64,000 nucleotides of DNA, taken from positions 36,794,321 to 36,858,320 of the forward strand of contig NC_134851.1 in assembly GCF_965363235.1 (NCBI RefSeq). Direction: 5' to 3'. The DNA comes from Mytilus galloprovincialis (Eukaryota; Mollusca; Bivalvia; Mytilida; Mytilidae). Positions 1 to 64,000 of the stretch are shown in pieces. Under the pieces are notes generated by a model. That model had not been told where the DNA came from, ran no database searches, and saw only the letters and a list, made by a program, of their open reading frames with translations. A program made the position numbers and the translations under genes. The stretch's first letter is position 1, and the number at the start of each line of letters is the position of its first letter.

Positions 1-59
1 AATTTCAGAAATGTTCCTTATATAAAGATAAGGAAATGTTTTATAATTACCAATAAGAC

Positions 60-300
60 AACTATCCACCACACTTCAAATGGTATTGGTGGCTAAGTCA
101 AGTCTAAGTTGTAATACTACTGTAATCACTAGCTAGTTAACACTAAGGTGATGAGTGAGAACCCAGCTCATGCAGATGCATACAACTCTAATCTTAATTG
201 ACTAGGATTGTCAGTTTTCCTATCAAAGGTCGTTGGTTTTCTCTGGGCACTCCAGCTTCCTCCACCAATAAAAACTGGCCACCAAAAGTAATGCTTAAGA
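60..300 (+). repeat. tRNA-derived SINE-like repeat, copy 1 (5' part)
   Basis: It shares an ordered block with the copy at 1130-1380: GACTAGGATTGTCAGTTTTC, then a GGGCACTCC..CTTCCT segment, then CCA.TAAAAACT. A tRNA-like A-box resemblance lies near 90. This copy breaks off near 300, and a matching 3' tail reappears at 843-898. The block is widespread in bivalve genomes. A RUDI or Meta-type SINE is possible but not verified. Confidence 0.6.
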
Positions 301-842
301 TGGCTCGGGACTATTCGACTGCGCATAATTTCACACATGAATTACAAAAGTATTTGTCGTAAATTCGATATAATTTTTTAAAATATTTTGATTGATTAGA
401 AATGTTAAATCATTGTAGTTATGTGACTAATAGAATATTTTCGTTATTTTCCGTATTTTTTAAAGGGTCAAAATGACATTTCACCCATTTTCCCCATTTT
501 CCCGCCACAATTTGCGTTTTAAGGCAAAATAATTTTTTTTCCTTATCGGTGACCTATGTTTTTTATTCGCTCATTCTTTGAATCGATAGTTCAGCTTTTT
601 ATATAACAGTTTTGGACCAAGTGTCATAGAACGTTTTTTTGATATTCCAATAAAGATATGTCAACACCTCTATTTTCCCTATCATTTCATTGAAAAGAGG
701 TCCCTTTTACATACCGGTTTAGAAGTAAAATTTTGAGCTTAAATGGTCCGTGACCCCCTATTTTTTTTCGACCAATTTGATTCACTTTCTGTAAAGAATA
801 AAATAACAAAAAATACAGCACCTCTGATAGAAACTTCGAATA
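300..842. repeat. insertion splitting SINE copy 1
   Basis: This stretch separates the body of SINE copy 1 from its tail at 843-898, whereas copy 2 at 1130-1380 is continuous. Positions about 436-525 (a run around AAAGGGTCAAAATGACATTT) recur at 7828-7912. It is therefore probably an inserted repeat. No coding capacity is visible, and I see no convincing terminal repeats. Confidence 0.4.
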
Positions 843-898
843 GGCCCAAGCCACCTTAAGTGATGTTTAAACACCAAAAATCTAAATCAAATCAAATG
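843..898 (+). repeat. SINE copy 1, displaced 3' tail
   Basis: The sequence runs TAGGCC...AAGTGATGTTTAAACACCAAAAATC and ends in an AATCAAATCAAAT-type tail. It matches the 3' end of the copy at 1130-1380. The next 230 bases are intronic, and I see nothing in them. Confidence 0.5.
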
Positions 899-1129
899 GT
901 CTAGATAAAAACTATAATATGTCACCATTACTCCTTCATCAATGAGAAAAACCCATAATGTATAAAAAGTTATAAATGGTCCTTTGAAAAATATGAAACC
1001 ATTCAAAGTAGAAAACTTGTCTTAATTGATAACAATATGATATATATATAGAAAAACAAATATAACAATCGCATATAAACACAGAAAAACAGGCTCTTGA
1101 CCTGAGACAGGAAAATAGGGTTAAACACT

Positions 1130-1380
1130 TGTGAGTGGTCTTAAGTTGTTACTACTGTAATCACTAGCCAGTCAACAACGAGTTTGTGAGTTTGAATCCC
1201 TCTCTTGAGGATGCACTTGACTCACATCTTAAATGACTAGGATTGTCAGTTTTCCTATCCAAGGTCTGTGGTTTTCTCGGGGCACTCCGGCTTCCTATAC
1301 CATTAAAAACTAACACCCACGAAATAGCCTAAATGGGGTACTTAAAAGTGGCGTTGAAACACCAAAAATCAAATCATATG
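1130..1380 (+). repeat. tRNA-derived SINE-like repeat, copy 2
   Basis: This is the continuous copy. A B-box-like GTTTGAATCCC lies near 1192-1202, followed by the GACTAGGATTGTCAGTTTTC block, the CTCCGGCTTCCT block, and a tail of the form ACACCAAAAATCAAATCA. The antisense small ORF here is a translation of the repeat. It lies in the ODAD4 intron upstream of exon 1659-1855. Confidence 0.65.
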
Positions 1381-1658
1381 AAGTAGAAGTTTGGGTCACT
1401 AACAATGGAGTAAACCATAGTCTTTCAGGTTCTGATAGGTTCTCAAGGTTTTTGAATTCACGGCATGGAGCAAAATTTGGTGTGAATAAAAAGATCATGT
1501 ACTCGTATATGGAATTTCTCAAATAAAGAAATACATTTCAAAGTGAAATTCTCAGAGATGTGCGTAAATGTCATTTGAGTATTTGATAAAACTCATTACT
1601 AGATGATTTTTTAATTCATAATTTATCATTGCATCATATCTATTTTTATAATCATCAG

Positions 1659-1855
1659 GTGGTGTGAGAAGATACCTATGAGTAAGTCACCATTAGAAAG
1701 TGCCTGGTTATTCCACGAAATAGGACGATGTCATCTAGAATTAAACCAATATGTAGATGCTAGGGACAACGGAAGGAAAGCTCTAGAGGCAGCCAAAGAG
1801 GCAGAAGATGACACATGGAAATTACACGCCTCAGTTTTAGTAGCACAATCTGAAG
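1659..1855 (+). CDS. ODAD4: ODAD4 exon a (TPR helices)
   Basis: The acceptor is ATCATCAG before 1659 and the donor is GAAG/GTATGG after 1855. The frame reads WCEKIPMSKSPLESAWLFHE and continues through GRCHLELNQ. The internal ATG at 1678 is not a start, because coding similarity extends upstream to the splice acceptor. Confidence 0.9.
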
Positions 1856-4800
1856 GTATGGTTATAAATCATTAGCATTAAATACAGTGATTCCTCTTAA
1901 GATATACAAAGTTTTCAAGTTATTTAATTTGTTTTGATGATGCTGGTGAATGGCTTTAAAAGTCCAGTGGGAAAGACACAGATATATATTTCTTGTGTAC
2001 ATGATGATGGTGGTCTATTGATTTTTGTTAAACATCAAATTACAAAGTCAGTGCATTTTCAAGATAAGAATATAAAAGGATTATAAACCATGTTTCACAG
2101 TAGACTGTCACACTGAGTCTGATATTTTTATTTGGTTGTTGATAAAACATTTCAACGATGTCACCCTACCTGGACATATTATTCTGACTCCAGTTTTACT
2201 AGTCTTTTCTCGTACGGTACTCCTAAATGTTGTGTTTTAGAGTGGAAGCAGCGAATACCAAGGAATATACAATTTTCTGGCTTTAATATTTTAAAATTTT
2301 TCAATGAGCACCAATATCTTAAGCACGACTTACATCACATGAACAAAATATATAAACTTATTAATGTCAGGGTCATTATGAATTATCTTTGGTTTCAGTT
2401 AAAAATGGTGAGTTACAAGCAGCAGCCTCATCATTTGAAGAATCATTACAAATCGCTAAAGATTTAGAAGACAATGTAGCAGAACAAGCCATTAAAAAAG
2501 CTTTAGACGAAGTTAACGGTAAAATAGTACGAGGTGAAGGAGATGATGAAGATGAAGATACAGATAAAAAAATAGAGCAACGACCTGGAACGGCCGGATC
2601 AGCAAAAATAGAGAGTAGACCAGGATCAACAGGTTAGTACTGTTACAGCTATTATACTTGAGTGTGTCTGTACAAAGAAAATACAGTTAAGTTTTCCTGT
2701 CTGCTAAGTGAACCATGAAATCACTTTGTATGCTACCTATTTAATAGGAAACAATAGTTCTTGCTAGCCAATCAAATTTTGAGACAGGTGACAAGAGGAT
2801 GAAATCCTATTTGTCCAGTTTGTTTTTCTATATCTAAAGTAGCTAATAAAGAATTCATGGTTCACTGAACAACCAAGGAAACTTTTATACTTTAATGCAC
2901 ACTTAAAAAGATCAGTAAGACATTTAATAAATTGTATGAGTTATTGTCAAAGAAATTATTAAAATTTTAGAAATAATTCCAATGTTTATGTTAATGCAGA
3001 AACTATTTACAGTATAATAAGCATGTTGCACATTAAGAATTTTGATCAGTTATGATGTCATACATAAGTCAAAAACTAAAATTTTCATATATTTTTTTTG
3101 TAAAAAATTGCATTTAAAAAAATTGCAATGTCAAAGCTGAAAATTTAATGTATTTTGGCTTCTCTATTGTCTATGAAGAATTCTATAAATGATTTAAAGT
3201 GAAAAACAATGAAAGTTCACACTTCTGTTCAAGTAAATTTAGCAATAATTATTATGCAAGGTAGACAACTCAAAAGAATGTTTAATTGATTTTGGCCTTA
3301 ACTTTTAAGCAGACAACATCTCATTATTTGGTTTTCAAATATATCTTATGAAATACTTTGGTTCAGGGTAAATTAAGCCCTTATTTAAATAGTATTGTCT
3401 ATCCTGAAAATCAGATAATAGATAATTTTGTTTGAATCTTAATTATGGCATTGTATAGCACTATTTATTGTCTATTACTGTGGATTCAATTACTTTCATT
3501 GGTACCATTTTCTTGGATTTAAGAAAAAAATTCTTTTGAGGGAATTCAATTTCCTGATTTTAGTGATTCTATATACATTACTAAAAGTCAAAAGATACTG
3601 GACATTTTAATTCTTTGTTCCCTTATACCCATAATTTACCCACGAAAATTGGTATCAAACAAAATTAAATGAATCCACTGTATAATCAGTTATTCCAATA
3701 CTATATTTTAAAATCAGACACAATTATTAACTGATTTATATTATGCTTACATAGAAGAAACAAAGGGAGATAATAATTATGCTGATGATTTTGAGGAGGA
3801 GAAAGGTAAAACCTGATGTGTAGATCCCTGACTGTAAACATATTGTATCTCTATCTATTCAACAGATTTAACATTAAATTAAGATTGAGATTGATTAAAG
3901 TCAGGTTTTATTTTTCGGAATTTAAGGTGATACATGTTTTTTTTATTTTTTTTTCGTAATTTTCAAAAATTTATGATAATTGTTAGTTTATAGGCAAAAG
4001 GTTTGATATGGATGTTCCAGAGTTGAATACATGGGAAGTACTTTTTAAGACCCATTAAATTAAAATTTTCATTTACTTATAATTCTTACAAATTTCTAAA
4101 ATTAATATGAGTGCCTTCCATTGCCCACAAGATAAATGTTTGAACAGCCCAAATTCATAATACTTCCAGTCTATATTTATTTTTACTGTTTTGCATATGC
4201 TAAAACTTTAAAAGCAAAAATTAAAATGTTAGAAGAAAAAATCCCAAATATATTTATATATATATAATTGATATTTGAGAAATATTAAGTTTAATGTTTG
4301 AAAATATGTGTTTAATCATGTTCAATCTTAATTTTACATATACCTGTATGATATGTTTTCTTTAAAAAAAATCTGTATCCAAGTTTGTATCTTTGTATTT
4401 TGGAAGTATTTTTATTGTTGAGGTACAACTTTCTATTTGTCATGATAACATGTATCATTTTATTTCTTAAACCAAAAGGAAAGGAAAAGAGAAAAGAGGA
4501 AACTATACAGTACTTGTATATAAATTTACTTCCACATTACAAATCTAAGTTGACCTCTGAACTGTATATATCATAACTTATACTTAACTTTTCAGATATA
4601 TATTTTCTTGATTAAAACAGATCATCTTATTTTAATAGATAGAACATCAGATCTGTTTTTCATACTTTAGCATGTTCTGCCTGATAAATACCACTATTTC
4701 TGTAGAAAAAACACCACAACCCAAAATGTGATCTTGATAAGGTCTACCTTTTTTGGCCATGAAACATATAAAAGGATGATTCTGTTGTGTACAAATTTGA

Positions 4801-7800
4801 AATTCTAGTAATGAACTTATTGTGATAGAATTGAAGGTCAAGTTTGTATTTAAAGTTTAGGTAAATAGATAAATTAAAAAAATAAATTCTAACTACCTAT
4901 TTATTTTCTGAAGTAGAAAATACTAAACAGTTGTTTTGTTTTCCTTGACCTAATTACACTGAGTTACCTATCTGTAAAGTAAAAGTCTGGCTTGCCAAAT
5001 TTTTAAAACTGTTTTGAATAAATGAAAGTTACGTCCTGTTCAGTCCTCAATTTTACAAAAAGTACAGTTTTTTATCAGTGGTTAACTTTTTCTTAGGACT
5101 TGCCCTAAGTTGCAATATCATCTGACTATTTTAATGAAAATCCACAAGATTTTAGTGGAGCAAAATATTAGTTAACCTAAATGTTATCTCTGAGGTTTTT
5201 ACCAATTTCTCTTTTCTTGATTCTAATGTTAAATGTATAGGCTTGCATTAGCAATAATAAATATAATCATACAGATTTATTCTATAAGGGTTTCCACTGG
5301 ATTGTTAAGCAACCAACAATCAATCAATCTATAAGGGTTTAATAGTCCATATTTCATTCACTTAATGATAAAAATATCTTTTTGGGTTAAGCCTTGGATC
5401 ATCATTTACATATTTATATAACAGCAGCCCTTTTAACAAAAAATCTTAAGTGTTAAATTAATCTTACGATAAAAATGTTAAGTTGAATTGTTAAGGAATA
5501 TTTTAGACTTACGATCAATTTTACACTTAAGATTTTTTGTGAAAAGGGCTACAGGATCTTAACATTCTTTTTTTGTGTGTTACCAATTACCTGAAAACTG
5601 TATGTTTTGAATTATTCCAACATTGTTTATGTAAATGATAATACTTTATGTTAGAGGCATTTTAATATGCTATTAAATAAATTCTGTATATTAAGAATTA
5701 GAATCATGGATTTTTTTCCAGCACTATCAGATTTAAAAAATCTTCAAGCGAGTCAAAGAAAACGTAGTCCTGATGCTAGTCTCAAAACTCCAAGAGGGTC
5801 TGGAAGGATGAGATCTCCTGCTAAGCCTCCAGCAACTCCCATAGGGTCTAGAGGTCGGTCCCCTATAAAATCACCAACTAAAAGTCCTGCTCCTGATAGA
5901 ATGACACCTATATCCCCTTCAAAGGAGGGGAGGGATTCCCCAGCCAAACAACCCTCTGTCTCTTTTCATGAAGAAACAGGGTCACAGAAAGGTCATGAGT
6001 CTGCTGGAGGCTCAAAACAGGGTGGATCAGCCATTAGTGTTGCAAAAGGTTAAAAACATGAAATCTGCCTAGATGTGATGGTTTTAAATTAATAGATTGA
6101 AATAGGGATCATCTCAAAATGTACAGTTTGCATCTATACAATTATTTTATTATTACATATATGTTTTGAGATTACCCCTTTATAATTGTGGGTGTAGACT
6201 AATGACATTTTTTGAAATGATTGACATTGGAATTATCTGCAGATTATTAATTTGTATTTGATTGTGGTTTAAATTTTAGTGGTTTGAATGTTACTAAATG
6301 AATTTCTAACAGAAAAAGTTCTTTGTTGATCTTTTTGACAAATAACAACTTAAAGGAAGCATGTGAAATAAAATAACTGTAAGTGCCCAATATTTCACAT
6401 GACACAAGTTGTTTGAGATTTGTGAAGTCTGAAATGATGTTAAAAATAGAAAATTGGTAAATGTTTAGAATTATTTTACAGTTCGAATAGGCAAATCTAG
6501 GACACCATCACCTAAAACTAAAAATAGATCAAGAACTCCTTCACCAAAGGAGAAAACTAAATCAAGAAGGACCCCCTCACCAAAAGGACAGTCCAAATCT
6601 AAAAGGACTCCTTCACCTAAGGGACATTCTAAATCCAGAAGGACTCCTTCACCTAAGGGACATTCTAAATCGAGAAGGACTCCCTCACCAAAGGATCAAA
6701 AGAAAGACAAAAAAGGTTTAATTGCACTGGTCACCTTTAGTATCCAAAGCATGAATCACAACTTCTTAGACTGCTTTTCACAATGTCCAGCATTTTTAAA
6801 AGTTTTTATTTGTTGTAGTTGATGTATTTTTCTTTTGTCTCACTTTCCCGCCAATATACTTGAAGTTACATATTGTAAATATATCATTTGCCAAGCCATC
6901 AGAATATGGGAAATGTTTCATTTAATTTTTATTCAAAAGTTTAAAATGGCTAACAAAATTTTTATAAGATTTCTATATTGACAGGTTGCTGCAAGTCTTA
7001 CAATTATTGCATTAATATATATCCTTTATTTCTAATTTTACAAACTTACAGATAAATGAACGAGGGTCTGAATGAGTGGGGACTTTTTTTTAAGGCCATT
7101 TAAGGGGGTAGACCTTGGTTCAGGGAGATAACTCTTTAAATCAGTTAAGCGTTTGTAAAAGTCAAGTTCATCAATGTTTTTTAAGCATTTACCTGAAACA
7201 GATTAAAAACAATCTATGTAACCTAGAAGCTTAGAATATGTTTTTGAAAATGGTTGACACAAATGTACTGATGATTTTAAGAGTTATTTCCCTGAACCTA
7301 GGTCTACCTCCTTAAACTTTCTCTATTCTTTTTTTTTGCTATTATCTCTTTTCTATACTTTTTTAGTAACACATTATTCACTATTTATATTTTTGCCTAT
7401 TTTTCTCTGTTTTTTTTTTATACCCACAACAATTCGTACATAATCTTTAAACCAAGTTGAAGCTGCATGTCAGTGGAAGAGAACAAAGAGTACATGCATG
7501 CCTAAATGTGCAATATCTTTAAATGTTTTTATTTATTTATTCTTAATTTTTCTTTTTAGATCTTCTAATTTTATTGTTTTGTTTTTTATCTGATTAAAAA
7601 TTAATCTTGTTCTTTATAGGCTTATTATTAAATATTTTAGATACTAACATTTTAGAACTAATATTATTTGATCTTCAGCTTAATTTAATTATTTTTATGT
7701 TTTTTTATTTATTTTTGTATAGCACTAATCTGAATATAGTACATCTTTATTTCTGTGATCTTATTTTCTTGTTTTCAGTAAATATGTATTGTAGACAGGT

Positions 7801-8761
7801 TTATTTTCATGGATACCAATTTGTGTTATTATCCGTATTTGTTAAAGGGTCAAAATGACATTTCACCAATTTTCACCGTTTTCCTGCCAAAATTTTGGTT
7901 TAAAGGCTGATTGCTGAGGCTCAAAGAGTCCTATAGGATGTTCACATCCTTGTTCTATTGATTCTGGTGAATAGTATAATGTCTCATTGACAATCATACC
8001 ACATCTTCTTATTATTACAACTTTTTTAACAACCTAAAACACAAGTTTTGAACTCTTATAGAAAGAGAATCCAGATCAACTAAGAAAACTCCCTCATCAG
8101 ACAGGAAGTCATCAAGAGAATATACAGATTCATCAGAAGGTTTTAATTGTTCTTGTTTTATTGTTTGTTTGAAAAGCAGTATTATGACACTGATTATTTA
8201 TGGTGTTACAGCAATTAAGGTTTTGGGTTCAGTGATTTTTCCAATATTTCCCCTCAATTTGTTTTTTCTTCAGAGGCTTGGTATGACACACTTATATATG
8301 GAAAATTTGCACATCTCAAATGATGGTATTATCATAATTCTTGAACAGCAATAGCTTTATATAAACATGCTTGATTAAGCTTTAATTGTAGAAGTTGTCC
8401 GCAAACAGGAATTAAATATATGTTCGGAGCAGATGCAACAAATTTTAATGCACTATTTAAAAATTCTTTTCCTGTAGAATACCTTTAAGATAAAGATAAA
8501 TCATTAAAATTTTGTTTTCATTAATGATGTCAATGTTAGTTAGCTGCACAAGTTACAGAATTATTCATATTTGATAACAATTGTTTTATATATTTTTCTT
8601 ACATCTCATATACTTAGTATTATGATTCAAGACTTTTACTTAAATGTAACATATTTAGATTTAGATTTATATTCCTGATTATTTATTATCCTTTTTGTAT
8701 CTTTCTAGAGGAACAAAAGACTGAAGAAACAAAAGAAAAAGAACAAGAAGTAGCAGAATAA
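1659..8761 (+). CDS. ODAD4: Outer dynein arm docking complex subunit 4 (TTC25), last seven coding exons
   Basis: This is the 3' part of the gene for a TPR protein that helps anchor outer dynein arms to the ciliary doublet microtubule with ODAD1, ODAD2, ODAD3 and calaxin. Exons are 1659-1855, 2399-2632, 3755-3805, 5722-6048, 6482-6715, 8062-8139 and 8709-8761. Spliced, the first two encode the last TPR-like helices (WLFHEIGRCHLELNQ, then ASVLVAQSEVKNGEL), which match my memory of vertebrate TTC25 closely. The rest is a low-complexity tail: acidic, then Ser-Pro/Thr-Pro basic, then a 12-residue TPSPK repeat, then a Glu/Lys end and TAA. The first exon enters after a phase-2 intron; every later intron is phase 1. 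The 5' exons are outside the window. Identity is firm for the TPR part. The tail is joined by frame, splice sites and composition, so extra or skipped exons are possible. Confidence 0.88.
2130..2300 (+). repeat. diverged interspersed repeat fragment in ODAD4 intron
   Basis: Segments such as CTGGACATATTATTCTGACTCC and GTACTCCTAAATG..GTG resemble 59700-59845 (CCGGACAAATCGTTCTGACTCC and so on). The family is present in bivalve genomes as I know them. The 111-codon ORF running through it is not a gene. Confidence 0.45.
2399..2632 (+). CDS. ODAD4: ODAD4 exon b (end of TPR region and acidic linker)
   Basis: The acceptor GGTTTCAG precedes 2399 and the donor CAG/GTTAGT follows 2632. It continues the codon left by exon a to give VKNGELQAAASSFEESLQIA, followed by IKKALDEVNG and an acidic GEGDDEDEDTD stretch. 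Two copies of a RPGTAGS/RPGSTG-like motif sit at the end. It is 234 nt, a whole number of codons, with phase 1 at both ends. Confidence 0.9.
2700..3470. other. ODAD4 intron sequence without recognised features
   Basis: AT-rich intronic sequence. I see no exon with matching phase and no recognisable repeat. Confidence 0.5.
3476..3682. mobile_element. MITE-like element with TACTGTGGATTCA ends
   Basis: The left end TACTGTGGATTCAATTA and the right end TTAAATGAATCCACTGTA are inverted relatives. The inner parts also mirror each other (TTGGTACCATTTTC against GAAAATTGGTATC). I recognise this as a very common bivalve non-autonomous element. There is no ORF. It lies in the ODAD4 intron just upstream of the 51-nt exon. 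Confidence 0.7.
3755..3805 (+). CDS. ODAD4: ODAD4 exon c (51-nt exon)
   Basis: It lies between acceptor TTACATAG and donor AAAG/GTAAAA and encodes EETKGDNNYADDFEEEK after completing the split codon. Its phase 1-1 symmetry means that skipping would keep the frame. It is supported by splice sites, acidic composition and frame continuity; no homologue of the peptide itself is recognised. Confidence 0.7.
3810..5420. other. ODAD4 intron, no recognised features; minor SINE tail
   Basis: AT-rich intron with no supported exon. A CAATCAATCAATC run near 5318-5330 looks like the tail of a bivalve SINE. Small ORFs at 4385-4576 and 4647-4841 have no coding character. Confidence 0.45.
5424..5552. mobile_element. 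palindromic MITE-like element in ODAD4 intron
   Basis: The left arm AGCAGCCCTTTTAACAAAAA and the right arm TTTTTTGTGAAAAGGGCTAC are inverted copies. Both continue inward through AATCTTAAGTGT. The arms are about 45 bp with an AT-rich centre. It could fold as a hairpin in the pre-mRNA. Confidence 0.7.
5722..6048 (+). CDS. ODAD4: ODAD4 exon d (Ser-Pro/basic tail)
   Basis: A strong polypyrimidine acceptor (TTTTTTTCCAG) precedes 5722, and the donor AAAAG/GTTAAA follows 6048. It is 327 nt, phase 1-1. It encodes ALSDLKNLQASQRKRSPDAS followed by many S/T-P motifs near K or R (RSPAKPP, GRSPIKSPTKSP, ISPSKEGRDSPAK). This is a candidate for proline-directed phosphorylation. A second acceptor nine bases downstream (CTATCAG) would also keep frame. 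The antisense ORF at 5753-5947 is a shadow. Confidence 0.85.
6482..6715 (+). CDS. ODAD4: ODAD4 exon e (12-residue TPSPK repeats)
   Basis: The acceptor TTTTACAG precedes 6482 and the donor AAAAG/GTTTAA follows 6715. It is 234 nt, phase 1-1. It encodes six TPSPK motifs, most spaced 12 residues apart, with units such as RTPSPKGHSKSR (two units nearly identical). At DNA level this is a 36-bp tandem array. Near identity of neighbouring units suggests recent unit duplication, so copy number may vary between individuals. Confidence 0.85.
7100..7315. mobile_element. TTAA-flanked MITE-like element
   Basis: TTAA at 7100-7103 and at 7312-7315 bound inverted ends of about 32 bp. The left reads GGGGGTAGACCTTGGTTCAG and the right inverse reads GGAGGTAGACCTAGGTTCAG, continuing as GGGA.ATAACTCTT. 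TTAA target duplications point to a piggyBac-type mover (inference). It is non-coding. Confidence 0.65.
7320..7825. other. ODAD4 intron, no recognised features
   Basis: T-rich intron sequence. The ORF at 7607-7858 is AT-rich translation without coding character. Confidence 0.45.
7828..7912 (+). repeat. short repeat shared with 436-525
   Basis: The two stretches share AAAGGGTCAAAATGACATTT, then CACC.ATTTTC, then GTTTTAAGGC or GGTTTAAAGGC in the same order. The family is not identified. Confidence 0.55.
8062..8139 (+). CDS. ODAD4: ODAD4 exon f (78-nt basic Ser-rich exon)
   Basis: It lies between acceptor CTTATAG and donor GAAG/GTTTTA and encodes ERESRSTKKTPSSDRKSSRE followed by YTDSSE. It is phase 1-1. 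Composition continues the Ser/Arg/Lys tail of exon e. Support is splice sites, frame and composition. Confidence 0.75.
8709..8761 (+). CDS. ODAD4: ODAD4 last coding exon
   Basis: The acceptor CTTTCTAG precedes 8709. The frame reads EEQKTEETKEKEQEVAE and stops at TAA 8759-8761. The Glu/Lys-rich end resembles the charged ends of other TTC25 proteins in composition only. Confidence 0.78.
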
Positions 8762-9595
8762 AGCATGTGACTGTCATGTGAATAGAAACTTTTATCCAAT
8801 GATACGCATTTACTCCAGTTAATTTGAGTTGTCTGATCTGTGATATACTAAATGCCGTCCAAAATTTTAAAACTCATTATAAATTTCTGAGTATAGCAAA
8901 TCCTTTCAGGGCAAATATGATTCAAGTACTCACTGCTTAGTTTTAATTTTTTAATTTTCAAATTTATCTTATTCAGTTACATAGCTAACTATAAAATAAT
9001 GTTTTGAACAAAAAAATAGTTATTTTCATTAACCAAATTGTTGTTAACTGAACATTCAGTTTTGCAAGGGCAAGACTATATTTTATTTTAAGTGCTGTAG
9101 GCCAAAATTATACAGCCTACCTCCTATCTGATTTAACATTTTTGAAGCATTCATTTTTTTCTACAGTAGTCTTATTAAAGACTTTTTTTGTATTTTAAAA
9201 GTCTTTAAATACACCTTTTTTGCTCTGATAATGAAATAATTAAACCAATTTTTGCCTTTTCTTTATTACAAATGATATACTTTTAGTGAAAATTTACATA
9301 TATCAGATTTACACTGAGTTCTTGAACTCTTTATTACAATGAACCAACATTTTCGATGCAATATTCTGTGCATGATTATACAAACACATTTATAAAATTT
9401 TATATTTGAATTTCAGAATATTTTTTTAATTGTTTTTATACGCACTATTTACAAGTACGCAAGATACACATTTTTGTGTTGCAATTAAATGGTTTTGTTT
9501 GCTAAGTTGTGTGTTTGAGGATAAATTTATGTGTGTGTGTGTGTGTGTGGGTATAAGTGTGTATGTGTGTGAATAAAATGTAAAAATAAAACATA
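8762..9595 (+). other. ODAD4: ODAD4 3' UTR (extent inferred)
   Basis: The sequence after the stop is AT-rich and non-coding. Two AATAAA signals lie close together at 9572-9577 and 9585-9590, just after a GT-rich stretch. The true cleavage site is not visible from sequence alone. Confidence 0.5.
9528..9571 (+). repeat. (GT)n microsatellite
   Basis: An uninterrupted GTGTGTGTGT run is followed by an imperfect GT-rich stretch ending at the AATAAA signals. Confidence 0.8.
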
Positions 9596-9599
9596 ACTG

Positions 9600-10005
9600 A
9601 CCAGCATATCACTACCCAAAGAAGTTTTAACTTTTTTTTTTAGGGTTTTACTATAATGATGTATACACTGTGCAACCTCTACGCAAATTAATTAGTTGTG
9701 CTTATGTTATTGAAAAAATAATCTGTTTTATTCAGAATTTAATTGTTAAATGTTGATATAAAAATTAAGATAAAAAGAAATTGGGTAAATTTGGTAAATT
9801 TTGTATTTCCAATGCTTAAACAAAAAAACAAATTAGAAAACATTCAGAAAACCAAAGAGGCAATGAAGACATCCATGGAAAACAAAACATTTTAACAGCT
9901 CTTTAAAAAGCTAAAACAATGTATTTTAAAAATTTTAATGATAGAATATTTTAATATTAAAAAAATGAAACATCAGTCTGTGTTAATGTTTGATATATAA
10001 ATCAG
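9600..10005. other. intergenic, nothing recognised
   Basis: A-rich sequence downstream of ODAD4. I see no gene or repeat with a second copy. Confidence 0.5.
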
Positions 10006-10009
10006 GTAA

Positions 10010-10205
10010 AAGAAGAGCAAAACATACCAGAGGGATTTTTAAACTCATAAATAAAAAATAAACCAACAGTACGTGCCACGGCTAAAAAGAAAAGAACAAA
10101 CAGACAAACAAAAGTACACAAAACACAACATAGAAAACTAAAGACTAAGCAACATGAACCCCATAAAAAACTGGGGGTGATCTCAGGTCTAAAACTTTCG
10201 ACTAA
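10010..10205 (+). repeat. R2 interspersed repeat, copy 1
   Basis: R2 is recognised by CTCATAAAT..AAAATAAAC, GGCTAAAAA, AGACAAAC, ACACAACATAGAAAACTAAA, GACTAAGCAACA.GAACCCC and GGGGTGAT in that order. It recurs at 22275, 29650, 33735, 47330, 47760 and 60305. The antisense 74-codon ORF is a translation of this repeat. Confidence 0.7.
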
Positions 10206-10209
10206 AGAT

Positions 10210-10890
10210 GAATTAACAGAGTTCATCAGTAATCATGCCTCCATACAAAACTGGCATATTTAAAGCTATACCGAAATCTATTGTTCTATCCTGCACTAAG
10301 CATGATGGTCTGATTAGTGCTTAAATGATAGAGCCTTATGGACACAAAGTGCCAAATAAAGGGTAAAGAAATAAAAGGTAGAAAAATAAGAACCAAAAGA
10401 TATGAATTAAAATGAAGGGCATATTTTGCCGGTTGTTCAGATCAGAAGTACTTGCTTTTGTAGTACCAAAATTCCTGGAACCAGTGCATTTTTGTATGCA
10501 ATTTCCTTAAAGCTTTCTCAATTTGTTTAAAGTCTGTACAACCCAAGATGTTTAAGTTTTTTTTTAACATGAAATGACTGTTATTCAATGACTTTATAAA
10601 GATATATGAAATGCTAGGTAAACAAGCTTTTTTTCAAGCTGCAGGTTGTGAACAAATGACACATTTGGATTATTCAATAAAAAAAGAATTAATAGAAGAA
10701 AATGAATTGGATTTTAAAATAGGTTATGAAAAGAATTAGCTGTTTTAAAATGCTTTCAGTACATTAACTATAAAAAATTAGACCAACTTCCGTTTTTGTT
10801 TGTGGCTATAACACAAAATTGAAAAAAATCTCGTTCCCTCTTAAAATGAGAGGCTAAGGCTAACAAAGGGAAATAACTCATAAGTTGAAA
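10210..10890. other. intergenic, nothing recognised
   Basis: No gene and no recognisable repeat. The sequence is AT-rich. Confidence 0.45.
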
Positions 10891-10894
10891 ATTG

Positions 10895-11067
10895 GCCGTT
10901 TCAGAATCTAAAGCATTATGGGTAATTTCATTGTTCGTACCCCAAAGTGAATATAACGTTACGTCATTGGTTGAATTTCGATTGTTTAGGATGTTTTAAA
11001 CCAATCACCACGCTTTGGTGTACGCTTTTGAAAATATTACCCAAGATTCATTAGATTCTGAAACGGC
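10895..11067. mobile_element. MITE-like element with GCCGTTTCAGAATCTAA ends
   Basis: The left end GCCGTTTCAGAATCTAA and the right end TTAGATTCTGAAACGGC are perfect 17-bp inverted repeats. Weaker mirror similarity reaches about 55 bp in (GGGTAAT, then ACCCCAAAG against ACACCAAAG). There is no ORF. I recognise it as a common mussel non-autonomous element. Confidence 0.75.
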
Positions 11068-11079
11068 GAATTAACGGAT

Positions 11080-11195
11080 GATGCCATGTCTAAAAAGAAA
11101 ATAAAAAATAGACCAACAACAGTACACATAACACAACATAGAAAACTAAATACTTGGCAAAACGAACCCCAACAAAAAGTGGGTGATTTTGTTAT
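11080..11195 (+). repeat. R2 repeat fragment, copy 2
   Basis: It contains CCATGTCTAAAAAG, ACACAACATAGAAAACTAAA and AACGAACCCC in R2 order. It is truncated and lies directly after the MITE at 10895-11067. Confidence 0.6.
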
Positions 11196-11199
11196 GGCA

Positions 11200-11650
11200 C
11201 ATGTATATTGTTGAATACAGTAGTAGTTAACATTATCTGTTTTGATGTTTTTCTGGACACATGCATCTTGCTTAAAAGGTGTTTTATATAATTAATTTTA
11301 TGTTGGAGTTTGGACATATACATATGATTGGAGGCCATAAGTGTTCAAAATGTATTCTGATGTTTAGTATAAGTCTCCTTGAATTCATGTTCGGGAATTG
11401 TTTTCAAACATGTGATAAAAGTGAAAAATAGCAATGAATTCTAAAAAAAATAAATTATTTCATAACTAAACACTATGAACAAGAATGTGTACTTCCAATA
11501 AACAATTTTCAAATTTTCAAATTTCATAACCAATTGGTCAGTGCCATCAGCCTAAATAATGAAAACCTGATTTTAAAATATGCTTATCCCATATCATTTT
11601 ATTGTCTTATCAAAATTTGTGGAGTACTATTTATTTTAAATAATTTATAA
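11200..11650. other. intergenic, nothing recognised
   Basis: No gene or repeat is apparent. Confidence 0.4.
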
Positions 11651-11654
11651 CCAA

Positions 11655-12560
11655 ACTAGAGGCTCTCAAGAGCCTGTGTCGCTCACCTTGGTCTATGTGC
11701 ATATAAAACAATGGACACAGATAAATTCATGACAAAATTGTGTTTTGGTGATCATGATGTGTTTGTAGATCTTACTTTACTGGACATTCTTCTTGCTACA
11801 ATTATCTCTATCTATAATGAACTTGGCCCAGTAATTACAGTGGAAAATATATTCTAAAAATTTACAAAAATTTATTGAAATTGTTAAAAAATGACTATAA
11901 AGGGCAATAACTCCTTAAGGAATAAACTGACAATTTTGGTCATGTTGACTTATTTGTAGAGCTTACTTTGCTGAACATTATTGCTGTTTACAGTTTATCT
12001 CTATCTATTATAATATTCAAGATAATAACCAAAAACTGCAAAATTTCCTTAAAATTACTAATTCTGGGGCAGCAACCCAACAACAGGTTGTCTGTTTTGT
12101 CTGAAAATTTCAGGGCAGATAGATCTTGACCTAATAGATTATTTTATCCCATGTCAGATTTGCTATAAATACTTTGGTTTTAGAGTTATAAGCCAAAATC
12201 TACATTTTACCCCTATGTTCTATTTTTAGCCATGGCGGCTATCTTGGTTGGTTGGCAGGGTCACGCCACACATTTTTAAAACTAGATACCCAAATGATGG
12301 TTGTGGCCAAGTTTGGTTAAATTTGGCCCAGTACTTTCAGAGGAGAAGATTTTTTTAAAAGAATACTAAAATTTTAGAAAAATGGTTAAAAATGGACTAT
12401 AAAGGGCAATAACTCCTTAATGGGTTAACTGACAATTTTGGTCATGTTGACTTATTTGTAGATCTTACTTTGCTGAACATTATTGCTGTTTACAGTTCAT
12501 CTCTATCTATAATAATATTCAAGATAATAAGCAAAAACTGCAAAATTTCCTTAAAATTTT
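11655..12560 (+). repeat. R6 bivalve interspersed repeat, copy 1
   Basis: It begins AGGCTCTCAAGAGCCTGTGT then CGCTCACCTTGGTC. A segment of about 172 bp occurs twice inside it, at 11886-12058 and 12388-12559 (AAAGGGCAATAACTCCTTAA through CAAAATTTCCTTAAAAT). The opposite-strand copy is at 52805-53620. R6 has no ORF, and its transposon class is not known to me. Confidence 0.7.
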
Positions 12561-12564
12561 TTAC

Positions 12565-13305
12565 CAAGACAATACGCGTTTTAATTTCATAACTTTATAT
12601 TGTTAATTGTATGGTCAAACCTCGTCAATTATTTTTGTTTTTGTAGAGTAGATAGGTCATTCATGCTTCTCTTTATAAACTAAAATTTAGTTTAAGGGAA
12701 AAACCATGTACCATTAGTTCGCTTACAAGCCATTTTAATATCATGAATATCACATTTTGTAAGAAAAAAAAAAACGCAATTACAAAATTCAAATATTAAT
12801 CATCTTAAAAATAAATTAAGATCTTATTTTTGTTGGCCGGAATGTGACAACACGAGGATATGATAGTTACCCATTATTGCATCCTAAAATCATTCAATTA
12901 CACATCAAACTAAACAAATTCATATATGCATCTAAGCAGGAGCTCGAACAATAATAGCCATTGTTTAAAAAAGAAATAACAACACCAAGCCTAATACAGG
13001 CACACTTTTGAAGACATCGATATTAGACATGGTCATACTCTCATGACAATTGTTATATTGATCTAGATGTAATCTGATATTTTATATTACATGATCATTT
13101 ATAAGTATAAATTAGAATATAAATACTTGACAATTATTGGTTAATAGTAGATTATGCAAAAAATAGATACAAAATTGACCTGAAATAGAATTTAAGAATA
13201 TTTAGAAAGAGAATAAGTTACCCTGTCAAAACTAACTGTATGAAACTATTCTTTAGATTTTACAAACACAGGAATATCTAATCATGAACACCCCCCTTCC
13301 TAACT
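12565..13305. other. intergenic upstream of peptide gene 1
   Basis: No repeat or gene is recognised. It is AT-rich and precedes the duplicated block that begins near 13310. Confidence 0.4.
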
Positions 13306-13610
13306 TGTTATATATAGAAGATATGAAATGATAGGAACGAACCTTGTAGCTAGAAATCCAGAATTAGTCAATTCACTTCCTGTGAACGGTTTCTCATTCC
13401 GTTTATGACCACAGTCTATCTATGTATAGGAACCAGATATGCATAACATTGTCACATATATACACGAAATACCATAAAGGTTGTTTACAATCTTGACGTA
13501 GAGGTACAACAGATTGATATTAAGTTAAATCATTGATTAGTCACCAAATGTTCATAGAAAATAATCTACGAGTAAAAGTTACCTATGCCTCAGGATAATA
13601 TGCTATAATA

Positions 13611-13733
13611 CCCGATGTCATTTGGGTTAATTGAGACATCAACTATGCAGTACTGGAGCAAATGACATCCATGTACACGGAAAGCGTGAATCGGAACATG
13701 GTGATGAATAATAAACTTTCGGTGATATATAAA
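13611..13733 (+). promoter_or_regulatory. promoter of peptide gene 1 (conserved block and TATA box)
   Basis: The TATA box TATATAAA is at 13726-13733, about 76 bp before the ATG. A block beginning CCCGATGTCATTTGGGTTAA (13611) and continuing TTGAGACATCAACTA lies 115 bp upstream of TATA. GATGAATAATA lies in between. All three elements recur in the same order before the other three paralogues. Confidence 0.75.
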
Positions 13734-13808
13734 GCCTACCCAAAGATCAATTGACACCAAAATTAAATATCTTCTTCTGTTCAACAAGCCACTAACTATT
13801 TCGCTAAC

Positions 13809-14109
13809 ATGTTGAAAAATTTAACCACTGTCGTTGTTGTGCTGAGTGCTTCACTTATGCTGTCGTCTGCTTTACCATATGGCTTTCCTAACTTCCGATC
13901 ATCCTATCGTGGAGGCTATGGATTTGGTGATATTGGCGGAACTTACAGCAGATTTCCAGGTTTTGGAGGTGCTTATTCAGCTTTTCCAGCATACGGCGGT
14001 ATACAACATCCACACAATACAATAAATTACCACCGTCATGTAACGCCATACTCATATGGAGGTAGAGGATTCCTAAATAACTTTCTTAGTGGGTCAACAT
14101 TACCTTCAA
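13809..14109 (+). CDS. secreted Gly/Tyr/Phe/His-rich peptide 1, exon 1
   Basis: I do not recognise the family. The start at 13809 (AACATG) opens a signal peptide, MLKNLTTVVVVLSASLMLSSA, with likely cleavage after residue 21. The mature chain has no Cys, about 20% Gly and about 20% Tyr plus Phe, one Asp and no Glu, so it is basic. Landmarks are YRGGYGFGDIGGTY (near residues 33-46), the repeat-like PGFGGAYSAFPAYGG, a His cluster HPHNTINYHRH, and PYSYGGRGFLNN. The donor A/GTAAGT follows 14109, so the ORF beyond it is intron read-through. With exon 2 at 14497-14531 the protein has 111 residues. Shell matrix, byssal or cationic host-defence roles fit the composition, but none is shown. Confidence 0.88.
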
Positions 14110-14496
14110 GTAAGTACCTTATAACTTTATAAATGGTATGTCAAGGATTTAAAAAGAATTCAAACCAAACTTGAAAGTTCTTTTCATTTCTTTTAAAAGT
14201 ACAGGAAAATTATGTAGACCGACAATAACAAAGAGGATGCGACATACTGAAGAAGAAAGCTGCATTTATATTTCTGATGGATTGGGTTTATTATATGGAA
14301 AATAGTTTTAAATACCAACACACAAAAAAACACATAAAATTAAAAGGAAACGACAGAAATAAAATTGGACACAATATTTTTATATTATTGATTTATATGC
14401 ACACGCACTGAGATTTTTATTAAGTCATTTATATAATACTCTGATGACTTAAATATTATGGAATATAGTTGTTATTATATTTTTCTTGTTTTTCAG

Positions 14497-14531
14497 TGGC
14501 TCTCGGATTTTTAGTCGGAAAAGCCTTATGA
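14497..14531 (+). CDS. peptide gene 1, exon 2 (35-nt hydrophobic tail)
   Basis: The acceptor CTTGTTTTTCAG precedes 14497. The split codon gives Met, then ALGFLVGKAL and TGA. The 35 bases are identical in gene 2 and nearly so in genes 3 and 4, which is the main evidence that this exon is real. The intron is 387 bp. Confidence 0.85.
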
Positions 14532-14608
14532 AAGATACCAAATACAGTTACTTGATATTGCCAAAGACTAGGAGACGTTTTTGTATACTTATAAACTAGA
14601 AGCTGTAA

Positions 14609-14614
14609 AATAAA
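14609..14614 (+). terminator. polyadenylation signal, peptide gene 1
   Basis: AATAAA lies 78 bases after the stop. It is conserved at the equivalent place in gene 2 (19700-19705). Confidence 0.65.
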
Positions 14615-14624
14615 ATGTCTGTAT

Positions 14625-14760
14625 TGTTCAAACATTGTTCATGTTATTTTCAATATAATTAAATTGTATGCAACTGTCATACAAGTGAAAGGTTCCGCTA
14701 GCTATAGAATCATGTTTAATCAACCGTTTTCTACATTGCAATGATTTTTTTAACGATGAA
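14625..14760 (+). repeat. R4 interspersed repeat, internally deleted
   Basis: R4 is recognised by CAACTGTCATACAAGTGA.AGGTT, GCTAGCTATA, and AATC.ACC.TTTTCTACAT. Compared with the gene 2 counterpart at 19725-20000, the part after TTTTCTACAT is missing here. Confidence 0.6.
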
Positions 14761-15289
14761 GACTTCTTTTTTTATTATTCCACTGTAAACGAAAGAGATG
14801 TCACAACGTAAAAACCTAGAAACATGAAATAAACGACCAAGCAAAAAAGCCATAAGAAAACAGAGTAATACGAAGTAATTGAATAAGTCGAACATAAGAA
14901 GAAAATGATAAAAAAAAACTCAGATTGATTACGCGTAGCTAGCAAACTTACAATTTGTGTTTTATCTCAATAGAATAATGATTTGTTTATGTTTACGATT
15001 CCGATGTTAGAAATTACCGATTTGTCTTCAGATTAATAGCAATCTCAGCTTTGTCCAATCTGCATGTAGAAATCAACACATAGTAAAAGGTTAAATAAAA
15101 AAATCAGAGGATACCGAACGAACAACTCTCCCTTAAAGACCAAATGACGCAAACGTTGACAACTTAAGGTCCCCGTTTTATCCAACTTTAATTGATGCCT
15201 CGTTTGTTAATACGAAACTGACAGATTGAAATTATCAATGTGTCCTGAGGCTACTAATCTCAGATGTCTAAGCACAAGGTACAAATTGA

Positions 15290-15900
15290 TCAACTAGCAC
15301 AAATTAAAAGGTTGAATATAAAAATAAGAGTTGTGGTAGCACAGCTCCCCAACAACAACGAAATGACGAAGAGGTTAACAACAACAATTATCTAAGTCCT
15401 AATTCCCTACCCCATAGCAAACTATAAAGGACCCCAAAATGGCAAAAATAAAACAACTGAAACGACAACAAACCACATCTACTGGGTTACAGGTTCTTGA
15501 CTTGGGAGAGACACATACCAACATAGACGGTGTTGTGGCTTCCAGTCGCTCCCTTGGTTTGGGACAATGGTGTAACAGTACAATATAAAAACAAAATTTC
15601 AAAATCAGATGAACGGGGTCAACTCATCAGATCGTTACGAAACACAGAAACGGATGGCGTTAAACATGTTTATGGGTACCAACGGACCTCCCCTGATCTT
15701 GGACAATGGTGTAACAGTATCAAATACAGATGAAAGGTTTAAACTCGTCAGGTCGATAAAAAAAGACAAAAACACTAGCGACACAAAGAACTGATTCGAG
15801 AGTTCTTGTTCCGAAACTTTGTTCAAAGTTAATTACAATGAGAAAAATCATGTATCTAAGACTAAAATATCAATCAACACGTATCAAATGTATTTAGTGT
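15290..15900 (+). repeat. R3 interspersed repeat, copy 1
   Basis: R3 is a composite mussel repeat marked by ATTGCCAATGAGACAACTC, ACAGGCTCCTGACTTGGGAC, AATGGTGTAACAGTA and TCATCAGAT. This copy and 20530-21130 sit at the same place in the duplicated block, so the insertion predates that duplication. The overlapping small ORFs at 15399-15826 are repeat translations. Confidence 0.65.
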
Positions 15901-16335
15901 TAATTACAATTAGAGAAAAATGACTTATTTTTCAATTGATTATGTCCCTTTACATACAAAAACATGTTTGCAGTCACCCAACCTCATCCCCTATACATAG
16001 TTATCGACAGAGGGTAGAATTGTGATTGTTTATATATAGTAGTATTTTAATCATATCTAGTTGGGTTAAAATGATTTGATAACAATATTCAATATTCAAA
16101 TTTAAACAGAAGAATACAATATTTAAAGATTTAACTACATTATAAGACTGGTAACATTTTAAAATACGTTACGTTTAAAAGATTACCAGAATCGTATCTA
16201 AATTTACGAAATCGGTAAAAAAAACACCACGAAAATTAGAATATGTAAATTTCGTTTGTAAGAATTTTTTTTTACAGGTACAGCCAAACTTCCAAACCAA
16301 ATCTATGTATCTATGATAGATTTAGTAAAGGTTTT
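15900..16335 (+). other. duplicated intergenic spacer
   Basis: It matches 21130-21560 in order, with shared TTTGCAGTCACCCAACC..CATCCCCTATACATA and ATTTAAAGATTTAACTACAT. In the second copy the CATCCCCTATACATA segment is tandemly repeated. No gene is seen. Confidence 0.6.
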
Positions 16336-16339
16336 ACGT

Positions 16340-16800
16340 AATTAGTGCCATCCAAATCCTTGACATATGAGTTTATCATTATTAAAATTGAGAATGGAAA
16401 TGACGAATTTGTCAAACAGAAAACAGCCGTAGGTCACCAATTGGTTTTAACCCAGCTAGAAAATCCAGCTCCCGGAGGCGTGCTTCAGCTAGCACTAAAC
16501 AGAATGTGTATGTTCAATCAAATTGGACGTCGGGCCAAACTAAAAAAAATAATCTACAGGACTAAAAATACCAGAGGTTCCTGACTTGGGACAGACACAA
16601 ACAATGTTGTACAGTTAACCGTGTTTTGTGAGATCTGTGTATAATTAACAAACATACTGCGATACGCACAGTCACACTCAGATTTGAAAAAAATCCGAGT
16701 GCGATTTCAGAGTAGTTGAAAAAAGAGACAATGATTCATAAATTAACAAGTGACGTCTAGCAGTTACTGTCGTGCCAGCTCCAGGCCCCAATTAAACTGA
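16340..16800 (+). repeat. R5 interspersed repeat, copy 1
   Basis: R5 is recognised by AATGGAAATG.C.AATGTGTC, AGCAGAAAACAGCC, CACCAATTGG, CCAGAGGTTCCTGACTTGGG and AAATCCGAGTGCGATTTCAG in order. The second copy is 21590-22090. An opposite-strand fragment begins at 63880. The ORF at 16345-16584 is repeat translation. Confidence 0.65.
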
Positions 16801-16834
16801 TTGAATGCATGTATTACATCTTTGAAATAAAAAA

Positions 16835-17065
16835 ATCCTGGTTTTATAGCTAGCTAAACCTCTCATTTGTGTGACAGTCGTATCAAATTCCAAAAATTAT
16901 TGACAACATACGGTGAACAGAAAAAACACACATAATAGGTACAAATGTCACAAAAAGGGTACGGAAGTCAAATTCTGAACTCCGTAGAAAATTCAAAATG
17001 AAAGTCTCTAATCAAATGCCGAAATCAAAACCTCAAACACATCAAAAGAATGGATAACAACTGCT
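16835..17065 (-). repeat. R4 repeat, reverse copy
   Basis: Reverse complement of R4: TTTTATAGCTAGCTAAACCT, CTCATTTGTGTGACAGTCG, AATAGGTACAAATGTCAC, AAAGTC.CTAATCAAATG and CACATCAAA.GAATGG. It is a close relative of 23640-23835. Confidence 0.65.
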
Positions 17066-17094
17066 ATATTCCTGACTTAGTACAGGCATTTTAT

Positions 17095-17250
17095 TATGTA
17101 GAAATTGTTTAAAAAAACCTGGTTTTCAAGCTAGCTAAACCTCTCACTTGTATGACAATCCCATCTAATTCCATTATATTGACAACGATGTGTGAACAAA
17201 ACAAACAGATATAATAGGTTAACATGTCCAAAATAGGGGCACAACATTCA
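17095..17250 (-). repeat. R4 repeat, second reverse copy
   Basis: A partial R4 copy follows the previous one directly. It has GCTAGCTAAACCTCTCACTT, TATGACAATC and ATATAATAGGT. Confidence 0.6.
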
Positions 17251-17459
17251 ACATTGTGTTAAAATCTTATTCAGTATAAACAAAAATGTAAGAAAGCAGC
17301 ACAAATTCAGTAGAAGCAATTAATATTCATAAAGACAAAAGAACACTATAACACGTTACTAAGATGACAAACAACGCCATTACTCAGAATCCATACCTCA
17401 AGTCGATCGTGTATTTTTGTGAAGTTAATACGGTATATTCGCAAGAAGGTCTTGGTACA

Positions 17460-18480
17460 TTAAGATGATCTTATTTAGATTGCAGACCTTCCGTTTTGAA
17501 TTTCCTCTGAGCTCAGAATTTTTTGTCATTTTACTTTTTACCCTATACCATTTTACAAACATTCATCTTTTTTATGAAAAAAAATGTTTAATATTACAAA
17601 TTATCCATCCCACAAAAAAAAAAAACGACAACCCCCAGCATATCACAGGTAAACTTCAGAAACAATAACATTGCAAAATTTGACATTTTTCAAATCGTTT
17701 CAACTAAGAACTAAGATAAAAGTTGCCTGAGGTAGGGGTAAATTAATTACGAAGAAATGTATATTAATAACAAAATATAAATCGGCGGTTAATGGTTACA
17801 AACGATAAGGAGGTCTTTCATTTTTGTTAATGTGCTTTTTTTATATGCCTATTTGAGGTTCTTTGTTTTTTGTCTTTGTATTTGTTTGTTTTATGGTAAT
17901 TAAGATTAAGATAGTTGACTGCTGCACCTCAATTTTTGACATTTTTACCTATTAAGTATGTTTCGTTTGTTCACACATCGTTGTCAATATACTATAATTT
18001 CATGGCGACTGTCAAACAAATGAGAGGTTTAGCTAGCTATATTAAACCTGGTTCAATCCACCATATTTTAAGACAATGTCTGTAAAAATCACCACTATGA
18101 CAGTTGTAATAGATTTGTTTGATCTGTTTAAGATTGTGATTTTGCCATTTGATTAGAAACTCTCTGTTTTTAATTTTCCTTGCAGTTCGGTATTTTTGTT
18201 ATTTTACTTTATATGTATATGTGCACTATTGTAATGCTAAAAGATTGGCATATTTAATATTATAAATATATATATCATGAAAACTCAATGCCGTGTTAAT
18301 AGTTGAATATATGAAATGAAAATAACGAATCTGGGCGACGGAAAACCACGATTAGTCAATTCATTTCCCATAATTTGTCCATATTCTGTATATGACCACA
18401 GTCATAACATGTATTGGAACTATATATACATGACACTGTCACACATATGCACAAAATACCCTAAAGCGTGAGTACATTCA
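17460..18480 (+). repeat. duplication block B, copy 1 (upstream of peptide gene 2)
   Basis: It matches 25090-26100 in order: TGCAGAC.TTCCGTTTTGAAT, ATCGGCGGTTAATGGTTACA, ATTAAGATTAAGATAGTTGA, an embedded R4 (17940-18235) and AACGAATCTGGGCGACGGAA. The similarity runs on through the promoter and exon 1 of genes 2 and 3, so gene 3 and its upstream kilobase derive from the same ancestor as gene 2. Confidence 0.8.
17940..18235 (+). repeat. R4 repeat inside block B
   Basis: It has GACTGTCAAACAAATGAGAG, GTTTAGCTAGCTAT, AATCCACCAT, GATTTTGCCATTTGATTAG and TTTGTTATTTTAC in R4 order. The counterpart is 25570-25830. Confidence 0.65.
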
Positions 18481-18697
18481 TAATGTAGACAAAGGACGCA
18501 TTAGTATTTTCTCGTTTGAATTTGTATTATTTAATTCTTCATAATAGTCAAACTTATAGTAAATCCTTATACTTCATTATCACCTGTTTAGATTCAGTAA
18601 TTCTTTAATTAATGTACATATTCGTCAATTGAAAAACATAAGAGTTACATATATATCAGAAATTATTACGTTTGCCTCAAGCTATACTGCTGTCATA

Positions 18698-18820
18698 CCC
18701 GATGTCATTTGGGCTAATTGAGACATCAACTATCCAGTACTGTGTTAAATGACGTCCATGTAAACGGTAACGCAATCGGAAACATAGTGATGAATAATAT
18801 ACATTTAGATGATATATAAA
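18698..18820 (+). promoter_or_regulatory. promoter of peptide gene 2
   Basis: CCCGATGTCATTTGGGCTAA starts at 18698 and TATATAAA is at 18813-18820, 115 bp apart as in gene 1. GATGAATAATATA lies between them. The antisense ORF at 18677-18874 reflects this conservation and is not a gene. Confidence 0.75.
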
Positions 18821-18895
18821 GCCTACCCAAACATCAATTGACATCAAAGTTAAATATCTTCTCCTGTTTAACAAACCTCTGAAATTTAAGCTAAT

Positions 18896-19196
18896 ATGTC
18901 TACAAATTTCATATATGTCTTGGTTGTTTTGAGCGCTTCACTCATGATATCGTCTGCTTTACCGCATGGCTTTCCTAACTTCCGACCATCCTATCGTGGC
19001 GGCTATGGATTTGGTGATATTGGCGGCACCTACAACAGGTTTCCAGGTTTTGGAGGTGCTTATTCAGCTTTTCCGGCGTACAGCGGAATACACCAACCAC
19101 ACAATACAGTAAATTACCACCGTCATGTGACACCGTACTCATACGGAGGTAGAGGTTTCCTGAATAACTTCTTCAGTGGGTCAACATTACCTTCGA
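18896..19196 (+). CDS. secreted Gly/Tyr/Phe/His-rich peptide 2, exon 1
   Basis: The paralogue of gene 1 has the signal peptide MSTNFIYVLVVLSASLMISS followed by A, and the mature chain begins LPHGFPNFRPSYRGGYGFGD. Differences from gene 1 include a Ser in the AYSGI segment, HQPHNTVNYHRH in the His cluster and NNFFSGS near the junction. It is cysteine-free and basic. The A/GTAAGT donor follows 19196. With exon 2 (19583-19617) it encodes 111 residues. The start has A at -3, and the signal peptide supports it. The family and function are not recognised. Confidence 0.88.
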
Positions 19197-19582
19197 GTAA
19201 GTAACTTACAGTTTATAAATGGTATGTCAAGGATTAAAGATTTCATACCAAACCTTAAAAGTTTTTTTCATTCCGTTTAAAAGTTCTGGAAAAATATGTT
19301 GGCCGACAATGAAAAAAAGGTTGCGGCATACTGAAGAAGAAAAACCATTTATATTTCTGATTGATATTTGTTTATCGAATGGAGAATAGTTTTAAAATAC
19401 CAACACAGAAAAAACACATGAAATTGAAAGGAAACGACAGAAATAAAATTGGACACAATATTTTTAATTACCGATTTCCATACACACGCACTGAGATTTT
19501 TAATAAAGGTATTTATAGAATATACTTTGATGTCTTTAAGTTTCTGGAATATAAATATTAATATATTTTTCTTCTTTTTCAG

Positions 19583-19617
19583 TGGCTCTCGGATTTTTAG
19601 TCGGAAAAGCCTTATGA
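19583..19617 (+). CDS. peptide gene 2, exon 2 (hydrophobic tail)
   Basis: The acceptor TCTTTTTCAG precedes 19583. The exon encodes the rest of the split Met codon, then ALGFLVGKAL and TGA. It is identical over 35 bases to gene 1. The polyadenylation signal AATAAA is at 19700-19705. Confidence 0.85.
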
Positions 19618-19699
19618 AAGAAACCAAAGACAGTTACTTTATGTTGCCAAAGACTATACTAGGAGACGTGTTTGTATATTCATAAACTAGAATTTGTAA

Positions 19700-19705
19700 A
19701 ATAAA
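19700..19705 (+). terminator. polyadenylation signal, peptide gene 2
   Basis: AATAAA lies 83 bases after the stop, in the same context as in gene 1. Confidence 0.65.
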
Positions 19706-19724
19706 ATGTCTGTTTTGTTGACAC

Positions 19725-20000
19725 ATTGTTCATGTTATTTCAATATAATTGAATTTTATGCAACTGTCATACAAGTGAGAGGTTCCGCTAGCTATAGAAC
19801 CATGTGTAATCAACCGTTTTCTACATAAGGAAATTACTGTACCAAGCTAGGAATAGGACAATTGTTTCCATTTGTTTGATGTATTTGAGCTATTAATTTT
19901 GGCCATTTGATCAGGGACTTTCCGTTTTTAATTTTCCTTGAAGTTCGGTATATCTGTTATTTTTCTTTTTACATTACAATATTGCAATGATTTTTTTTTA
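19725..20000 (+). repeat. R4 repeat directly after peptide gene 2
   Basis: A fuller R4 copy: GCAACTGTCATACAAGTGAG, GCTAGCTATAGAACCA, AATCAACCGTTTTCTACAT, CAAGCTAGGAATA and GACTTTCCGTTTTTAATTTT. The equivalent site of gene 1 carries the internally deleted version. Confidence 0.65.
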
Positions 20001-20529
20001 ACGATGGAGACTTCTTTTTTACTATTTCAATAACCAAGATTGTAAAAGAAAAAGTGGTCAGAACGTAAAAAACTAGAAACATAAAATAAACGACCAAGCC
20101 AAAAAAGCCATAAGAAAACAAAGTAATACAAAGTGTTTGAATAAGTCGAACATAAGAAGAAAAATATCACAAAAATACCCCAACAGATTGCATGAATCTA
20201 CCAAACTTAAAGTTTGTGTTCAATCTTATTAATCTTATGATTTGTCTATGTATAGGATACTGTTAGAAATTACCGATTTGTCCTCAGATTAATAGTAATC
20301 TCAGCTTTGTTCAAGCTGCATGTAGCAATTAACGCATAGTAAAAGGTTAAAATCAGAGTATACCGAATGAACAACTCTTTCTTAAAGACAACTTTAGGTT
20401 CCTGTTTTTTCCTACATTAATTGATGCCTCGTTTGTTTATACGAAACTGACAGATTTTGAAATGATCAATTTGTCCTCAAGCTACTAATCTCAGATGGCT
20501 AAGCACCAGGTACAAATTGATCAATTAAC

Positions 20530-21130
20530 ACAAATTAACAGGTTAAATATAAAAATAAGAGTTGTTGTATGATTGCTAATGAGACAGCATTCCAACAAGG
20601 ATGACATGACGTAAAAGTTACCAATAATAGTTATGTAAGCCATTAGACAATTAGCAAACCCATACCCAATAGCAAGCCATAAAAGCCCCTTTAATGAGAA
20701 ATATAAAACAATTCAAACGACAACTATCGACATCCACTGAATTACAGGCTCTGACGGTGTTATACATGTATGTGGCTACCAGTCGCTCCCTCGGCTTGGG
20801 AAAATGGTATAACAGTACAATATAAAAACAAAATGTCAAAATCAAGTGAAAGGGTTCAACTAATCAGATCGTTACAAAACACAAAAAAACTGATGGCGTT
20901 AAACATGTTTGTGGGTAGCAACGGATCTTGGACAATGGTGTAACAGTATAAAATACAGATGAAAGATTTAACCTCGTCAGGTCGATAAAAAAAAACAAAA
21001 CACAAGCGACACAAAGAACTGATCCGAGAGTTCTTGTTCTGAAACTTTGTTCAAAGCCAATTACAATTAGAAAAAGCATGTACATGTATCTATGACTAAA
21101 ATATCAATCTATACGTAACACATGTATTTA
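20530..21130 (+). repeat. R3 repeat, copy 2
   Basis: Counterpart of 15290-15900. It retains GATTGCTAATGAGACAGCAT, TTACAGGCTCTGACGG and ATGGTGTAACAGTAT. Small ORFs on either strand are repeat translations. Confidence 0.65.
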
Positions 21131-21589
21131 GTGTAAAGACGTCATTTAAAGTTAGAAAAAAATGACTTATTTTAAATTTATTATGTCCCTATACATGCGA
21201 AAACATGTTTGCAGTCACCCAACCCCATCCCCTATACATACGAAAACATGTTTGCAGTCATTTAACCCCATCCCCTATACATACGAAAACATAGTTATCA
21301 ACAGAGGGTAGAATTGTGATTATACCGAAGAATATAATATTTAAAGATTTAACTACATTATAAGACTGGGAACATTTTATAATACGTTTAATTAAAATTA
21401 CGATAAGATTACCAGAATCGTATCTAAATTTACTATATCGGTAAAAATCACCACGAAAATTAGAATATGCAATTTCGTTTGTAAGAAGTTGTTTTTACAG
21501 GTACAGCCAAACTTCCAAAGCAAATCTTTGTATCTATGATAGAATTAAGTCAAGGTTTTACGTAATTAGCGCTAACCAAATCCTTGACA

Positions 21590-22090
21590 TATGAGTTTAT
21601 CATTAATACAATTGAGGATGGAAATGGCAAATGTGTCAAAGAGACAATTATCTAACCAAATAGCAGAAAACAGCCGAAGGCCACCAATTGGCTTTCAACC
21701 CAGCGAGAAAATCCAGTTCCCGAAGGCGTTCTTCAGCAACTTAAAACTATGTGTATAAGTTCAATGAAATTGGACGTCGCGCCAAACTAAAAAAACATAT
21801 AAATGAACTAAAATAATGAAAAAATATATACAGGACTTACAAAGACCAGAGGTTCCTGACTTGGGACAGACACAAACAATGTGGCTCAGTTTACCATGTT
21901 TTTATGAGATATGAGTATAATTAACAAACATACTGCAATACGCACAATCAAATTCAGATTTGAAAAAAAAATCCGAGTGCGATTTCAGTTTAGTTAAAAG
22001 AAAAAGATCAATGATACACAAATTAACAAGTAACTGTCGTGCCAGCTCCAGGCCCCAATTAAACTGGTTGAATGCATATATTACATCATT
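21590..22090 (+). repeat. R5 repeat, copy 2
   Basis: Counterpart of 16340-16800. It has the AATGTGTCAAAGAGACAA, AGCAGAAAACAGCCGAAGG and CCAGAGGTTCCTGACTTGGG landmarks. Confidence 0.65.
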
Positions 22091-22274
22091 GAAACCAAAC
22101 TTCACTACATACTAATGCATAATGAGCGAGTTTTGATACATAAATACAATAAGATGGCACCAAAAACAATTCCGTCTAAAAAAGTAAAGTTTAAACCAGG
22201 GACCGGAATATCTCCCTTAATAACGTAAATCCTTGTGTACAGTTTCCCGTTCAAAACTGAAGTATCTCAATGCC

Positions 22275-22480
22275 ACATGTGAAGCAGGATCTGCTTATCC
22301 TTCCGAAGCATCTGAGATCCCCTCCGTTTTTGGTAAGGTTCGTGTTGCTCAGTCTTTAGTCTTTGGTGTTTTATGTGTACTATTTTTTGTCTGTTTGTCT
22401 TTATGATTTTTAGCCATGGCGTTGTCAGTTTAGTTTCGATTTTAAAATTTTGACTGTTCCTCTAGTATCTTTCGCTCCTC
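22275..22480 (-). repeat. R2 repeat, reverse copy
   Basis: Reverse complement of R2: CCACATGTGAAGCAGGATCT, GGTTCGTGTTGCTCAGTC, TTTTAGCCATGGCGTTGTCA and ATCTTTCGCTCCTC. Confidence 0.7.
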
Positions 22481-22619
22481 TTTAAAAAAAATTCTGACGT
22501 CAGACACACAAATCAATGAATGTGTTTGTAGATAGATGTTTTTGTGTTGTGTTAAATTGTCCCTTTTAAAATTGTTATACGATGATGAATGATGTACCCA
22601 TATTTTGACTATTTTATTT

Positions 22620-22870
22620 ATTGTGTCTATTTTGTTTACGCATCAATGTAAATATAACGGAATTTGACGAGACTGTCATCAAAGTGAGAGGGTTAGCGCT
22701 ATAAAACCAGGTTTAATCCACCATTTTCTACATTTGAAAATGCCAGTACCAAGTCAGGAATATGACAGTTCTTGTCCATTCGGTTTTGTTATTTGATTTT
22801 GCCATGTCATTATGGACTTTCCGAATTGATTTTCCTCTAAGTTCAGTATTTTTGAGATCTTATTTTAAAA
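22620..22870 (+). repeat. R4 repeat, forward copy with intact motifs
   Basis: GACTGTCATCAAAGTGAGAG, AACCAGGTTTAATCCACCAT, AAGTCAGGAATATGACAGTT and GACTTTCCGAATTGATTTTC are all present. The ORF at 22762-23025 is repeat translation. From 22870 to 23440 nothing else is recognised. Confidence 0.7.
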
Positions 22871-23449
22871 GAAAAAGGATCATGCTGTTTAGATTTTATT
22901 CATATAAAGTAAGTGCTAGAGATGAAATTTGGCCCTATGTAGTTATAGAAGGGGTCTGTTTTGAGTTTTCATATCAGTTTAATTCATATAAACAAAGGAA
23001 CAAGCTTAAGTCTTCTATACAATGAATTAATAAACTTTATTAATCGACACAAAACAACCAATGAATACACTGAAGACACAAACAGTAGGTCTGAGCGTGT
23101 ACTGAGAGAAACGTTATTCCATATTATAAGTATGTATATCTAGAATATTTCTTTTCATTTCAGAAGAAGGCTTTATATGAGTTGAGTCTAACAGATAGAC
23201 AACACGTTTTGTTAAACGACCATTTGATTAAAATGATTGTGAAAAGGAAACTCTAAAAATTAGGAGTTGCCATCGAGACAGCTATCCACTTAAGTTCATA
23301 TGAAATAGATGTTAGCAATTATATGCAACAGTACTACCTTCAACGATGAGAAAAACTTATACCGTATAGTTGGCTATGAAATTAACCGACATAAACACTA
23401 TGAAATAATTCAATTTGACAAAACAAATATCATAAGTAAAAAACCAATA

Positions 23450-23835
23450 ACTGTACAAAGTAAAATTACCAAAAACAATTAACACTGAGAAAATTCAAAA
23501 CGGAAGGTTCCTTTTCAAACATGTCCAATGGCAAAACAAAAGCTCAGAAACATCAAACGAATAAAAAACTACTGTTATATTCTCGAATTTGTTTAGGCAT
23601 TTTCTTAATATGCAGAAAACGTCGGATCAAACCTGGTTTTATAGCTAGCTAAACGTCTCACTTGTGTGACAGTTGAATCAAATTCTAATATATTGACAAC
23701 AATTTGTGAACAGAACAAACACACATAATAGGTACAAATATCACAAAAAGGGTACTAAAGTCAAATTCCGTGGAAGTTCAAAAAGGAAAGTCCCTAATCA
23801 GATGACAAAATCCAAAGCTCAAACACATCAAACGA
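23450..23835 (-). repeat. R4 repeat, two adjoining reverse copies
   Basis: Reverse landmarks appear twice. CAAAGCTCAAACACATCAAA near 23815 and GCTCAGAAACATCAAACGAA near 23545 are equivalent positions of successive copies. A GCTAGCTAAACGTCTCACTT segment lies at about 23643. Confidence 0.65.
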
Positions 23836-24081
23836 ATGGATAACAACTATGGTAAAATAAATTTGTTCGTTATCAAAAGTACCAGGATTATAATTTTATC
23901 GTAATCTTTAACGGTTACGAAAGAGTAAGGGACATAAGAAAAGCAGTGTTTGGGGAGATATCTCTTACAACCTAAAGTATTTGGTTGAGGAGTGTTTGTT
24001 TGGAAAACGTGTAAATTGTACGATATCATATCCAAATATATAAGCGACATCTTATAAAACAATAACGCAACGCAAGAATAA

Positions 24082-24649
24082 AAGGAGTAGGTCCCATTTT
24101 GACCTCCAATTTCAGGTCCATCTGATGAAAGATTTTTTACATTTTTTAAACACCTAAGTGGCTACTTCAGTCAATTCAATTAGTTTGTGAGAATGATTTT
24201 AACTGAATTAGTCATTTCAGACGCTCGTATTCAAGCTCAAATATGAAAAATCTATCAAATATGTCATTATACATGTATATCAATTTTCCGATAGTTTTTG
24301 TCAAAAAAGAAAATTGCCGCAGCCGTGTTCACCCTTAACCTTTATTTATATTATGTATCATCATCAAATACAACTTACATTTAAATATTAATAATGAACA
24401 CGAATGCGGCCACTTCCATTTAAGACGAAAACAATCTAGAATTTAACTCAAATACTGAAATTGTGAACATTTCAGTAATTTAGCATGACTTAATGAAACT
24501 AGTAACCGATATATATGTCAAAATGCCCATATTTATGTAGCAAAAGTATTATACTTTCCAATAAATAGCTTAAAGATTACATTATAACAATTGAAAAAAA
24601 ACTGATATATTTTGGGCCCAAAAAGGAGTCTTACTGAACCTACTCCCTT
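24082..24649. mobile_element. possible non-autonomous element with AAGG(G)AGTAGGT ends
   Basis: AAAGGAGTAGGTCCC at the left and GAACCTACTCCCTT at the right are inverted relatives. The span has no ORF. The terminal repeats are short and the call is tentative. From 24650 to 25085 I see nothing except a second AT-rich stretch. Confidence 0.4.
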
Positions 24650-25569
24650 GGCGGACAAAAAAAATAATAATCAGAACAAAATCAATAGGTCTTTCCACAG
24701 AAAAGTGGAAAAACCTAATAAGCTTGTGATTAACAACCACTGAATGACATATTAACCGTCAATAATACGTTATATATAATATATACGTAATAAATATATA
24801 AAAACCATACATGTGGACTTGTTCATTTCTCACTTTAGAAACACGTATTATCAACTTATTTTCAAAATAACTAACTGGGATATTTTCGTCACATTTAAAT
24901 TTTTTTAATTTAAATAATGTTGATATAAGTTGAAGGGTTTGGACCTTAGATCACAGAAAAACCCTTATTGGAAGTTTTATTTTATGAAATAATTACAAAA
25001 ATATATGAAATAGAAGAAGTAGGCCAGAATTTCCTTGTTGTAAAGATAGGAAACACATAATTATATATTACAAACATCATACAAACCAGTGCATCCTTTT
25101 GATTGCAGACTTTCCGTTTTGAATTTTCCTCTGAGTTAAGTATTTTTGTCATTTTACTTTTTACCCTGTACCATTTTACAAACATTTATCCTTTTTTAGA
25201 TAGTATTACAAATTATATATCCCACAAAAAATGATTGAACAGAAACACACATTTAAACCACAACTCCAGCATATGACAGGTAAACTTCAGAAACAATAAC
25301 AGAAAAATTTAACCTTTTTCAAATCGTTTCAACCAAGAACTAAGGTAAAAGTTGGCTGAGGTAGGGGTAAATTGATTACGAAAAAAATGTATATTTATAA
25401 CAAAATATAAATCGGCGGTTAATGGTTACAGACGATTAGGAAGTCTTTTAATTTTGGTAATGTGCTTTTTTTATATGCCTATTTGAGGTTCTTTGTTATA
25501 TATTTGTTTGTTTTATGGTAATTAAGATTAAGATAGTTGACTAGTGCACCTCAATTTTTGACATTTTTA

Positions 25570-25830
25570 CCTATTAAGTATGTTTTTTTTTGTTCACACA
25601 TCGGTGTAAATATTCTATAATTTCATGGCGACTGTCAAACAAATGAGAGGTTTAGCTAGCTATAAAACCTGGTTTAATTCACCATGTTTTAAGAAAATTT
25701 CTGTAAAATCAGGACTATGACAGTTGTAATAGATTCGTTTGATATGTTTAAGCTTTTGATTTTGCCATTTGATTAGAAACTCTCTGTTTTGAATTTCCTT
25801 GCTTTTTGGTATTTTTGTTATTTTACTTTA
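25570..25830 (+). repeat. R4 repeat inside block B copy 2
   Basis: Counterpart of 17940-18235, with GACTGTCAAACAAATGAGAG and ATTTTGCCATTTGATTAGAA. Confidence 0.65.
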
Positions 25831-26274
25831 TATGTATATGTGCACTATTGTAATGCTAAAAGATTGGCATATTTGATATTATAAAAATATGTATCATGAA
25901 CACTCACTGCCGTGTTAATAGTTGAATATATGAAATGGAAATAACGAATCTGGGCGACGGAAATCTACGATTAGTCAATTCATTTCCCATAATTTGTCCA
26001 TATTGTATTGGAACTAGATATGCATGACACAGTCACACATATGTACAAAATATCCTAAAACGTATGTACATTCATGACGTAGACATATAATAGATAAGTG
26101 TATTCCATGTTTCAATTGGTATTATTTAATTTTCAAAACTTAGAATAAATCTTCCCACTTTATTATGACCAGTTATATAATTATCTAATCGTTAAAATCG
26201 TCTATTGACAAAGTATAAAAGTTACATATATATCAGAAATTATTACATGTGCCTCAAGCTATAATGCTGTCATA

Positions 26275-26402
26275 CCCGATATCATGTGGGTTAATTGAAA
26301 CATCAACTATCCAGTACGGTAATGTAGTAAATGACCATCGTCGACACAGTAACGGAATCGGAAATATAGTGATGAATAATATGCGTTTAGATGATATATA
26401 AA
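26275..26402 (+). promoter_or_regulatory. promoter of peptide gene 3
   Basis: CCCGATATCATGTGGGTTAA starts at 26275 and TATATAAA is at 26395-26402, 120 bp apart. GATGAATAATATG lies between. The block is slightly more diverged than in genes 1 and 2 but all parts are present. Confidence 0.7.
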
Positions 26403-26477
26403 GCCTTTCAAAATGCTTACTGGCAACAAAGTTAAATATCTTCTCTTGTTTAACAAACCACTTTTTTTTTCGCAAAC

Positions 26478-26777
26478 ATGTTTACAAATTTCATCACTGT
26501 CTTTGTTGTTCTCAGCGCTTCAATCATGCTGTCGTCTGCTTTACCATACGGCTTTCCTAACTTCCGATCATCCTATCGTGGCGGCTATGGATTTGGTGAT
26601 ATTGGTGGCACCTACAGCAGATTTCCAGGTTTTGGTGGTGCTTATTCAGCTTTTCCAGCATACGGCGGAATACATCATCCACACAATACAGTAAATTACC
26701 ACCGTCATGTTATACCGTACTCATATGGAGGTAGAGGATTCCTGAATAACCTTCTTAGTGGGTCAACATTACCTTAA
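26478..26777 (+). CDS. secreted Gly/Tyr/Phe/His-rich peptide 3, tail-less
   Basis: It is a paralogue of genes 1, 2 and 4 with the signal peptide MFTNFITVFVVLSASIMLSS followed by A. The mature chain keeps YRGGYGFGDIGGTY, PGFGGAYSAFPAYGG, HHPHNTVNYHRHV and GGRGFLNNLLSGSTLP. It then stops at TAA 26775-26777, where genes 1 and 2 have a Ser codon (TCA or TCG). The splice donor AAG/GTAAGT follows at once (intron from 26779), and an intact exon 2 persists at 28693-28727. The predicted product has 99 residues and lacks the hydrophobic tail. It may be a functional short form or the first step of decay. The stop lies about one base before the exon junction, so nonsense-mediated decay is not expected. 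Confidence 0.85.
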   Translation: MFTNFITVFVVLSASIMLSSALPYGFPNFRSSYRGGYGFGDIGGTYSRFPGFGGAYSAFPAYGGIHHPHNTVNYHRHVIPYSYGGRGFLNNLLSGSTLP

Positions 26778-26828
26778 GGTAAGTAACTAACATTTTTAGA
26801 AATGTCATATCAAGGATTTAAAACAATT

Positions 26829-26985
26829 AATGAATGGCTATTATTTATTTTGAATTTATTGAACCATAAAACTAATTTTTGACTCTTCACATTGAATAAT
26901 CAGCGAAGCGGATTATGTAAAATGTGAAGAGTCAAAAATTAGTTGTATGGTTCAATAAAATCAAAATAAATTATTGCCATTCATT
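26829..26985. mobile_element. large palindromic MITE in the gene 3 intron
   Basis: The left arm starts AATGAATGGCTATTATTTAT and the right arm ends in TTATTGCCATTCATT. The arms of about 75 bp are roughly 90% identical when inverted and include AACTAATTTTTGACTCTTCA. They surround a short AGCGAAGCG loop. It would form a long hairpin in RNA. It sits at the point where the gene 3 intron stops matching genes 1 and 2. Confidence 0.8.
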
Positions 26986-26989
26986 ATAA

Positions 26990-28500
26990 ATAAATATCTA
27001 TCAAAAATAAGGCTCAAAGAACTTTTTATATTAATTATATTAAAACTATAACAACGTACACACAAGTTGGCGTATGAATATACAACGTCAGAGTGGGCGT
27101 GTCGCCATAAAAATTGACAACATTGAAAATAAAACTAATAATTTTAACCGATCAGAAGACAGTAAATACACCAAATTTATTTATTATTCAACTGAAAAAA
27201 AAAACAACTTTCAAAGGTTCTTTCATTCTTTTGTTAAATGGAAGCATGCTAGTTTGTAATAAAAAGTAGGTGGGGACATTGTGCAGGAAAACATTTCTAG
27301 TATTTAGTATTGTGCAGTTTGCAGTTTCAAATGAAATATTTTTAATGCATATGATTATTCTTTATCGAACAAGTTCTAAATTTTTTGAAGATAACAAATA
27401 AAAGAATTTATTTTTAGTAGAATTCGATGAAAATGAATGAAATCGAAAATCTTAAAGTTTAACGCAAAAATATAAATACTGCATATTAAAAATCTTGAAT
27501 ATTTTCTTAAACCAGATAAATCATTTTGATACCAAGCAATCTATATATATAATACTAGTAGTCTATTTGTCACCACTTCTGTAAATGGCGAATGGCATGT
27601 TATAAGATATCCATCTTAAGTTACTTCCCTTTGGACGGACATTTGTATTGACAATTAGACCTAGCAGAAATACCATATTCATCAGTGCGTTATGTGAACA
27701 ATCTTTATGATTTTGCAATATTATTTTCTTCCTTCTAATCTGTTGTTAAATTCAAATATTTTGATATCAATATTATCAATAGTGTTTTTTATTAGTAATT
27801 GATGAAAAAATCTATAATAAATTTTTTAATTAATAATAATTTGTATGTGCAGCAGCCAAATTTATCCGGTATGCCACATGACAACAAATGACGAAGATAA
27901 ATAATCTATATTCACAGTGTGTAACTACATAATCAAATAAGTAAACAGACTTTTATATATTTTTTCCAAATGAGTTTTTATTTCTGTTTTGTCATTAACT
28001 TATATTTCATGCTTTTCTTCTTCATAAAATCGACTTATTAGGTAATTTACAGAAGATAAAACATGTAGGATTGACATAAACTTTATAGTTATTAAAGCTT
28101 TTAAGAAATATAACTATAATAGATTTTATCAAACAGTGTCATTCAATTCTTAAACAATGCTTTTCAAGTTTGAACTTCGGCTGTTACGTAACGGTAAAAT
28201 CCATATATTTGAAACAGAAAGTTATATTTTTTTTTTTATTATTTTTTGTCTGTTTTAATATTAAAAATAAGCTAGCATTTATTTTATTGATATATCAAAC
28301 AACTACATAGTCCTGTGAATAATAACAAAAGGTGCTTTTTGGCGGTAAAAAATTAGTGACGAATTTTGCAGAAGAAAAATCAACAATTTTGTAGAATTTT
28401 ATTATTTGAAAATTATTCAACAACTATCTGAAATCAACGTTTTAAAATCAAGCACTACTTTTTGAATTTATTGTTAAAATGAATGCCATGAAAAAATTAC
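26990..28500. other. gene 3 intron expansion, nothing recognised
   Basis: The gene 3 intron is 1,914 bp against about 386 bp in genes 1 and 2. The extra sequence from the palindrome to about 28500 is AT-rich. I see no gene and no second copy in this window. From about 28530 (AAAAGGAAACGACAACTATA) the ancestral intron end resumes. Confidence 0.5.
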
Positions 28501-28692
28501 CTATAAAAAGAAGTCATAATACAAACAAAACAATTAAAAATATAAAAGGAAACGACAACTATAGAAAAGTAACAGATGTTTTTACTACACGGATTAAAAT
28601 TTATATTGTTGAGTAATTATACAATGTATAAGATGTATTGTTTTACTTTTAGATTATGGTTAATAATCGTTAAATATGTTCTTGTTTTTCAG

Positions 28693-28727
28693 TTGCTCTC
28701 TGGTTTTTAGTCGGAAAAGCCTTATGA
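28693..28727 (+). pseudogene. unused exon 2 of peptide gene 3
   Basis: The acceptor CTTGTTTTTCAG is intact. In the phase used by the family the 35 bases would read ALWFLVGKAL and TGA, with one Trp for Gly relative to the others. Because exon 1 already stops, this exon can only be 3' UTR. Its preservation suggests that the stop arose recently. Confidence 0.7.
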
Positions 28728-28831
28728 AGACACCAAAGACAGTTACGTGATATAAACAAAGAGAAGAAGACGGTTTTTAAAATTGATAATGCAGAAGTCA
28801 AGAATGGAAAATTATTATGAAGTATATGATA

Positions 28832-29175
28832 AATAAAGGCAACAGTAGTATACCGCTGTTCAAACGCATAAATCCATGGACAAAAAACAAAATCGGGGTA
28901 ACAAACTAAAACTGATGGAAACGCATAAATATAAGAGGAGAACAACGACACAACACTACAATGTAACTAACACACACAGAAACGGACCAAGCATCAGACA
29001 AAATCCCACGAGAATAACAAATATAACATCAAAACCAAATACATGAATTTGGGATAGACAAGTACCGTGACACGTCTTATCGCAATGTCAATTTACACTC
29101 AAAAATAAGAGAAAACAAACGACGCAACGTTAAATTGTAACACACACAGAAACGAACTATAATATAACAAATGAT
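28832..29175 (+). repeat. interspersed repeat downstream of gene 3
   Basis: Landmarks are AACAGTAGTATACCGCTGTT, AAACGCATAAATATAAGAGG, CCGTGACACGTCTTATCGCA, AATTTACACTCAAAAATAAG and ACACACACAGAAACGAACTA. Its first part recurs at 37520-37630. It is a known mussel-type repeat by recollection. The reverse ORF at 28670-28951 is spurious. Confidence 0.6.
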
Positions 29176-29179
29176 GCTT

Positions 29180-29645
29180 TAAATCAATATTGTCTTAATT
29201 TTGCTCAAATGTACAAATAATTAAAACTGCTGCATTATGGGACAGTCGTTTGTTCACACGAGACTGGGGTATGGGTAGTCTAGAAGTAATTTTCGTAGAC
29301 GGAAGTTGAAATTATGGTCGGATACATGAATCTTTTAAACCAACTGTACATATTAAAACATGACCCTTTCAAAAGTAAGATTACAATTTAAAATGAAACG
29401 TAGAAAATACTTTGATATACAAATGCAATTCCAAAAATATTTTTTTTATCAAAACTTTCTTTGTGCTATTCTAATTACCTAGTTTATGAAATATGAAAAA
29501 AACCAAAAAATGAAATATGAAAAAAAAAAATAATATGAAATCAGAATTTAAAAAAAAAAAAATGATATACATAAATAAAAATATGAAAACAACTCAAAGA
29601 TATAGTTGATTTTTAAAATTCAATTCATATGATTTGACGCCTTTA
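29180..29645. other. intergenic, A-rich low-complexity segment
   Basis: Near 29490-29600 an AAATATGAAAAAAA motif repeats several times. There is no gene. Confidence 0.5.
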
Positions 29646-29649
29646 AGGT

Positions 29650-29870
29650 AATGGAAGAGGGGCGAAAGATACCAGAGGAACAGTTAAACTCATAAATCGA
29701 AAATAAACTTACAATGCCATGGCAAAAAAAGAAAAAGACAAACATTCTCAATTTTATTTAAATTAAAGTACACAAGACACAACACAGACATTAAACATGT
29801 TAAAACATAAGACTAAGCAACACGAACCCACCCAAAAACTAGGGGTGACTACATGTACTCCGGACTTTTG
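29650..29870 (+). repeat. R2 repeat, forward copy
   Basis: GAAAGATACCAGAGGAACAG, TCATAAATCGAAAATAAAC, CAATGCCATGGCAAAAAA, ACTAAGCAACACGAACCC and AACTAGGGGTGA are in R2 order. Confidence 0.75.
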
Positions 29871-30169
29871 AAAAGCGGTATATTTCCGTTGCCTTTATTT
29901 ACCTGTTAAAATACATATATATAATAAGCAGTATGTATTCATTAACACGAAGATTAAAGTATGAATAAATTAACACATTCTAAATTCAGGCTTGTATATT
30001 TTCAAGATGAAGAAGTCTCCACAAAAGCTGAATTTAATCCACTACAAAAACATCCGGAGTTGGAACTTGATTCTGATAAAAATAAAATGCTGAAGTTCAT
30101 ATTTATTTAAATGTTCAAGGGCTAGCCACAAACATTTGTGGCTTATAGCACAAAAATGATCGTAAGCTA

Positions 30170-30420
30170 TACTGAAAAAGTAAAATAACAAAAATACCGA
30201 ATTTGAAAGAAAAATCGAATCGGAGAGTCCCTTATCAAATTGCAATATCAAAAGCTTAAACACTTCAAACGAATGGACAATAACTGTCTTATTTCTGATT
30301 TGATACAGACATTTCCATATTGTCAAAATGGTGGATTAAACCAGGTTTTACAGTAAGCTTAACACCTCACTTGTATCCTTTGTATGACATAACTTATGAT
30401 AACATTTACTCGTTTTTTGT
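30170..30420 (-). repeat. R4 repeat, reverse copy
   Basis: It has CAAAAATACCGAATTTGAAA, GAGTCCCTTATCAAATTGCA, CACTTCAAACGAATGGA, GTGGATTAAACCAGGTTTTA and ACACCTCACTTGTAT. The ORF at 30042-30326 is repeat translation. Confidence 0.65.
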
Positions 30421-30424
30421 CAAA

Positions 30425-31435
30425 TGAATCGATGTCTATCTTACCAAAAAACTGGAACAGCAAAGGCATTATAAATATTGATATTTATCAGTTTTTTATC
30501 ATTTTGATCCCTTAGATATATAAAATTTTTTAGTCCACTTTATTATAATAATTTAATATCGTTACCTATCTTAACAAACCTGCATGCCAGCCATCTCAAA
30601 AATATCATAAATATTTTTTTTTATTGTAACACGATCGAGCTAAAGTCATCTTAAGATGTCTCCTTTCAAACGTATATTGATTTGGATAGAAACTGTGTTC
30701 AATACCATTGTTTTATCCTTCTATCTGTAATTAACTTGCAAGTCCTCTAGATTATGAAGATTATGTTCCTATTGTTGTTACGACAACATGCAGGCACAAT
30801 TCCGTTCTATTTACATGTGACCTATTGAACTATATTTTCCAACCGGGAGTGCAGTCACATAAGTAACACTACGGGTGACACGTGATGAATGGGATCTCAT
30901 GTTATCTGATTTTGGTGTGGTTCTTATTGCTATGTCATAAGCATTGTAGTTTATTTACGACCTATGATTTTGAATTAATCTATATTAAATTTCAGTACAA
31001 AACTGGAAAAACGTCTAATTTTATTTTTCAAATAAAAAATATACATATTATTTCAAAACCTACGAAATTCCTATATCCTTTTTCAAACTCACTATAAAAA
31101 ATAAGACGGAAGATACAAAAGAAAGAATCAAACTCAAAAGTCAAAGAGAGAACACACGCATCATTACAAAAAGAGGAATCAAGAAATGAGGTATTAGATT
31201 AAACCGCAAACCAGGTTTCCTGTTTTTTGGAATCCGCCATTGTGAACTTACAGGGCAGATATTACAAATAACATTTAATATGGTGTCTTTCAAATACAAC
31301 TTTATTTTGTTGCTATATCATCTAGGTAGGTTAAAAAATAAAATAATGTTAGACTGACAAAAATTCCATCTAATCAAAATTGAAAAAAAAACAGGAAATA
31401 TAAACCGAACATAAACAAAACAGGTTTCACATTTT
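30425..31435. other. intergenic, nothing firm
   Basis: AT-rich sequence. A short GGAAGATACAAAAGAAAGAA..TCAAA motif near 31110 has weak echoes at 34330 and 34510. No gene is seen. Confidence 0.4.
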
Positions 31436-31439
31436 TTTT

Positions 31440-31545
31440 AAAGTCTAGCTGAAGCTTGACTGCGGATGCGACACTTTGGTGTCCTTTTGCTTTACGGTCG
31501 GGTTATTGTCTTTTTGACACATTCCCCGTTTCCATTCAAATTTAC
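31440..31545 (-). repeat. R5-related fragment
   Basis: GTCGGGTTATTGTCTTTTTG then ACACATTCCCCGTTTCCATT is the reverse complement of the R5 start (AATGGAAATGGGGAATGTGT-like). Confidence 0.5.
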
Positions 31546-31609
31546 ACATAGTTAAAGAAAGCATTTAATGTAACAATTAATCATTCGTCTGTTTTTATAC
31601 CATATAAAA

Positions 31610-31790
31610 AAAGATGTGGTATGATTGCCAATGGCATAACTCTCCAGAAAATAACAACTATAGGTCATCGTACGTGCTTAAACAATAAGCAAATCCCTTA
31701 TTGATATTCAGCTATACAAAGCCACGAATGACAAAGGTAAAATGATTTAATCGATAAAATGTACGTTGCGGACCGTTTGTAATGGCCGAC
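31610..31790 (+). repeat. R3 repeat fragment
   Basis: It starts AAGATGTGGTATGATTGCCA and continues ATGGCATAACTCTCCAGAAA, with an ATAGGTCATCGTACG segment, matching the R3 head. Confidence 0.65.
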
Positions 31791-32045
31791 TAATACTAAT
31801 CGATACTATCACATTTGTATGAGCAGCAGGTAGCAATTAACACAACGATAAAGCTTAAAGTATGAATAGATTTACATATTCTTAATCAAGGCTTGTTCAT
31901 TTCTCATTTTGGAAACTCTTATTATAGAACACTTTTCAAATATCTATTTTGAGCTATTTATATCGTTTATTGTCCAGAACTCGTTCAAAATCTAAAATCA
32001 CCACATTATATGGTACAGGGAACCGTCTTCGTTTAGATAAACTCA

Positions 32046-32200
32046 TCATAGATACCAGGACAACATTTTGTACTTACGCGTTTCGTCTACAAACAACCCA
32101 TCAGTGACACTCGAATCCTAAAAAGTAAAAAAGACCAAATAAAGTACGAAGTTGAAGAGCATTGGTGACAAAAATTCCTAAAAGTTTTAGCCTCCAAAAA
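32046..32200 (+). repeat. R1 repeat, forward copy
   Basis: The R1 core is ACCAGGA..A.ATTT, then ACGCGTTTCGTCTAC, then CATCAGTGACACTCG, then AAGTTGAAGAGCATTG and AAATTCCTAAAAGTTTT. Other copies lie at 37920, 49475, 61755 and 61935. The reverse ORF at 32087-32278 is repeat translation. Confidence 0.7.
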
Positions 32201-32284
32201 ACTAACTAAAGAACTGTTTGTGTGCATTTTATATAAAAGCAAGAATGTGTTCCCAGTACACGAATGCCTCACTCGCACTATCCT

Positions 32285-32540
32285 TTTCTATGTTCAGTGG
32301 ACCGTGAAATCGGGGTCAAAACTCTTATTTGGCATTAAAATTAGAAATACCATATCATAAGGAACATGTGTACTAAGTTTCAAGTTGGTTGGACTTCAAC
32401 TTCATCAAAAACTACCTTGACCAAAAACTTTATCCTGAAGCGGGACGAACGGATGTACGGACGAACGGACAGAAGGACGAACGGACGTACAGACCAGAAA
32501 ACAGAATGCCTCTCTACTATCGTAGGTTGGGCATAAAAAC
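32285..32540 (+). repeat. interspersed repeat with GACGAACG-type array
   Basis: It runs from GTGGACCGTGAAATCGGGGT, through GTGTACTAAGTTTCAAGTTG, to a degenerate ACGGACGAACGG array at about 32445-32490. It ends CTCTACTATCGTAGGTTGGG followed by CATAAAAA. It is common in mussel genomes by recollection. Confidence 0.65.
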
Positions 32541-32544
32541 TACT

Positions 32545-33730
32545 TGTATATAGGTTGCACTTTGTAGAACAGCTGTTTCTTAATCCACGCCTCTATTGGG
32601 GAGATACATAATAATATTCATAGATATGTTAATTTGTTAACGTACTGGTTTCCAAATACAATCTCTGTATTTCATTTCATAGTGACATAACTTGTTACTA
32701 GTATAGAAAAACCTAGCGTCTAAAATTCAAATCTTAGGAGGTCCAAACGTGGAGGTAGGGATAATTTAGAAGTTTTAACTCTTAGAAGTTATGGGCATAT
32801 TAATGATGAAAATATACCGCACATCTCTATTTTTTGACATTTGAATAAAATAGTAGTGCATATCAACTTTCTGTTCTGAGATATAATTTTTCACGAAACT
32901 TCATAGCAAAAGTTGAACCATGAAGTGAGTTCCGTTTGCAATGTCTATACTTACAGAGTTGCAACCTGTAAATCCCCCTTATAATCTGATATCTTTACCA
33001 ATCCGCAACTACCATCATGTAAACCATCAGTTTTCATTCTTGCAAATATTGTCAAAGAAGGAATAGTCTTAAGATTTCACCTTTTAAACGTATAATTGAT
33101 TCGACCAGAAATCTTGCTATGTTTTGTGGCATTGATTTCTTATACTTGTTCCTGTAATACTGATAATTCATCTCGACTAAATTGAGAGAATACCGAAAAT
33201 ACTTGATCTTATACTATAAAGTAAAAAATAACACTCATTACGTTTGAATATGAATCATATGAATAATTGTATCTCGTATCTATTGTTTTGATTAAATGTT
33301 AATATTTTTTTCGGTAACAAAGGACTCATCAGTAAATCTAGAATAACAAAAAAAGGAAGCTGAAGTACAAGGTTTTAAGAGTATTGAGAACCCAAGATTC
33401 GGGAACGATTATCCAAATAAAGTCAGTCTATTTCATGGGTAGAATATTATTAGTAAATATAGTCGTAATTAATATTTTTGTAAACATCATGAAAATTTTA
33501 TGAACTACATGTTCAAAATTTGGTATATACACTTAAAGGGTAAAATACCGTACATATTGTACCCTGTTTAAATGAAGTTGAAGAGCATCGAAGGGCCAAT
33601 TACCAAATATTGGACATATCTTCGTCGAAAGTCGGGAGACACTTTTAATCCACTCCTTAAGACATTAAGATGTTACAATGAATTCGTCTTTCAAGTAAAT
33701 TATAGATATAGATAAAGTGATGTTTCGGGT
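32545..33730. other. intergenic, mostly nothing; diverged R1 debris
   Basis: GAAGCTGAAGTACAAGGTTT near 33357 and GAAGTTGAAGAGCATCGAAG near 33572 resemble pieces of R1. No gene is visible. Confidence 0.4.
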
Positions 33731-33734
33731 ACCA

Positions 33735-33905
33735 CATGTTGAGCTGTTCAGCCTCCCAGTTTTTTTGTGGAATTGTTTTGCTCAGTCTCTAGTTTTCTAT
33801 GTTATGTTTTGTGTACTATTGTTTGTTGGTCTTTTTCTTTTTAAGCAGTGGCGCTTTTTGTTTATTTTCGAAATATGAGTTTGAATGTGCCTTTGTTTTC
33901 TTTTA
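33735..33905 (-). repeat. R2 repeat, reverse copy
   Basis: It has TTGCTCAGTCTCTAGTTTTC, TATGTTATGTTTTGTGTACT, ATTGTTTGTTGGTC and AAGCAGTGGCGCTTTTTGTT in reverse R2 order. Confidence 0.65.
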
Positions 33906-33909
33906 CCCT

Positions 33910-35065
33910 AAACATTTATTGAGGCCAGAATATATAATTATATATTGATTTATTTACGTTACATGGACAGATTGGTAAGGATTGACAATGTTTACTATTT
34001 TACAATATCAGGGGCCATATGTATAGTGTCTCTGATCTCGTATCAACACTTCCCGTCAATCCTTCCTTTATTAGTTTTTAATAAAGAATCACAAGTTCAT
34101 ATAAACTGACAAAATCAACGTAAATAAGGCTATATCCCACAAACGTTTTATCTGCATAAGGTTCAAATGTGTTTCTATGTCATTTGTAATAGTGTAGGTT
34201 TTTTTTGTGAAGAAATTGGATTCATTTATAATTTGAACAATTATCACTGTTTCCAATTATTGACAGCCAAGATATCTTATTTTGAATTTTAAATACCACT
34301 CTTGAAATTACTATCAAAAATGATTCAGAAGATACCAAAGTGAGAGTTAAAACTCTTAGGTCAACGTTAAAAAGAACAAAAGTTCCCAATTAATGAGGTG
34401 TTAAATTGATACCAAGGTATCATTTTATGTATTTTGACAATTTAAAAGATATATTATTTCGATTTTTTTTAACACAACTGTTTAAACATACATATTTTGT
34501 AATGAGGCAGAATATACAGAAGTAAGAGTCAAAATTCATTGGTCAGCGTTAAGAAGAACAAAAGCATGCCTCTCCCATATATGACCTGTATAATTGACGT
34601 GGTTTCCTATGTTGACTCTGTTTTGACTACTCAACAACATTCCGTGTTTGGCTATAATTTGGACCTTTGTGGTTTGTATTAGCTCTTTGACGTTAGTTTT
34701 AGATTAATATTTTCAAATAGTTTGTCTTCGACCTTCACTAAGAACACAGTAATTATCAAAAAGCGCATCTGGTACAGTAAAATTGGTACCATTAAAGTCT
34801 CTTTTTAAAAAAAAATCAAAAACAACCTTAAATCATTTGTTAATATGTATTTTATTCCTTATCACACTAAAATATTATCTACTGCATGGTATCGAGTGCA
34901 TTTTCGAGTATATGTCATATTTATTTTTACAACTCATTCATGTCATTCGACTTTTGAATTTCGCCTTGGTATTTACGGGATTTTTTGTTTATTATATAAT
35001 ACTTGAATTTATTTTTACTATTATTATCATACGACGTATAATTACTGTCACATATATAATAGTCA
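33910..35065. other. intergenic, nothing recognised
   Basis: No gene. The 118-codon ORF at 34783-35139 is AT-rich and ends in the microsatellite, so I do not support it. Confidence 0.45.
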
Positions 35066-35069
35066 TGTT

Positions 35070-35165
35070 GATTCATTATTATTCATTCTTTTTCATTATT
35101 ATTCATTATTATTCATTATTTTTCATTATTATTCATTAATATTCATTATAATTTATTATTTTTCA
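35070..35165 (+). repeat. ATTATTATTC-type microsatellite
   Basis: TTCATTATTATTCATTATT repeats with interruptions (TTCATTATT and TTTTTCATT variants) across about 95 bases. Confidence 0.8.
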
Positions 35166-35169
35166 TGGT

Positions 35170-36465
35170 ATACAAAATGCCAAGGAATTCTGGTAACAAT
35201 GTTAATAACGAAATTCAATGCAGAATACAGTAAAACAAAGAATAACCCTCGAAAAGTGATTGTTTTATGTTAATGAAGAAAACGAACATGCATTTGTAGG
35301 ATAAACTCAGGTGAAATTAAAAAGAAAAAATATAGAATTTAAATTGATACTTTAAGTGGGAAGAGCATCCGTTATAGAACATGATAAGCTAAAAATATGG
35401 ATCTTTGATTTTTTGTATAACGGAGGGTAAAGGCTGACGCGGTCTTTTATCTAATATTCATATTGGAATTATTTGGGTCTTCAATCAAAAGAAAAGAAAT
35501 CATAAATGTGCTAAATTTTGGTGAATGAAGATTTCAAAGCTATTGAAGTCTTGTATGAAAAAAAATAATTGGTGTTATGAGGTAAAACATTTTCCCCTGG
35601 AGTGTAGGAGCATCTTACACAAATTCCTAAAACTCACCTAATTTAAACATTAAACCAAAACAAGTCTGAACAATCCTACACCAATCCTGAATTATTAATT
35701 TTTTGAAATCTTTGAATTGCAGTCTAATACTGATCCATGAACAGACTTAAGAGATGTAAATATTTTTAGATATATATTTAAACAAGCTTATAAGTTCAGA
35801 AAATGTGACGATGATTAAGATTTTGTTATGTAATCCATGTATGACCATAGTCTTACAGGGGGAAGAATTATGCATAACACTTTCACGTATACGTGTTCCG
35901 AAGTCCCTGAAGCGATGTACTTTTATTACGTAAGAGAAGAACGGACTAATTTTTGTGTTTTTAATTTTCGATTAATATCTAAAGACTTGAAATTGAAATT
36001 TATATTCATAATTGCCGGCTGTTAGAAATAAAAACGAAAATGTTTTCACTTTTCTTTTAAGAATAGAGATACATACTTGTTATCTAACATATAGCTATAA
36101 GAGGTCATAATTTTACTTTCTTTGCTATGTGCCAGCTTGTTGGTATCATTTTATTAGAAAAAAAGTTAAAATATCACATTATTTTGCGAAATGCAAAAAT
36201 GATATTTCAAATGCGTGTTGTTAAAGATATGATAAATTCGATACAGAGATGTTATTCACTAATATTTTGTTTTAAGAGTAATTCTTGTTAAAACAGATGG
36301 CATACATATATATTGTATCATGAGTTTTGTTATTGCAATTTTTTAAAGTGTTTTTTTTCCTGTCTTAGGTTGTTACTAGGTTTAATAGGTCTATTTTCCT
36401 TGACAAATCCAATAGGTAACCATGTGTTAATGTAAGGTATTAATGTCCTTAGAAGATAATGCTGT
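35170..36465. other. upstream region of peptide gene 4
   Basis: Mostly unique AT-rich sequence. Around 35835-35890 a TATGACCATAGTC and TGCATAACACTTTCAC pair resembles the distal upstream segment of genes 1 to 3. The ORF at 35837-36025 overlaps this and is not supported. Confidence 0.45.
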
Positions 36466-36469
36466 AATA

Positions 36470-36594
36470 CCCGGTGTCATTCAGGTTAATTGAGACATCA
36501 AAAGTGGTGACCAGTGGTAAGAGTGACGTTCGTGTAAAACGGAAACGGAATCGGAACAAACCGATGAATAATAAACGTTCCCATGATATATAAA
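36470..36594 (+). promoter_or_regulatory. promoter of peptide gene 4
   Basis: CCCGGTGTCATTCAGGTTAA starts at 36470 and TATATAAA is at 36587-36594, 117 bp apart. GATGAATAATAAACGTTC lies between them. The architecture is conserved although the flanking DNA is not. Confidence 0.75.
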
Positions 36595-36666
36595 GCCTCT
36601 CAAAATATCATTTGACACCAAAGTTTAATATCTCCTTGAATTGAAACCACTTACTATTCGGCTATA

Positions 36667-36964
36667 ATGTTGAAAAATTTTACGACTGCTTTTGTTTTAC
36701 TGAGCGCTTCACTAATGCTGTCGTCTGCTTTGCCGTTTGGCTTTAACAACTTCCGGTCCTACCGTGGCGGATATGGATTTGGGGATATTGGCGGTACTTA
36801 TAGAAATTTTCCAGGATTTGGAGGTGCTTATTCAGCTTTTCCAGCATACGGCGGAATACATCATCCACACAATACAGTAAACTATCATCGTCATGTGACG
36901 CCATATTCATATCGAGGCAGAGGTTTCATGAATAATCTCTTGAGTGGATCAACTTTGCCATCAC
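36667..36964 (+). CDS. secreted Gly/Tyr/Phe/His-rich peptide 4, exon 1
   Basis: The most diverged paralogue has the signal peptide MLKNFTTAFVLLSASLMLSS followed by A, and the mature start LPFGFNNFRSYRGGYGFGDI. It has one residue fewer than genes 1 and 2 (FRSYR against FRSSYR), NFPGFGG for RFPGFGG, HHPHNTVNYHRHV, and PYSYRGRGFMNN. It is cysteine-free and basic. The donor C/GTAAGT follows 36964; the ORF past it is intron. With exon 2 at 38495-38529 it encodes 110 residues. Many third-position differences with few amino-acid changes suggest selection on the peptide. Function is unknown. Confidence 0.88.
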
Positions 36965-37519
36965 GTAAGTCGTTTACAATTCTATCGTTGACAATTTTTT
37001 CCGAATTTAATTTTTTTTTTTAATTTGACTACAAAAGTTCTTATTATTTCACGATATTTTGAGTTCTAATGGAAGGTTGATTTAGAACCGTTGAGAAAGA
37101 TATCAGCATATATAGCTTGTTGCATCAAATATGTTGTATCTGGGTATACCTAGAAGAATATAAAAAAAAATATGACAACAAATTTCGTATTTTTTTATTA
37201 AGTTGATACTTAGTAGGTCAAAAAGTCAAACTCACACTCTCCTTTTTTGATCAATATCTGAACTTACACAACGTTTTTAGCATTGACGTGAGAAATTAAT
37301 TTCATTATTAATAATCCTGTAGAGAAGTGACCTGACCTTAAAATATATTTATTGTTGTTCATATACGATTGACATGATTTCATAAGTATTATTTTGCTAA
37401 CTTGTATTGTTACATTTTAAGGAACCATATATGGTAATTGTGTCATCCGTTAATTTCCGAACATGATTAATCATTCCAAGTCTAACTAAACTCTTTCGCT
37501 AAACACTGATGATACATAA

Positions 37520-37660
37520 TGACAACAGTGTATACCGATGTTCAATAGTCCCCAGTCGATAAAAGGAAACAAATACAGGTTACAAAATAAAACCGACGGA
37601 AACGCATAAACTATAAGAGGAAATCAAATGAACAATAAGGAACAAACACAGATCAAGATA
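37520..37660 (+). repeat. partial repeat in gene 4 intron (family of 28832-29175)
   Basis: It has CAACAGTGTATACCGATGTT, GACGGAAACGCATAAACTAT and AAGAGGAAATCAA, matching the first part of the repeat downstream of gene 3. Confidence 0.55.
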
Positions 37661-37919
37661 TATCTCGAAAACGATTTTATGCATATAAGTCTGTGTATGT
37701 TCCACCTGTTTTGAATTGCGGACACATGATGAGTTTGATGAAGAAAAATTCGCATCTGGTAAATAAGCCGTGAATCTTTGGTGTCGTGATCCTTGGTCAT
37801 TAAAATAATTGACAAAACAATAAAAGAAAGAACTTCTTAAAAACACAAACTGAGAAAAACCGTAATATGGAGAAGAAAAGAAATCAGACATCAGATTTTG
37901 CACTTACGATTTTAATAGT

Positions 37920-38346
37920 TTAATCAAAGGTACCAGGATTATTATTTAGTACGCCAGACGCCCGTTTCGTCTACAAAAGACTCATCAGTGACACTCATAT
38001 CAAAATATTTATAAAGCCAAACAAGTCAAAAGTTGAAGAGCATTGAGGATCCAAAATTCCAAAAAGTTGTTCCAAATACGGCTAAGGTAATCTATGCCTG
38101 GGATAAGAAAATCCTTAGTTTTTCGAAAAATTCAAAATTTGTAAACAGTTAATTTATAAAAATGACCAAATTATTGATATTCATGTCAACACCGAAGTGT
38201 TGACTACTTGGCTGGTGATACCCTCGGGGACGAAACGTCCACCAGCAGTGCCATCGACCCAGTGGTGTAAATAGTTATCAAAGGTACCAGGATTATAATT
38301 TCGTACGCCAGACGCGCGTTTTGTGTATATAAGACTCACACATAAT
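37920..38346 (+). repeat. R1 repeat: one full 354-bp unit plus a partial second
   Basis: TCAAAGGTACCAGGATTAT begins at 37924 and again at 38278, so the period is 354 bp. The full unit runs through CAGACGCCCGTTTCGTCTAC, AAGTTGAAGAGCATTGAGGA and GCTAAGGTAATCTATGCCTG. It then reaches TGATACCCTCGGGGACGAAA, CGTCCACCAGCAGTG and CCCAGTGGTGTAAATAGTTA. The second unit is truncated near 38346. It lies inside the gene 4 intron (1,530 bp). Confidence 0.75.
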
Positions 38347-38494
38347 ACACATTGAATATGGAAGTTAAACTTTATTATCCTTTGTACATACATATAAAAG
38401 TTCAAATTTATTTTCTTTGATTATTGGTGTTGTTTTGTTAACGTTTATATAATTACATACCCATTATAGGTTTTTTTATCTTTTTATTTTGTAG

Positions 38495-38529
38495 TTGCTC
38501 TTGGATTTTTAGTCGGAAAGGCATTATAG
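38495..38529 (+). CDS. peptide gene 4, exon 2 (hydrophobic tail)
   Basis: The acceptor TATTTTGTAG precedes 38495. The split codon gives Leu, then ALGFLVGKAL and TAG. Several third-position changes relative to genes 1 and 2 leave the ten residues unchanged, which is good evidence for coding. AATAAA at 38547-38552 may be the polyadenylation signal, although it is close to the stop. Confidence 0.85.
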
Positions 38530-38599
38530 CAAATACACAGTTTCTGAATAAAGCCAAAGACCAGGAATTAAGGAGTTAACAATGCATATTCATAAACAC

Positions 38600-40745
38600 G
38601 TGACAATTATATTATTTATGTATCAGTTTTGATTGTTAAGGACATAGATAGATATTCAACCAAGCTACTGTTTTTATTATGATCGAACCATTTAGTATGA
38701 TTTGGGAAACGGCGAAGGTACGATTTGGTATCTTTTTTTGTCCCAATAATTAAGCATACTATAAAAGTCACAATAAATTACTATTTCATGTATTCGACCC
38801 CTACTTTTCGAACGCTTATGATTGGTTTTAACATTGACCAAAAAGAAGATTTTGAGGTACAAAATGTGACTTTTGGGCATATTTTTACATTATTACATAT
38901 GTTTAAATTTCTGAATTCTCAATTGTTTCTTTCTTTAGTTACGAAATAGAAGAACGTGGAAACTAACCCTTGAAAACATTTGTCGACATCAAACGAAAAG
39001 TATCAACGAATTGCATCAGGGTGTAAAATTATTTGAAGCACATATGTAATTGTATACTGTCTATCAACTTAACAAAGCCACTCATTTGAAAGGATAGTAA
39101 GTAAAGACGAGTTGCGTACTCTCAGACCTGTACTTAGTGTCTATTTTGTTATGGGAATGTAAAAATAACCTGTCACGTCGAAATCAGCACCTTTAATTGC
39201 TACATGTCTTTGTATCAATCGGATGAGTGAAGCCTTCTCGACTTATATTGATAGTTTGTTCTTGTGATGTAATGTTGTATGCGGAATGTGTTTGCTCATT
39301 ATTGACGAACACACAGTAACCTATAGTTGAATAAAGTGATTCTGTTTATTTACTCGCAGTCCGATATGCGGTTTAAATAGAACAAAAGAATTCGACCTCT
39401 TGTGTTTAGAAGGTAGAAAAGTGTAATGAACTTTGTATACGGTTGTCAAAATGTCACAAAAGTTACTTTCCGTAAAGTCATTATAAATATTTGCATTCAC
39501 GTTGTTTAATTTTCATATTGTACAATTGTTCACAATGCAACTTGCAAACAATCGTTTTTAAAACGACCATAAGTCAAGCTGTTACGTCATTTAGGGGGTC
39601 TCCTTATAAACTGCTACTTTATTTTGCTCGACAAAGAAAAAATCTGGAAAAAATTACAAAAATTGAAAAATGAATTGTCAATCGTTTAAGACCATTCCCA
39701 AAGTGGCACACCTAAATTTGACATTTGGACGCAACTTCAAAGTTGGATGTTATATGACGGGGTTTTGTTAATTAATTTACGCATCGAACACACCCGTCCT
39801 ATATATGTAACATCACATGACTTTTAAGTGATTAAAACTATTTTTTTAAAATAATATTTGCATGCTTGACATGTTTTTTTCTTAAACAATTACAATTGCA
39901 CCGACAGTCATAATTTCTGTATTATTTAAAAAAGTTTTGTTACACATTTTGTTACACCTTAGTTATACAGTAACCCGGATTGGTTGGCCATTGTGAAGTT
40001 GAGTTTTTGGGGTAACATAGATTTATATCGTTGTATTCCTTTTGTTTGTGTTAACCAATTGTCGTTCGGAATTATTTTCTATACATCATTTATTGATCTT
40101 GCAATTCTTGTAATGTAGTTTGCGTCTTATTTCTTGAGTGTCATATTTTGGCTATGTTTGTGTTCGATCATACAGTATAATAAGTCGGTAGTTGCCCGCG
40201 AATGGATTTTTTTTATTTCTTGTGACTCTTTGCGTCTTATTTGCTGATTGCAGTTGGTTTTTTGTTTAGTGTCATGTGGAGATATGGTGTTATTTTGTTT
40301 TTCTTTTGATGTGTTTGCATCTTAAATTGGGATTGCACTGAATTATTTCATGATTTCTTTTGTGCTATATTTTCGATACATTTTTAGTCTATACTATCTT
40401 ATAGCATCTTACAAATGTCCGACGACATAATGTGATACTTTTTTTGTTCGCCAATATTATTCATACGATTCATACGATTTGAATTTACTATTTATATCTT
40501 ATTTTTTTCTTAATAATTTACCTACAGTCGAAAATTTGCAAGACATTAAGAGTCTTTACTTATTTAACAGTTTTACATTAGACTCAATTTTATTGTAGTA
40601 ATTTTCTTGAATAACCGTCCCACTGTTAGTTGTATGTTAGTTCTTCACAACTCAGAAACAGATTCAAGGATATCACAGTTCCCTTATATGAATTTTTACC
40701 GTATACGGTAGCTCACTCTATTTGTCTAATACATGCTCACTATTA
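38600..40745. other. intergenic, little recognised
   Basis: No supported gene. A GCTCATTATTGACGAACACA..GTAACCTATAGTTG segment near 39294-39330 resembles a reverse R3 fragment. Short ORFs at 38692-38949 and 39491-39673 have no coding character. Confidence 0.45.
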
Positions 40746-40751
40746 CAAGTC

Positions 40752-40912
40752 ACAGAGGCGGATTAAGGGGGGCCCAGGGGGCCAGGGCCCCCTTTTTCAA
40801 AAAAGTTTTGGTTGGTTATATAGGGAATCATTGAAGCGTGACGAAATCGCCCCCCCCCCTTAGGCAGTCAGTGTGCCCCCTCTTATGAAAATTTCTAGAT
40901 CTGCCACTGAGT
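40752..40912. mobile_element. short element with CAG(A/T)GGC(G/A)GAT ends
   Basis: The left end CAGAGGCGGATTAAG and the right end CTAGATCTGCCACTG are inverted relatives. Between them are G-rich and C-rich arms (GGGGGGCCCAGG and GCCCCCTCTTATGAAAATTT). I recognise the arrangement as a widespread invertebrate MITE. The flanking AGTCA-like similarity is not a clear target duplication. Confidence 0.65.
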
Positions 40913-40914
40913 CA

Positions 40915-41330
40915 AGTACTATAGTAGTACACCGGTGTCTTCATATTTCATGTACACCACATGCGTATATATATATTACTCGAGCGTGAAACATGCAACA
41001 ATTCTCTACCAAAGCAAGCTAGGAAACAATCTATCAACAAGGAAGTAAGTTAATCCTTTAACTTCAAAGGGGGTATGGTTTTCTTGTTTGAGCGCGAACA
41101 TTTATTGTCCACCTCCATCAATCAATTTGTTTTCTTTCAAAACTTAACACTATAAGGTTTTAGAAGATCAGAATTCATAATATTTAGACGATATTTTTTT
41201 TAATGAATCTTACCCCTCACTCTTTTTCACAATTTGAAGTTAAATTTTCGTTCCCGTATGTAAATAACCAGCACAAAGACTATTTTGTTTATTCATTTGA
41301 AGACTTCCATCGCACTGTTAAAACCAATAT
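40915..41330. other. intergenic, nothing recognised
   Basis: No gene or repeat is seen. Confidence 0.4.
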
Positions 41331-41334
41331 TCAG

Positions 41335-41420
41335 TGGCGGATCCAGAATTTTACAGTAGGAGGGGGTGGGCGCTGACTGAGCTTAGGTGAGCTCGCTCCA
41401 GTCATGCTTCAGTGAATCCC
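41335..41420. mobile_element. diverged relative of the 40752 element (left end)
   Basis: CAGTGGCGGATCCAGAATTT is followed by GGAGGGGGTGGGCG. No matching right end was found nearby, so this is probably a fragment. Confidence 0.45.
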
Positions 41421-41424
41421 GTAT

Positions 41425-42690
41425 GTTTAAGCTAACAAATTTTCCCGACTAAAGTTTGCTTGATATTGACAAATCAAAAACTCAAGTCACATGGTAATAT
41501 TTGGGATGCTTAAACCTTAGTTTGACATATTCTGTAAGTTGAAAAATGAATATACTAAAGACCTTTTGGGGATGTTAACATTTATGGTTGACTGGAATAT
41601 TTTATGTAGAATGTACAACCTGTTTCATTTAAAAAAAAATGATGATTCTAAAAAATAACGAAAAATAAGCATATATATGCTCTTTTAACTGTTCTTGAAC
41701 AGGGCTACAATTTAAAAAAAAAGTTCAGATTATCAAGTTCTTTGAAAAAGGAGAAAGGGGAAACCAATGGCACTGCTATATCATCTCAGAAATTATATAA
41801 ATTATTACCATCAGTATTGCAAGGCTATATAAAGGATGCATTTACATCTCTTCTGTTATGGATACGTCTGACAAATACTGTATATAGAAAAAAGTTCCTT
41901 TTGTGGCATAACTTTATTCATATAGATTATTTCTCCTACATATCTTTATATATTGCTTTCTTTAGTTCAAATTGGAATCTCAGATAAGCATCTGGTACTT
42001 TAAAACCTCTCCTCTCTGTTCCATGTCTCTGGTCGACATGTGTACTTCGGAATAATTCCTAGCTGTCAGATGTATAGCAGAACTTTCACATAACTTCTTG
42101 ATAAAACTGCTGTCTTACTCCCTTTTCGACACTGCAAACAAAAAATCGAACAGGCAATTAAAGAGGGGATTGCAACCACATGTTCCCCGTACAAACGGAT
42201 CGGAACTAAGAGCTCTTTCCCGGATCTGGCACTGGATTTATACATCAGATGCGTTACAAAATATAAACATGTTATTAAATATACTAGAATATGAAATAAA
42301 GAAAAATATAAATAGAAAATGTTGAATTATCATTTATGTCTACGAAAGCACAAGATCCTACTTAATTGGTCATGTTTTCAAATCATATCAAATGTTTTCA
42401 ATGGTCTTCACTTGTTAGAAAAATGTACTGAAGTTATTGTTAGCTAAATTATCAATGTTAGGTTATTGCATATTCTTCAGAGCTGTATCTTGAACTTATG
42501 ATGAATTGAAAAAGAGGGGATGGGTATACGTACTAAACATTTGTCTGTATTTTCAACATGTATAACAAACATGTGAGAAACATTAGTTTTAGAATACGAA
42601 ATATTTCTCATTCTGTAAACAGATGTTAGTTTTCTCGTTTTAATTGTTTTACATTGTCTTATCGTGGCCTTTTATAGCTGACTATACGGT
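41425..42690. other. intergenic, nothing supported
   Basis: The ORFs at 41742-41987 and 42098-42325 have no motif I recognise, lack clear splice or promoter context and look accidental. Confidence 0.4.
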
Positions 42691-42815
42691 ATGGGCTTTG
42701 CTCCTTGTTGAAGTCCGTACGGTGACCTAGAGTTGTTAATGTCTGTGTCATTTTGGTATCTTGTTGACAGTTGTCTCATTGGCATACCACATCTTCTTTT
42801 TTATATTGTAGGATT
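42655..42815 (-). repeat. R3 repeat head, reverse copy
   Basis: TTTTATAGCTGACTATACGG, TATGGGCTTTGCTCC, GTACGGTGACCTAGAGTTGT and GACAGTTGTCTCATTGGCAT then ACCACATCTTCTTTTTTA are the reverse complement of the R3 head. Confidence 0.7.
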
Positions 42816-42914
42816 GTTAAGGTATTTTGGTGTTTTTACCCCCCTCCCTTTTTTTTGTAATATACACCACAAAAAAACATTTAGTTAGGATAAAGAACTA
42901 ATAATCGAAAGTCC

Positions 42915-43112
42915 AATAATGTAAGGCTTCAGAGTTTCACATCATTTACATTCAACATGTTTATCGGATTTATTTTTACTATCAATGTTGAACCATTAAT
43001 TTTTATCGGATTTTTTTTAAGTACCAATGTTGAACCGTTCAACATTGAAAGTAAACAAAAATTCGATAAAAAATGTTGAATGTAAATGATATGAATCTCC
43101 GGTCTTATATTA
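42915..43112. mobile_element. palindromic MITE, tandem copy 1
   Basis: The left arm contains CATCATTTACATTCAACATG then TTTATCGGATTT. The right arm contains AATTCGATAAAAAATGTTGA then ATGTAAATGATATGAA. A CAATGTTGAACC motif recurs in the centre. It shares its arms with the next palindrome. Confidence 0.7.
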
Positions 43113-43120
43113 AAGGACAA

Positions 43121-43266
43121 TACATAAGACTTCTGAGGTTCATATCATTTACATTCAACGGTTTTATCGGATTTTTTTTACTATGAACCGTTCAACATCA
43201 ATAGTAAAAAAAATCTGATATAAAAACGTTGAATATAAGTGATATGAACCTCCGAAGTCTTATGTA
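43121..43266. mobile_element. palindromic MITE, tandem copy 2
   Basis: It begins TACATAAGACTTCTGAGGTT and ends AACCTCCGAAGTCTTATGTA. The arms of about 65 bp are nearly complementary, with a TGAACCGTTCAACATC centre. It starts nine bases after copy 1 ends. Confidence 0.75.
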
Positions 43267-43269
43267 ATA

Positions 43270-44335
43270 GCACTACGGTAAATAGAATAATTGAAATTCA
43301 GTTAATTGAGTGTGGGAGGCTATTTTAATCCACTTTATGAGTGTGTATTATATAATGTTACAATGTAACAAACCTATCAAACACACCGTGATAAATAACA
43401 TTATCTCCCCTGGAAATGCTTAACAACAAGACATAAAAAACTGATACTTTTTTTGCTCTATATCACATAATTATGAAAACACATTACATAGATAGGGAAT
43501 ACTGTGCTTGTGTACACGTTTTAATGTGTAGGTGGCACACTCAGAACGATCGTCTCTAGATTTTTTTTTTAAATTCGTCCCGGCCTTTCCGGGTTCGAAT
43601 AGCAACACGTTTCTTTTCTTCCCAGCTATTCCTGATTATGAATTAATCCAAAACATGCATTTATCCCAATGCAACAATTATTAAACAACTCACCTATACC
43701 AATGGTGATCGTCTAATTCCTAGCTGATTCCTTTAATCGTACCTTTCTTGACGACACCCATCGTTGTAGCGTCTACCATTGGAGGTAGCGAAATTACATG
43801 ATTTGACAGGAGAGCGAAATAAACAAGGGGAGCAATTTTATCGAACCGCATTCCGGACTGCTCGGTCCTACAGTACTTTGGGTTTTGATGTTTGGAGAAG
43901 GAAGTGTCAAACTATTGATTAATATACATTCATATATAACACTGTGTTAGATAAGTTATGAAGACTAATAACATTTGTGAATAAAAAAATAAAAAAACAA
44001 TTAATAAAAAAAATGTCGGTTTGTTATTGAACGTTCATGAACAACACGTGGGTATTAGTATTAGCAACGTCCTTAAATAGAAATCACTATGACGAAACAA
44101 TCATTTAACGGTTTTCTTTCTTAAATGTACTTTTCGTTATTGTAAATATTAATTTTTTTTTACTTTCATTGACCACTTTCTGCAAACAAGAAAAACTATC
44201 AATTATGTGCTAATTGTGTCCCATCGACAAACCAATGTGTTTTTTAAGTAAATTTAAAACAACAGTTCTTTAAATTAATAATACAAAAAGAAGAAGAAAA
44301 AAAAAAACAATTTCAACAGTTTAACAAATGATTTT
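43270..44335. other. intergenic, nothing recognised
   Basis: AT-rich sequence without a supported gene. One local GGGTTCGAATAG resembling a tRNA B box is discussed among rejected items. Confidence 0.4.
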
Positions 44336-44337
44336 AT

Positions 44338-44485
44338 TTCATATGTCCAGGGAACTTTTAGAAGAATAAAGATACTACCGATGGTCATGATCAGATTAAT
44401 ATCTTTATAGTTTTCTGTGATATTGACGCAGATGGGCGACTTAATCTTGATACCTTTGACAAACATGAAGAATTCAACTTTCAAA
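44338..44485 (+). mobile_element. reverse-transcriptase fragment (unassigned bivalve retroelement)
   Basis: A short frame reads KDTTDGHDQ and then CDIDADGRLNLDTFDKHEEF, like the LEID..GRL.TKLYDKRD.FNF segment that I recall from a reverse transcriptase repeated many times in mussel genomes. It is a small old fossil piece with several breaks. A sister fragment lies at 48108-48205. Confidence 0.5.
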
Positions 44486-44640
44486 CCTCCAATTCTCTGC
44501 AGTAATATACCATAAATCAATATATATTTGTAAATTAACTCACAAAATGCTCATTTTAATTAATGTCTCTTTGATGATTGTTGTGGCCAAAACTCAAAAA
44601 TTAATACAGACATGGAACAGCCGATGATACCAAAAAGGTA

Positions 44641-46933
44641 CAGCCCGTAACAGAGAAGTGATCGAATTGATGTTTCTTTACCATCAAAATTAGCTACGTT
44701 ATCGACAAACTTAATTGAGTAGAGACCGAACTATTGGTACTTTAACGTTAAAAAGATTGACAATGATGACAAACTTTCATGTGTCGATAATCAAGTTTGA
44801 TACCGATAATATTGAAAATAATTCTAATAATATGAAACAAAATATGTCCATGCACCATTTCGATTGGGCGAAAAGTAGTCATTTCTTCAAAGTCAGAACA
44901 GAAAAAAAAGATTTATGGAAGGACGTCTTGATAGTATTATTTCCTTTACAATTTTACCCAAAACTAAAAGAAATATACTGGTAAACTATTAAAAAGGTGT
45001 TTGATAGGAATGAAGTCCTTTTTTTTCGGACTACAATGTGTACTGTATGTGTGATGGATTTGAATTCAATCAATAACTTTGAAATGTTTTCTCATATGTA
45101 TACACAAAAGGGAGGACTGGTATTTGTACTTCTGTTAGAATATGTCTTCGTCCGTTTCACATGCCAAACTTTTTCCTAGTACAGTTTAAACGGGAAAATT
45201 TTGTTGAGATTTTTTTTAATATGACAAAATAACGAGCAAAACTATTTCTTGCAATGGCACACACAGAATCGTCCGGAAAACTGCGCTTGCTGTCATTTTG
45301 AGGGATCATGCAACATTTCACCTATTACCCATAAACAACATAGGTTCTCAATTACTAAAAAAAGTTCTAAAAGATAATTTCAAATCAGAGTAAACATATT
45401 AACTTCCTTATATCCAGTCGAATTTGTCTATAGGTTACACAAAGCTGGTTCTTAAAACGTTTGTATCAGGGAAAACATTTTTCTTTGACTTTTAAAACAT
45501 GTAGGGGAAACGGATTTCCTAACCATTCTCATATAATATTCCGTATTTCTGATTTTTTGTTCGATAACGTAAATTATACGACTTTTTTTGTTGACTACGT
45601 GAACTTGTGCCATTTATTTTTGCTGGTCTTTAGGAAGACAATTTACAATTGTGCAGTAAACGGAGGCACTTATACATAACCTTATAATTTTGTTTGGAAA
45701 CAAAAATAAATTTCCAATATATAAATATACATGTATGAATATACATGTATTATATGTCGTGTACATGATTGGATTTTGTAGATATAACTACCGCACAGAA
45801 AAAGTATCATGGATTTCGAGGCTTTCATATTCAAGGTTTTGAATTCCACCCTTGTTGAAAACCTGTGGAGACCTCTACAGTTCCTTAAAACATGAATTAT
45901 TTTTTTGTAAATTGAGTGCCGTCTCCCAGAACATGCTAACACTTAAAGTCATATCTTTTCATTTTCATAAATTTTCCCTGTTTGTCTCTGTTGTCTTGAT
46001 TGTTGGAACGATTAGTGGTATCTAACAATAGTTATGAAAATTTTCTGAGAATTATGAATATTTCTTCTCTGTCAGATATGGATCATTACCAATGATAAAA
46101 TGAATTGCCGTACATCACATCTTATAGAGGTTTAAATTTCAAAAATTCGTCAATAACTTAAGATATAGAGCAATTTTGTCTTCAACATTTCAAATGTTAA
46201 AGGGTACATTTGTATTTTTTACTTCGAATTGAAGGAAATTTATTTCATTTTTTTCTGTGACAAAGTACAAGCATGTCTGTATTGCAACAATGTATGATTG
46301 ACATAATCCCGGGGACATAATAAACAGATAGGTATGAAAAAGAAAAGATATGGGGTATTCTGTATCAGACGAAAGAAAAACTATTACAGTGTTGAATCTT
46401 ATAAATATTCACAGTGCAAGCAGTATATAATATCTACATTGAGCAAATCGATAAGGTCATGTTTATTGTAGAAACGATGGATGCGACCCCGATAAAGTCA
46501 TGATCAATGTCATCGATTCGCACGACGAAACCATTGTTTATGACAGAACACACATTCTAGATTATGTATTTTTGTTTCCGTCAGTTCGAAAGTATTTCAT
46601 CATTTCAACTCCTTTGTATTTCATAATATGTGTCATGAACAAAGACATATGTTCGATTGAATAATGATTTCCTCGTAAAAAATGATAGAAATTTCCGAGA
46701 TCCCGTATTTGATCCTTTACCTTAAAATGAAAATGCCAATGACAGAGGTTGATTATAAAAATACTGCGTTAAAAAAACTTCGACTTAAACAATGAAAACT
46801 TACACGTTGGACATGAAATATTTTGTCGATGAAGAAAATTAAATTATGTCACTTCTGAAATAAGTTTGTCGATAACGTTACTTATTCTGACGGTAGAGAA
46901 ACGCGAATTCGATCACTACTCTGTTACGGGCTG
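44641..46933. mobile_element. 2.3-kb TIR element with TA flanks, no transposase seen
   Basis: The 73-bp left end (44641-44713) starts CAGCCCGTAACAGAG and ends TTATCGACAAACTTA. The right end (46861-46933) is its inverted partner, with 10 mismatches by eye. TA lies immediately outside both ends (44639-44640 and 46934-46935), which fits a Tc1/mariner-like target site. The interior has only short ORFs (44715-44984, 44997-45179, 45461-45679 and 45682-45942) without transposase motifs. It is probably non-autonomous. Confidence 0.65.
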
Positions 46934-46939
46934 TATACA

Positions 46940-47325
46940 GTTAAGCCAAATCAGGAAAAATAATCAGAGCTTTGCATGTAAAAAATATTCATTAATTAAA
47001 AACGATTTTCAAACAGCAAATCTAATAAACTTGATGAACATTTAAGAGACTGGGTCACTGCATCAGTGCAAGGGTCACGACACCTATTCCTTGAACAAGT
47101 ACTTTTTTCCCAAGCATACCGATTGTTTTTGGTGACACTTGTGCTAGGTCATTGCAAAATCTACATATTTTGTGAAAAATTTAAGGTTTAATATGTCATT
47201 CAAAATCACGTATTTTTTTTTAACCTGCTGAATGCAAGTACCGTGATATTTTATCACTACAATCAATCACGTTTCTAATTCTTTATTTCCCCCTCCAGTC
47301 CATCCATACTTTAGATGCCACATAT
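46940..47325. other. intergenic, nothing recognised
   Basis: No gene or repeat is seen. Confidence 0.4.
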
Positions 47326-47545
47326 GGAGCAGGATTTGCTTACCCTTCCAGAGCACCTGATCATGAGATCACCCCTAGTTTATGGTGGGGTTCGTGTTGC
47401 TTAAAGTTTAGTGTTTTTATGTTGTGTCTTGTGTGTTGTTGTTTGTAAGTTTGTCTTCTTTTTAAGCCATGGCATTGTCGGTTTATTTTCAATCTTTGAG
47501 TTTTACTGTCCCTCTAATAACTTTCGTCCCTCTTCTGATATATTT
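47325..47545 (-). repeat. R2 repeat, reverse copy
   Basis: It has CCACATATGGAGCAGGATTT, GCTTACCCTTCCAGAGCACC, GGTTCGTGTTGCTTAAAG and AAGCCATGGCATTGTCGGTT. This is a well-preserved copy. Confidence 0.75.
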
Positions 47546-47759
47546 AATGTTTTACATCACACTGTGAAACTGTGAATTCATATACATTTATATATAACAC
47601 AGAGGTAATTATTTTCTGAATACCAAAGCCATTTGTTAATAGAAAAACTTTGAAAAACACGAGAAAAATTGTCGGTTTGCTATTCACTTGTTTTTCTCCA
47701 TATCTTTATTAAAATTGTTATTGCTGAAAATGTACAGTTTTTGTTGTTTAGTGTTATAT

Positions 47760-47895
47760 AAACGGGGGAAATAAAACTCATAGATCGAAAAATAACTTGA
47801 CGACGCTATGGCTAAAAATAAAAAAGACAAACAGATAAATAATAGTAGACAAGACACAACATAGAAAACTATTAAGAATAGGCAACACGACTATA
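47760..47895 (+). repeat. R2 repeat, forward copy
   Basis: It has AAACTCATAGATCGAAAAAT, GACGCTATGGCTAAAAAT, AGACAAACAGATAAATAATA and ACACAACATAGAAAACTA. With the previous copy it forms an inverted pair about 220 bp apart. Confidence 0.7.
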
Positions 47896-48107
47896 TATAA
47901 TCGACTAACACGAGAAAAACACGTGACTTATGATACCGAACTTATGCTTATTTTGCACCTCTAAAACCGACTTAGTTTTGTACTCATGCGACAAAGACGA
48001 CAATCATCTGGCAAAATTGTTCAGTTTCAATAGCACACAACGTAAATTATATTGTCCTGTTATTCAGATACCCATCTGTCGCTTACTTTTTGTATTTGAT
48101 ATATTCC

Positions 48108-48205
48108 AGTGAACTTTTAAAAGATTAAAGACACGATTACAGAACTGTTTGATCTTATCCTCGAAATGGACAGTGATGGTCGGCTTCACATTTTGACAAA
48201 CAGTA
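48108..48205 (+). mobile_element. second reverse-transcriptase fragment
   Basis: A short frame reads KIKDTITELFDLILEMDSDG followed by RLH, similar to the fragment at 44338-44485. It is an old, broken piece of the same retroelement family. Confidence 0.45.
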
Positions 48206-48234
48206 TGTCTTCCGATAAACTAAAAAGGGAAATA

Positions 48235-48350
48235 TCAAAAATACCGAAATCCAAGGAAAGTTAAAAACGGGAAGTCCCTAATCAAATGGCAAAATAAAAG
48301 ATCAAATACGTCAAACGAGTGAAAAACTACTATCATATTCCTGACTTTAA
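48235..48350 (-). repeat. R4 repeat, reverse fragment
   Basis: It has AAAATACCGAAATCCAAGGA, GAAGTCCCTAATCAAATGGC and ACGTCAAACGAGTGAAAAAC. Confidence 0.65.
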
Positions 48351-48354
48351 TTTT

Positions 48355-49025
48355 TCAGGTAAAATACTGTTGCCTCTAATTTAAAGACGAAAATAATTCA
48401 TTTGATACATTTGTGAATCCGAAAATAATTCATTTGAAATATAACTTCAATCAAATATTCGATAATTTTAATGATTTTTACGCAATTTGTTAAAGGAACT
48501 TCTGTAAATTACCACTAGCATATATGTTGTAAATATAATAGTCATTAATTTGGCATTATATCTAGTATTTCAGCATCTGGAAAAGCTTGCAAGGTGTAAT
48601 CGCATGCAAGGATGTCGCGAAGACAAAACATTGAAATACATATCACTGTGACTGTTGTTTTTTTTAATGAAATGACTCAAAGTCAAATTAGAAATTAACA
48701 ACAAAAAAATTCTAATATATATGTGATTTAATTCAGATTGAATTGGAAAGGTCAATTCAAGTTAATTGACGTAACTGAGTATAAACAATTCATTTACACC
48801 CTTTCCATTACAAGACTTTTTCTTATACGCTAATTTTTGACGTCAGTTACAACTGTTTATTGCTAACGATAATCCATGCATGCTTTAACTATCATGGTCA
48901 AAATATCCGTTTGATCCTACGTAAAACATTTCCCATATGGTCAACATTCTGACGTCGATACCATACCCCACATAAGTACAAATGACGTACTTTATTGACG
49001 TCAGGTAGTTTGACGGTTATTACAA
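48355..49025. other. intergenic, nothing recognised
   Basis: No gene. Two TGACGTCA-like or GACGTCAG words lie near 48838-49005, without further structure. Confidence 0.4.
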
Positions 49026-49029
49026 CAAT

Positions 49030-49187
49030 TTAAGGAATGACTGTAATATTTTTCTGTCTATGAAGAAATGACATAAAACATTTGGTGCATACTGAATAAT
49101 GTGCATTGCGGGTTATTTAACAGTGTGCACCACATTTTTAATGTTATTTCGAATAGACAGAAAAAATATTACAGTCATTTCTTATAA
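49030..49187. mobile_element. palindromic MITE
   Basis: The left arm AAGGAATGACTGTAATATTT and the right arm AATATTACAGTCATTTCTTA are inverted copies. The arms extend about 60 bp to GGTGCATACTG against CAGTGTGCACC, around a GCATTGCGGGTTATTTAA centre. Non-coding. Confidence 0.8.
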
Positions 49188-49189
49188 CT

Positions 49190-49470
49190 TAATTCTAAAT
49201 TCTAGTTTAAACCATAGAAAACCATGTAAAAACGTTGATGACGTCACGGTCACATGACTAAATTATGTCTATGGGCTCATAACAAAATAACGTCAGCAAA
49301 TCAGAAGACGCGTTACATGCAAAATTAAATTATAAGAAAACGGAATTCAAATCATGTAGGCCATTTTATAATGAGTGGTACATAAAAAAGACTTTACGTT
49401 TTCTTGAAAATTCAAGAACAAATGCAAACCAATATTTTTTAATTGCTTGTAATAGCTTGTAATTTCCCTG
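49190..49470. other. intergenic, nothing recognised
   Basis: No gene or repeat is seen. Confidence 0.4.
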
Positions 49471-49474
49471 TAAA

Positions 49475-49618
49475 ATGAAGTTTTTTGGGATCCTCAATGC
49501 TATTCAACTTTGTACCTGGTTGTTTTTAAAACTATTTTGATGTGCGCGTCACTAATTAGTTTTATATGTGTAGACGAAACGCGCGTCTGGGGTATTAAAT
49601 TATAATCCTGATAACTAA
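49475..49618 (-). repeat. R1 repeat, reverse copy
   Basis: It has GGATCCTCAATGCTATTCAA, GTAGACGAAACGCGCGTCTG and AAATTATAATCCTG. The ORF at 49500-49886 starts in flanking sequence and ends in this repeat; not supported. Confidence 0.7.
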
Positions 49619-49624
49619 TCATAT

Positions 49625-49985
49625 TGTAATTATACTCGTCTGACGTAATTGAACAAACCATTTTGTAAAGAAAGAAAAAGAAGGGTATATTGTCCGAAAG
49701 CAAGAAAAAAATATCCCAACTGTTTAAATATGAGACAGAATCGAAGAGTGTTTGAAAGTAAAAAAAAATACAAACTGAGGATGAGAGAACCTTTTCATAA
49801 ATGCCTAATGTAAGTATATACCATATTATACCCATACTGAACATTACAGATCTGTTCAAGCTACATGGTCTGAAAAATTGACTCACTGTGTCCTTAACAT
49901 GCAGTAAAGAGCATTAGTATGCAAAAAGAATTAAAATAAAATATAAGGCAGAAAACATGAATATAAGGTAAAGTAAAATCTACGC
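49625..49985. other. intergenic, nothing recognised
   Basis: No supported gene or repeat. Confidence 0.4.
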
Positions 49986-49987
49986 CA

Positions 49988-52204
49988 TAGTGGGAGATAT
50001 TATGGACATAATTGTGCAAATCGTGATACAAGCATGAAATTGGGTATAAAGGTTGACTAAATGATACTTAAAAAAAATCCGCTGCTGGCCAGAAAAATAA
50101 ATCATTTTTTCAAGATGGCTACCACACATTTCGGAAATGGCGTCATTACAAATTGACAATAATTCGTTTATCCTTTAAAAGGTGTGTTATATGTAAATTC
50201 TAATGTTAGATTTGATAAAAAGTAAATGTTCCTAAATTACGACTAGAAAATAATGAAACTAAAGGTGACTTCCGCTTTCAAAATGCCGGCAAAAAAGTCA
50301 AAAATTTCAATTTTTATACTTCTAAGAAACTTCACATGGGATGTAAATCCGTGAAAGATGTGCTATAGGTATAATCCAATGTACGTTATGATAAAAAGTT
50401 TACAAAAATTCCTAAGTACGACAAAACAACACATAAATGAAGAAAATAGTGACTTCCGGTTCCAAAATGGCGGCAAATACGTAGAAAATATTTTTATAAT
50501 TTCCATCAATTTGTTAAGTTTAAATGCCTAGTTTGGTTAGAAAGTCAGGTTGCTTATTTCATAATTATCTGATAGTTGCCTATACCAGAACCCGTACAAG
50601 GAAGGCCAGAACGGTAGCATCTACAGTTACCAACACAGCTGGTTTTTCGCCTCCGCATTTCAAACTTTTCTGACACGAGGATACAACGGCAATCAAAGAA
50701 GTCCATTTTGGTTTCCACCTGTCATTGATTCTTTCTTCCATCCAACCCCAGTGTTCATGACTTGGAACACGTGCCTGTCGAATACATGAATCAGGCTGAG
50801 CCCAAACAACTCCTCCTTGATATACTTCTCTTTTTATGTGCTCTGAAGGAAGCCATCAAAAGTCGTTATTCCTTCCATAACCTATCCACAATTTGTTTTA
50901 TCTAATTTTACGATTGCTGCAATTCTTGATACTATTACATCTGTGTCAGTACTACCTAAAATTACATTTTACAACATTTTTCATAATCATACCGAACATG
51001 GACAAACATTCGTGTATCTGCTTTTCATGATTACAAGGTGATAGATAGGAAGTATCTTTATTGAAATTGCAAAGAAAATTTTAACTATGAGTAACACACA
51101 CATTTTTATTAGCCTCTTAAGAAGCAAATTTCTCAGCAATAAACTTGAACAATTTCGTTTTGTTGTCATCTTCACAGAGAAAACTACTCCATACCTTTGG
51201 TGTTCTACCAGAACCAACACCTTTTCATTTGGCACAAGAACCTTGCCTTTGTCTTGTCACAGCCTTTAAATTATTCATTTACTAAACATCAAATACAATG
51301 TCTACTTTTGAATACTTATCGATGCAAGATTTTATATAAGGCATATGGACTGTTTGAAAAGTACAAAATAAGAAGAAGTTCTTAATGTATAATTGAACGC
51401 CAGGAATTAAACTGTAGTCGAGATGACTCTATTTCCTTGCACCAATCTTTTAAATCATTGAACGTCACAGAGTCATGACATAATTATATATTCTGAGTTT
51501 AGCTTTCATAATCTGAAATTAACAAATTTTAAGCAAAATACAAGTCATTTCAATGTGCAATCCACCAAACATGACGATACACTTATAATTTCCTTACAAA
51601 TCAGGTCATTCCCACTGAATTTGATTAGGTGCTTTCGAAAGTGGCTGATCTGCAGTTACAATTGATGTTTCTCCGGGATTAACCACATTTGAGAATTGCC
51701 TGGTAGTGCATACAAATCGCTCTTGATGTCTATAAATAGTTTGCACATGCGCAAAAGTGTGAAACATATGTGTATCATAACCTTGAAAAATGTTATTAAA
51801 CCAATTCATAATATCATTAGAAATCCAAAAACACTTAATATATAGTAAATAGTTCAAATGTTTTTTAAAGAATTTTGTTACATTTTCACGCATGCGCAAA
51901 TACTGGATATGTCAAACATTCCTTTTTAATAAATATGTGATGTAAGGAAGGTAGCCACCAAACCTGGTAATTGTTTTTACTAAAAGAAGTTTAAAGAAAA
52001 GTTTTCCAGAAAAATCAGTATTTTCCAACTAAAGAAAACAGCCATTTTAACAAATGGCCGTGGCCATCTTAAAAAAAATATTTTTTTTAATGGCCAGCAG
52101 TTATTTCTTACATAGTATATAATAATGGTGCTTTGTGGTAATTTTCATGCTTGTATCATCATTTGCACAATTCCCCCGATTTTGCTTGCTAATATCTTCC
52201 ACTA
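49988..52204 (-). mobile_element. 2.2-kb element with long inverted ends, enclosing remnants of an uncharacterised multicopy gene
   Basis: The left end (TAGTGGGAGATATT, ATTGTGCAAAT, GATACAAGCATGAAA, CTGCTGGCC, AAGATGGC) is matched in inverted order by the right end about 2 kb away, over roughly 130 bp with gaps. Between them, pieces of a protein-coding gene lie on the minus strand. In order they are a VTADQPL..QIQW segment (about 51600-51700), an IVMFGGLHIEM segment (near 51560), a GGVVWAQPDS..HWGWMEE segment (about 50700-50860) and a Cys-rich GNCRCYRSGLPCT end (about 50590-50650). I recall these as parts of an uncharacterised protein repeated in mollusc and cnidarian genomes. This copy is an old fossil with several breaks. 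Confidence 0.55.
50260..50500 (+). repeat. direct repeat within the left part of the 49988 element
   Basis: GTGACTTCCGCTTTCAAAAT then GCCGGC at 50267, and GTGACTTCCGGTTCCAAAAT then GGCGGC at 50451, suggest a unit of about 184 bp present twice. The second copy is partial. Confidence 0.55.
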
Positions 52205-52209
52205 CCAGA

Positions 52210-52800
52210 TGTGTGCAAGCTTCTTTAGAAATATCAGAAAATATTGTGTTACAGTACTTTTTTCTTGATACTCAGAATAATGTCGGAAAATAATAAAAAC
52301 CAATACATTCCTTTTCAAAACTTAGAATGATCTAAGTTATATTGAATAAGGCTGAGATAGAACAAATTGATTTCATGTCGGGGTTGAACATGTTTGTGAG
52401 CTCTCAATTCCACCCTCTCCTCTCATAAATCACGAGATACTAAAAAAAACTGCTCAATATGAGGTAAATCTGTAAAAATATGTAAAAATCAATTGCAAAT
52501 GGCTACCTCAAAAGATAAACATAAATCACACAACGCCAAGCTAACGTAAAACAATAATAGACACAAATTACCTTTATAGGAGTACTACATGAAACAGTTG
52601 TTGAAAGCAACTTCAAATCACATTTTAACAAGGGAGTAACCCTTTAAAATCATGCATGGTTGTTGTGGTTTATTGTCTTAGCCAGAAGGTTTTACTTAGT
52701 TTTCCTACGTAATCAATCATATTTTTTTCAATTTGACCATATCAGGTATAGGGAAAATCTGGATTCAGAATATTATTTTAAAACATCTGTTAAACCACAT
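52210..52800. other. intergenic, nothing recognised
   Basis: No supported gene or repeat. Confidence 0.4.
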
Positions 52801-52804
52801 TTTT

Positions 52805-53620
52805 AACTCACCTGGCCCACAGGACCAAGTGAGCTTTTCTCATCACTTGGCGTCCGTCGTCGTCCGTCGTCCGTCGTTCATCGTCCGTCGTCCGTCGTCG
52901 TCGTTAACTTTTACAAAAATCTTCTCCTCTGAAACTACTGGCCCAAATTTAACCACACTTGGTCACAATCATCATAAGGATATTTAGTTTAAAAATTGTG
53001 TCCGCTGACCCGCCAAACCTACCAAGATGGCCGCCATGGCTAAAAATAGAACATAGGAGTAAAATGTAGATTTTGGCTTATAACTCTGAAACCAAAGCAT
53101 TTATAGCAAATCTTACAAGGCGTTTACTGGTTTATCAAGTAAATATCTATCTGCCCTGAAATTTTCAGATGAATTGGACAACTGATTGTTGGGTTACTGT
53201 CCCCATTTGGTAATCTTTAAGGAAATTTTTCCGGTTTTGGTTATTATCTTGAATACTATTATAGATATAGTTAAACTGTCAACAGCAATAAAATTCAGTA
53301 AAGTAAGATCTACTAATAAGTCAAACATGACCAAAATGATCAGTTGACCCCTTAAGGAGTTATTGCTCTTTATAGTCAGTTTTTAACAATTTCAATTAAT
53401 TTGGTAAATTTTGATAAGTTTTTACAAAATGTTTTCCTTTGTAACTAAAGGGCCAAGTTCATTACAGATAGAGACAATTCTAAGTAGCAAGAATGATCAG
53501 TAAAGTATGATCTACAAACACATCACCATCACCAAAACACATTTTTGTCATGAATCCATCTGATTCCTTTGTTTAATATGCACATAGACCAAGGTGAGCG
53601 ACACAGAATCTACAAATTTC
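52805..53620 (-). repeat. R6 repeat, reverse copy
   Basis: It starts TTAACTCACCTGGCCCACAG, followed by a (CGTCCGTCGTC)n-like array at about 52848-52908, GAAACTACTGGCCCAAATTT and AAGATGGCCGCCATGGCTAA. It ends ACCAAGGTGAGCGACAC. It is the reverse-strand relative of 11655-12560 and looks more complete. Confidence 0.75.
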
Positions 53621-53624
53621 TGAT

Positions 53625-54150
53625 CAGAATTTTTTTAACTTCCCCCTTGAAGTTAAATTATCGTTGCCTAATTCATAATACATCATACGTTACAGTTACT
53701 GAAGTTGAGTTGCGTCAAAAAGCTTTGAATTGGCATTTTGAATTAAATCTGAATTATGACAAATTTAAGAGTAAATGAATTGACCTTTGAAATGAATTGA
53801 CCTTCGAAAGGAATTGACGTGAATTTATGTTTTTTATTAGTTTGCCACAGTTTTGACATATGCATAATCCAAGACCGTCTTAAATATATTAAATACCTTG
53901 AAGTGTTAAATTCATAAGAATTAAGGTGAACATATTTACATGGTATAGGAGCAGCTGTATTATTACTAGTTACATATTTATTTATACGGAAGAAAGCAAA
54001 ATATCATTTTTATTTCAAAATACAACAATTGCTCATTTAGAAGAAGAAAAAAACATTTCATTTTATGGCCATTACAGAAATAAAAAAAAACTGTTAATGT
54101 ATTTCAGTATTTATATTTTGCTGGCTTTCATTGCTTTGAAAGTTAATATT
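53625..54150. other. intergenic, nothing recognised
   Basis: The ORFs at 53569-53778 and 53926-54255 are AT-rich; the second runs into R3. Neither is supported. Confidence 0.4.
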
Positions 54151-54154
54151 AAAA

Positions 54155-54545
54155 GAAAATGTGGTATGATTGTCAATGAGACAATGCTCCACAAGAGATC
54201 AAATGACACAAACATTAGCTATCGGTCACCGTACGGCCTTCAACACTATATATAAACATTTAAAACGTGAAAACTAACTACCTAATGTATGTACAAAAAT
54301 TGAACGAAAAACAAAATGTATCATCTCACCAAACGATAACCACTAATAAACAGGCTCCTGACTTTGGACAGGCACATACATATAGAATTTTACGGGGTTA
54401 AACATGTTACAAGTGTGTGTAATAGTACAACATAAGAACATACTATACAATTCAATTGAAAAGGCTAAACTCATCAGATGGATACAAATCATATACAAAG
54501 CCAAGAGACAGGTATCAACAGATTGTAGGGCCATGAATGTGTATA
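54155..54545 (+). repeat. R3 repeat, forward copy
   Basis: It has AAAATGTGGTATGATTGTCA, ATGAGACAATGCTCCACAAG, GTCACCGTACGGCCTTCAAC, AACAGGCTCCTGACTTTGGA and AAACTCATCAGATGGATACA. Confidence 0.75.
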
Positions 54546-54669
54546 CTAGTATTTATTATATACTTAGTAGTAAATACAGATAAATTGTATGTGTAATACA
54601 ATCAATGGCAAGCGTGCTGTATCAGCCACCTGTGATGATATCGATATCAGCACGGTTACAAAAGCTTTA

Positions 54670-54835
54670 TCACACCTTTAATCTGTATGACGTCACGTCA
54701 TCGATTGCAGTCACTGTTGCAAAGGCTTGTTTATCAAATCCCTAATCTGTATGACGTCATGTCAAACCTATAAAATGTATGACGTCATTTCAAACCTCCT
54801 TATCTGTATGACGTCATGTCACATAAAAAACATCT
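54670..54835 (+). repeat. degenerate tandem repeat with four TGACGTCA palindromes
   Basis: Units of the form AATCTGTATGACGTCATGTC recur. The octamer TGACGTCA (a CRE-type site) lies at 54688-54695, 54752-54759, 54780-54787 and 54809-54816. No promoter or gene is seen next to it. Confidence 0.7.
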
Positions 54836-54863
54836 ACTTGAGGTATTATGTATATAATAAAGT

Positions 54864-55000
54864 GTATATGATATGGCTTTTTCAATATCACACACCGTAT
54901 CAACCCTCAACAAATATAATCCCTCGAGCAGAGCTCTTGGGATTATATTGGTGTCTCGGGTTGATACGGATGCGATATTGAAAAAGCCATATGATATTCT
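54864..55000. mobile_element. hairpin element next to the CRE cluster
   Basis: The left arm ATATGGCTTTTTCAATATCA..CCGTATCAACCC and the right arm GGGTTGATACGGATGCGATA..TTGAAAAAGCCATAT pair around AATATAATCCC..GGGATTATATT and a GAGCAGAGCTC centre. The arms are about 65 bp. Confidence 0.7.
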
Positions 55001-55004
55001 CTAT

Positions 55005-55235
55005 GTATATAACAAAAATATTTAGTTTGCTCTTAATTAACTGATAACATAATCAATATTGATACAAACAAAAACAATATTTTTTTGGTTATTAGTTTAT
55101 TTTTGACATAGAGACAGAAAACAATCAAGCAGGATTACACACATGTACAGTTTCAAGTATGGTCCTAAAGATATTACTATTATATGACAACTTTTGATAG
55201 CAAGTCATAAAACAAAATATAACTATAATTTGTAC
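55005..55235. other. spacer before LINE remnant
   Basis: AT-rich; nothing recognised. Confidence 0.4.
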
Positions 55236-55239
55236 CAGT

Positions 55240-57050
55240 TATAAAATATTTAAATCACCTAGGACAGATTGTAACGGCAACCATTTTTTATCTTTATATT
55301 CTTTTTGTGTAGGCGATAAGAAATTTACTGTATGTTGTTCTATTCTTATACAGTATTTTAAATATGCAATACTACCTTTCACAGAAGGTTTTTCTCCCGA
55401 ATTTTTACAGCTATAAATATAAAAATTTTAAAATCAACAATATATGGGTTAACAATTTACCCAATTCCAAAAATAAAATCATTTGCCTCTATATGTTTAA
55501 GGCTAAATCCATATTTTGATAATATATCTTGAAGTGATATCCAAATATTTTTGCTGTATATACATTTCAAAAAAATATACAATAAGCTTTCTTTGGTTGC
55601 AGTGCAAAGAGTGAAAATTTCTGTTTCTATATTAAACCACATTTATTAAGAAAAGAGTTTTTGTATACAATTCTATGTAAGAACTTGAATTGAAAATTTT
55701 GAAGTTTCGTGCTTTTTGTTGCTTGAAATGCCATCGAATAAATTTTTCCCCAACCATCAACCTTTACACATAAATCATCAGACCATTTGTTTTCTGATCT
55801 TAAAGGACTGTCTTTATATTTTTCTAGAAATAATTGATAAAAATATTTACATGTGTTTTTTTATCATTTTTTATTGTTTCTACAATATCATTTTCAATAA
55901 TATCTAATCAACCGTGATCTGAAATTGTTTTCTTCCAGATATCTGGGATTGCACTAACAAGACCATGATATTGAACAAAATTGGTTTTAACTGCATACTG
56001 AGTTTTAAGCTGCTCAAATGTCAGTATGTTTTTCCCATCTGAGATAAGATCATTTATAAAAAATTTACCATCATTACAATAATCTTCAAAAATAAATGGC
56101 TTTCCACATATTTTTATTTTGATATTCAGCTAAATGGGTTGACCCAGGATATTAATGGGATTGTTTGAATTTTTCACCTTTTCTGGCTTCAATTTAGCCA
56201 GATTTAGAAAAATGTCCCTCCATAAAGGATTTAACTTTCTTGCAATTTTTTTCCAGACCCTCTTTTGTCAGGTACAATATTTATCCCCTCCATATTTTTC
56301 GATATAACTCAATAATAAAAATTTCCAGGGAGAAATATTCAACGGATCTAGCAATTTATAAAGCCATGACATTTTAAGGGACATACAAAAACTTTCTGTA
56401 TGTGGGAATTTTAAACCTCCCTCATCTTATTATTTATTATATCTTCCTTTTGATTTTGTCTGGTTTTCCATCCCATAAAAATTTGATGAAAATTCCTTGT
56501 ATTTCTTGTATAACCTGAACTGGTGGATTTGGAAGTACTGTCAGAACCTGTACCAAAAGCGGGAGAGTCAAAGTTTTGATAACAATGGTTTTGCTAATAT
56601 ATGTCAAGTTGCTGTATGACCATAAATTGAGAAGACTGTTCATGCTTTTTTCTGTATAATTTTCTAACGTTTTATCCTCATTTAAGAGATTGAAATGAAT
56701 TCCCAACAGTTTAAACTTTCCTGGTGTATTCCAAGATAATTTCTTGTTTGGTAACAGTTTTTCATTACTGTCTTATCTTGAGCCAACCCATATGGCTTCA
56801 GTTTTATCAACATTTCCCCTCAAACTAACACAGGCAGCAAAACTATCAAAAATGTGCAATGTTTGTTTAAGAGATTCCTCATTTTTATCCAAAATCAGAG
56901 AGGAGTCATCTGCATATTGACTTAGTAAAAAATCTCAGAGTCGTTAATTGTGACACCAGAAACAATTGGGTCATATTTTAAAGCTGCACTAAGTAGTTCC
57001 AACACAAAGATGCAGAGGGAAGGGGATAAAGGATCATAACAAAACAATTT
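55240..57050 (-). mobile_element. LINE remnant: reverse-transcriptase palm to C-terminal region
   Basis: Reading the minus strand from 57050 downward: DPLSPSLCIFVLELLSAALK, then VSGVTINDSE, then the catalytic YADD box as SQYADDSSLILD (near 56900). Then LLGIHFNLLNEDKTLENYTE, NLWSYSNLTYISKTIVIKTL, QEIQGIFIKFLWDGKPDKIK, and a degenerate Cys/His-like end LCTATKESLLYIFLKCIYSK (about 55540-55610). The pattern fits an L1/Tx1-like non-LTR retrotransposon. A frame change separates DSEIF from the YADD box, and stops are scattered through the C-terminal part, so it is dead. The 5' half continues at 58680-59170 beyond an insertion. Confidence 0.75.
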
Positions 57051-57054
57051 ACAA

Positions 57055-58045
57055 AATATCAAATATGAGTCGAGACATGAACCAACGACAACCACTAAAC
57101 AACAGGCTCCTGACCTTGGACAGGTAAATAAAGAATATAGCAGGGTTGATATAGAAACGAAGATGTGGTATGATTGCAAATGAGACAACTCTCCACAAGA
57201 GACCAAATGACACAGAAATGAACAGCTATAAGTCACCGTACGGCCTTCGAGAATAAGCTACGTATACATCGCACAGTCAGCTATAAAAGGCACCGAAATC
57301 ACAAATGTAAAATAATTCATTAGAGAAAACTAGCGACCGAATTAATGTACAAATAATGAACGAACACAAATATGTATAACACAGCAACAAACGGCAACCA
57401 TGCACTGAATGACAGGCTCCTGACTTGGGACAAGCACATGCATACAAATGTGGCGGGGTTAAACATGCATGTTAGCGGGATCCCAAATCCTCCCCCTAAT
57501 CTGGGACAGCGGTGTAACAGTACAACAACATGTTTGTGAGCACTCAATTCATCCCGAATATGGGACAGTGGTATAACAGTACAGTAATTTAACAACCTGT
57601 AAAATCAGTTGCAATTATATTAGATTAACTCAAAAGATCGGAACGACACACACAAAAAACTAATTTTAAGACAATAGACACAAAGCACCGACATAAAAGT
57701 ATTTGCAATTACTGGAAATTTGCTCAAAGCTAATACATGTAACAACTAGAACTAAAATAAATCTTGTTCTTCCTGATTGAGTTATCAAACAGTACACAAC
57801 GCGCGGCAAAGGATTTAACAAACAAACAAAAAAACACTGAGAAACGTCTAGTTTACGTTGTATATAGATATAAGAAGATGTGGTATGAGTGCCGGTGAGA
57901 CAACTCTTCATCTAAGTCAAAATTTGTAAATGTAAACCATTATAGGTCAAAGTACGGTCTTCAACACGGAGCCTTGGCTCAAACCGAACAGAAAGCCATA
58001 AAGGGCCCCAAAAATGACTAGTGTAAAACCATTCAAAGTCTAACC
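57055..58045 (+). repeat. R3 repeat array inserted in the LINE
   Basis: A partial R3 middle (CAACGACAACCACTAAACAA, CAGGCTCCTGACCTTGGACA) comes first. A long R3 unit follows from 57163 (GAAGATGTGGTATGATTGCA) through TTAAACATGCATGTTAGCGG and GACAGCGGTGTAACAGTACA. A third head begins at 57868 (GAAGATGTGGTATGAGTGCC). The unit spacing is about 705 bp. The reverse ORFs at 57320-57911 are repeat translations, and the one at 56922-57236 runs from R3 into the LINE. Confidence 0.7.
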
Positions 58046-58069
58046 TATTTAAAAAAAAAAAAGGTATAC

Positions 58070-58380
58070 AATGTACTTGCATATATATCTATATACAATG
58101 GAAGTTTTTGAAAAGTGGCCCGAACGTTGTGACCATCGAAATTTTGCAATAGAAATACTAGTCAGGTCTGGACCACAAGATTTTAATAAAACATCCAGTG
58201 CAGGACTCGCACGAAAGCCAGATTTAGTTAAAGGGCGATATTCTGAAGCGTTTTTTTTAATTATTGGTCACTCAAGTTGAGAAAGAAAGGAGAGAAATCC
58301 AAATAAGTACCGACCAATCACAAACGTTGTTGCAAATTTGACCTTAAGGCGTCAAAGAATTTCCCATGATGCAATTATTG
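58070..58380. other. insertion spacer, nothing recognised
   Basis: The ORF at 58071-58280 (MYLHIYLYTMEVFEKWPERC and so on) has no motif I recognise and is not supported. Confidence 0.35.
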
Positions 58381-58399
58381 CATATAAATATAAAACTAT

Positions 58400-58680
58400 C
58401 ATACCAATTGAATAAAAAATATTGCATTTGAATGAAAATTATACCATTTGAATGAAAAATTATACCATTTGAATGGAAAATTATACCATTTGAATAAAAA
58501 AAATATTGCATTTAAATGAAAAATTATACCATTTAAATAAAAAATATTGCATCTAAATGAAAAAATATACCATTCAAAGGAAAAAAAATATACCATTCAA
58601 ATGAAAAATATTGCATTTAAATGAAGAAATATACCAATTGAATATAAAATCTTGCATTTAAATGAAAAATATCGAATTTT
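58400..58680 (+). repeat. about 21-bp minisatellite
   Basis: About 13 degenerate units alternate between ATACCATTTGAATGAAAAAT and ATTGCATTTAAATGAAAAAT. They lie at the junction with the upstream LINE half. Confidence 0.8.
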
Positions 58681-59170
58681 TGCAACCAATACCATGCCAT
58701 ACTGTGCTGATAATGTCTGTATAAACATTTTATCCATCTACAAAGTATGGGAACAAATCCATAAAAATCTCCACTTTTTTCAATAAAAGACCATTCGAAC
58801 GTGTCGAAGGCTTTTTCAAAGTCAACCAGTAATGATAGTCTTCGAATATTTTCTTCTTCTATTTTATAAATCAAATCTGCAATAATTCTAACACATTCAC
58901 CAATTGAAAGTATCTTCCTTTTTAAAATCCTTTTTGTGTCTGACTTCTAATATTTTGCAGTAGAGGTTGTAATTTCATTGCTATGCAAGCAGATGCTAAT
59001 TTTTAGTCAACACATAAAAAAGTAATTGGACGCTAATTTTTAATGAAGTGTTTTTCCTTCCCTCCTTTGGTAGACATACTTTTAACCCTTGTCGCTGACA
59101 ATATTCAATGATTGAATAACAATGATCAATTGGTAACCTTTTAGATAAATTTTTAAGGGATTCATAAATT
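58680..59170 (-). mobile_element. LINE remnant: N-terminal half of reverse transcriptase
   Basis: On the minus strand, pieces of the RT fingers occur (QQGLKVCLPKEGRKNTSLK near 59070). After a degenerate part, DLIYKIEEENIRRLSLLVDF then EKAFDTFEWSFIEK follows (58780-58880). The VDFEKAFD box is the first catalytic aspartate motif. It joins logically to 55240-57050 as one element split by the R3 array and minisatellite. Several stops and shifts are present. Confidence 0.7.
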
Positions 59171-59174
59171 TACG

Positions 59175-59290
59175 GGCACGGTAAACACCATCTCCAAAAA
59201 ATTAAACCAAATTTCAAAACCAAATCTTTATATCTACAGAAGAATTTAGTGAAGGTTTTAAGTAAGGTTTTTTTTTTTATCAAGTTTGGA
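59175..59290 (+). repeat. short fragment shared with 16275-16350 and 21500-21560
   Basis: AAATTTCAAAACCAAATCTT, ATATCTA and AGTGAAGGTTTTA..GTAA occur in the same order as the spacer before R5. From 59290 to 59695 nothing else is recognised. Confidence 0.45.
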
Positions 59291-59699
59291 ATTTTTCATG
59301 TTTGTTTTTTAAATACAACCCAATGACCGATATGTACAATGAGATCTTGTTTCTCATGTATCCCATTATTACAAATCTTGTTGGGTTCGTCTAAACTAAC
59401 ACAGCTTGACATGACCACATGCACCATCTTAATTTGGGCAAATATTGACTCTAGATATCAAGAGTATATTGTATATCATGAGCCTAAGACTGTATCCTGA
59501 TTGAAGTCATGTTATATACAATTTAATAAGACAGGATCAGTGAGGGAAGGGTTGATATAGATGATGATGATGTCTGCTTAACGTTTAGCGTCAAATTCAT
59601 ATGTATAATCAGAACTAGAATATGTCAATGTCATATAAATATCAATCATGCTTTGAACTAGACTGGCAAGCTAAGTCGGTTTTTTCTTGTTAGTACAGA

Positions 59700-59845
59700 A
59701 AGTAACAGTCCACAGGAAGACGATTTTTTACCCGGACAAATCGTTCTGACTCCGAGCCGACCAGTCTTTGTTTTAACTTCTTGTAAATGCCGCGAGAAGA
59801 AGCAACAAATACCAATTATAAAGTCTGTGTGAGGTTCCAACAATT
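59700..59845 (+). repeat. interspersed repeat, relative of 2130-2300
   Basis: It has CGGACAAATCGTTCTGACTC, CGAGCCGACCAGTCTTTGTT, AACTTCTTGTAAATGCCGCG and AAGAAGCAACAAATACCAAT. The reverse ORF at 59658-59843 is its translation. Confidence 0.55.
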
Positions 59846-59849
59846 ATTT

Positions 59850-60300
59850 ACAGAAAACGTTCCACGTATATATTACTTGAACAATTCCAGAGTTAGTCTG
59901 CAAAAATCATTTATCTTAAAATGAAAACAGTACTATAAAAATTTGCATTCGAAGTGCTTTCCTGGGTTTACATTACAATGGTAAAGCTTAATATATCTAA
60001 GCGAAACAGTTAATGAGCTATATGACAAATGAGGACATAAAACAATTTACCTTCATCAGAAACTACCAAAACTATTTTTTTTTAAAACGATGCGTACCAG
60101 TGAGAGAGCTATGTGACCAACAAAGTGGAAAACTAGTAGCCATATCCATTTAAAATCAAGTATGCCCGAAAAAAGTTGAAACTGTAGTTTCTTTATAATT
60201 TATCAATTTATATACGGACATTTTTTATGCCGATGATACCACAGGACTGACATTCAACAACTAACAGTGATATCGACTAAATGCTTTAAACTAGGTAAAG
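59850..60300. other. intergenic, nothing recognised
   Basis: No gene or repeat is seen. Confidence 0.4.
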
Positions 60301-60304
60301 AACA

Positions 60305-60525
60305 CATAATAACAGAACGAAAGATACCAGCGGGACAGTCAAACTCATAAATTAAAAATAAACTGACAATGTCATGTCTAAAAGAAAAAGAAAAACAGAT
60401 AAAACATAGTACACAAAAACAACATAGAAAACTAAAGACTAAGCAACACGAACCCAACAAACAATTAGGTGATCTCAATTACTCCGGAAGGGTAAGAAGA
60501 TCCTGCTCCACATGTGACACTCGAA
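60305..60525 (+). repeat. R2 repeat, forward copy
   Basis: It has GAAAGATACCAGCGGGACAG, TCAAACTCATAAATTAAAAA, ATGTCATGTCTAAAAG, ACTAAGCAACACGAACCCAA and GATCCTGCTCCACATGTGAC. This copy includes the far end of the family. Confidence 0.75.
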
Positions 60526-60529
60526 ATAT

Positions 60530-61750
60530 GATGACTTTTGCACTTATTTCTTGGTTTATTATTATGAGGAACAAACAAAGCGCTTAATTAATAAGCTGAT
60601 GTTTTAAATGTACACGTTATAGAAATTGTAAGATCGATCAATCCGAATTCCAACAAAAACCAGATTGGTCATCAGAAATAACTTGTCAGAGCTTCAAATT
60701 AGCACATGTAAACTAACTGTGATATTGTTAATTAACTGTTTATTAACTCTATGAGGAAAATTTAGCCCTTCCTCTTTGTAGAACTAAACCTGTATACCTC
60801 TATGACTAATTTGCACATTTAAGTGTTTACATACATTTTCTAAATGTATTTATTAAAGTCATAAGAAACGAGTGACCGATGAAAAATAATGTTCTTTAAA
60901 TTCTTGAACCAATGCATACAAACATCATAAACTTAGTCTTCTGTGCACGAATTTATCATTTTTTTTTCTAGTAAATTTCGTATAATCGTCAATTTTTTTT
61001 TTCAATCCGTCAGTGTTGTTATTAAAATATGGCAGGTAATTAAATTTCGTGTTTTGAAGCCGAAGTTTTACGATTGTCACCTGTTTGTCAACAGCCGACA
61101 AAAAATCAACAAAAAAGCATGGAAACTGAGCACGTGTTTAACATGTAAATTCAGATAATAGTCTATTTTAAGGACGTCCATGCGTATTGTGATCACCGGA
61201 TTTTTACGAGATGGGTCACACTGAGGTCACTTTGCAAACGGAAAATATGTCGGGGTAATTGCTTCCTGGAAGGAATCAATTAAAATAAAGTAAACTTCAT
61301 CTAAATATGAATAAATTAAAGAATTTCCTTCAGAAAAAAAGTATATGTACATAGTTTTATAATAAAAACTATCCATTGAGTTATAAAAAAACATATTCAT
61401 TATTTTTTTTGATTTGAGGTTTCTTATGACTTTAACTATCAATATCACATGGGTTCGTTGTTATATTGGGAACACGATTTAGTTGTTGAATTGGGAATAT
61501 GTGTTTATTTTTACAATATTATTTAAACTATTTTAGCATAACAAAAAATCGCTGTAACAATTTAAATTGCGTTTGTGGCCACAAATAAGAAAATAATTCG
61601 TGATTATATACTGATAAACAGAAATTACAAGAAGTCTTCGACGGGAAAATATGAAATGCACACTAACGTTATATTATATGTAAATAAGTAACAAAATATG
61701 TACTAATATGAATAACATGACGAGTGTCACATGTTGTAAAGGATCCCTTA
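60530..61750. other. intergenic, nothing supported
   Basis: AT-rich with several homopolymer T runs. The ORFs at 60943-61158 and 61227-61448 lack coding features. Confidence 0.4.
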
Positions 61751-61754
61751 CAAG

Positions 61755-61920
61755 TCCGTGGCTCATGAGATCCTACATTTTGGTCCACAATGCTCTTCAA
61801 CTTCGTATTTTATTTGGCCTTTTTAACTTTTTTGTATTCGGGCGTCACTGATGAGTCTTTTGTAGACGAAACGCGCATCTGGCGTATATACTAAATTTAG
61901 TCCTGGTATCTATTATGAGT
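61755..61920 (-). repeat. R1 repeat, reverse copy
   Basis: It has CAATGCTCTTCAACTTCGTA, GTCACTGATGAGTCTTTTGT, AGACGAAACGCGCATCTGGC and TAGTCCTGGTATCTATTATG. Confidence 0.75.
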
Positions 61921-61934
61921 TTATTTATTGTAAT

Positions 61935-62130
61935 AATAAAGGTATCAAAGATACCTGGATTTAAATGTTATACACCAGACCCGCGATCTAAGTAAAGTAG
62001 ACTCATTTGGGACTTTTGAATCATAAAGCTGAAAATTGGAAAATAAAGAGCATTTAGGATGTACTTAGTTGAGGTTTTGGAATTTTTGTTAGCTGTTTGG
62101 ACTGCTTGGTTTTTCCATACGATTCAAGAT
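61935..62130 (+). repeat. R1 repeat, diverged forward copy
   Basis: It has AAGGTATCAAAGATACCTGG, ATACACCAGACCCGCG, TAGACTCATTTGGGAC and AAAGAGCATTTAGGA in R1 order. It faces the previous copy about 15 bases away. Confidence 0.5.
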
Positions 62131-62368
62131 AAAAGTTTGTTCCATAAAACCTATTTATCTTATATATGTTATAGCTCATAAAAGTTCATTTGACTGAATT
62201 TTATAAGCAGATTCTTGATTTTCTCTTTTGATTTGAGACCCAATTAATACCAATTTAAATAAGGTAAAAGTCCGAGTCATCCTTTTTTTTACAATATTTA
62301 AAAAATCAAACACCTCGAAAAGGGGCTCCATGACTTAATAAGAGACTGACAACCCGTAGACACTCGTC

Positions 62369-62964
62369 TTAAGGGCATACGATACAGTTTTGATTCTGGA
62401 TTTACAGTTTGATGAAAATTTCCATATAGGCTAGTTTTTGCCTGCTTAAATCAAATATGTAATAAAAAATATACCTTTATGTGCTACTTTTTGAGTTAAA
62501 TAAGGTCGCAATTTTGTATATTTGCTCAAAATTCGGATTTGTGGCCGTATTTTCCCTTCCGAAAGAAAGCCATAACTTTTTTTGTTTTAAAAGATAAACA
62601 CAAATTGTTTTTAGTATCCTAAAAAATTATGCATTTTTTATTCAGAAATAACTCATATTTATCAAATGGTCATCAATTAAGAAAAAATCGTATTTTTTGG
62701 CTGTATATTTATCAAAATTAAAAAAATTCCTCTATTTACAGTTTTATAAAATTTGGTCCACATAATCTCCCTGCAAAATGAAACAAAATGTCGTTTTAAA
62801 AAATAGAGATCCATGCACTCGTTTTCAAATTAAATCAGTTTGAATGATAAAAAATAGTCGAAAAATGCATCTTTTCCCGATATGTCATAGTTTGACGTCG
62901 CGAAAATAACATTTTACGTTAGCAACGTCATCACCTCCCCTGTAACTGTATCGTATGCCCTTAA
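62369..62964. mobile_element. TTAA-flanked element with perfect 17-bp inverted ends (piggyBac-like MITE)
   Basis: TTAA at 62369-62372 and 62961-62964 flank GGGCATACGATACAGTT (62373-62389) and its exact inverse AACTGTATCGTATGCCC (62944-62960). The body is 588 bp. There is no long ORF. TTAA target duplication and G-rich ends suggest mobilisation by a piggyBac-type transposase (inference). Perfect ends suggest it is young, or that few changes have hit them. Confidence 0.8.
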
Positions 62965-62969
62965 TCTAG

Positions 62970-63875
62970 GTGGAAGGTACAAATTTTAACGTAGTACTGC
63001 AAGTTTTTTTTATTTCGTCATGTTTTATGGCATTAGAGTTAAGATGCTGAACTTATACAAGGTTGTAGTGTAAACGACCGGTTATAAACTTTAAAAAAAT
63101 AAAGCATTTATCGGGTTGTTTTATTCAAATGTCGAGAACAATTATCAAGCACATGGCACAAAAAGAAATTGCTAATTGACAAATATTTTAAACTGGTCCG
63201 CCTCGGCCTTATTTTGAACGTGTTTTTGTAAACTGACTTGTGTTGTCTAATTTTCTTTAAATAATTATGTTCCAACTGTTTAGTTTGTCTTTAATGTATA
63301 TTTAACGCCTGTCTTGCTGACATAATTTTAAGTCTATAATCATTGTTGATCATAGGAACTTATCTAGTGGCAAAAAACTGAAGAGTTTTTCAATGATTCT
63401 AGGGTTTATACATTAAAAATGTCCGTTGAATGTACTCAATGACTTTTCATACGCAAAATGTTTGATAATATTTCTAAGTTGTATATATCCTCATATAGTA
63501 TGTCATGACTTTAGATTAATATTTCAGAGGATCGTTTCGATAGAATTTTTACAATTTAAAAATTCGCTCTTTTTCCAATCAACTTCATGTAAACATTTTA
63601 GAAGCACATTTTAGAAAAATGAAAAAAAAATGTCTTTATTTAAAAAAAAATATGTTGCAACATTATTATGTAATTATGTTTTGCTGAGGTACATGTCGCT
63701 CAGTCTTTTCTATTTTGTGTTTTGTATAATTTTGTTTGACTATAAAACACTTTAAATGACAATATAGTTGTATTTTGACTGGCCCAGGTATTTTACAAAT
63801 AACGGTATGAATAACATATGTAAATGTGGTCAAAGCACTTATGAAAGAAATCATACACTCATACTTACGTAGGGA
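62970..63875. other. intergenic, nothing supported
   Basis: AT-rich sequence. Small ORFs at 63426-63614 and 63666-63854 have no recognisable content. Confidence 0.4.
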
Positions 63876-63879
63876 TTGT

Positions 63880-64000
63880 GCTTGATATTCATATGATGAA
63901 GACAGAATATTTCAATCAATTTAATTGAGGTCTGCATCTGGCATTTCAGTAACTGCTAGTAGTCCTTTCTTGATGTATGTATCATTGTCATTTTGCTTAG
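63880..64000 (-). repeat. R5-family fragment at the window edge
   Basis: GTCTGCATCTGGCATTTCAG, TAACTGCTAGTAGTC and ATTGTCATTTTG match the far end of the R5 family as I know it from mussels. The copy is cut by the end of the window. Confidence 0.5.

Follow-up and report, generated by a model that had tools for sequence, protein, structure and literature searches.

What is the product of a tandem array of secreted-peptide genes in the mussel Mytilus galloprovincialis, and does the array belong to a family that already has a name? Within the window, by which we mean the whole stretch of 64,000 nt that was analysed, four two-exon genes lie on the + strand between positions 13809 and 38529 (Table 1). 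All four copies have an open reading frame, a signal peptide, a GT-AG intron and a TATA box on this strand, as stated in the original prediction of four same-strand paralogues. Coding parts of exon 1 measure 301, 301, 301 and 298 nt in copies 1 to 4, corresponding to a phase-1 intron, and the spliced proteins are 111, 111, 99 and 110 aa long. The predicted mRNAs, with ends assumed, have 492, 497, 519 and 426 nt. No Rfam family reached its gathering score in the window. The array is a small family of four two-exon genes made by tandem segmental duplication.

Table 1. Coordinates of the features of the four-gene array (positions within the window).
Feature	Position	Strand	Remarks
Copy 1 conserved proximal promoter	13608..13733	+	ATACCCG...TAATTGA.ACATCAA block, GATGAATAATA block, TATATAAA 13726-13733
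Copy 1 exon 1, coding part	13809..14109	+	signal peptide and most of mature chain
Copy 1 intron	14110..14496	+	GT-AG, phase 1, 387 nt
Copy 1 exon 2, coding end	14497..14531	+	...MALGFLVGKAL stop; AATAAA 14609-14614
Copy 2 exon 1, coding part	18896..19196	+	TATATAAA at 18813
Copy 2 intron	19197..19582	+	386 nt
Copy 2 exon 2, coding end	19583..19617	+	AATAAA at 19700
Copy 3 coding sequence	26478..26777	+	99 aa; TATATAAA at 26395
Copy 3 intron	26779..28692	+	1914 nt, enlarged; foldback element ~26828-26986
Copy 3 exon 2	28693..28727	+	conserved, 3' of stop; frame reads VALWFLVGKAL
Copy 4 exon 1, coding part	36667..36964	+	one codon shorter; TATATAAA at 36587
Copy 4 intron	36965..38494	+	1530 nt
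Copy 4 exon 2, coding end	38495..38529	+	...LALGFLVGKAL stop; AATAAA at 38547

Gene structure is shared by all four copies, and one correction concerns the product of copy 3. In this copy the final complete codon ahead of the usual splice donor is TAA instead of Ser. Because the stop precedes the donor, the protein is shortened and lacks the conserved exon-2 tail ALGFLVGKAL, which is identical in copies 1, 2 and 4. The splice acceptor and exon 2 are retained in copy 3, both after the stop.

Applying the -3/-1 rule by eye puts signal cleavage after A21 and leaves mature chains of 90, 90, 78 and 89 aa. They contain no Cys, have a pI of 9.70-10.08, consist of 18.9-20.5% Gly and 19.1-20.5% Phe plus Tyr, and carry 4-5 His, including a group HPHN..NYHRH, together with 5-6 Arg and 0-1 Lys. 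On inspection, the spliced sequences confirmed a signal peptide followed by a cysteine-free, basic chain of 78-90 residues with about 20% Gly, about 20% aromatic residues and His, as predicted. Computed net charge was 4.2-6.2 at pH 7 and 7.8-9.8 at pH 5.5. Predicted tryptic peptides of the chains include GGYGFGDIGGTYSR and HVTPYSYGGR. Aromatic residues adjoined Gly, Ser or Pro at 15 of 18 positions in copy 1, 14 of 18 in copy 2 and 14 of 17 in copy 4, the three copies that this count covered. The spacing of aromatics in these copies was no more even than in shuffled chains (960, 783 and 2464 of 5000 shuffles were at least as even), and the best internal 10-mer self-match was reached by 70, 455 and 475 of 1000 shuffles of copies 1, 2 and 4, respectively. 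A repeat GG(T/A)YS(R/A)FP(G/A)(F/Y) that was striking by eye was dropped, as shuffles of the same copies matched it. A genome search with this motif gave nine matches at E<=1: the four genes scored E 9.8e-5 to 6.4e-4, the remaining five E 0.076-0.715, and no longer relatives built from the motif were found.

AlphaFold2 modelled the signal segment as a helix (residues 2-20) and gave no confident fold outside it (pLDDT 49.5), with a low-confidence helix at residues 87-93. Because the underlying alignment consisted of four near-identical rows without exon 2, this low confidence is no proof of disorder. A fold search using the model returned no match, as expected from a model of such low confidence.

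A secreted chain of this Gly/Tyr/His composition and basic pI might be a byssal or shell-matrix protein of foot, periostracum or mantle, in which Tyr could become DOPA and His could bind metal. The same genome also encodes an fp-1-type decapeptide repeat gene on another contig (C4). Mytilus fp-1 is built from decapeptide repeats of the AKPSYPPTYK type, but copies 1, 2 and 4 contain neither this repeat nor any other internal repeat beyond chance. Since the chains have 0-1 Lys, they would offer few DOPA-Lys neighbours, and they lack a Lys-rich basic domain like that of the pearl oyster matrix protein KRMP. Gly also stays below the silk-like threshold of at least 25% in an 80-residue window (PMC4944945): copies 1, 2 and 4 have 16-17 Gly in 80 (20.0-21.2%), and copy 3 has 16 Gly among its 78 residues. 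None of ten peptide strings was printed in the main texts of the literature searched, a weak argument given that proteome lists are mostly placed in supplements. We regard a byssal or shell-matrix role as quite unlikely.

Comparison among the copies, a check proposed in the original prediction, showed strong purifying selection on the mature chain. Its dN/dS was 0.07-0.17 in all six pairs of copies (78 codons), far below 1, and a ratio of about 1 is excluded there: the fraction of bootstrap resamples with dN>=dS was 0.0 in up to 500 resamples per pair. Between copies 1 and 2, mature dN was 0.046 against K of 0.16 in the intron and 0.17 in intergenic sequence. Constraint was weaker in the signal peptide (dN/dS 0.24-0.95). 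Two runs in the mature part, of 15 and 14 residues, are invariant, and its only length change is of a single residue.

Constraint on the exact sequence, together with the identical tail in three copies, would also be in keeping with a precursor for a secreted signalling peptide, in which cleavage of ALGFLVGKAL at its conserved Lys might yield an amidated ...GFLV. This is very improbable: inspection by eye found no dibasic site in the four mature chains, a single Lys with only two residues after it would be an uncommon place for processing, and copy 3 has no tail at all. The retention of TATA boxes in four copies points to a product made in bulk.

The pattern of constraint also bears on an antimicrobial function. 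A linear cationic precursor of an epithelial surface, similar to myticalins or to Gly/Tyr-rich antimicrobials of invertebrates, would act on microbial membranes and, via His, more strongly at acid pH. The chains are secreted, free of cysteine and encoded in tandem copies, and they carry a net positive charge that is higher at pH 5.5 than at pH 7. In diversifying antimicrobial families, however, it is usually the mature part that is variable and the signal that is conserved, the opposite of what was found here. The chains also contain no acidic stretch, and a separate 5' non-coding exon, which is a feature of myticalins, seems unneeded with the TATA box located 80-83 bases from the ATG. Defensins, mytilins and myticins are characterized by a conserved cysteine array, whereas the four mature chains have no Cys at all. 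The phase-1 coding intron has a counterpart in myticalin genes, whose second intron is reported to be always in phase 1 (PMC12294457), but such introns are common and the likeness is hence weak, and copy 3 has its stop ahead of the intron. Having 5-6 Arg and 0-1 Lys among their 78-90 residues, the chains are poor in Arg compared with a mean of 31% in myticalin C, and they resemble neither mature form given in that source, 17-33 aa in subfamily C or Pro-containing with a C-terminal extension (PMC12294457). Taken together, an antimicrobial precursor seems unlikely.

Genome patterns of 35 bases each were derived from exon 2 and from the promoter, with ambiguity codes taken from the four copies and up to three mismatches allowed. 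Each pattern occurred in four places in the 1.38-Gb assembly, namely the four loci, and the reversed control in none, so that the observation is not due to chance. Protein searches of the assembly at E<=10 returned these four loci alone. Thus, the searches of the assembly revealed the four loci and no other close relative. Among prokaryote genome contigs, which were searched for stray mussel DNA, 193 pattern stretches were found and none was confirmed. Copies 1 and 4 matched no Pfam or NCBIfam family at E<=10 (the NCBIfam scan covered these two copies), the exon-1 part of copy 2 matched no Pfam family, and copy 1, the copy scanned against the PDB, had no match there at E<=10. A match between the exon-1 part of copy 3 and Pfam HNH_5 was at chance level (E 0.093, 13.1 bits against a cut-off of 27.5). 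The original prediction could not place the peptide in a known family, and no credible Pfam, NCBIfam or PDB match was found that would do so. The comparisons support a secreted, cysteine-free, basic family of four paralogues that is unassigned with respect to Pfam, NCBIfam and PDB as searched. The further claim, that the array is the best candidate for an undescribed system, goes beyond this evidence: the array is one family of small peptide genes and not a multi-component system, and at least one named mussel family, vdg3, has several variants and transcripts of like size.

The promoter does not reveal the tissue. Promoter and 5'UTR of copy 4, the most divergent copy, were 64-74% alike to those of the other copies, compared with 47-52% at synonymous sites (p 0.0017, 0.040 and 0.015 for the three pairs, uncorrected). 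In the three pairs without copy 4 promoter conservation was not above that of synonymous sites (p 0.15, 0.295 and 0.339), and in one of them the promoter was less alike. The aligned promoters were scanned for 11 transcription-factor consensuses, of which only TAATTG and TATA were common to all four (column-shuffle fractions 0.009 and 0.004 of 2000, uncorrected). No site for FOX (two forms), HNF1 half, HNF4, GATA or CDX was common to the four promoters, and none for CREB, E-box or Sox.

The question of tissue matters for one named candidate, the Mytilus vdg3 family, a highly expressed and developmentally regulated digestive-gland transcript whose protein is ABB76764 as cited in PMC4133350. Contigs of vdg3 with 501 and 531 bp are listed among the 30 most expressed digestive-gland genes of M. 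galloprovincialis, with multiple variants (PMC4203926). The predicted mRNAs are of similar size, four similar paralogues are present, none of the copies has a credible Pfam match, and such an identity would be compatible with a gut-lining coating. But vdg3 is likened here by transcript size and copy number and not by sequence; other short transcripts without known function share this size range and make the size match weak, the name vdg3 has also been given in abalone, whelk and oyster, and the four promoters share no gut-type site. We therefore consider it rather unlikely that the array is vdg3. Transcripts of 486 and 531 bp that appear as unknowns in the same list of most expressed genes have four cysteines according to PMC4203926 and hence are not this family.

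In our preferred reading, to which we assign a probability of roughly 0.4, the product would be secreted as a flexible chain that assembles with itself into a coating or gel. The four copies might serve to raise the dose of a product that an epithelium or gland secretes abundantly. Once secreted, the chain would remain flexible and could self-associate through contacts of Tyr/Phe with Arg and with Gly. The His group might be a switch that responds to pH or metal, and the product might be one component of a coating, a gel or the matrix of granules, for example in mucus, on the gut lining or in an adhesive secretion. The gene models with their tail, the helical signal segment, composition, charge, aromatics flanked by Gly, Ser or Pro, the missing confident fold, low dN/dS and the promoter likeness of copy 4 are in favour of a coating or gel. 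Against it stand the Gly content below the silk-like threshold and the absence of features typical of phase-separating proteins or of structural proteins with repeats, as aromatic spacing and 10-mer repeats are within the range of shuffles. The promoters without a common gut-type site among those tried, and the three pairs in which promoter conservation does not exceed that of synonymous sites, also count against it. A sequence-specific ligand would explain the invariant runs and the single length change no less well than a bulk material, and the invariant stretches would imply that a specific partner or surface is bound too, beyond bulk composition. A more specific version is possible but doubtful: an undescribed, lineage-restricted mussel family, tandem-duplicated, equipped with a conserved promoter of its own and separate from the named mussel families, whose sequence-specific, His-switched Gly/aromatic peptide would coat a mucosal or adhesive surface and recognise one partner. 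Complete models of four genes, a locus-restricted promoter block of 35 bases and purifying selection make expression, localisation and biophysics directly testable.

By description, a similar picture outside molluscs is that of the Caenacins and NLP-29-type epidermal peptides of nematodes, which are likewise short, secreted, rich in Gly and aromatics and encoded in a tandem array, but which are shorter and richer in Gly than the chains found here. Silk-like structural proteins of shells, byssus and other materials are also secreted and Gly-rich without a confident fold, and differ from the mussel chains in Gly content (a threshold of 25% per 80 residues against 20.0-21.2%) and in that the latter have no internal repeat beyond chance (PMC4944945). 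KRMP shares a Gly/Tyr-rich segment, combined there with a Lys-rich basic domain that is missing from chains with at most one Lys (PMC4498902). Myticalins of the Mytilus gill are similarly secreted, cysteine-free and cationic, with two coding exons and a phase-1 intron, whereas the present family is Arg-poor and Gly/aromatic-rich, with a longer conserved chain and four conserved copies instead of a hyperdiverse family (PMC12294457). In mussel digestive glands, many short secreted peptides without known function reach very high levels of expression (PMC4203926). With vdg3, a name used in Mytilus, Haliotis, Rapana and Crassostrea, the array shares, as a weak likeness, a predicted transcript of about 500 nt and the several variants seen in Mytilus (PMC4203926, PMC5549309). 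If the array is vdg3, a marker long used for the digestive gland now has a locus and a gene structure; if it is not, it represents an additional candidate for a mussel biomaterial or mucosal peptide.

We found that the array consists of four two-exon genes, all on the + strand, with phase 1 GT-AG introns, a TATATAAA box upstream of the ATG and an AATAAA downstream of exon 2 in all four copies. Gene models and composition bore out the original prediction of four same-strand paralogues encoding a secreted, Cys-free, basic peptide rich in Gly, aromatic residues and His. Behind a signal-like N-terminus, the mature chains were Cys-free, with a pI of 9.70-10.08; Gly made up 18.9-20.5% and Phe+Tyr 19.1-20.5% of their residues, and each carried 5-6 Arg, 4-5 His, a single acidic residue and 0-1 Lys. 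An AlphaFold2 model of the four near-identical exon-1 chains (mean pLDDT 49.5, pTM 0.22) showed helices at 2-20 (signal) and 87-93 only, and Foldseek found no PDB match with it; this is consistent with, but is no proof of, a disordered mature chain.

Features of the array and its surroundings (window positions). The mRNA lengths assume ends at the TATATAAA box +30 (5') and AATAAA +20 (3'), and the mature chains an assumed cleavage at SSA/LP.
Feature	Position	Strand	Intron (nt)	Box start upstream of ATG (bases)	mRNA (nt)	Product (residues)	Mature chain (residues)
Copy 1, exons	13809-14109, 14497-14531	+	387	83	492	111	90
Copy 2, exons	18896-19196, 19583-19617	+	386	83	497	111	90
Copy 3, exons	26478-26778, 28693-28727	+	1914	83	519	99	78
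Copy 4, exons	36667-36964, 38495-38529	+	1530	80	426	110	89
In-frame TAA, copy 3	26775-26777	+
Foldback element, copy 3 intron	26828-26986
Diverged repeats	16834-30376	both
Upstream ORFs	1615-8355	+
36-bp tandem repeat	6531-6694
LINE-like ORFs	56437-58946	-

The original prediction had proposed dN/dS among the copies as a check, and values for the mature chain were not near 1 but 0.07-0.17 in all six pairs (78 mature codons of exon 1), with a bootstrap fraction with dN>=dS of 0.0 (up to 500 resamples). The signal (21 codons) showed a dN/dS of 0.24-0.95, and 10 of its 21 columns were variable versus 14/78 in the mature chain, where aromatics were concerned in three of the 14 and invariant runs reached 15 and 14 residues. 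This speaks for function at the level of the protein sequence. The approximately 230 bases upstream of the ATG, including the 5'UTR, were 64-83% alike in the six pairs, with invariant blocks of at least 6 bases (ATACCCG, TAATTGA, ACATCAA, GATGAATAATA, TGATATATAAAGCCT and AATATCT). Promoter identity exceeded synonymous identity in the three copy 4 pairs (p 0.0017, 0.040 and 0.015, uncorrected); the three pairs without copy 4 showed no excess (p 0.15, 0.295 and 0.339). Of the gut-type sites tried in the promoters, none was common to all four copies.

Searched by DNA, protein and pattern, the 1.38-Gb assembly yielded these four loci and no further close relative; the counts are lower bounds, and distant relatives may exist. 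The promoter pattern, 35 bases spanning ATACCCG, TAATTGA and ACATCAA, matched the array loci only, genome-wide, at up to 3 mismatches. It and a 35-base exon-2 pattern, both built with ambiguity codes from the four copies themselves, gave 0 matches with the reversed control. Copies 1 and 2 had common blocks across ~3.5 kb, copies 2 and 3 ~1.8 kb of flank plus the gene, and copy 4 only promoter and exons in common with the others; the array thus arose by stepwise tandem segmental duplication. Over gap-free aligned columns, divergence was K 0.16 (intron) and 0.17 (intergenic) for copies 1-2 and 0.12 upstream for copies 2-3; the same copies 1-2 intergenic block showed 78% identity by BLAST with gaps counted. 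Mature dS of copies 1-2 (0.36) lay above the flank divergence estimate, which argues against recent homogenisation of that pair's exons by gene conversion. Array spacers and the region around 30.2 kb also held diverged repeats of roughly 200-330 bp with about 69-84% identity.

In copy 3 the final complete codon upstream of the donor is TAA instead of Ser, and the conserved exon-2 tail ALGFLVGKAL is therefore missing from the product as assembled here. Both the acceptor and exon 2 persist, the latter with a G-to-W difference in the tail. The stop ends 1 nt upstream of the exon junction, and the mRNA should therefore escape decay by the 50-nt rule as usually stated. The foldback element in the copy 3 intron has 66-nt arms, 94% complementary, with 27 nt between. 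Genome-wide, 40 copies were scored among 1115 candidates, the window copy included; all were 97-100% identical to it and spread over many contigs, as befits a young, high-copy MITE-like repeat.

Upstream of the array, two of the ORFs had weak TPR matches below Pfam cut-offs; these ORFs may resemble the dynein-docking protein TTC25/ODAD4. The tandem repeat codes for Arg/Ser/Pro. The minus-strand ORFs looked by eye like LINE reverse-transcriptase fragments, and the two scanned had no Pfam match at E<=0.01.

As the most likely mechanism, the array would raise the dosage of a secreted, flexible, cationic Gly/aromatic peptide, which would self-associate through aromatic-Arg contacts, with His tuning association by pH or metal, and would contribute to a coating, gel or granule matrix. 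Of this, the analysis shows the gene structure, the signal-like N-terminus, the composition and the constraint, while we infer expression level, disorder, self-association and site of action. Two things count against this mechanism: the chains of copies 1, 2 and 4 showed neither a repeat nor even aromatic spacing, and the exact sequence is constrained, which also points to a specific partner. Passages of PMC4203926, PMC5549309 and PMC2810337 describe vdg3 as a very abundant digestive-gland transcript of Mytilus or Mytilisepta that has no known function and occurs as several variants or paralogues; one assembly has vdg3 transcripts of 501 and 531 bp. Transcript size and copy number of the array agree with vdg3 as described there. 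However, other peptides would agree equally, and since these features are not specific and the protein is not printed in the passages on vdg3 from mollusc papers, membership in the vdg3 family seems rather unlikely.

The array is a genuine and conserved gene family that carries no name in any of the libraries and literature searched. Pfam, NCBIfam and PDB gave no credible match (copy 1 was scanned in all three, copy 4 in Pfam and NCBIfam, the exon-1 parts of copies 2 and 3 in Pfam), so that the family stays unassigned as originally predicted, but the claim of an undescribed system is unsupported on present evidence. Within the features compared, the chains (5-6 Arg each) are not Arg-rich in the way that passages of PMC12294457 describe for myticalin C. 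Copies 1, 2 and 4, at 20.0-21.2% Gly per 80 residues, stay below the silk-like threshold of 25% taken from passages of PMC4944945, and the chains have no Lys-rich basic domain such as the abstract of PMC4498902 gives for KRMP. Nor are they Cys-stabilised antimicrobial peptides (0 Cys), and copies 1, 2 and 4 are without fp-1-type repeat. Outside the window, on another contig of the assembly (C4:52623400-52625499, loci L017 and L018), a long open frame carried AKPSYPPTYK-type decapeptide repeats, a 60-aa stretch matching six repeats at 100%; this is presumably a foot-protein-1-like gene, one that would identify the genome as Mytilus. The array itself we file under a known kind, the short secreted Gly/aromatic-rich peptides.
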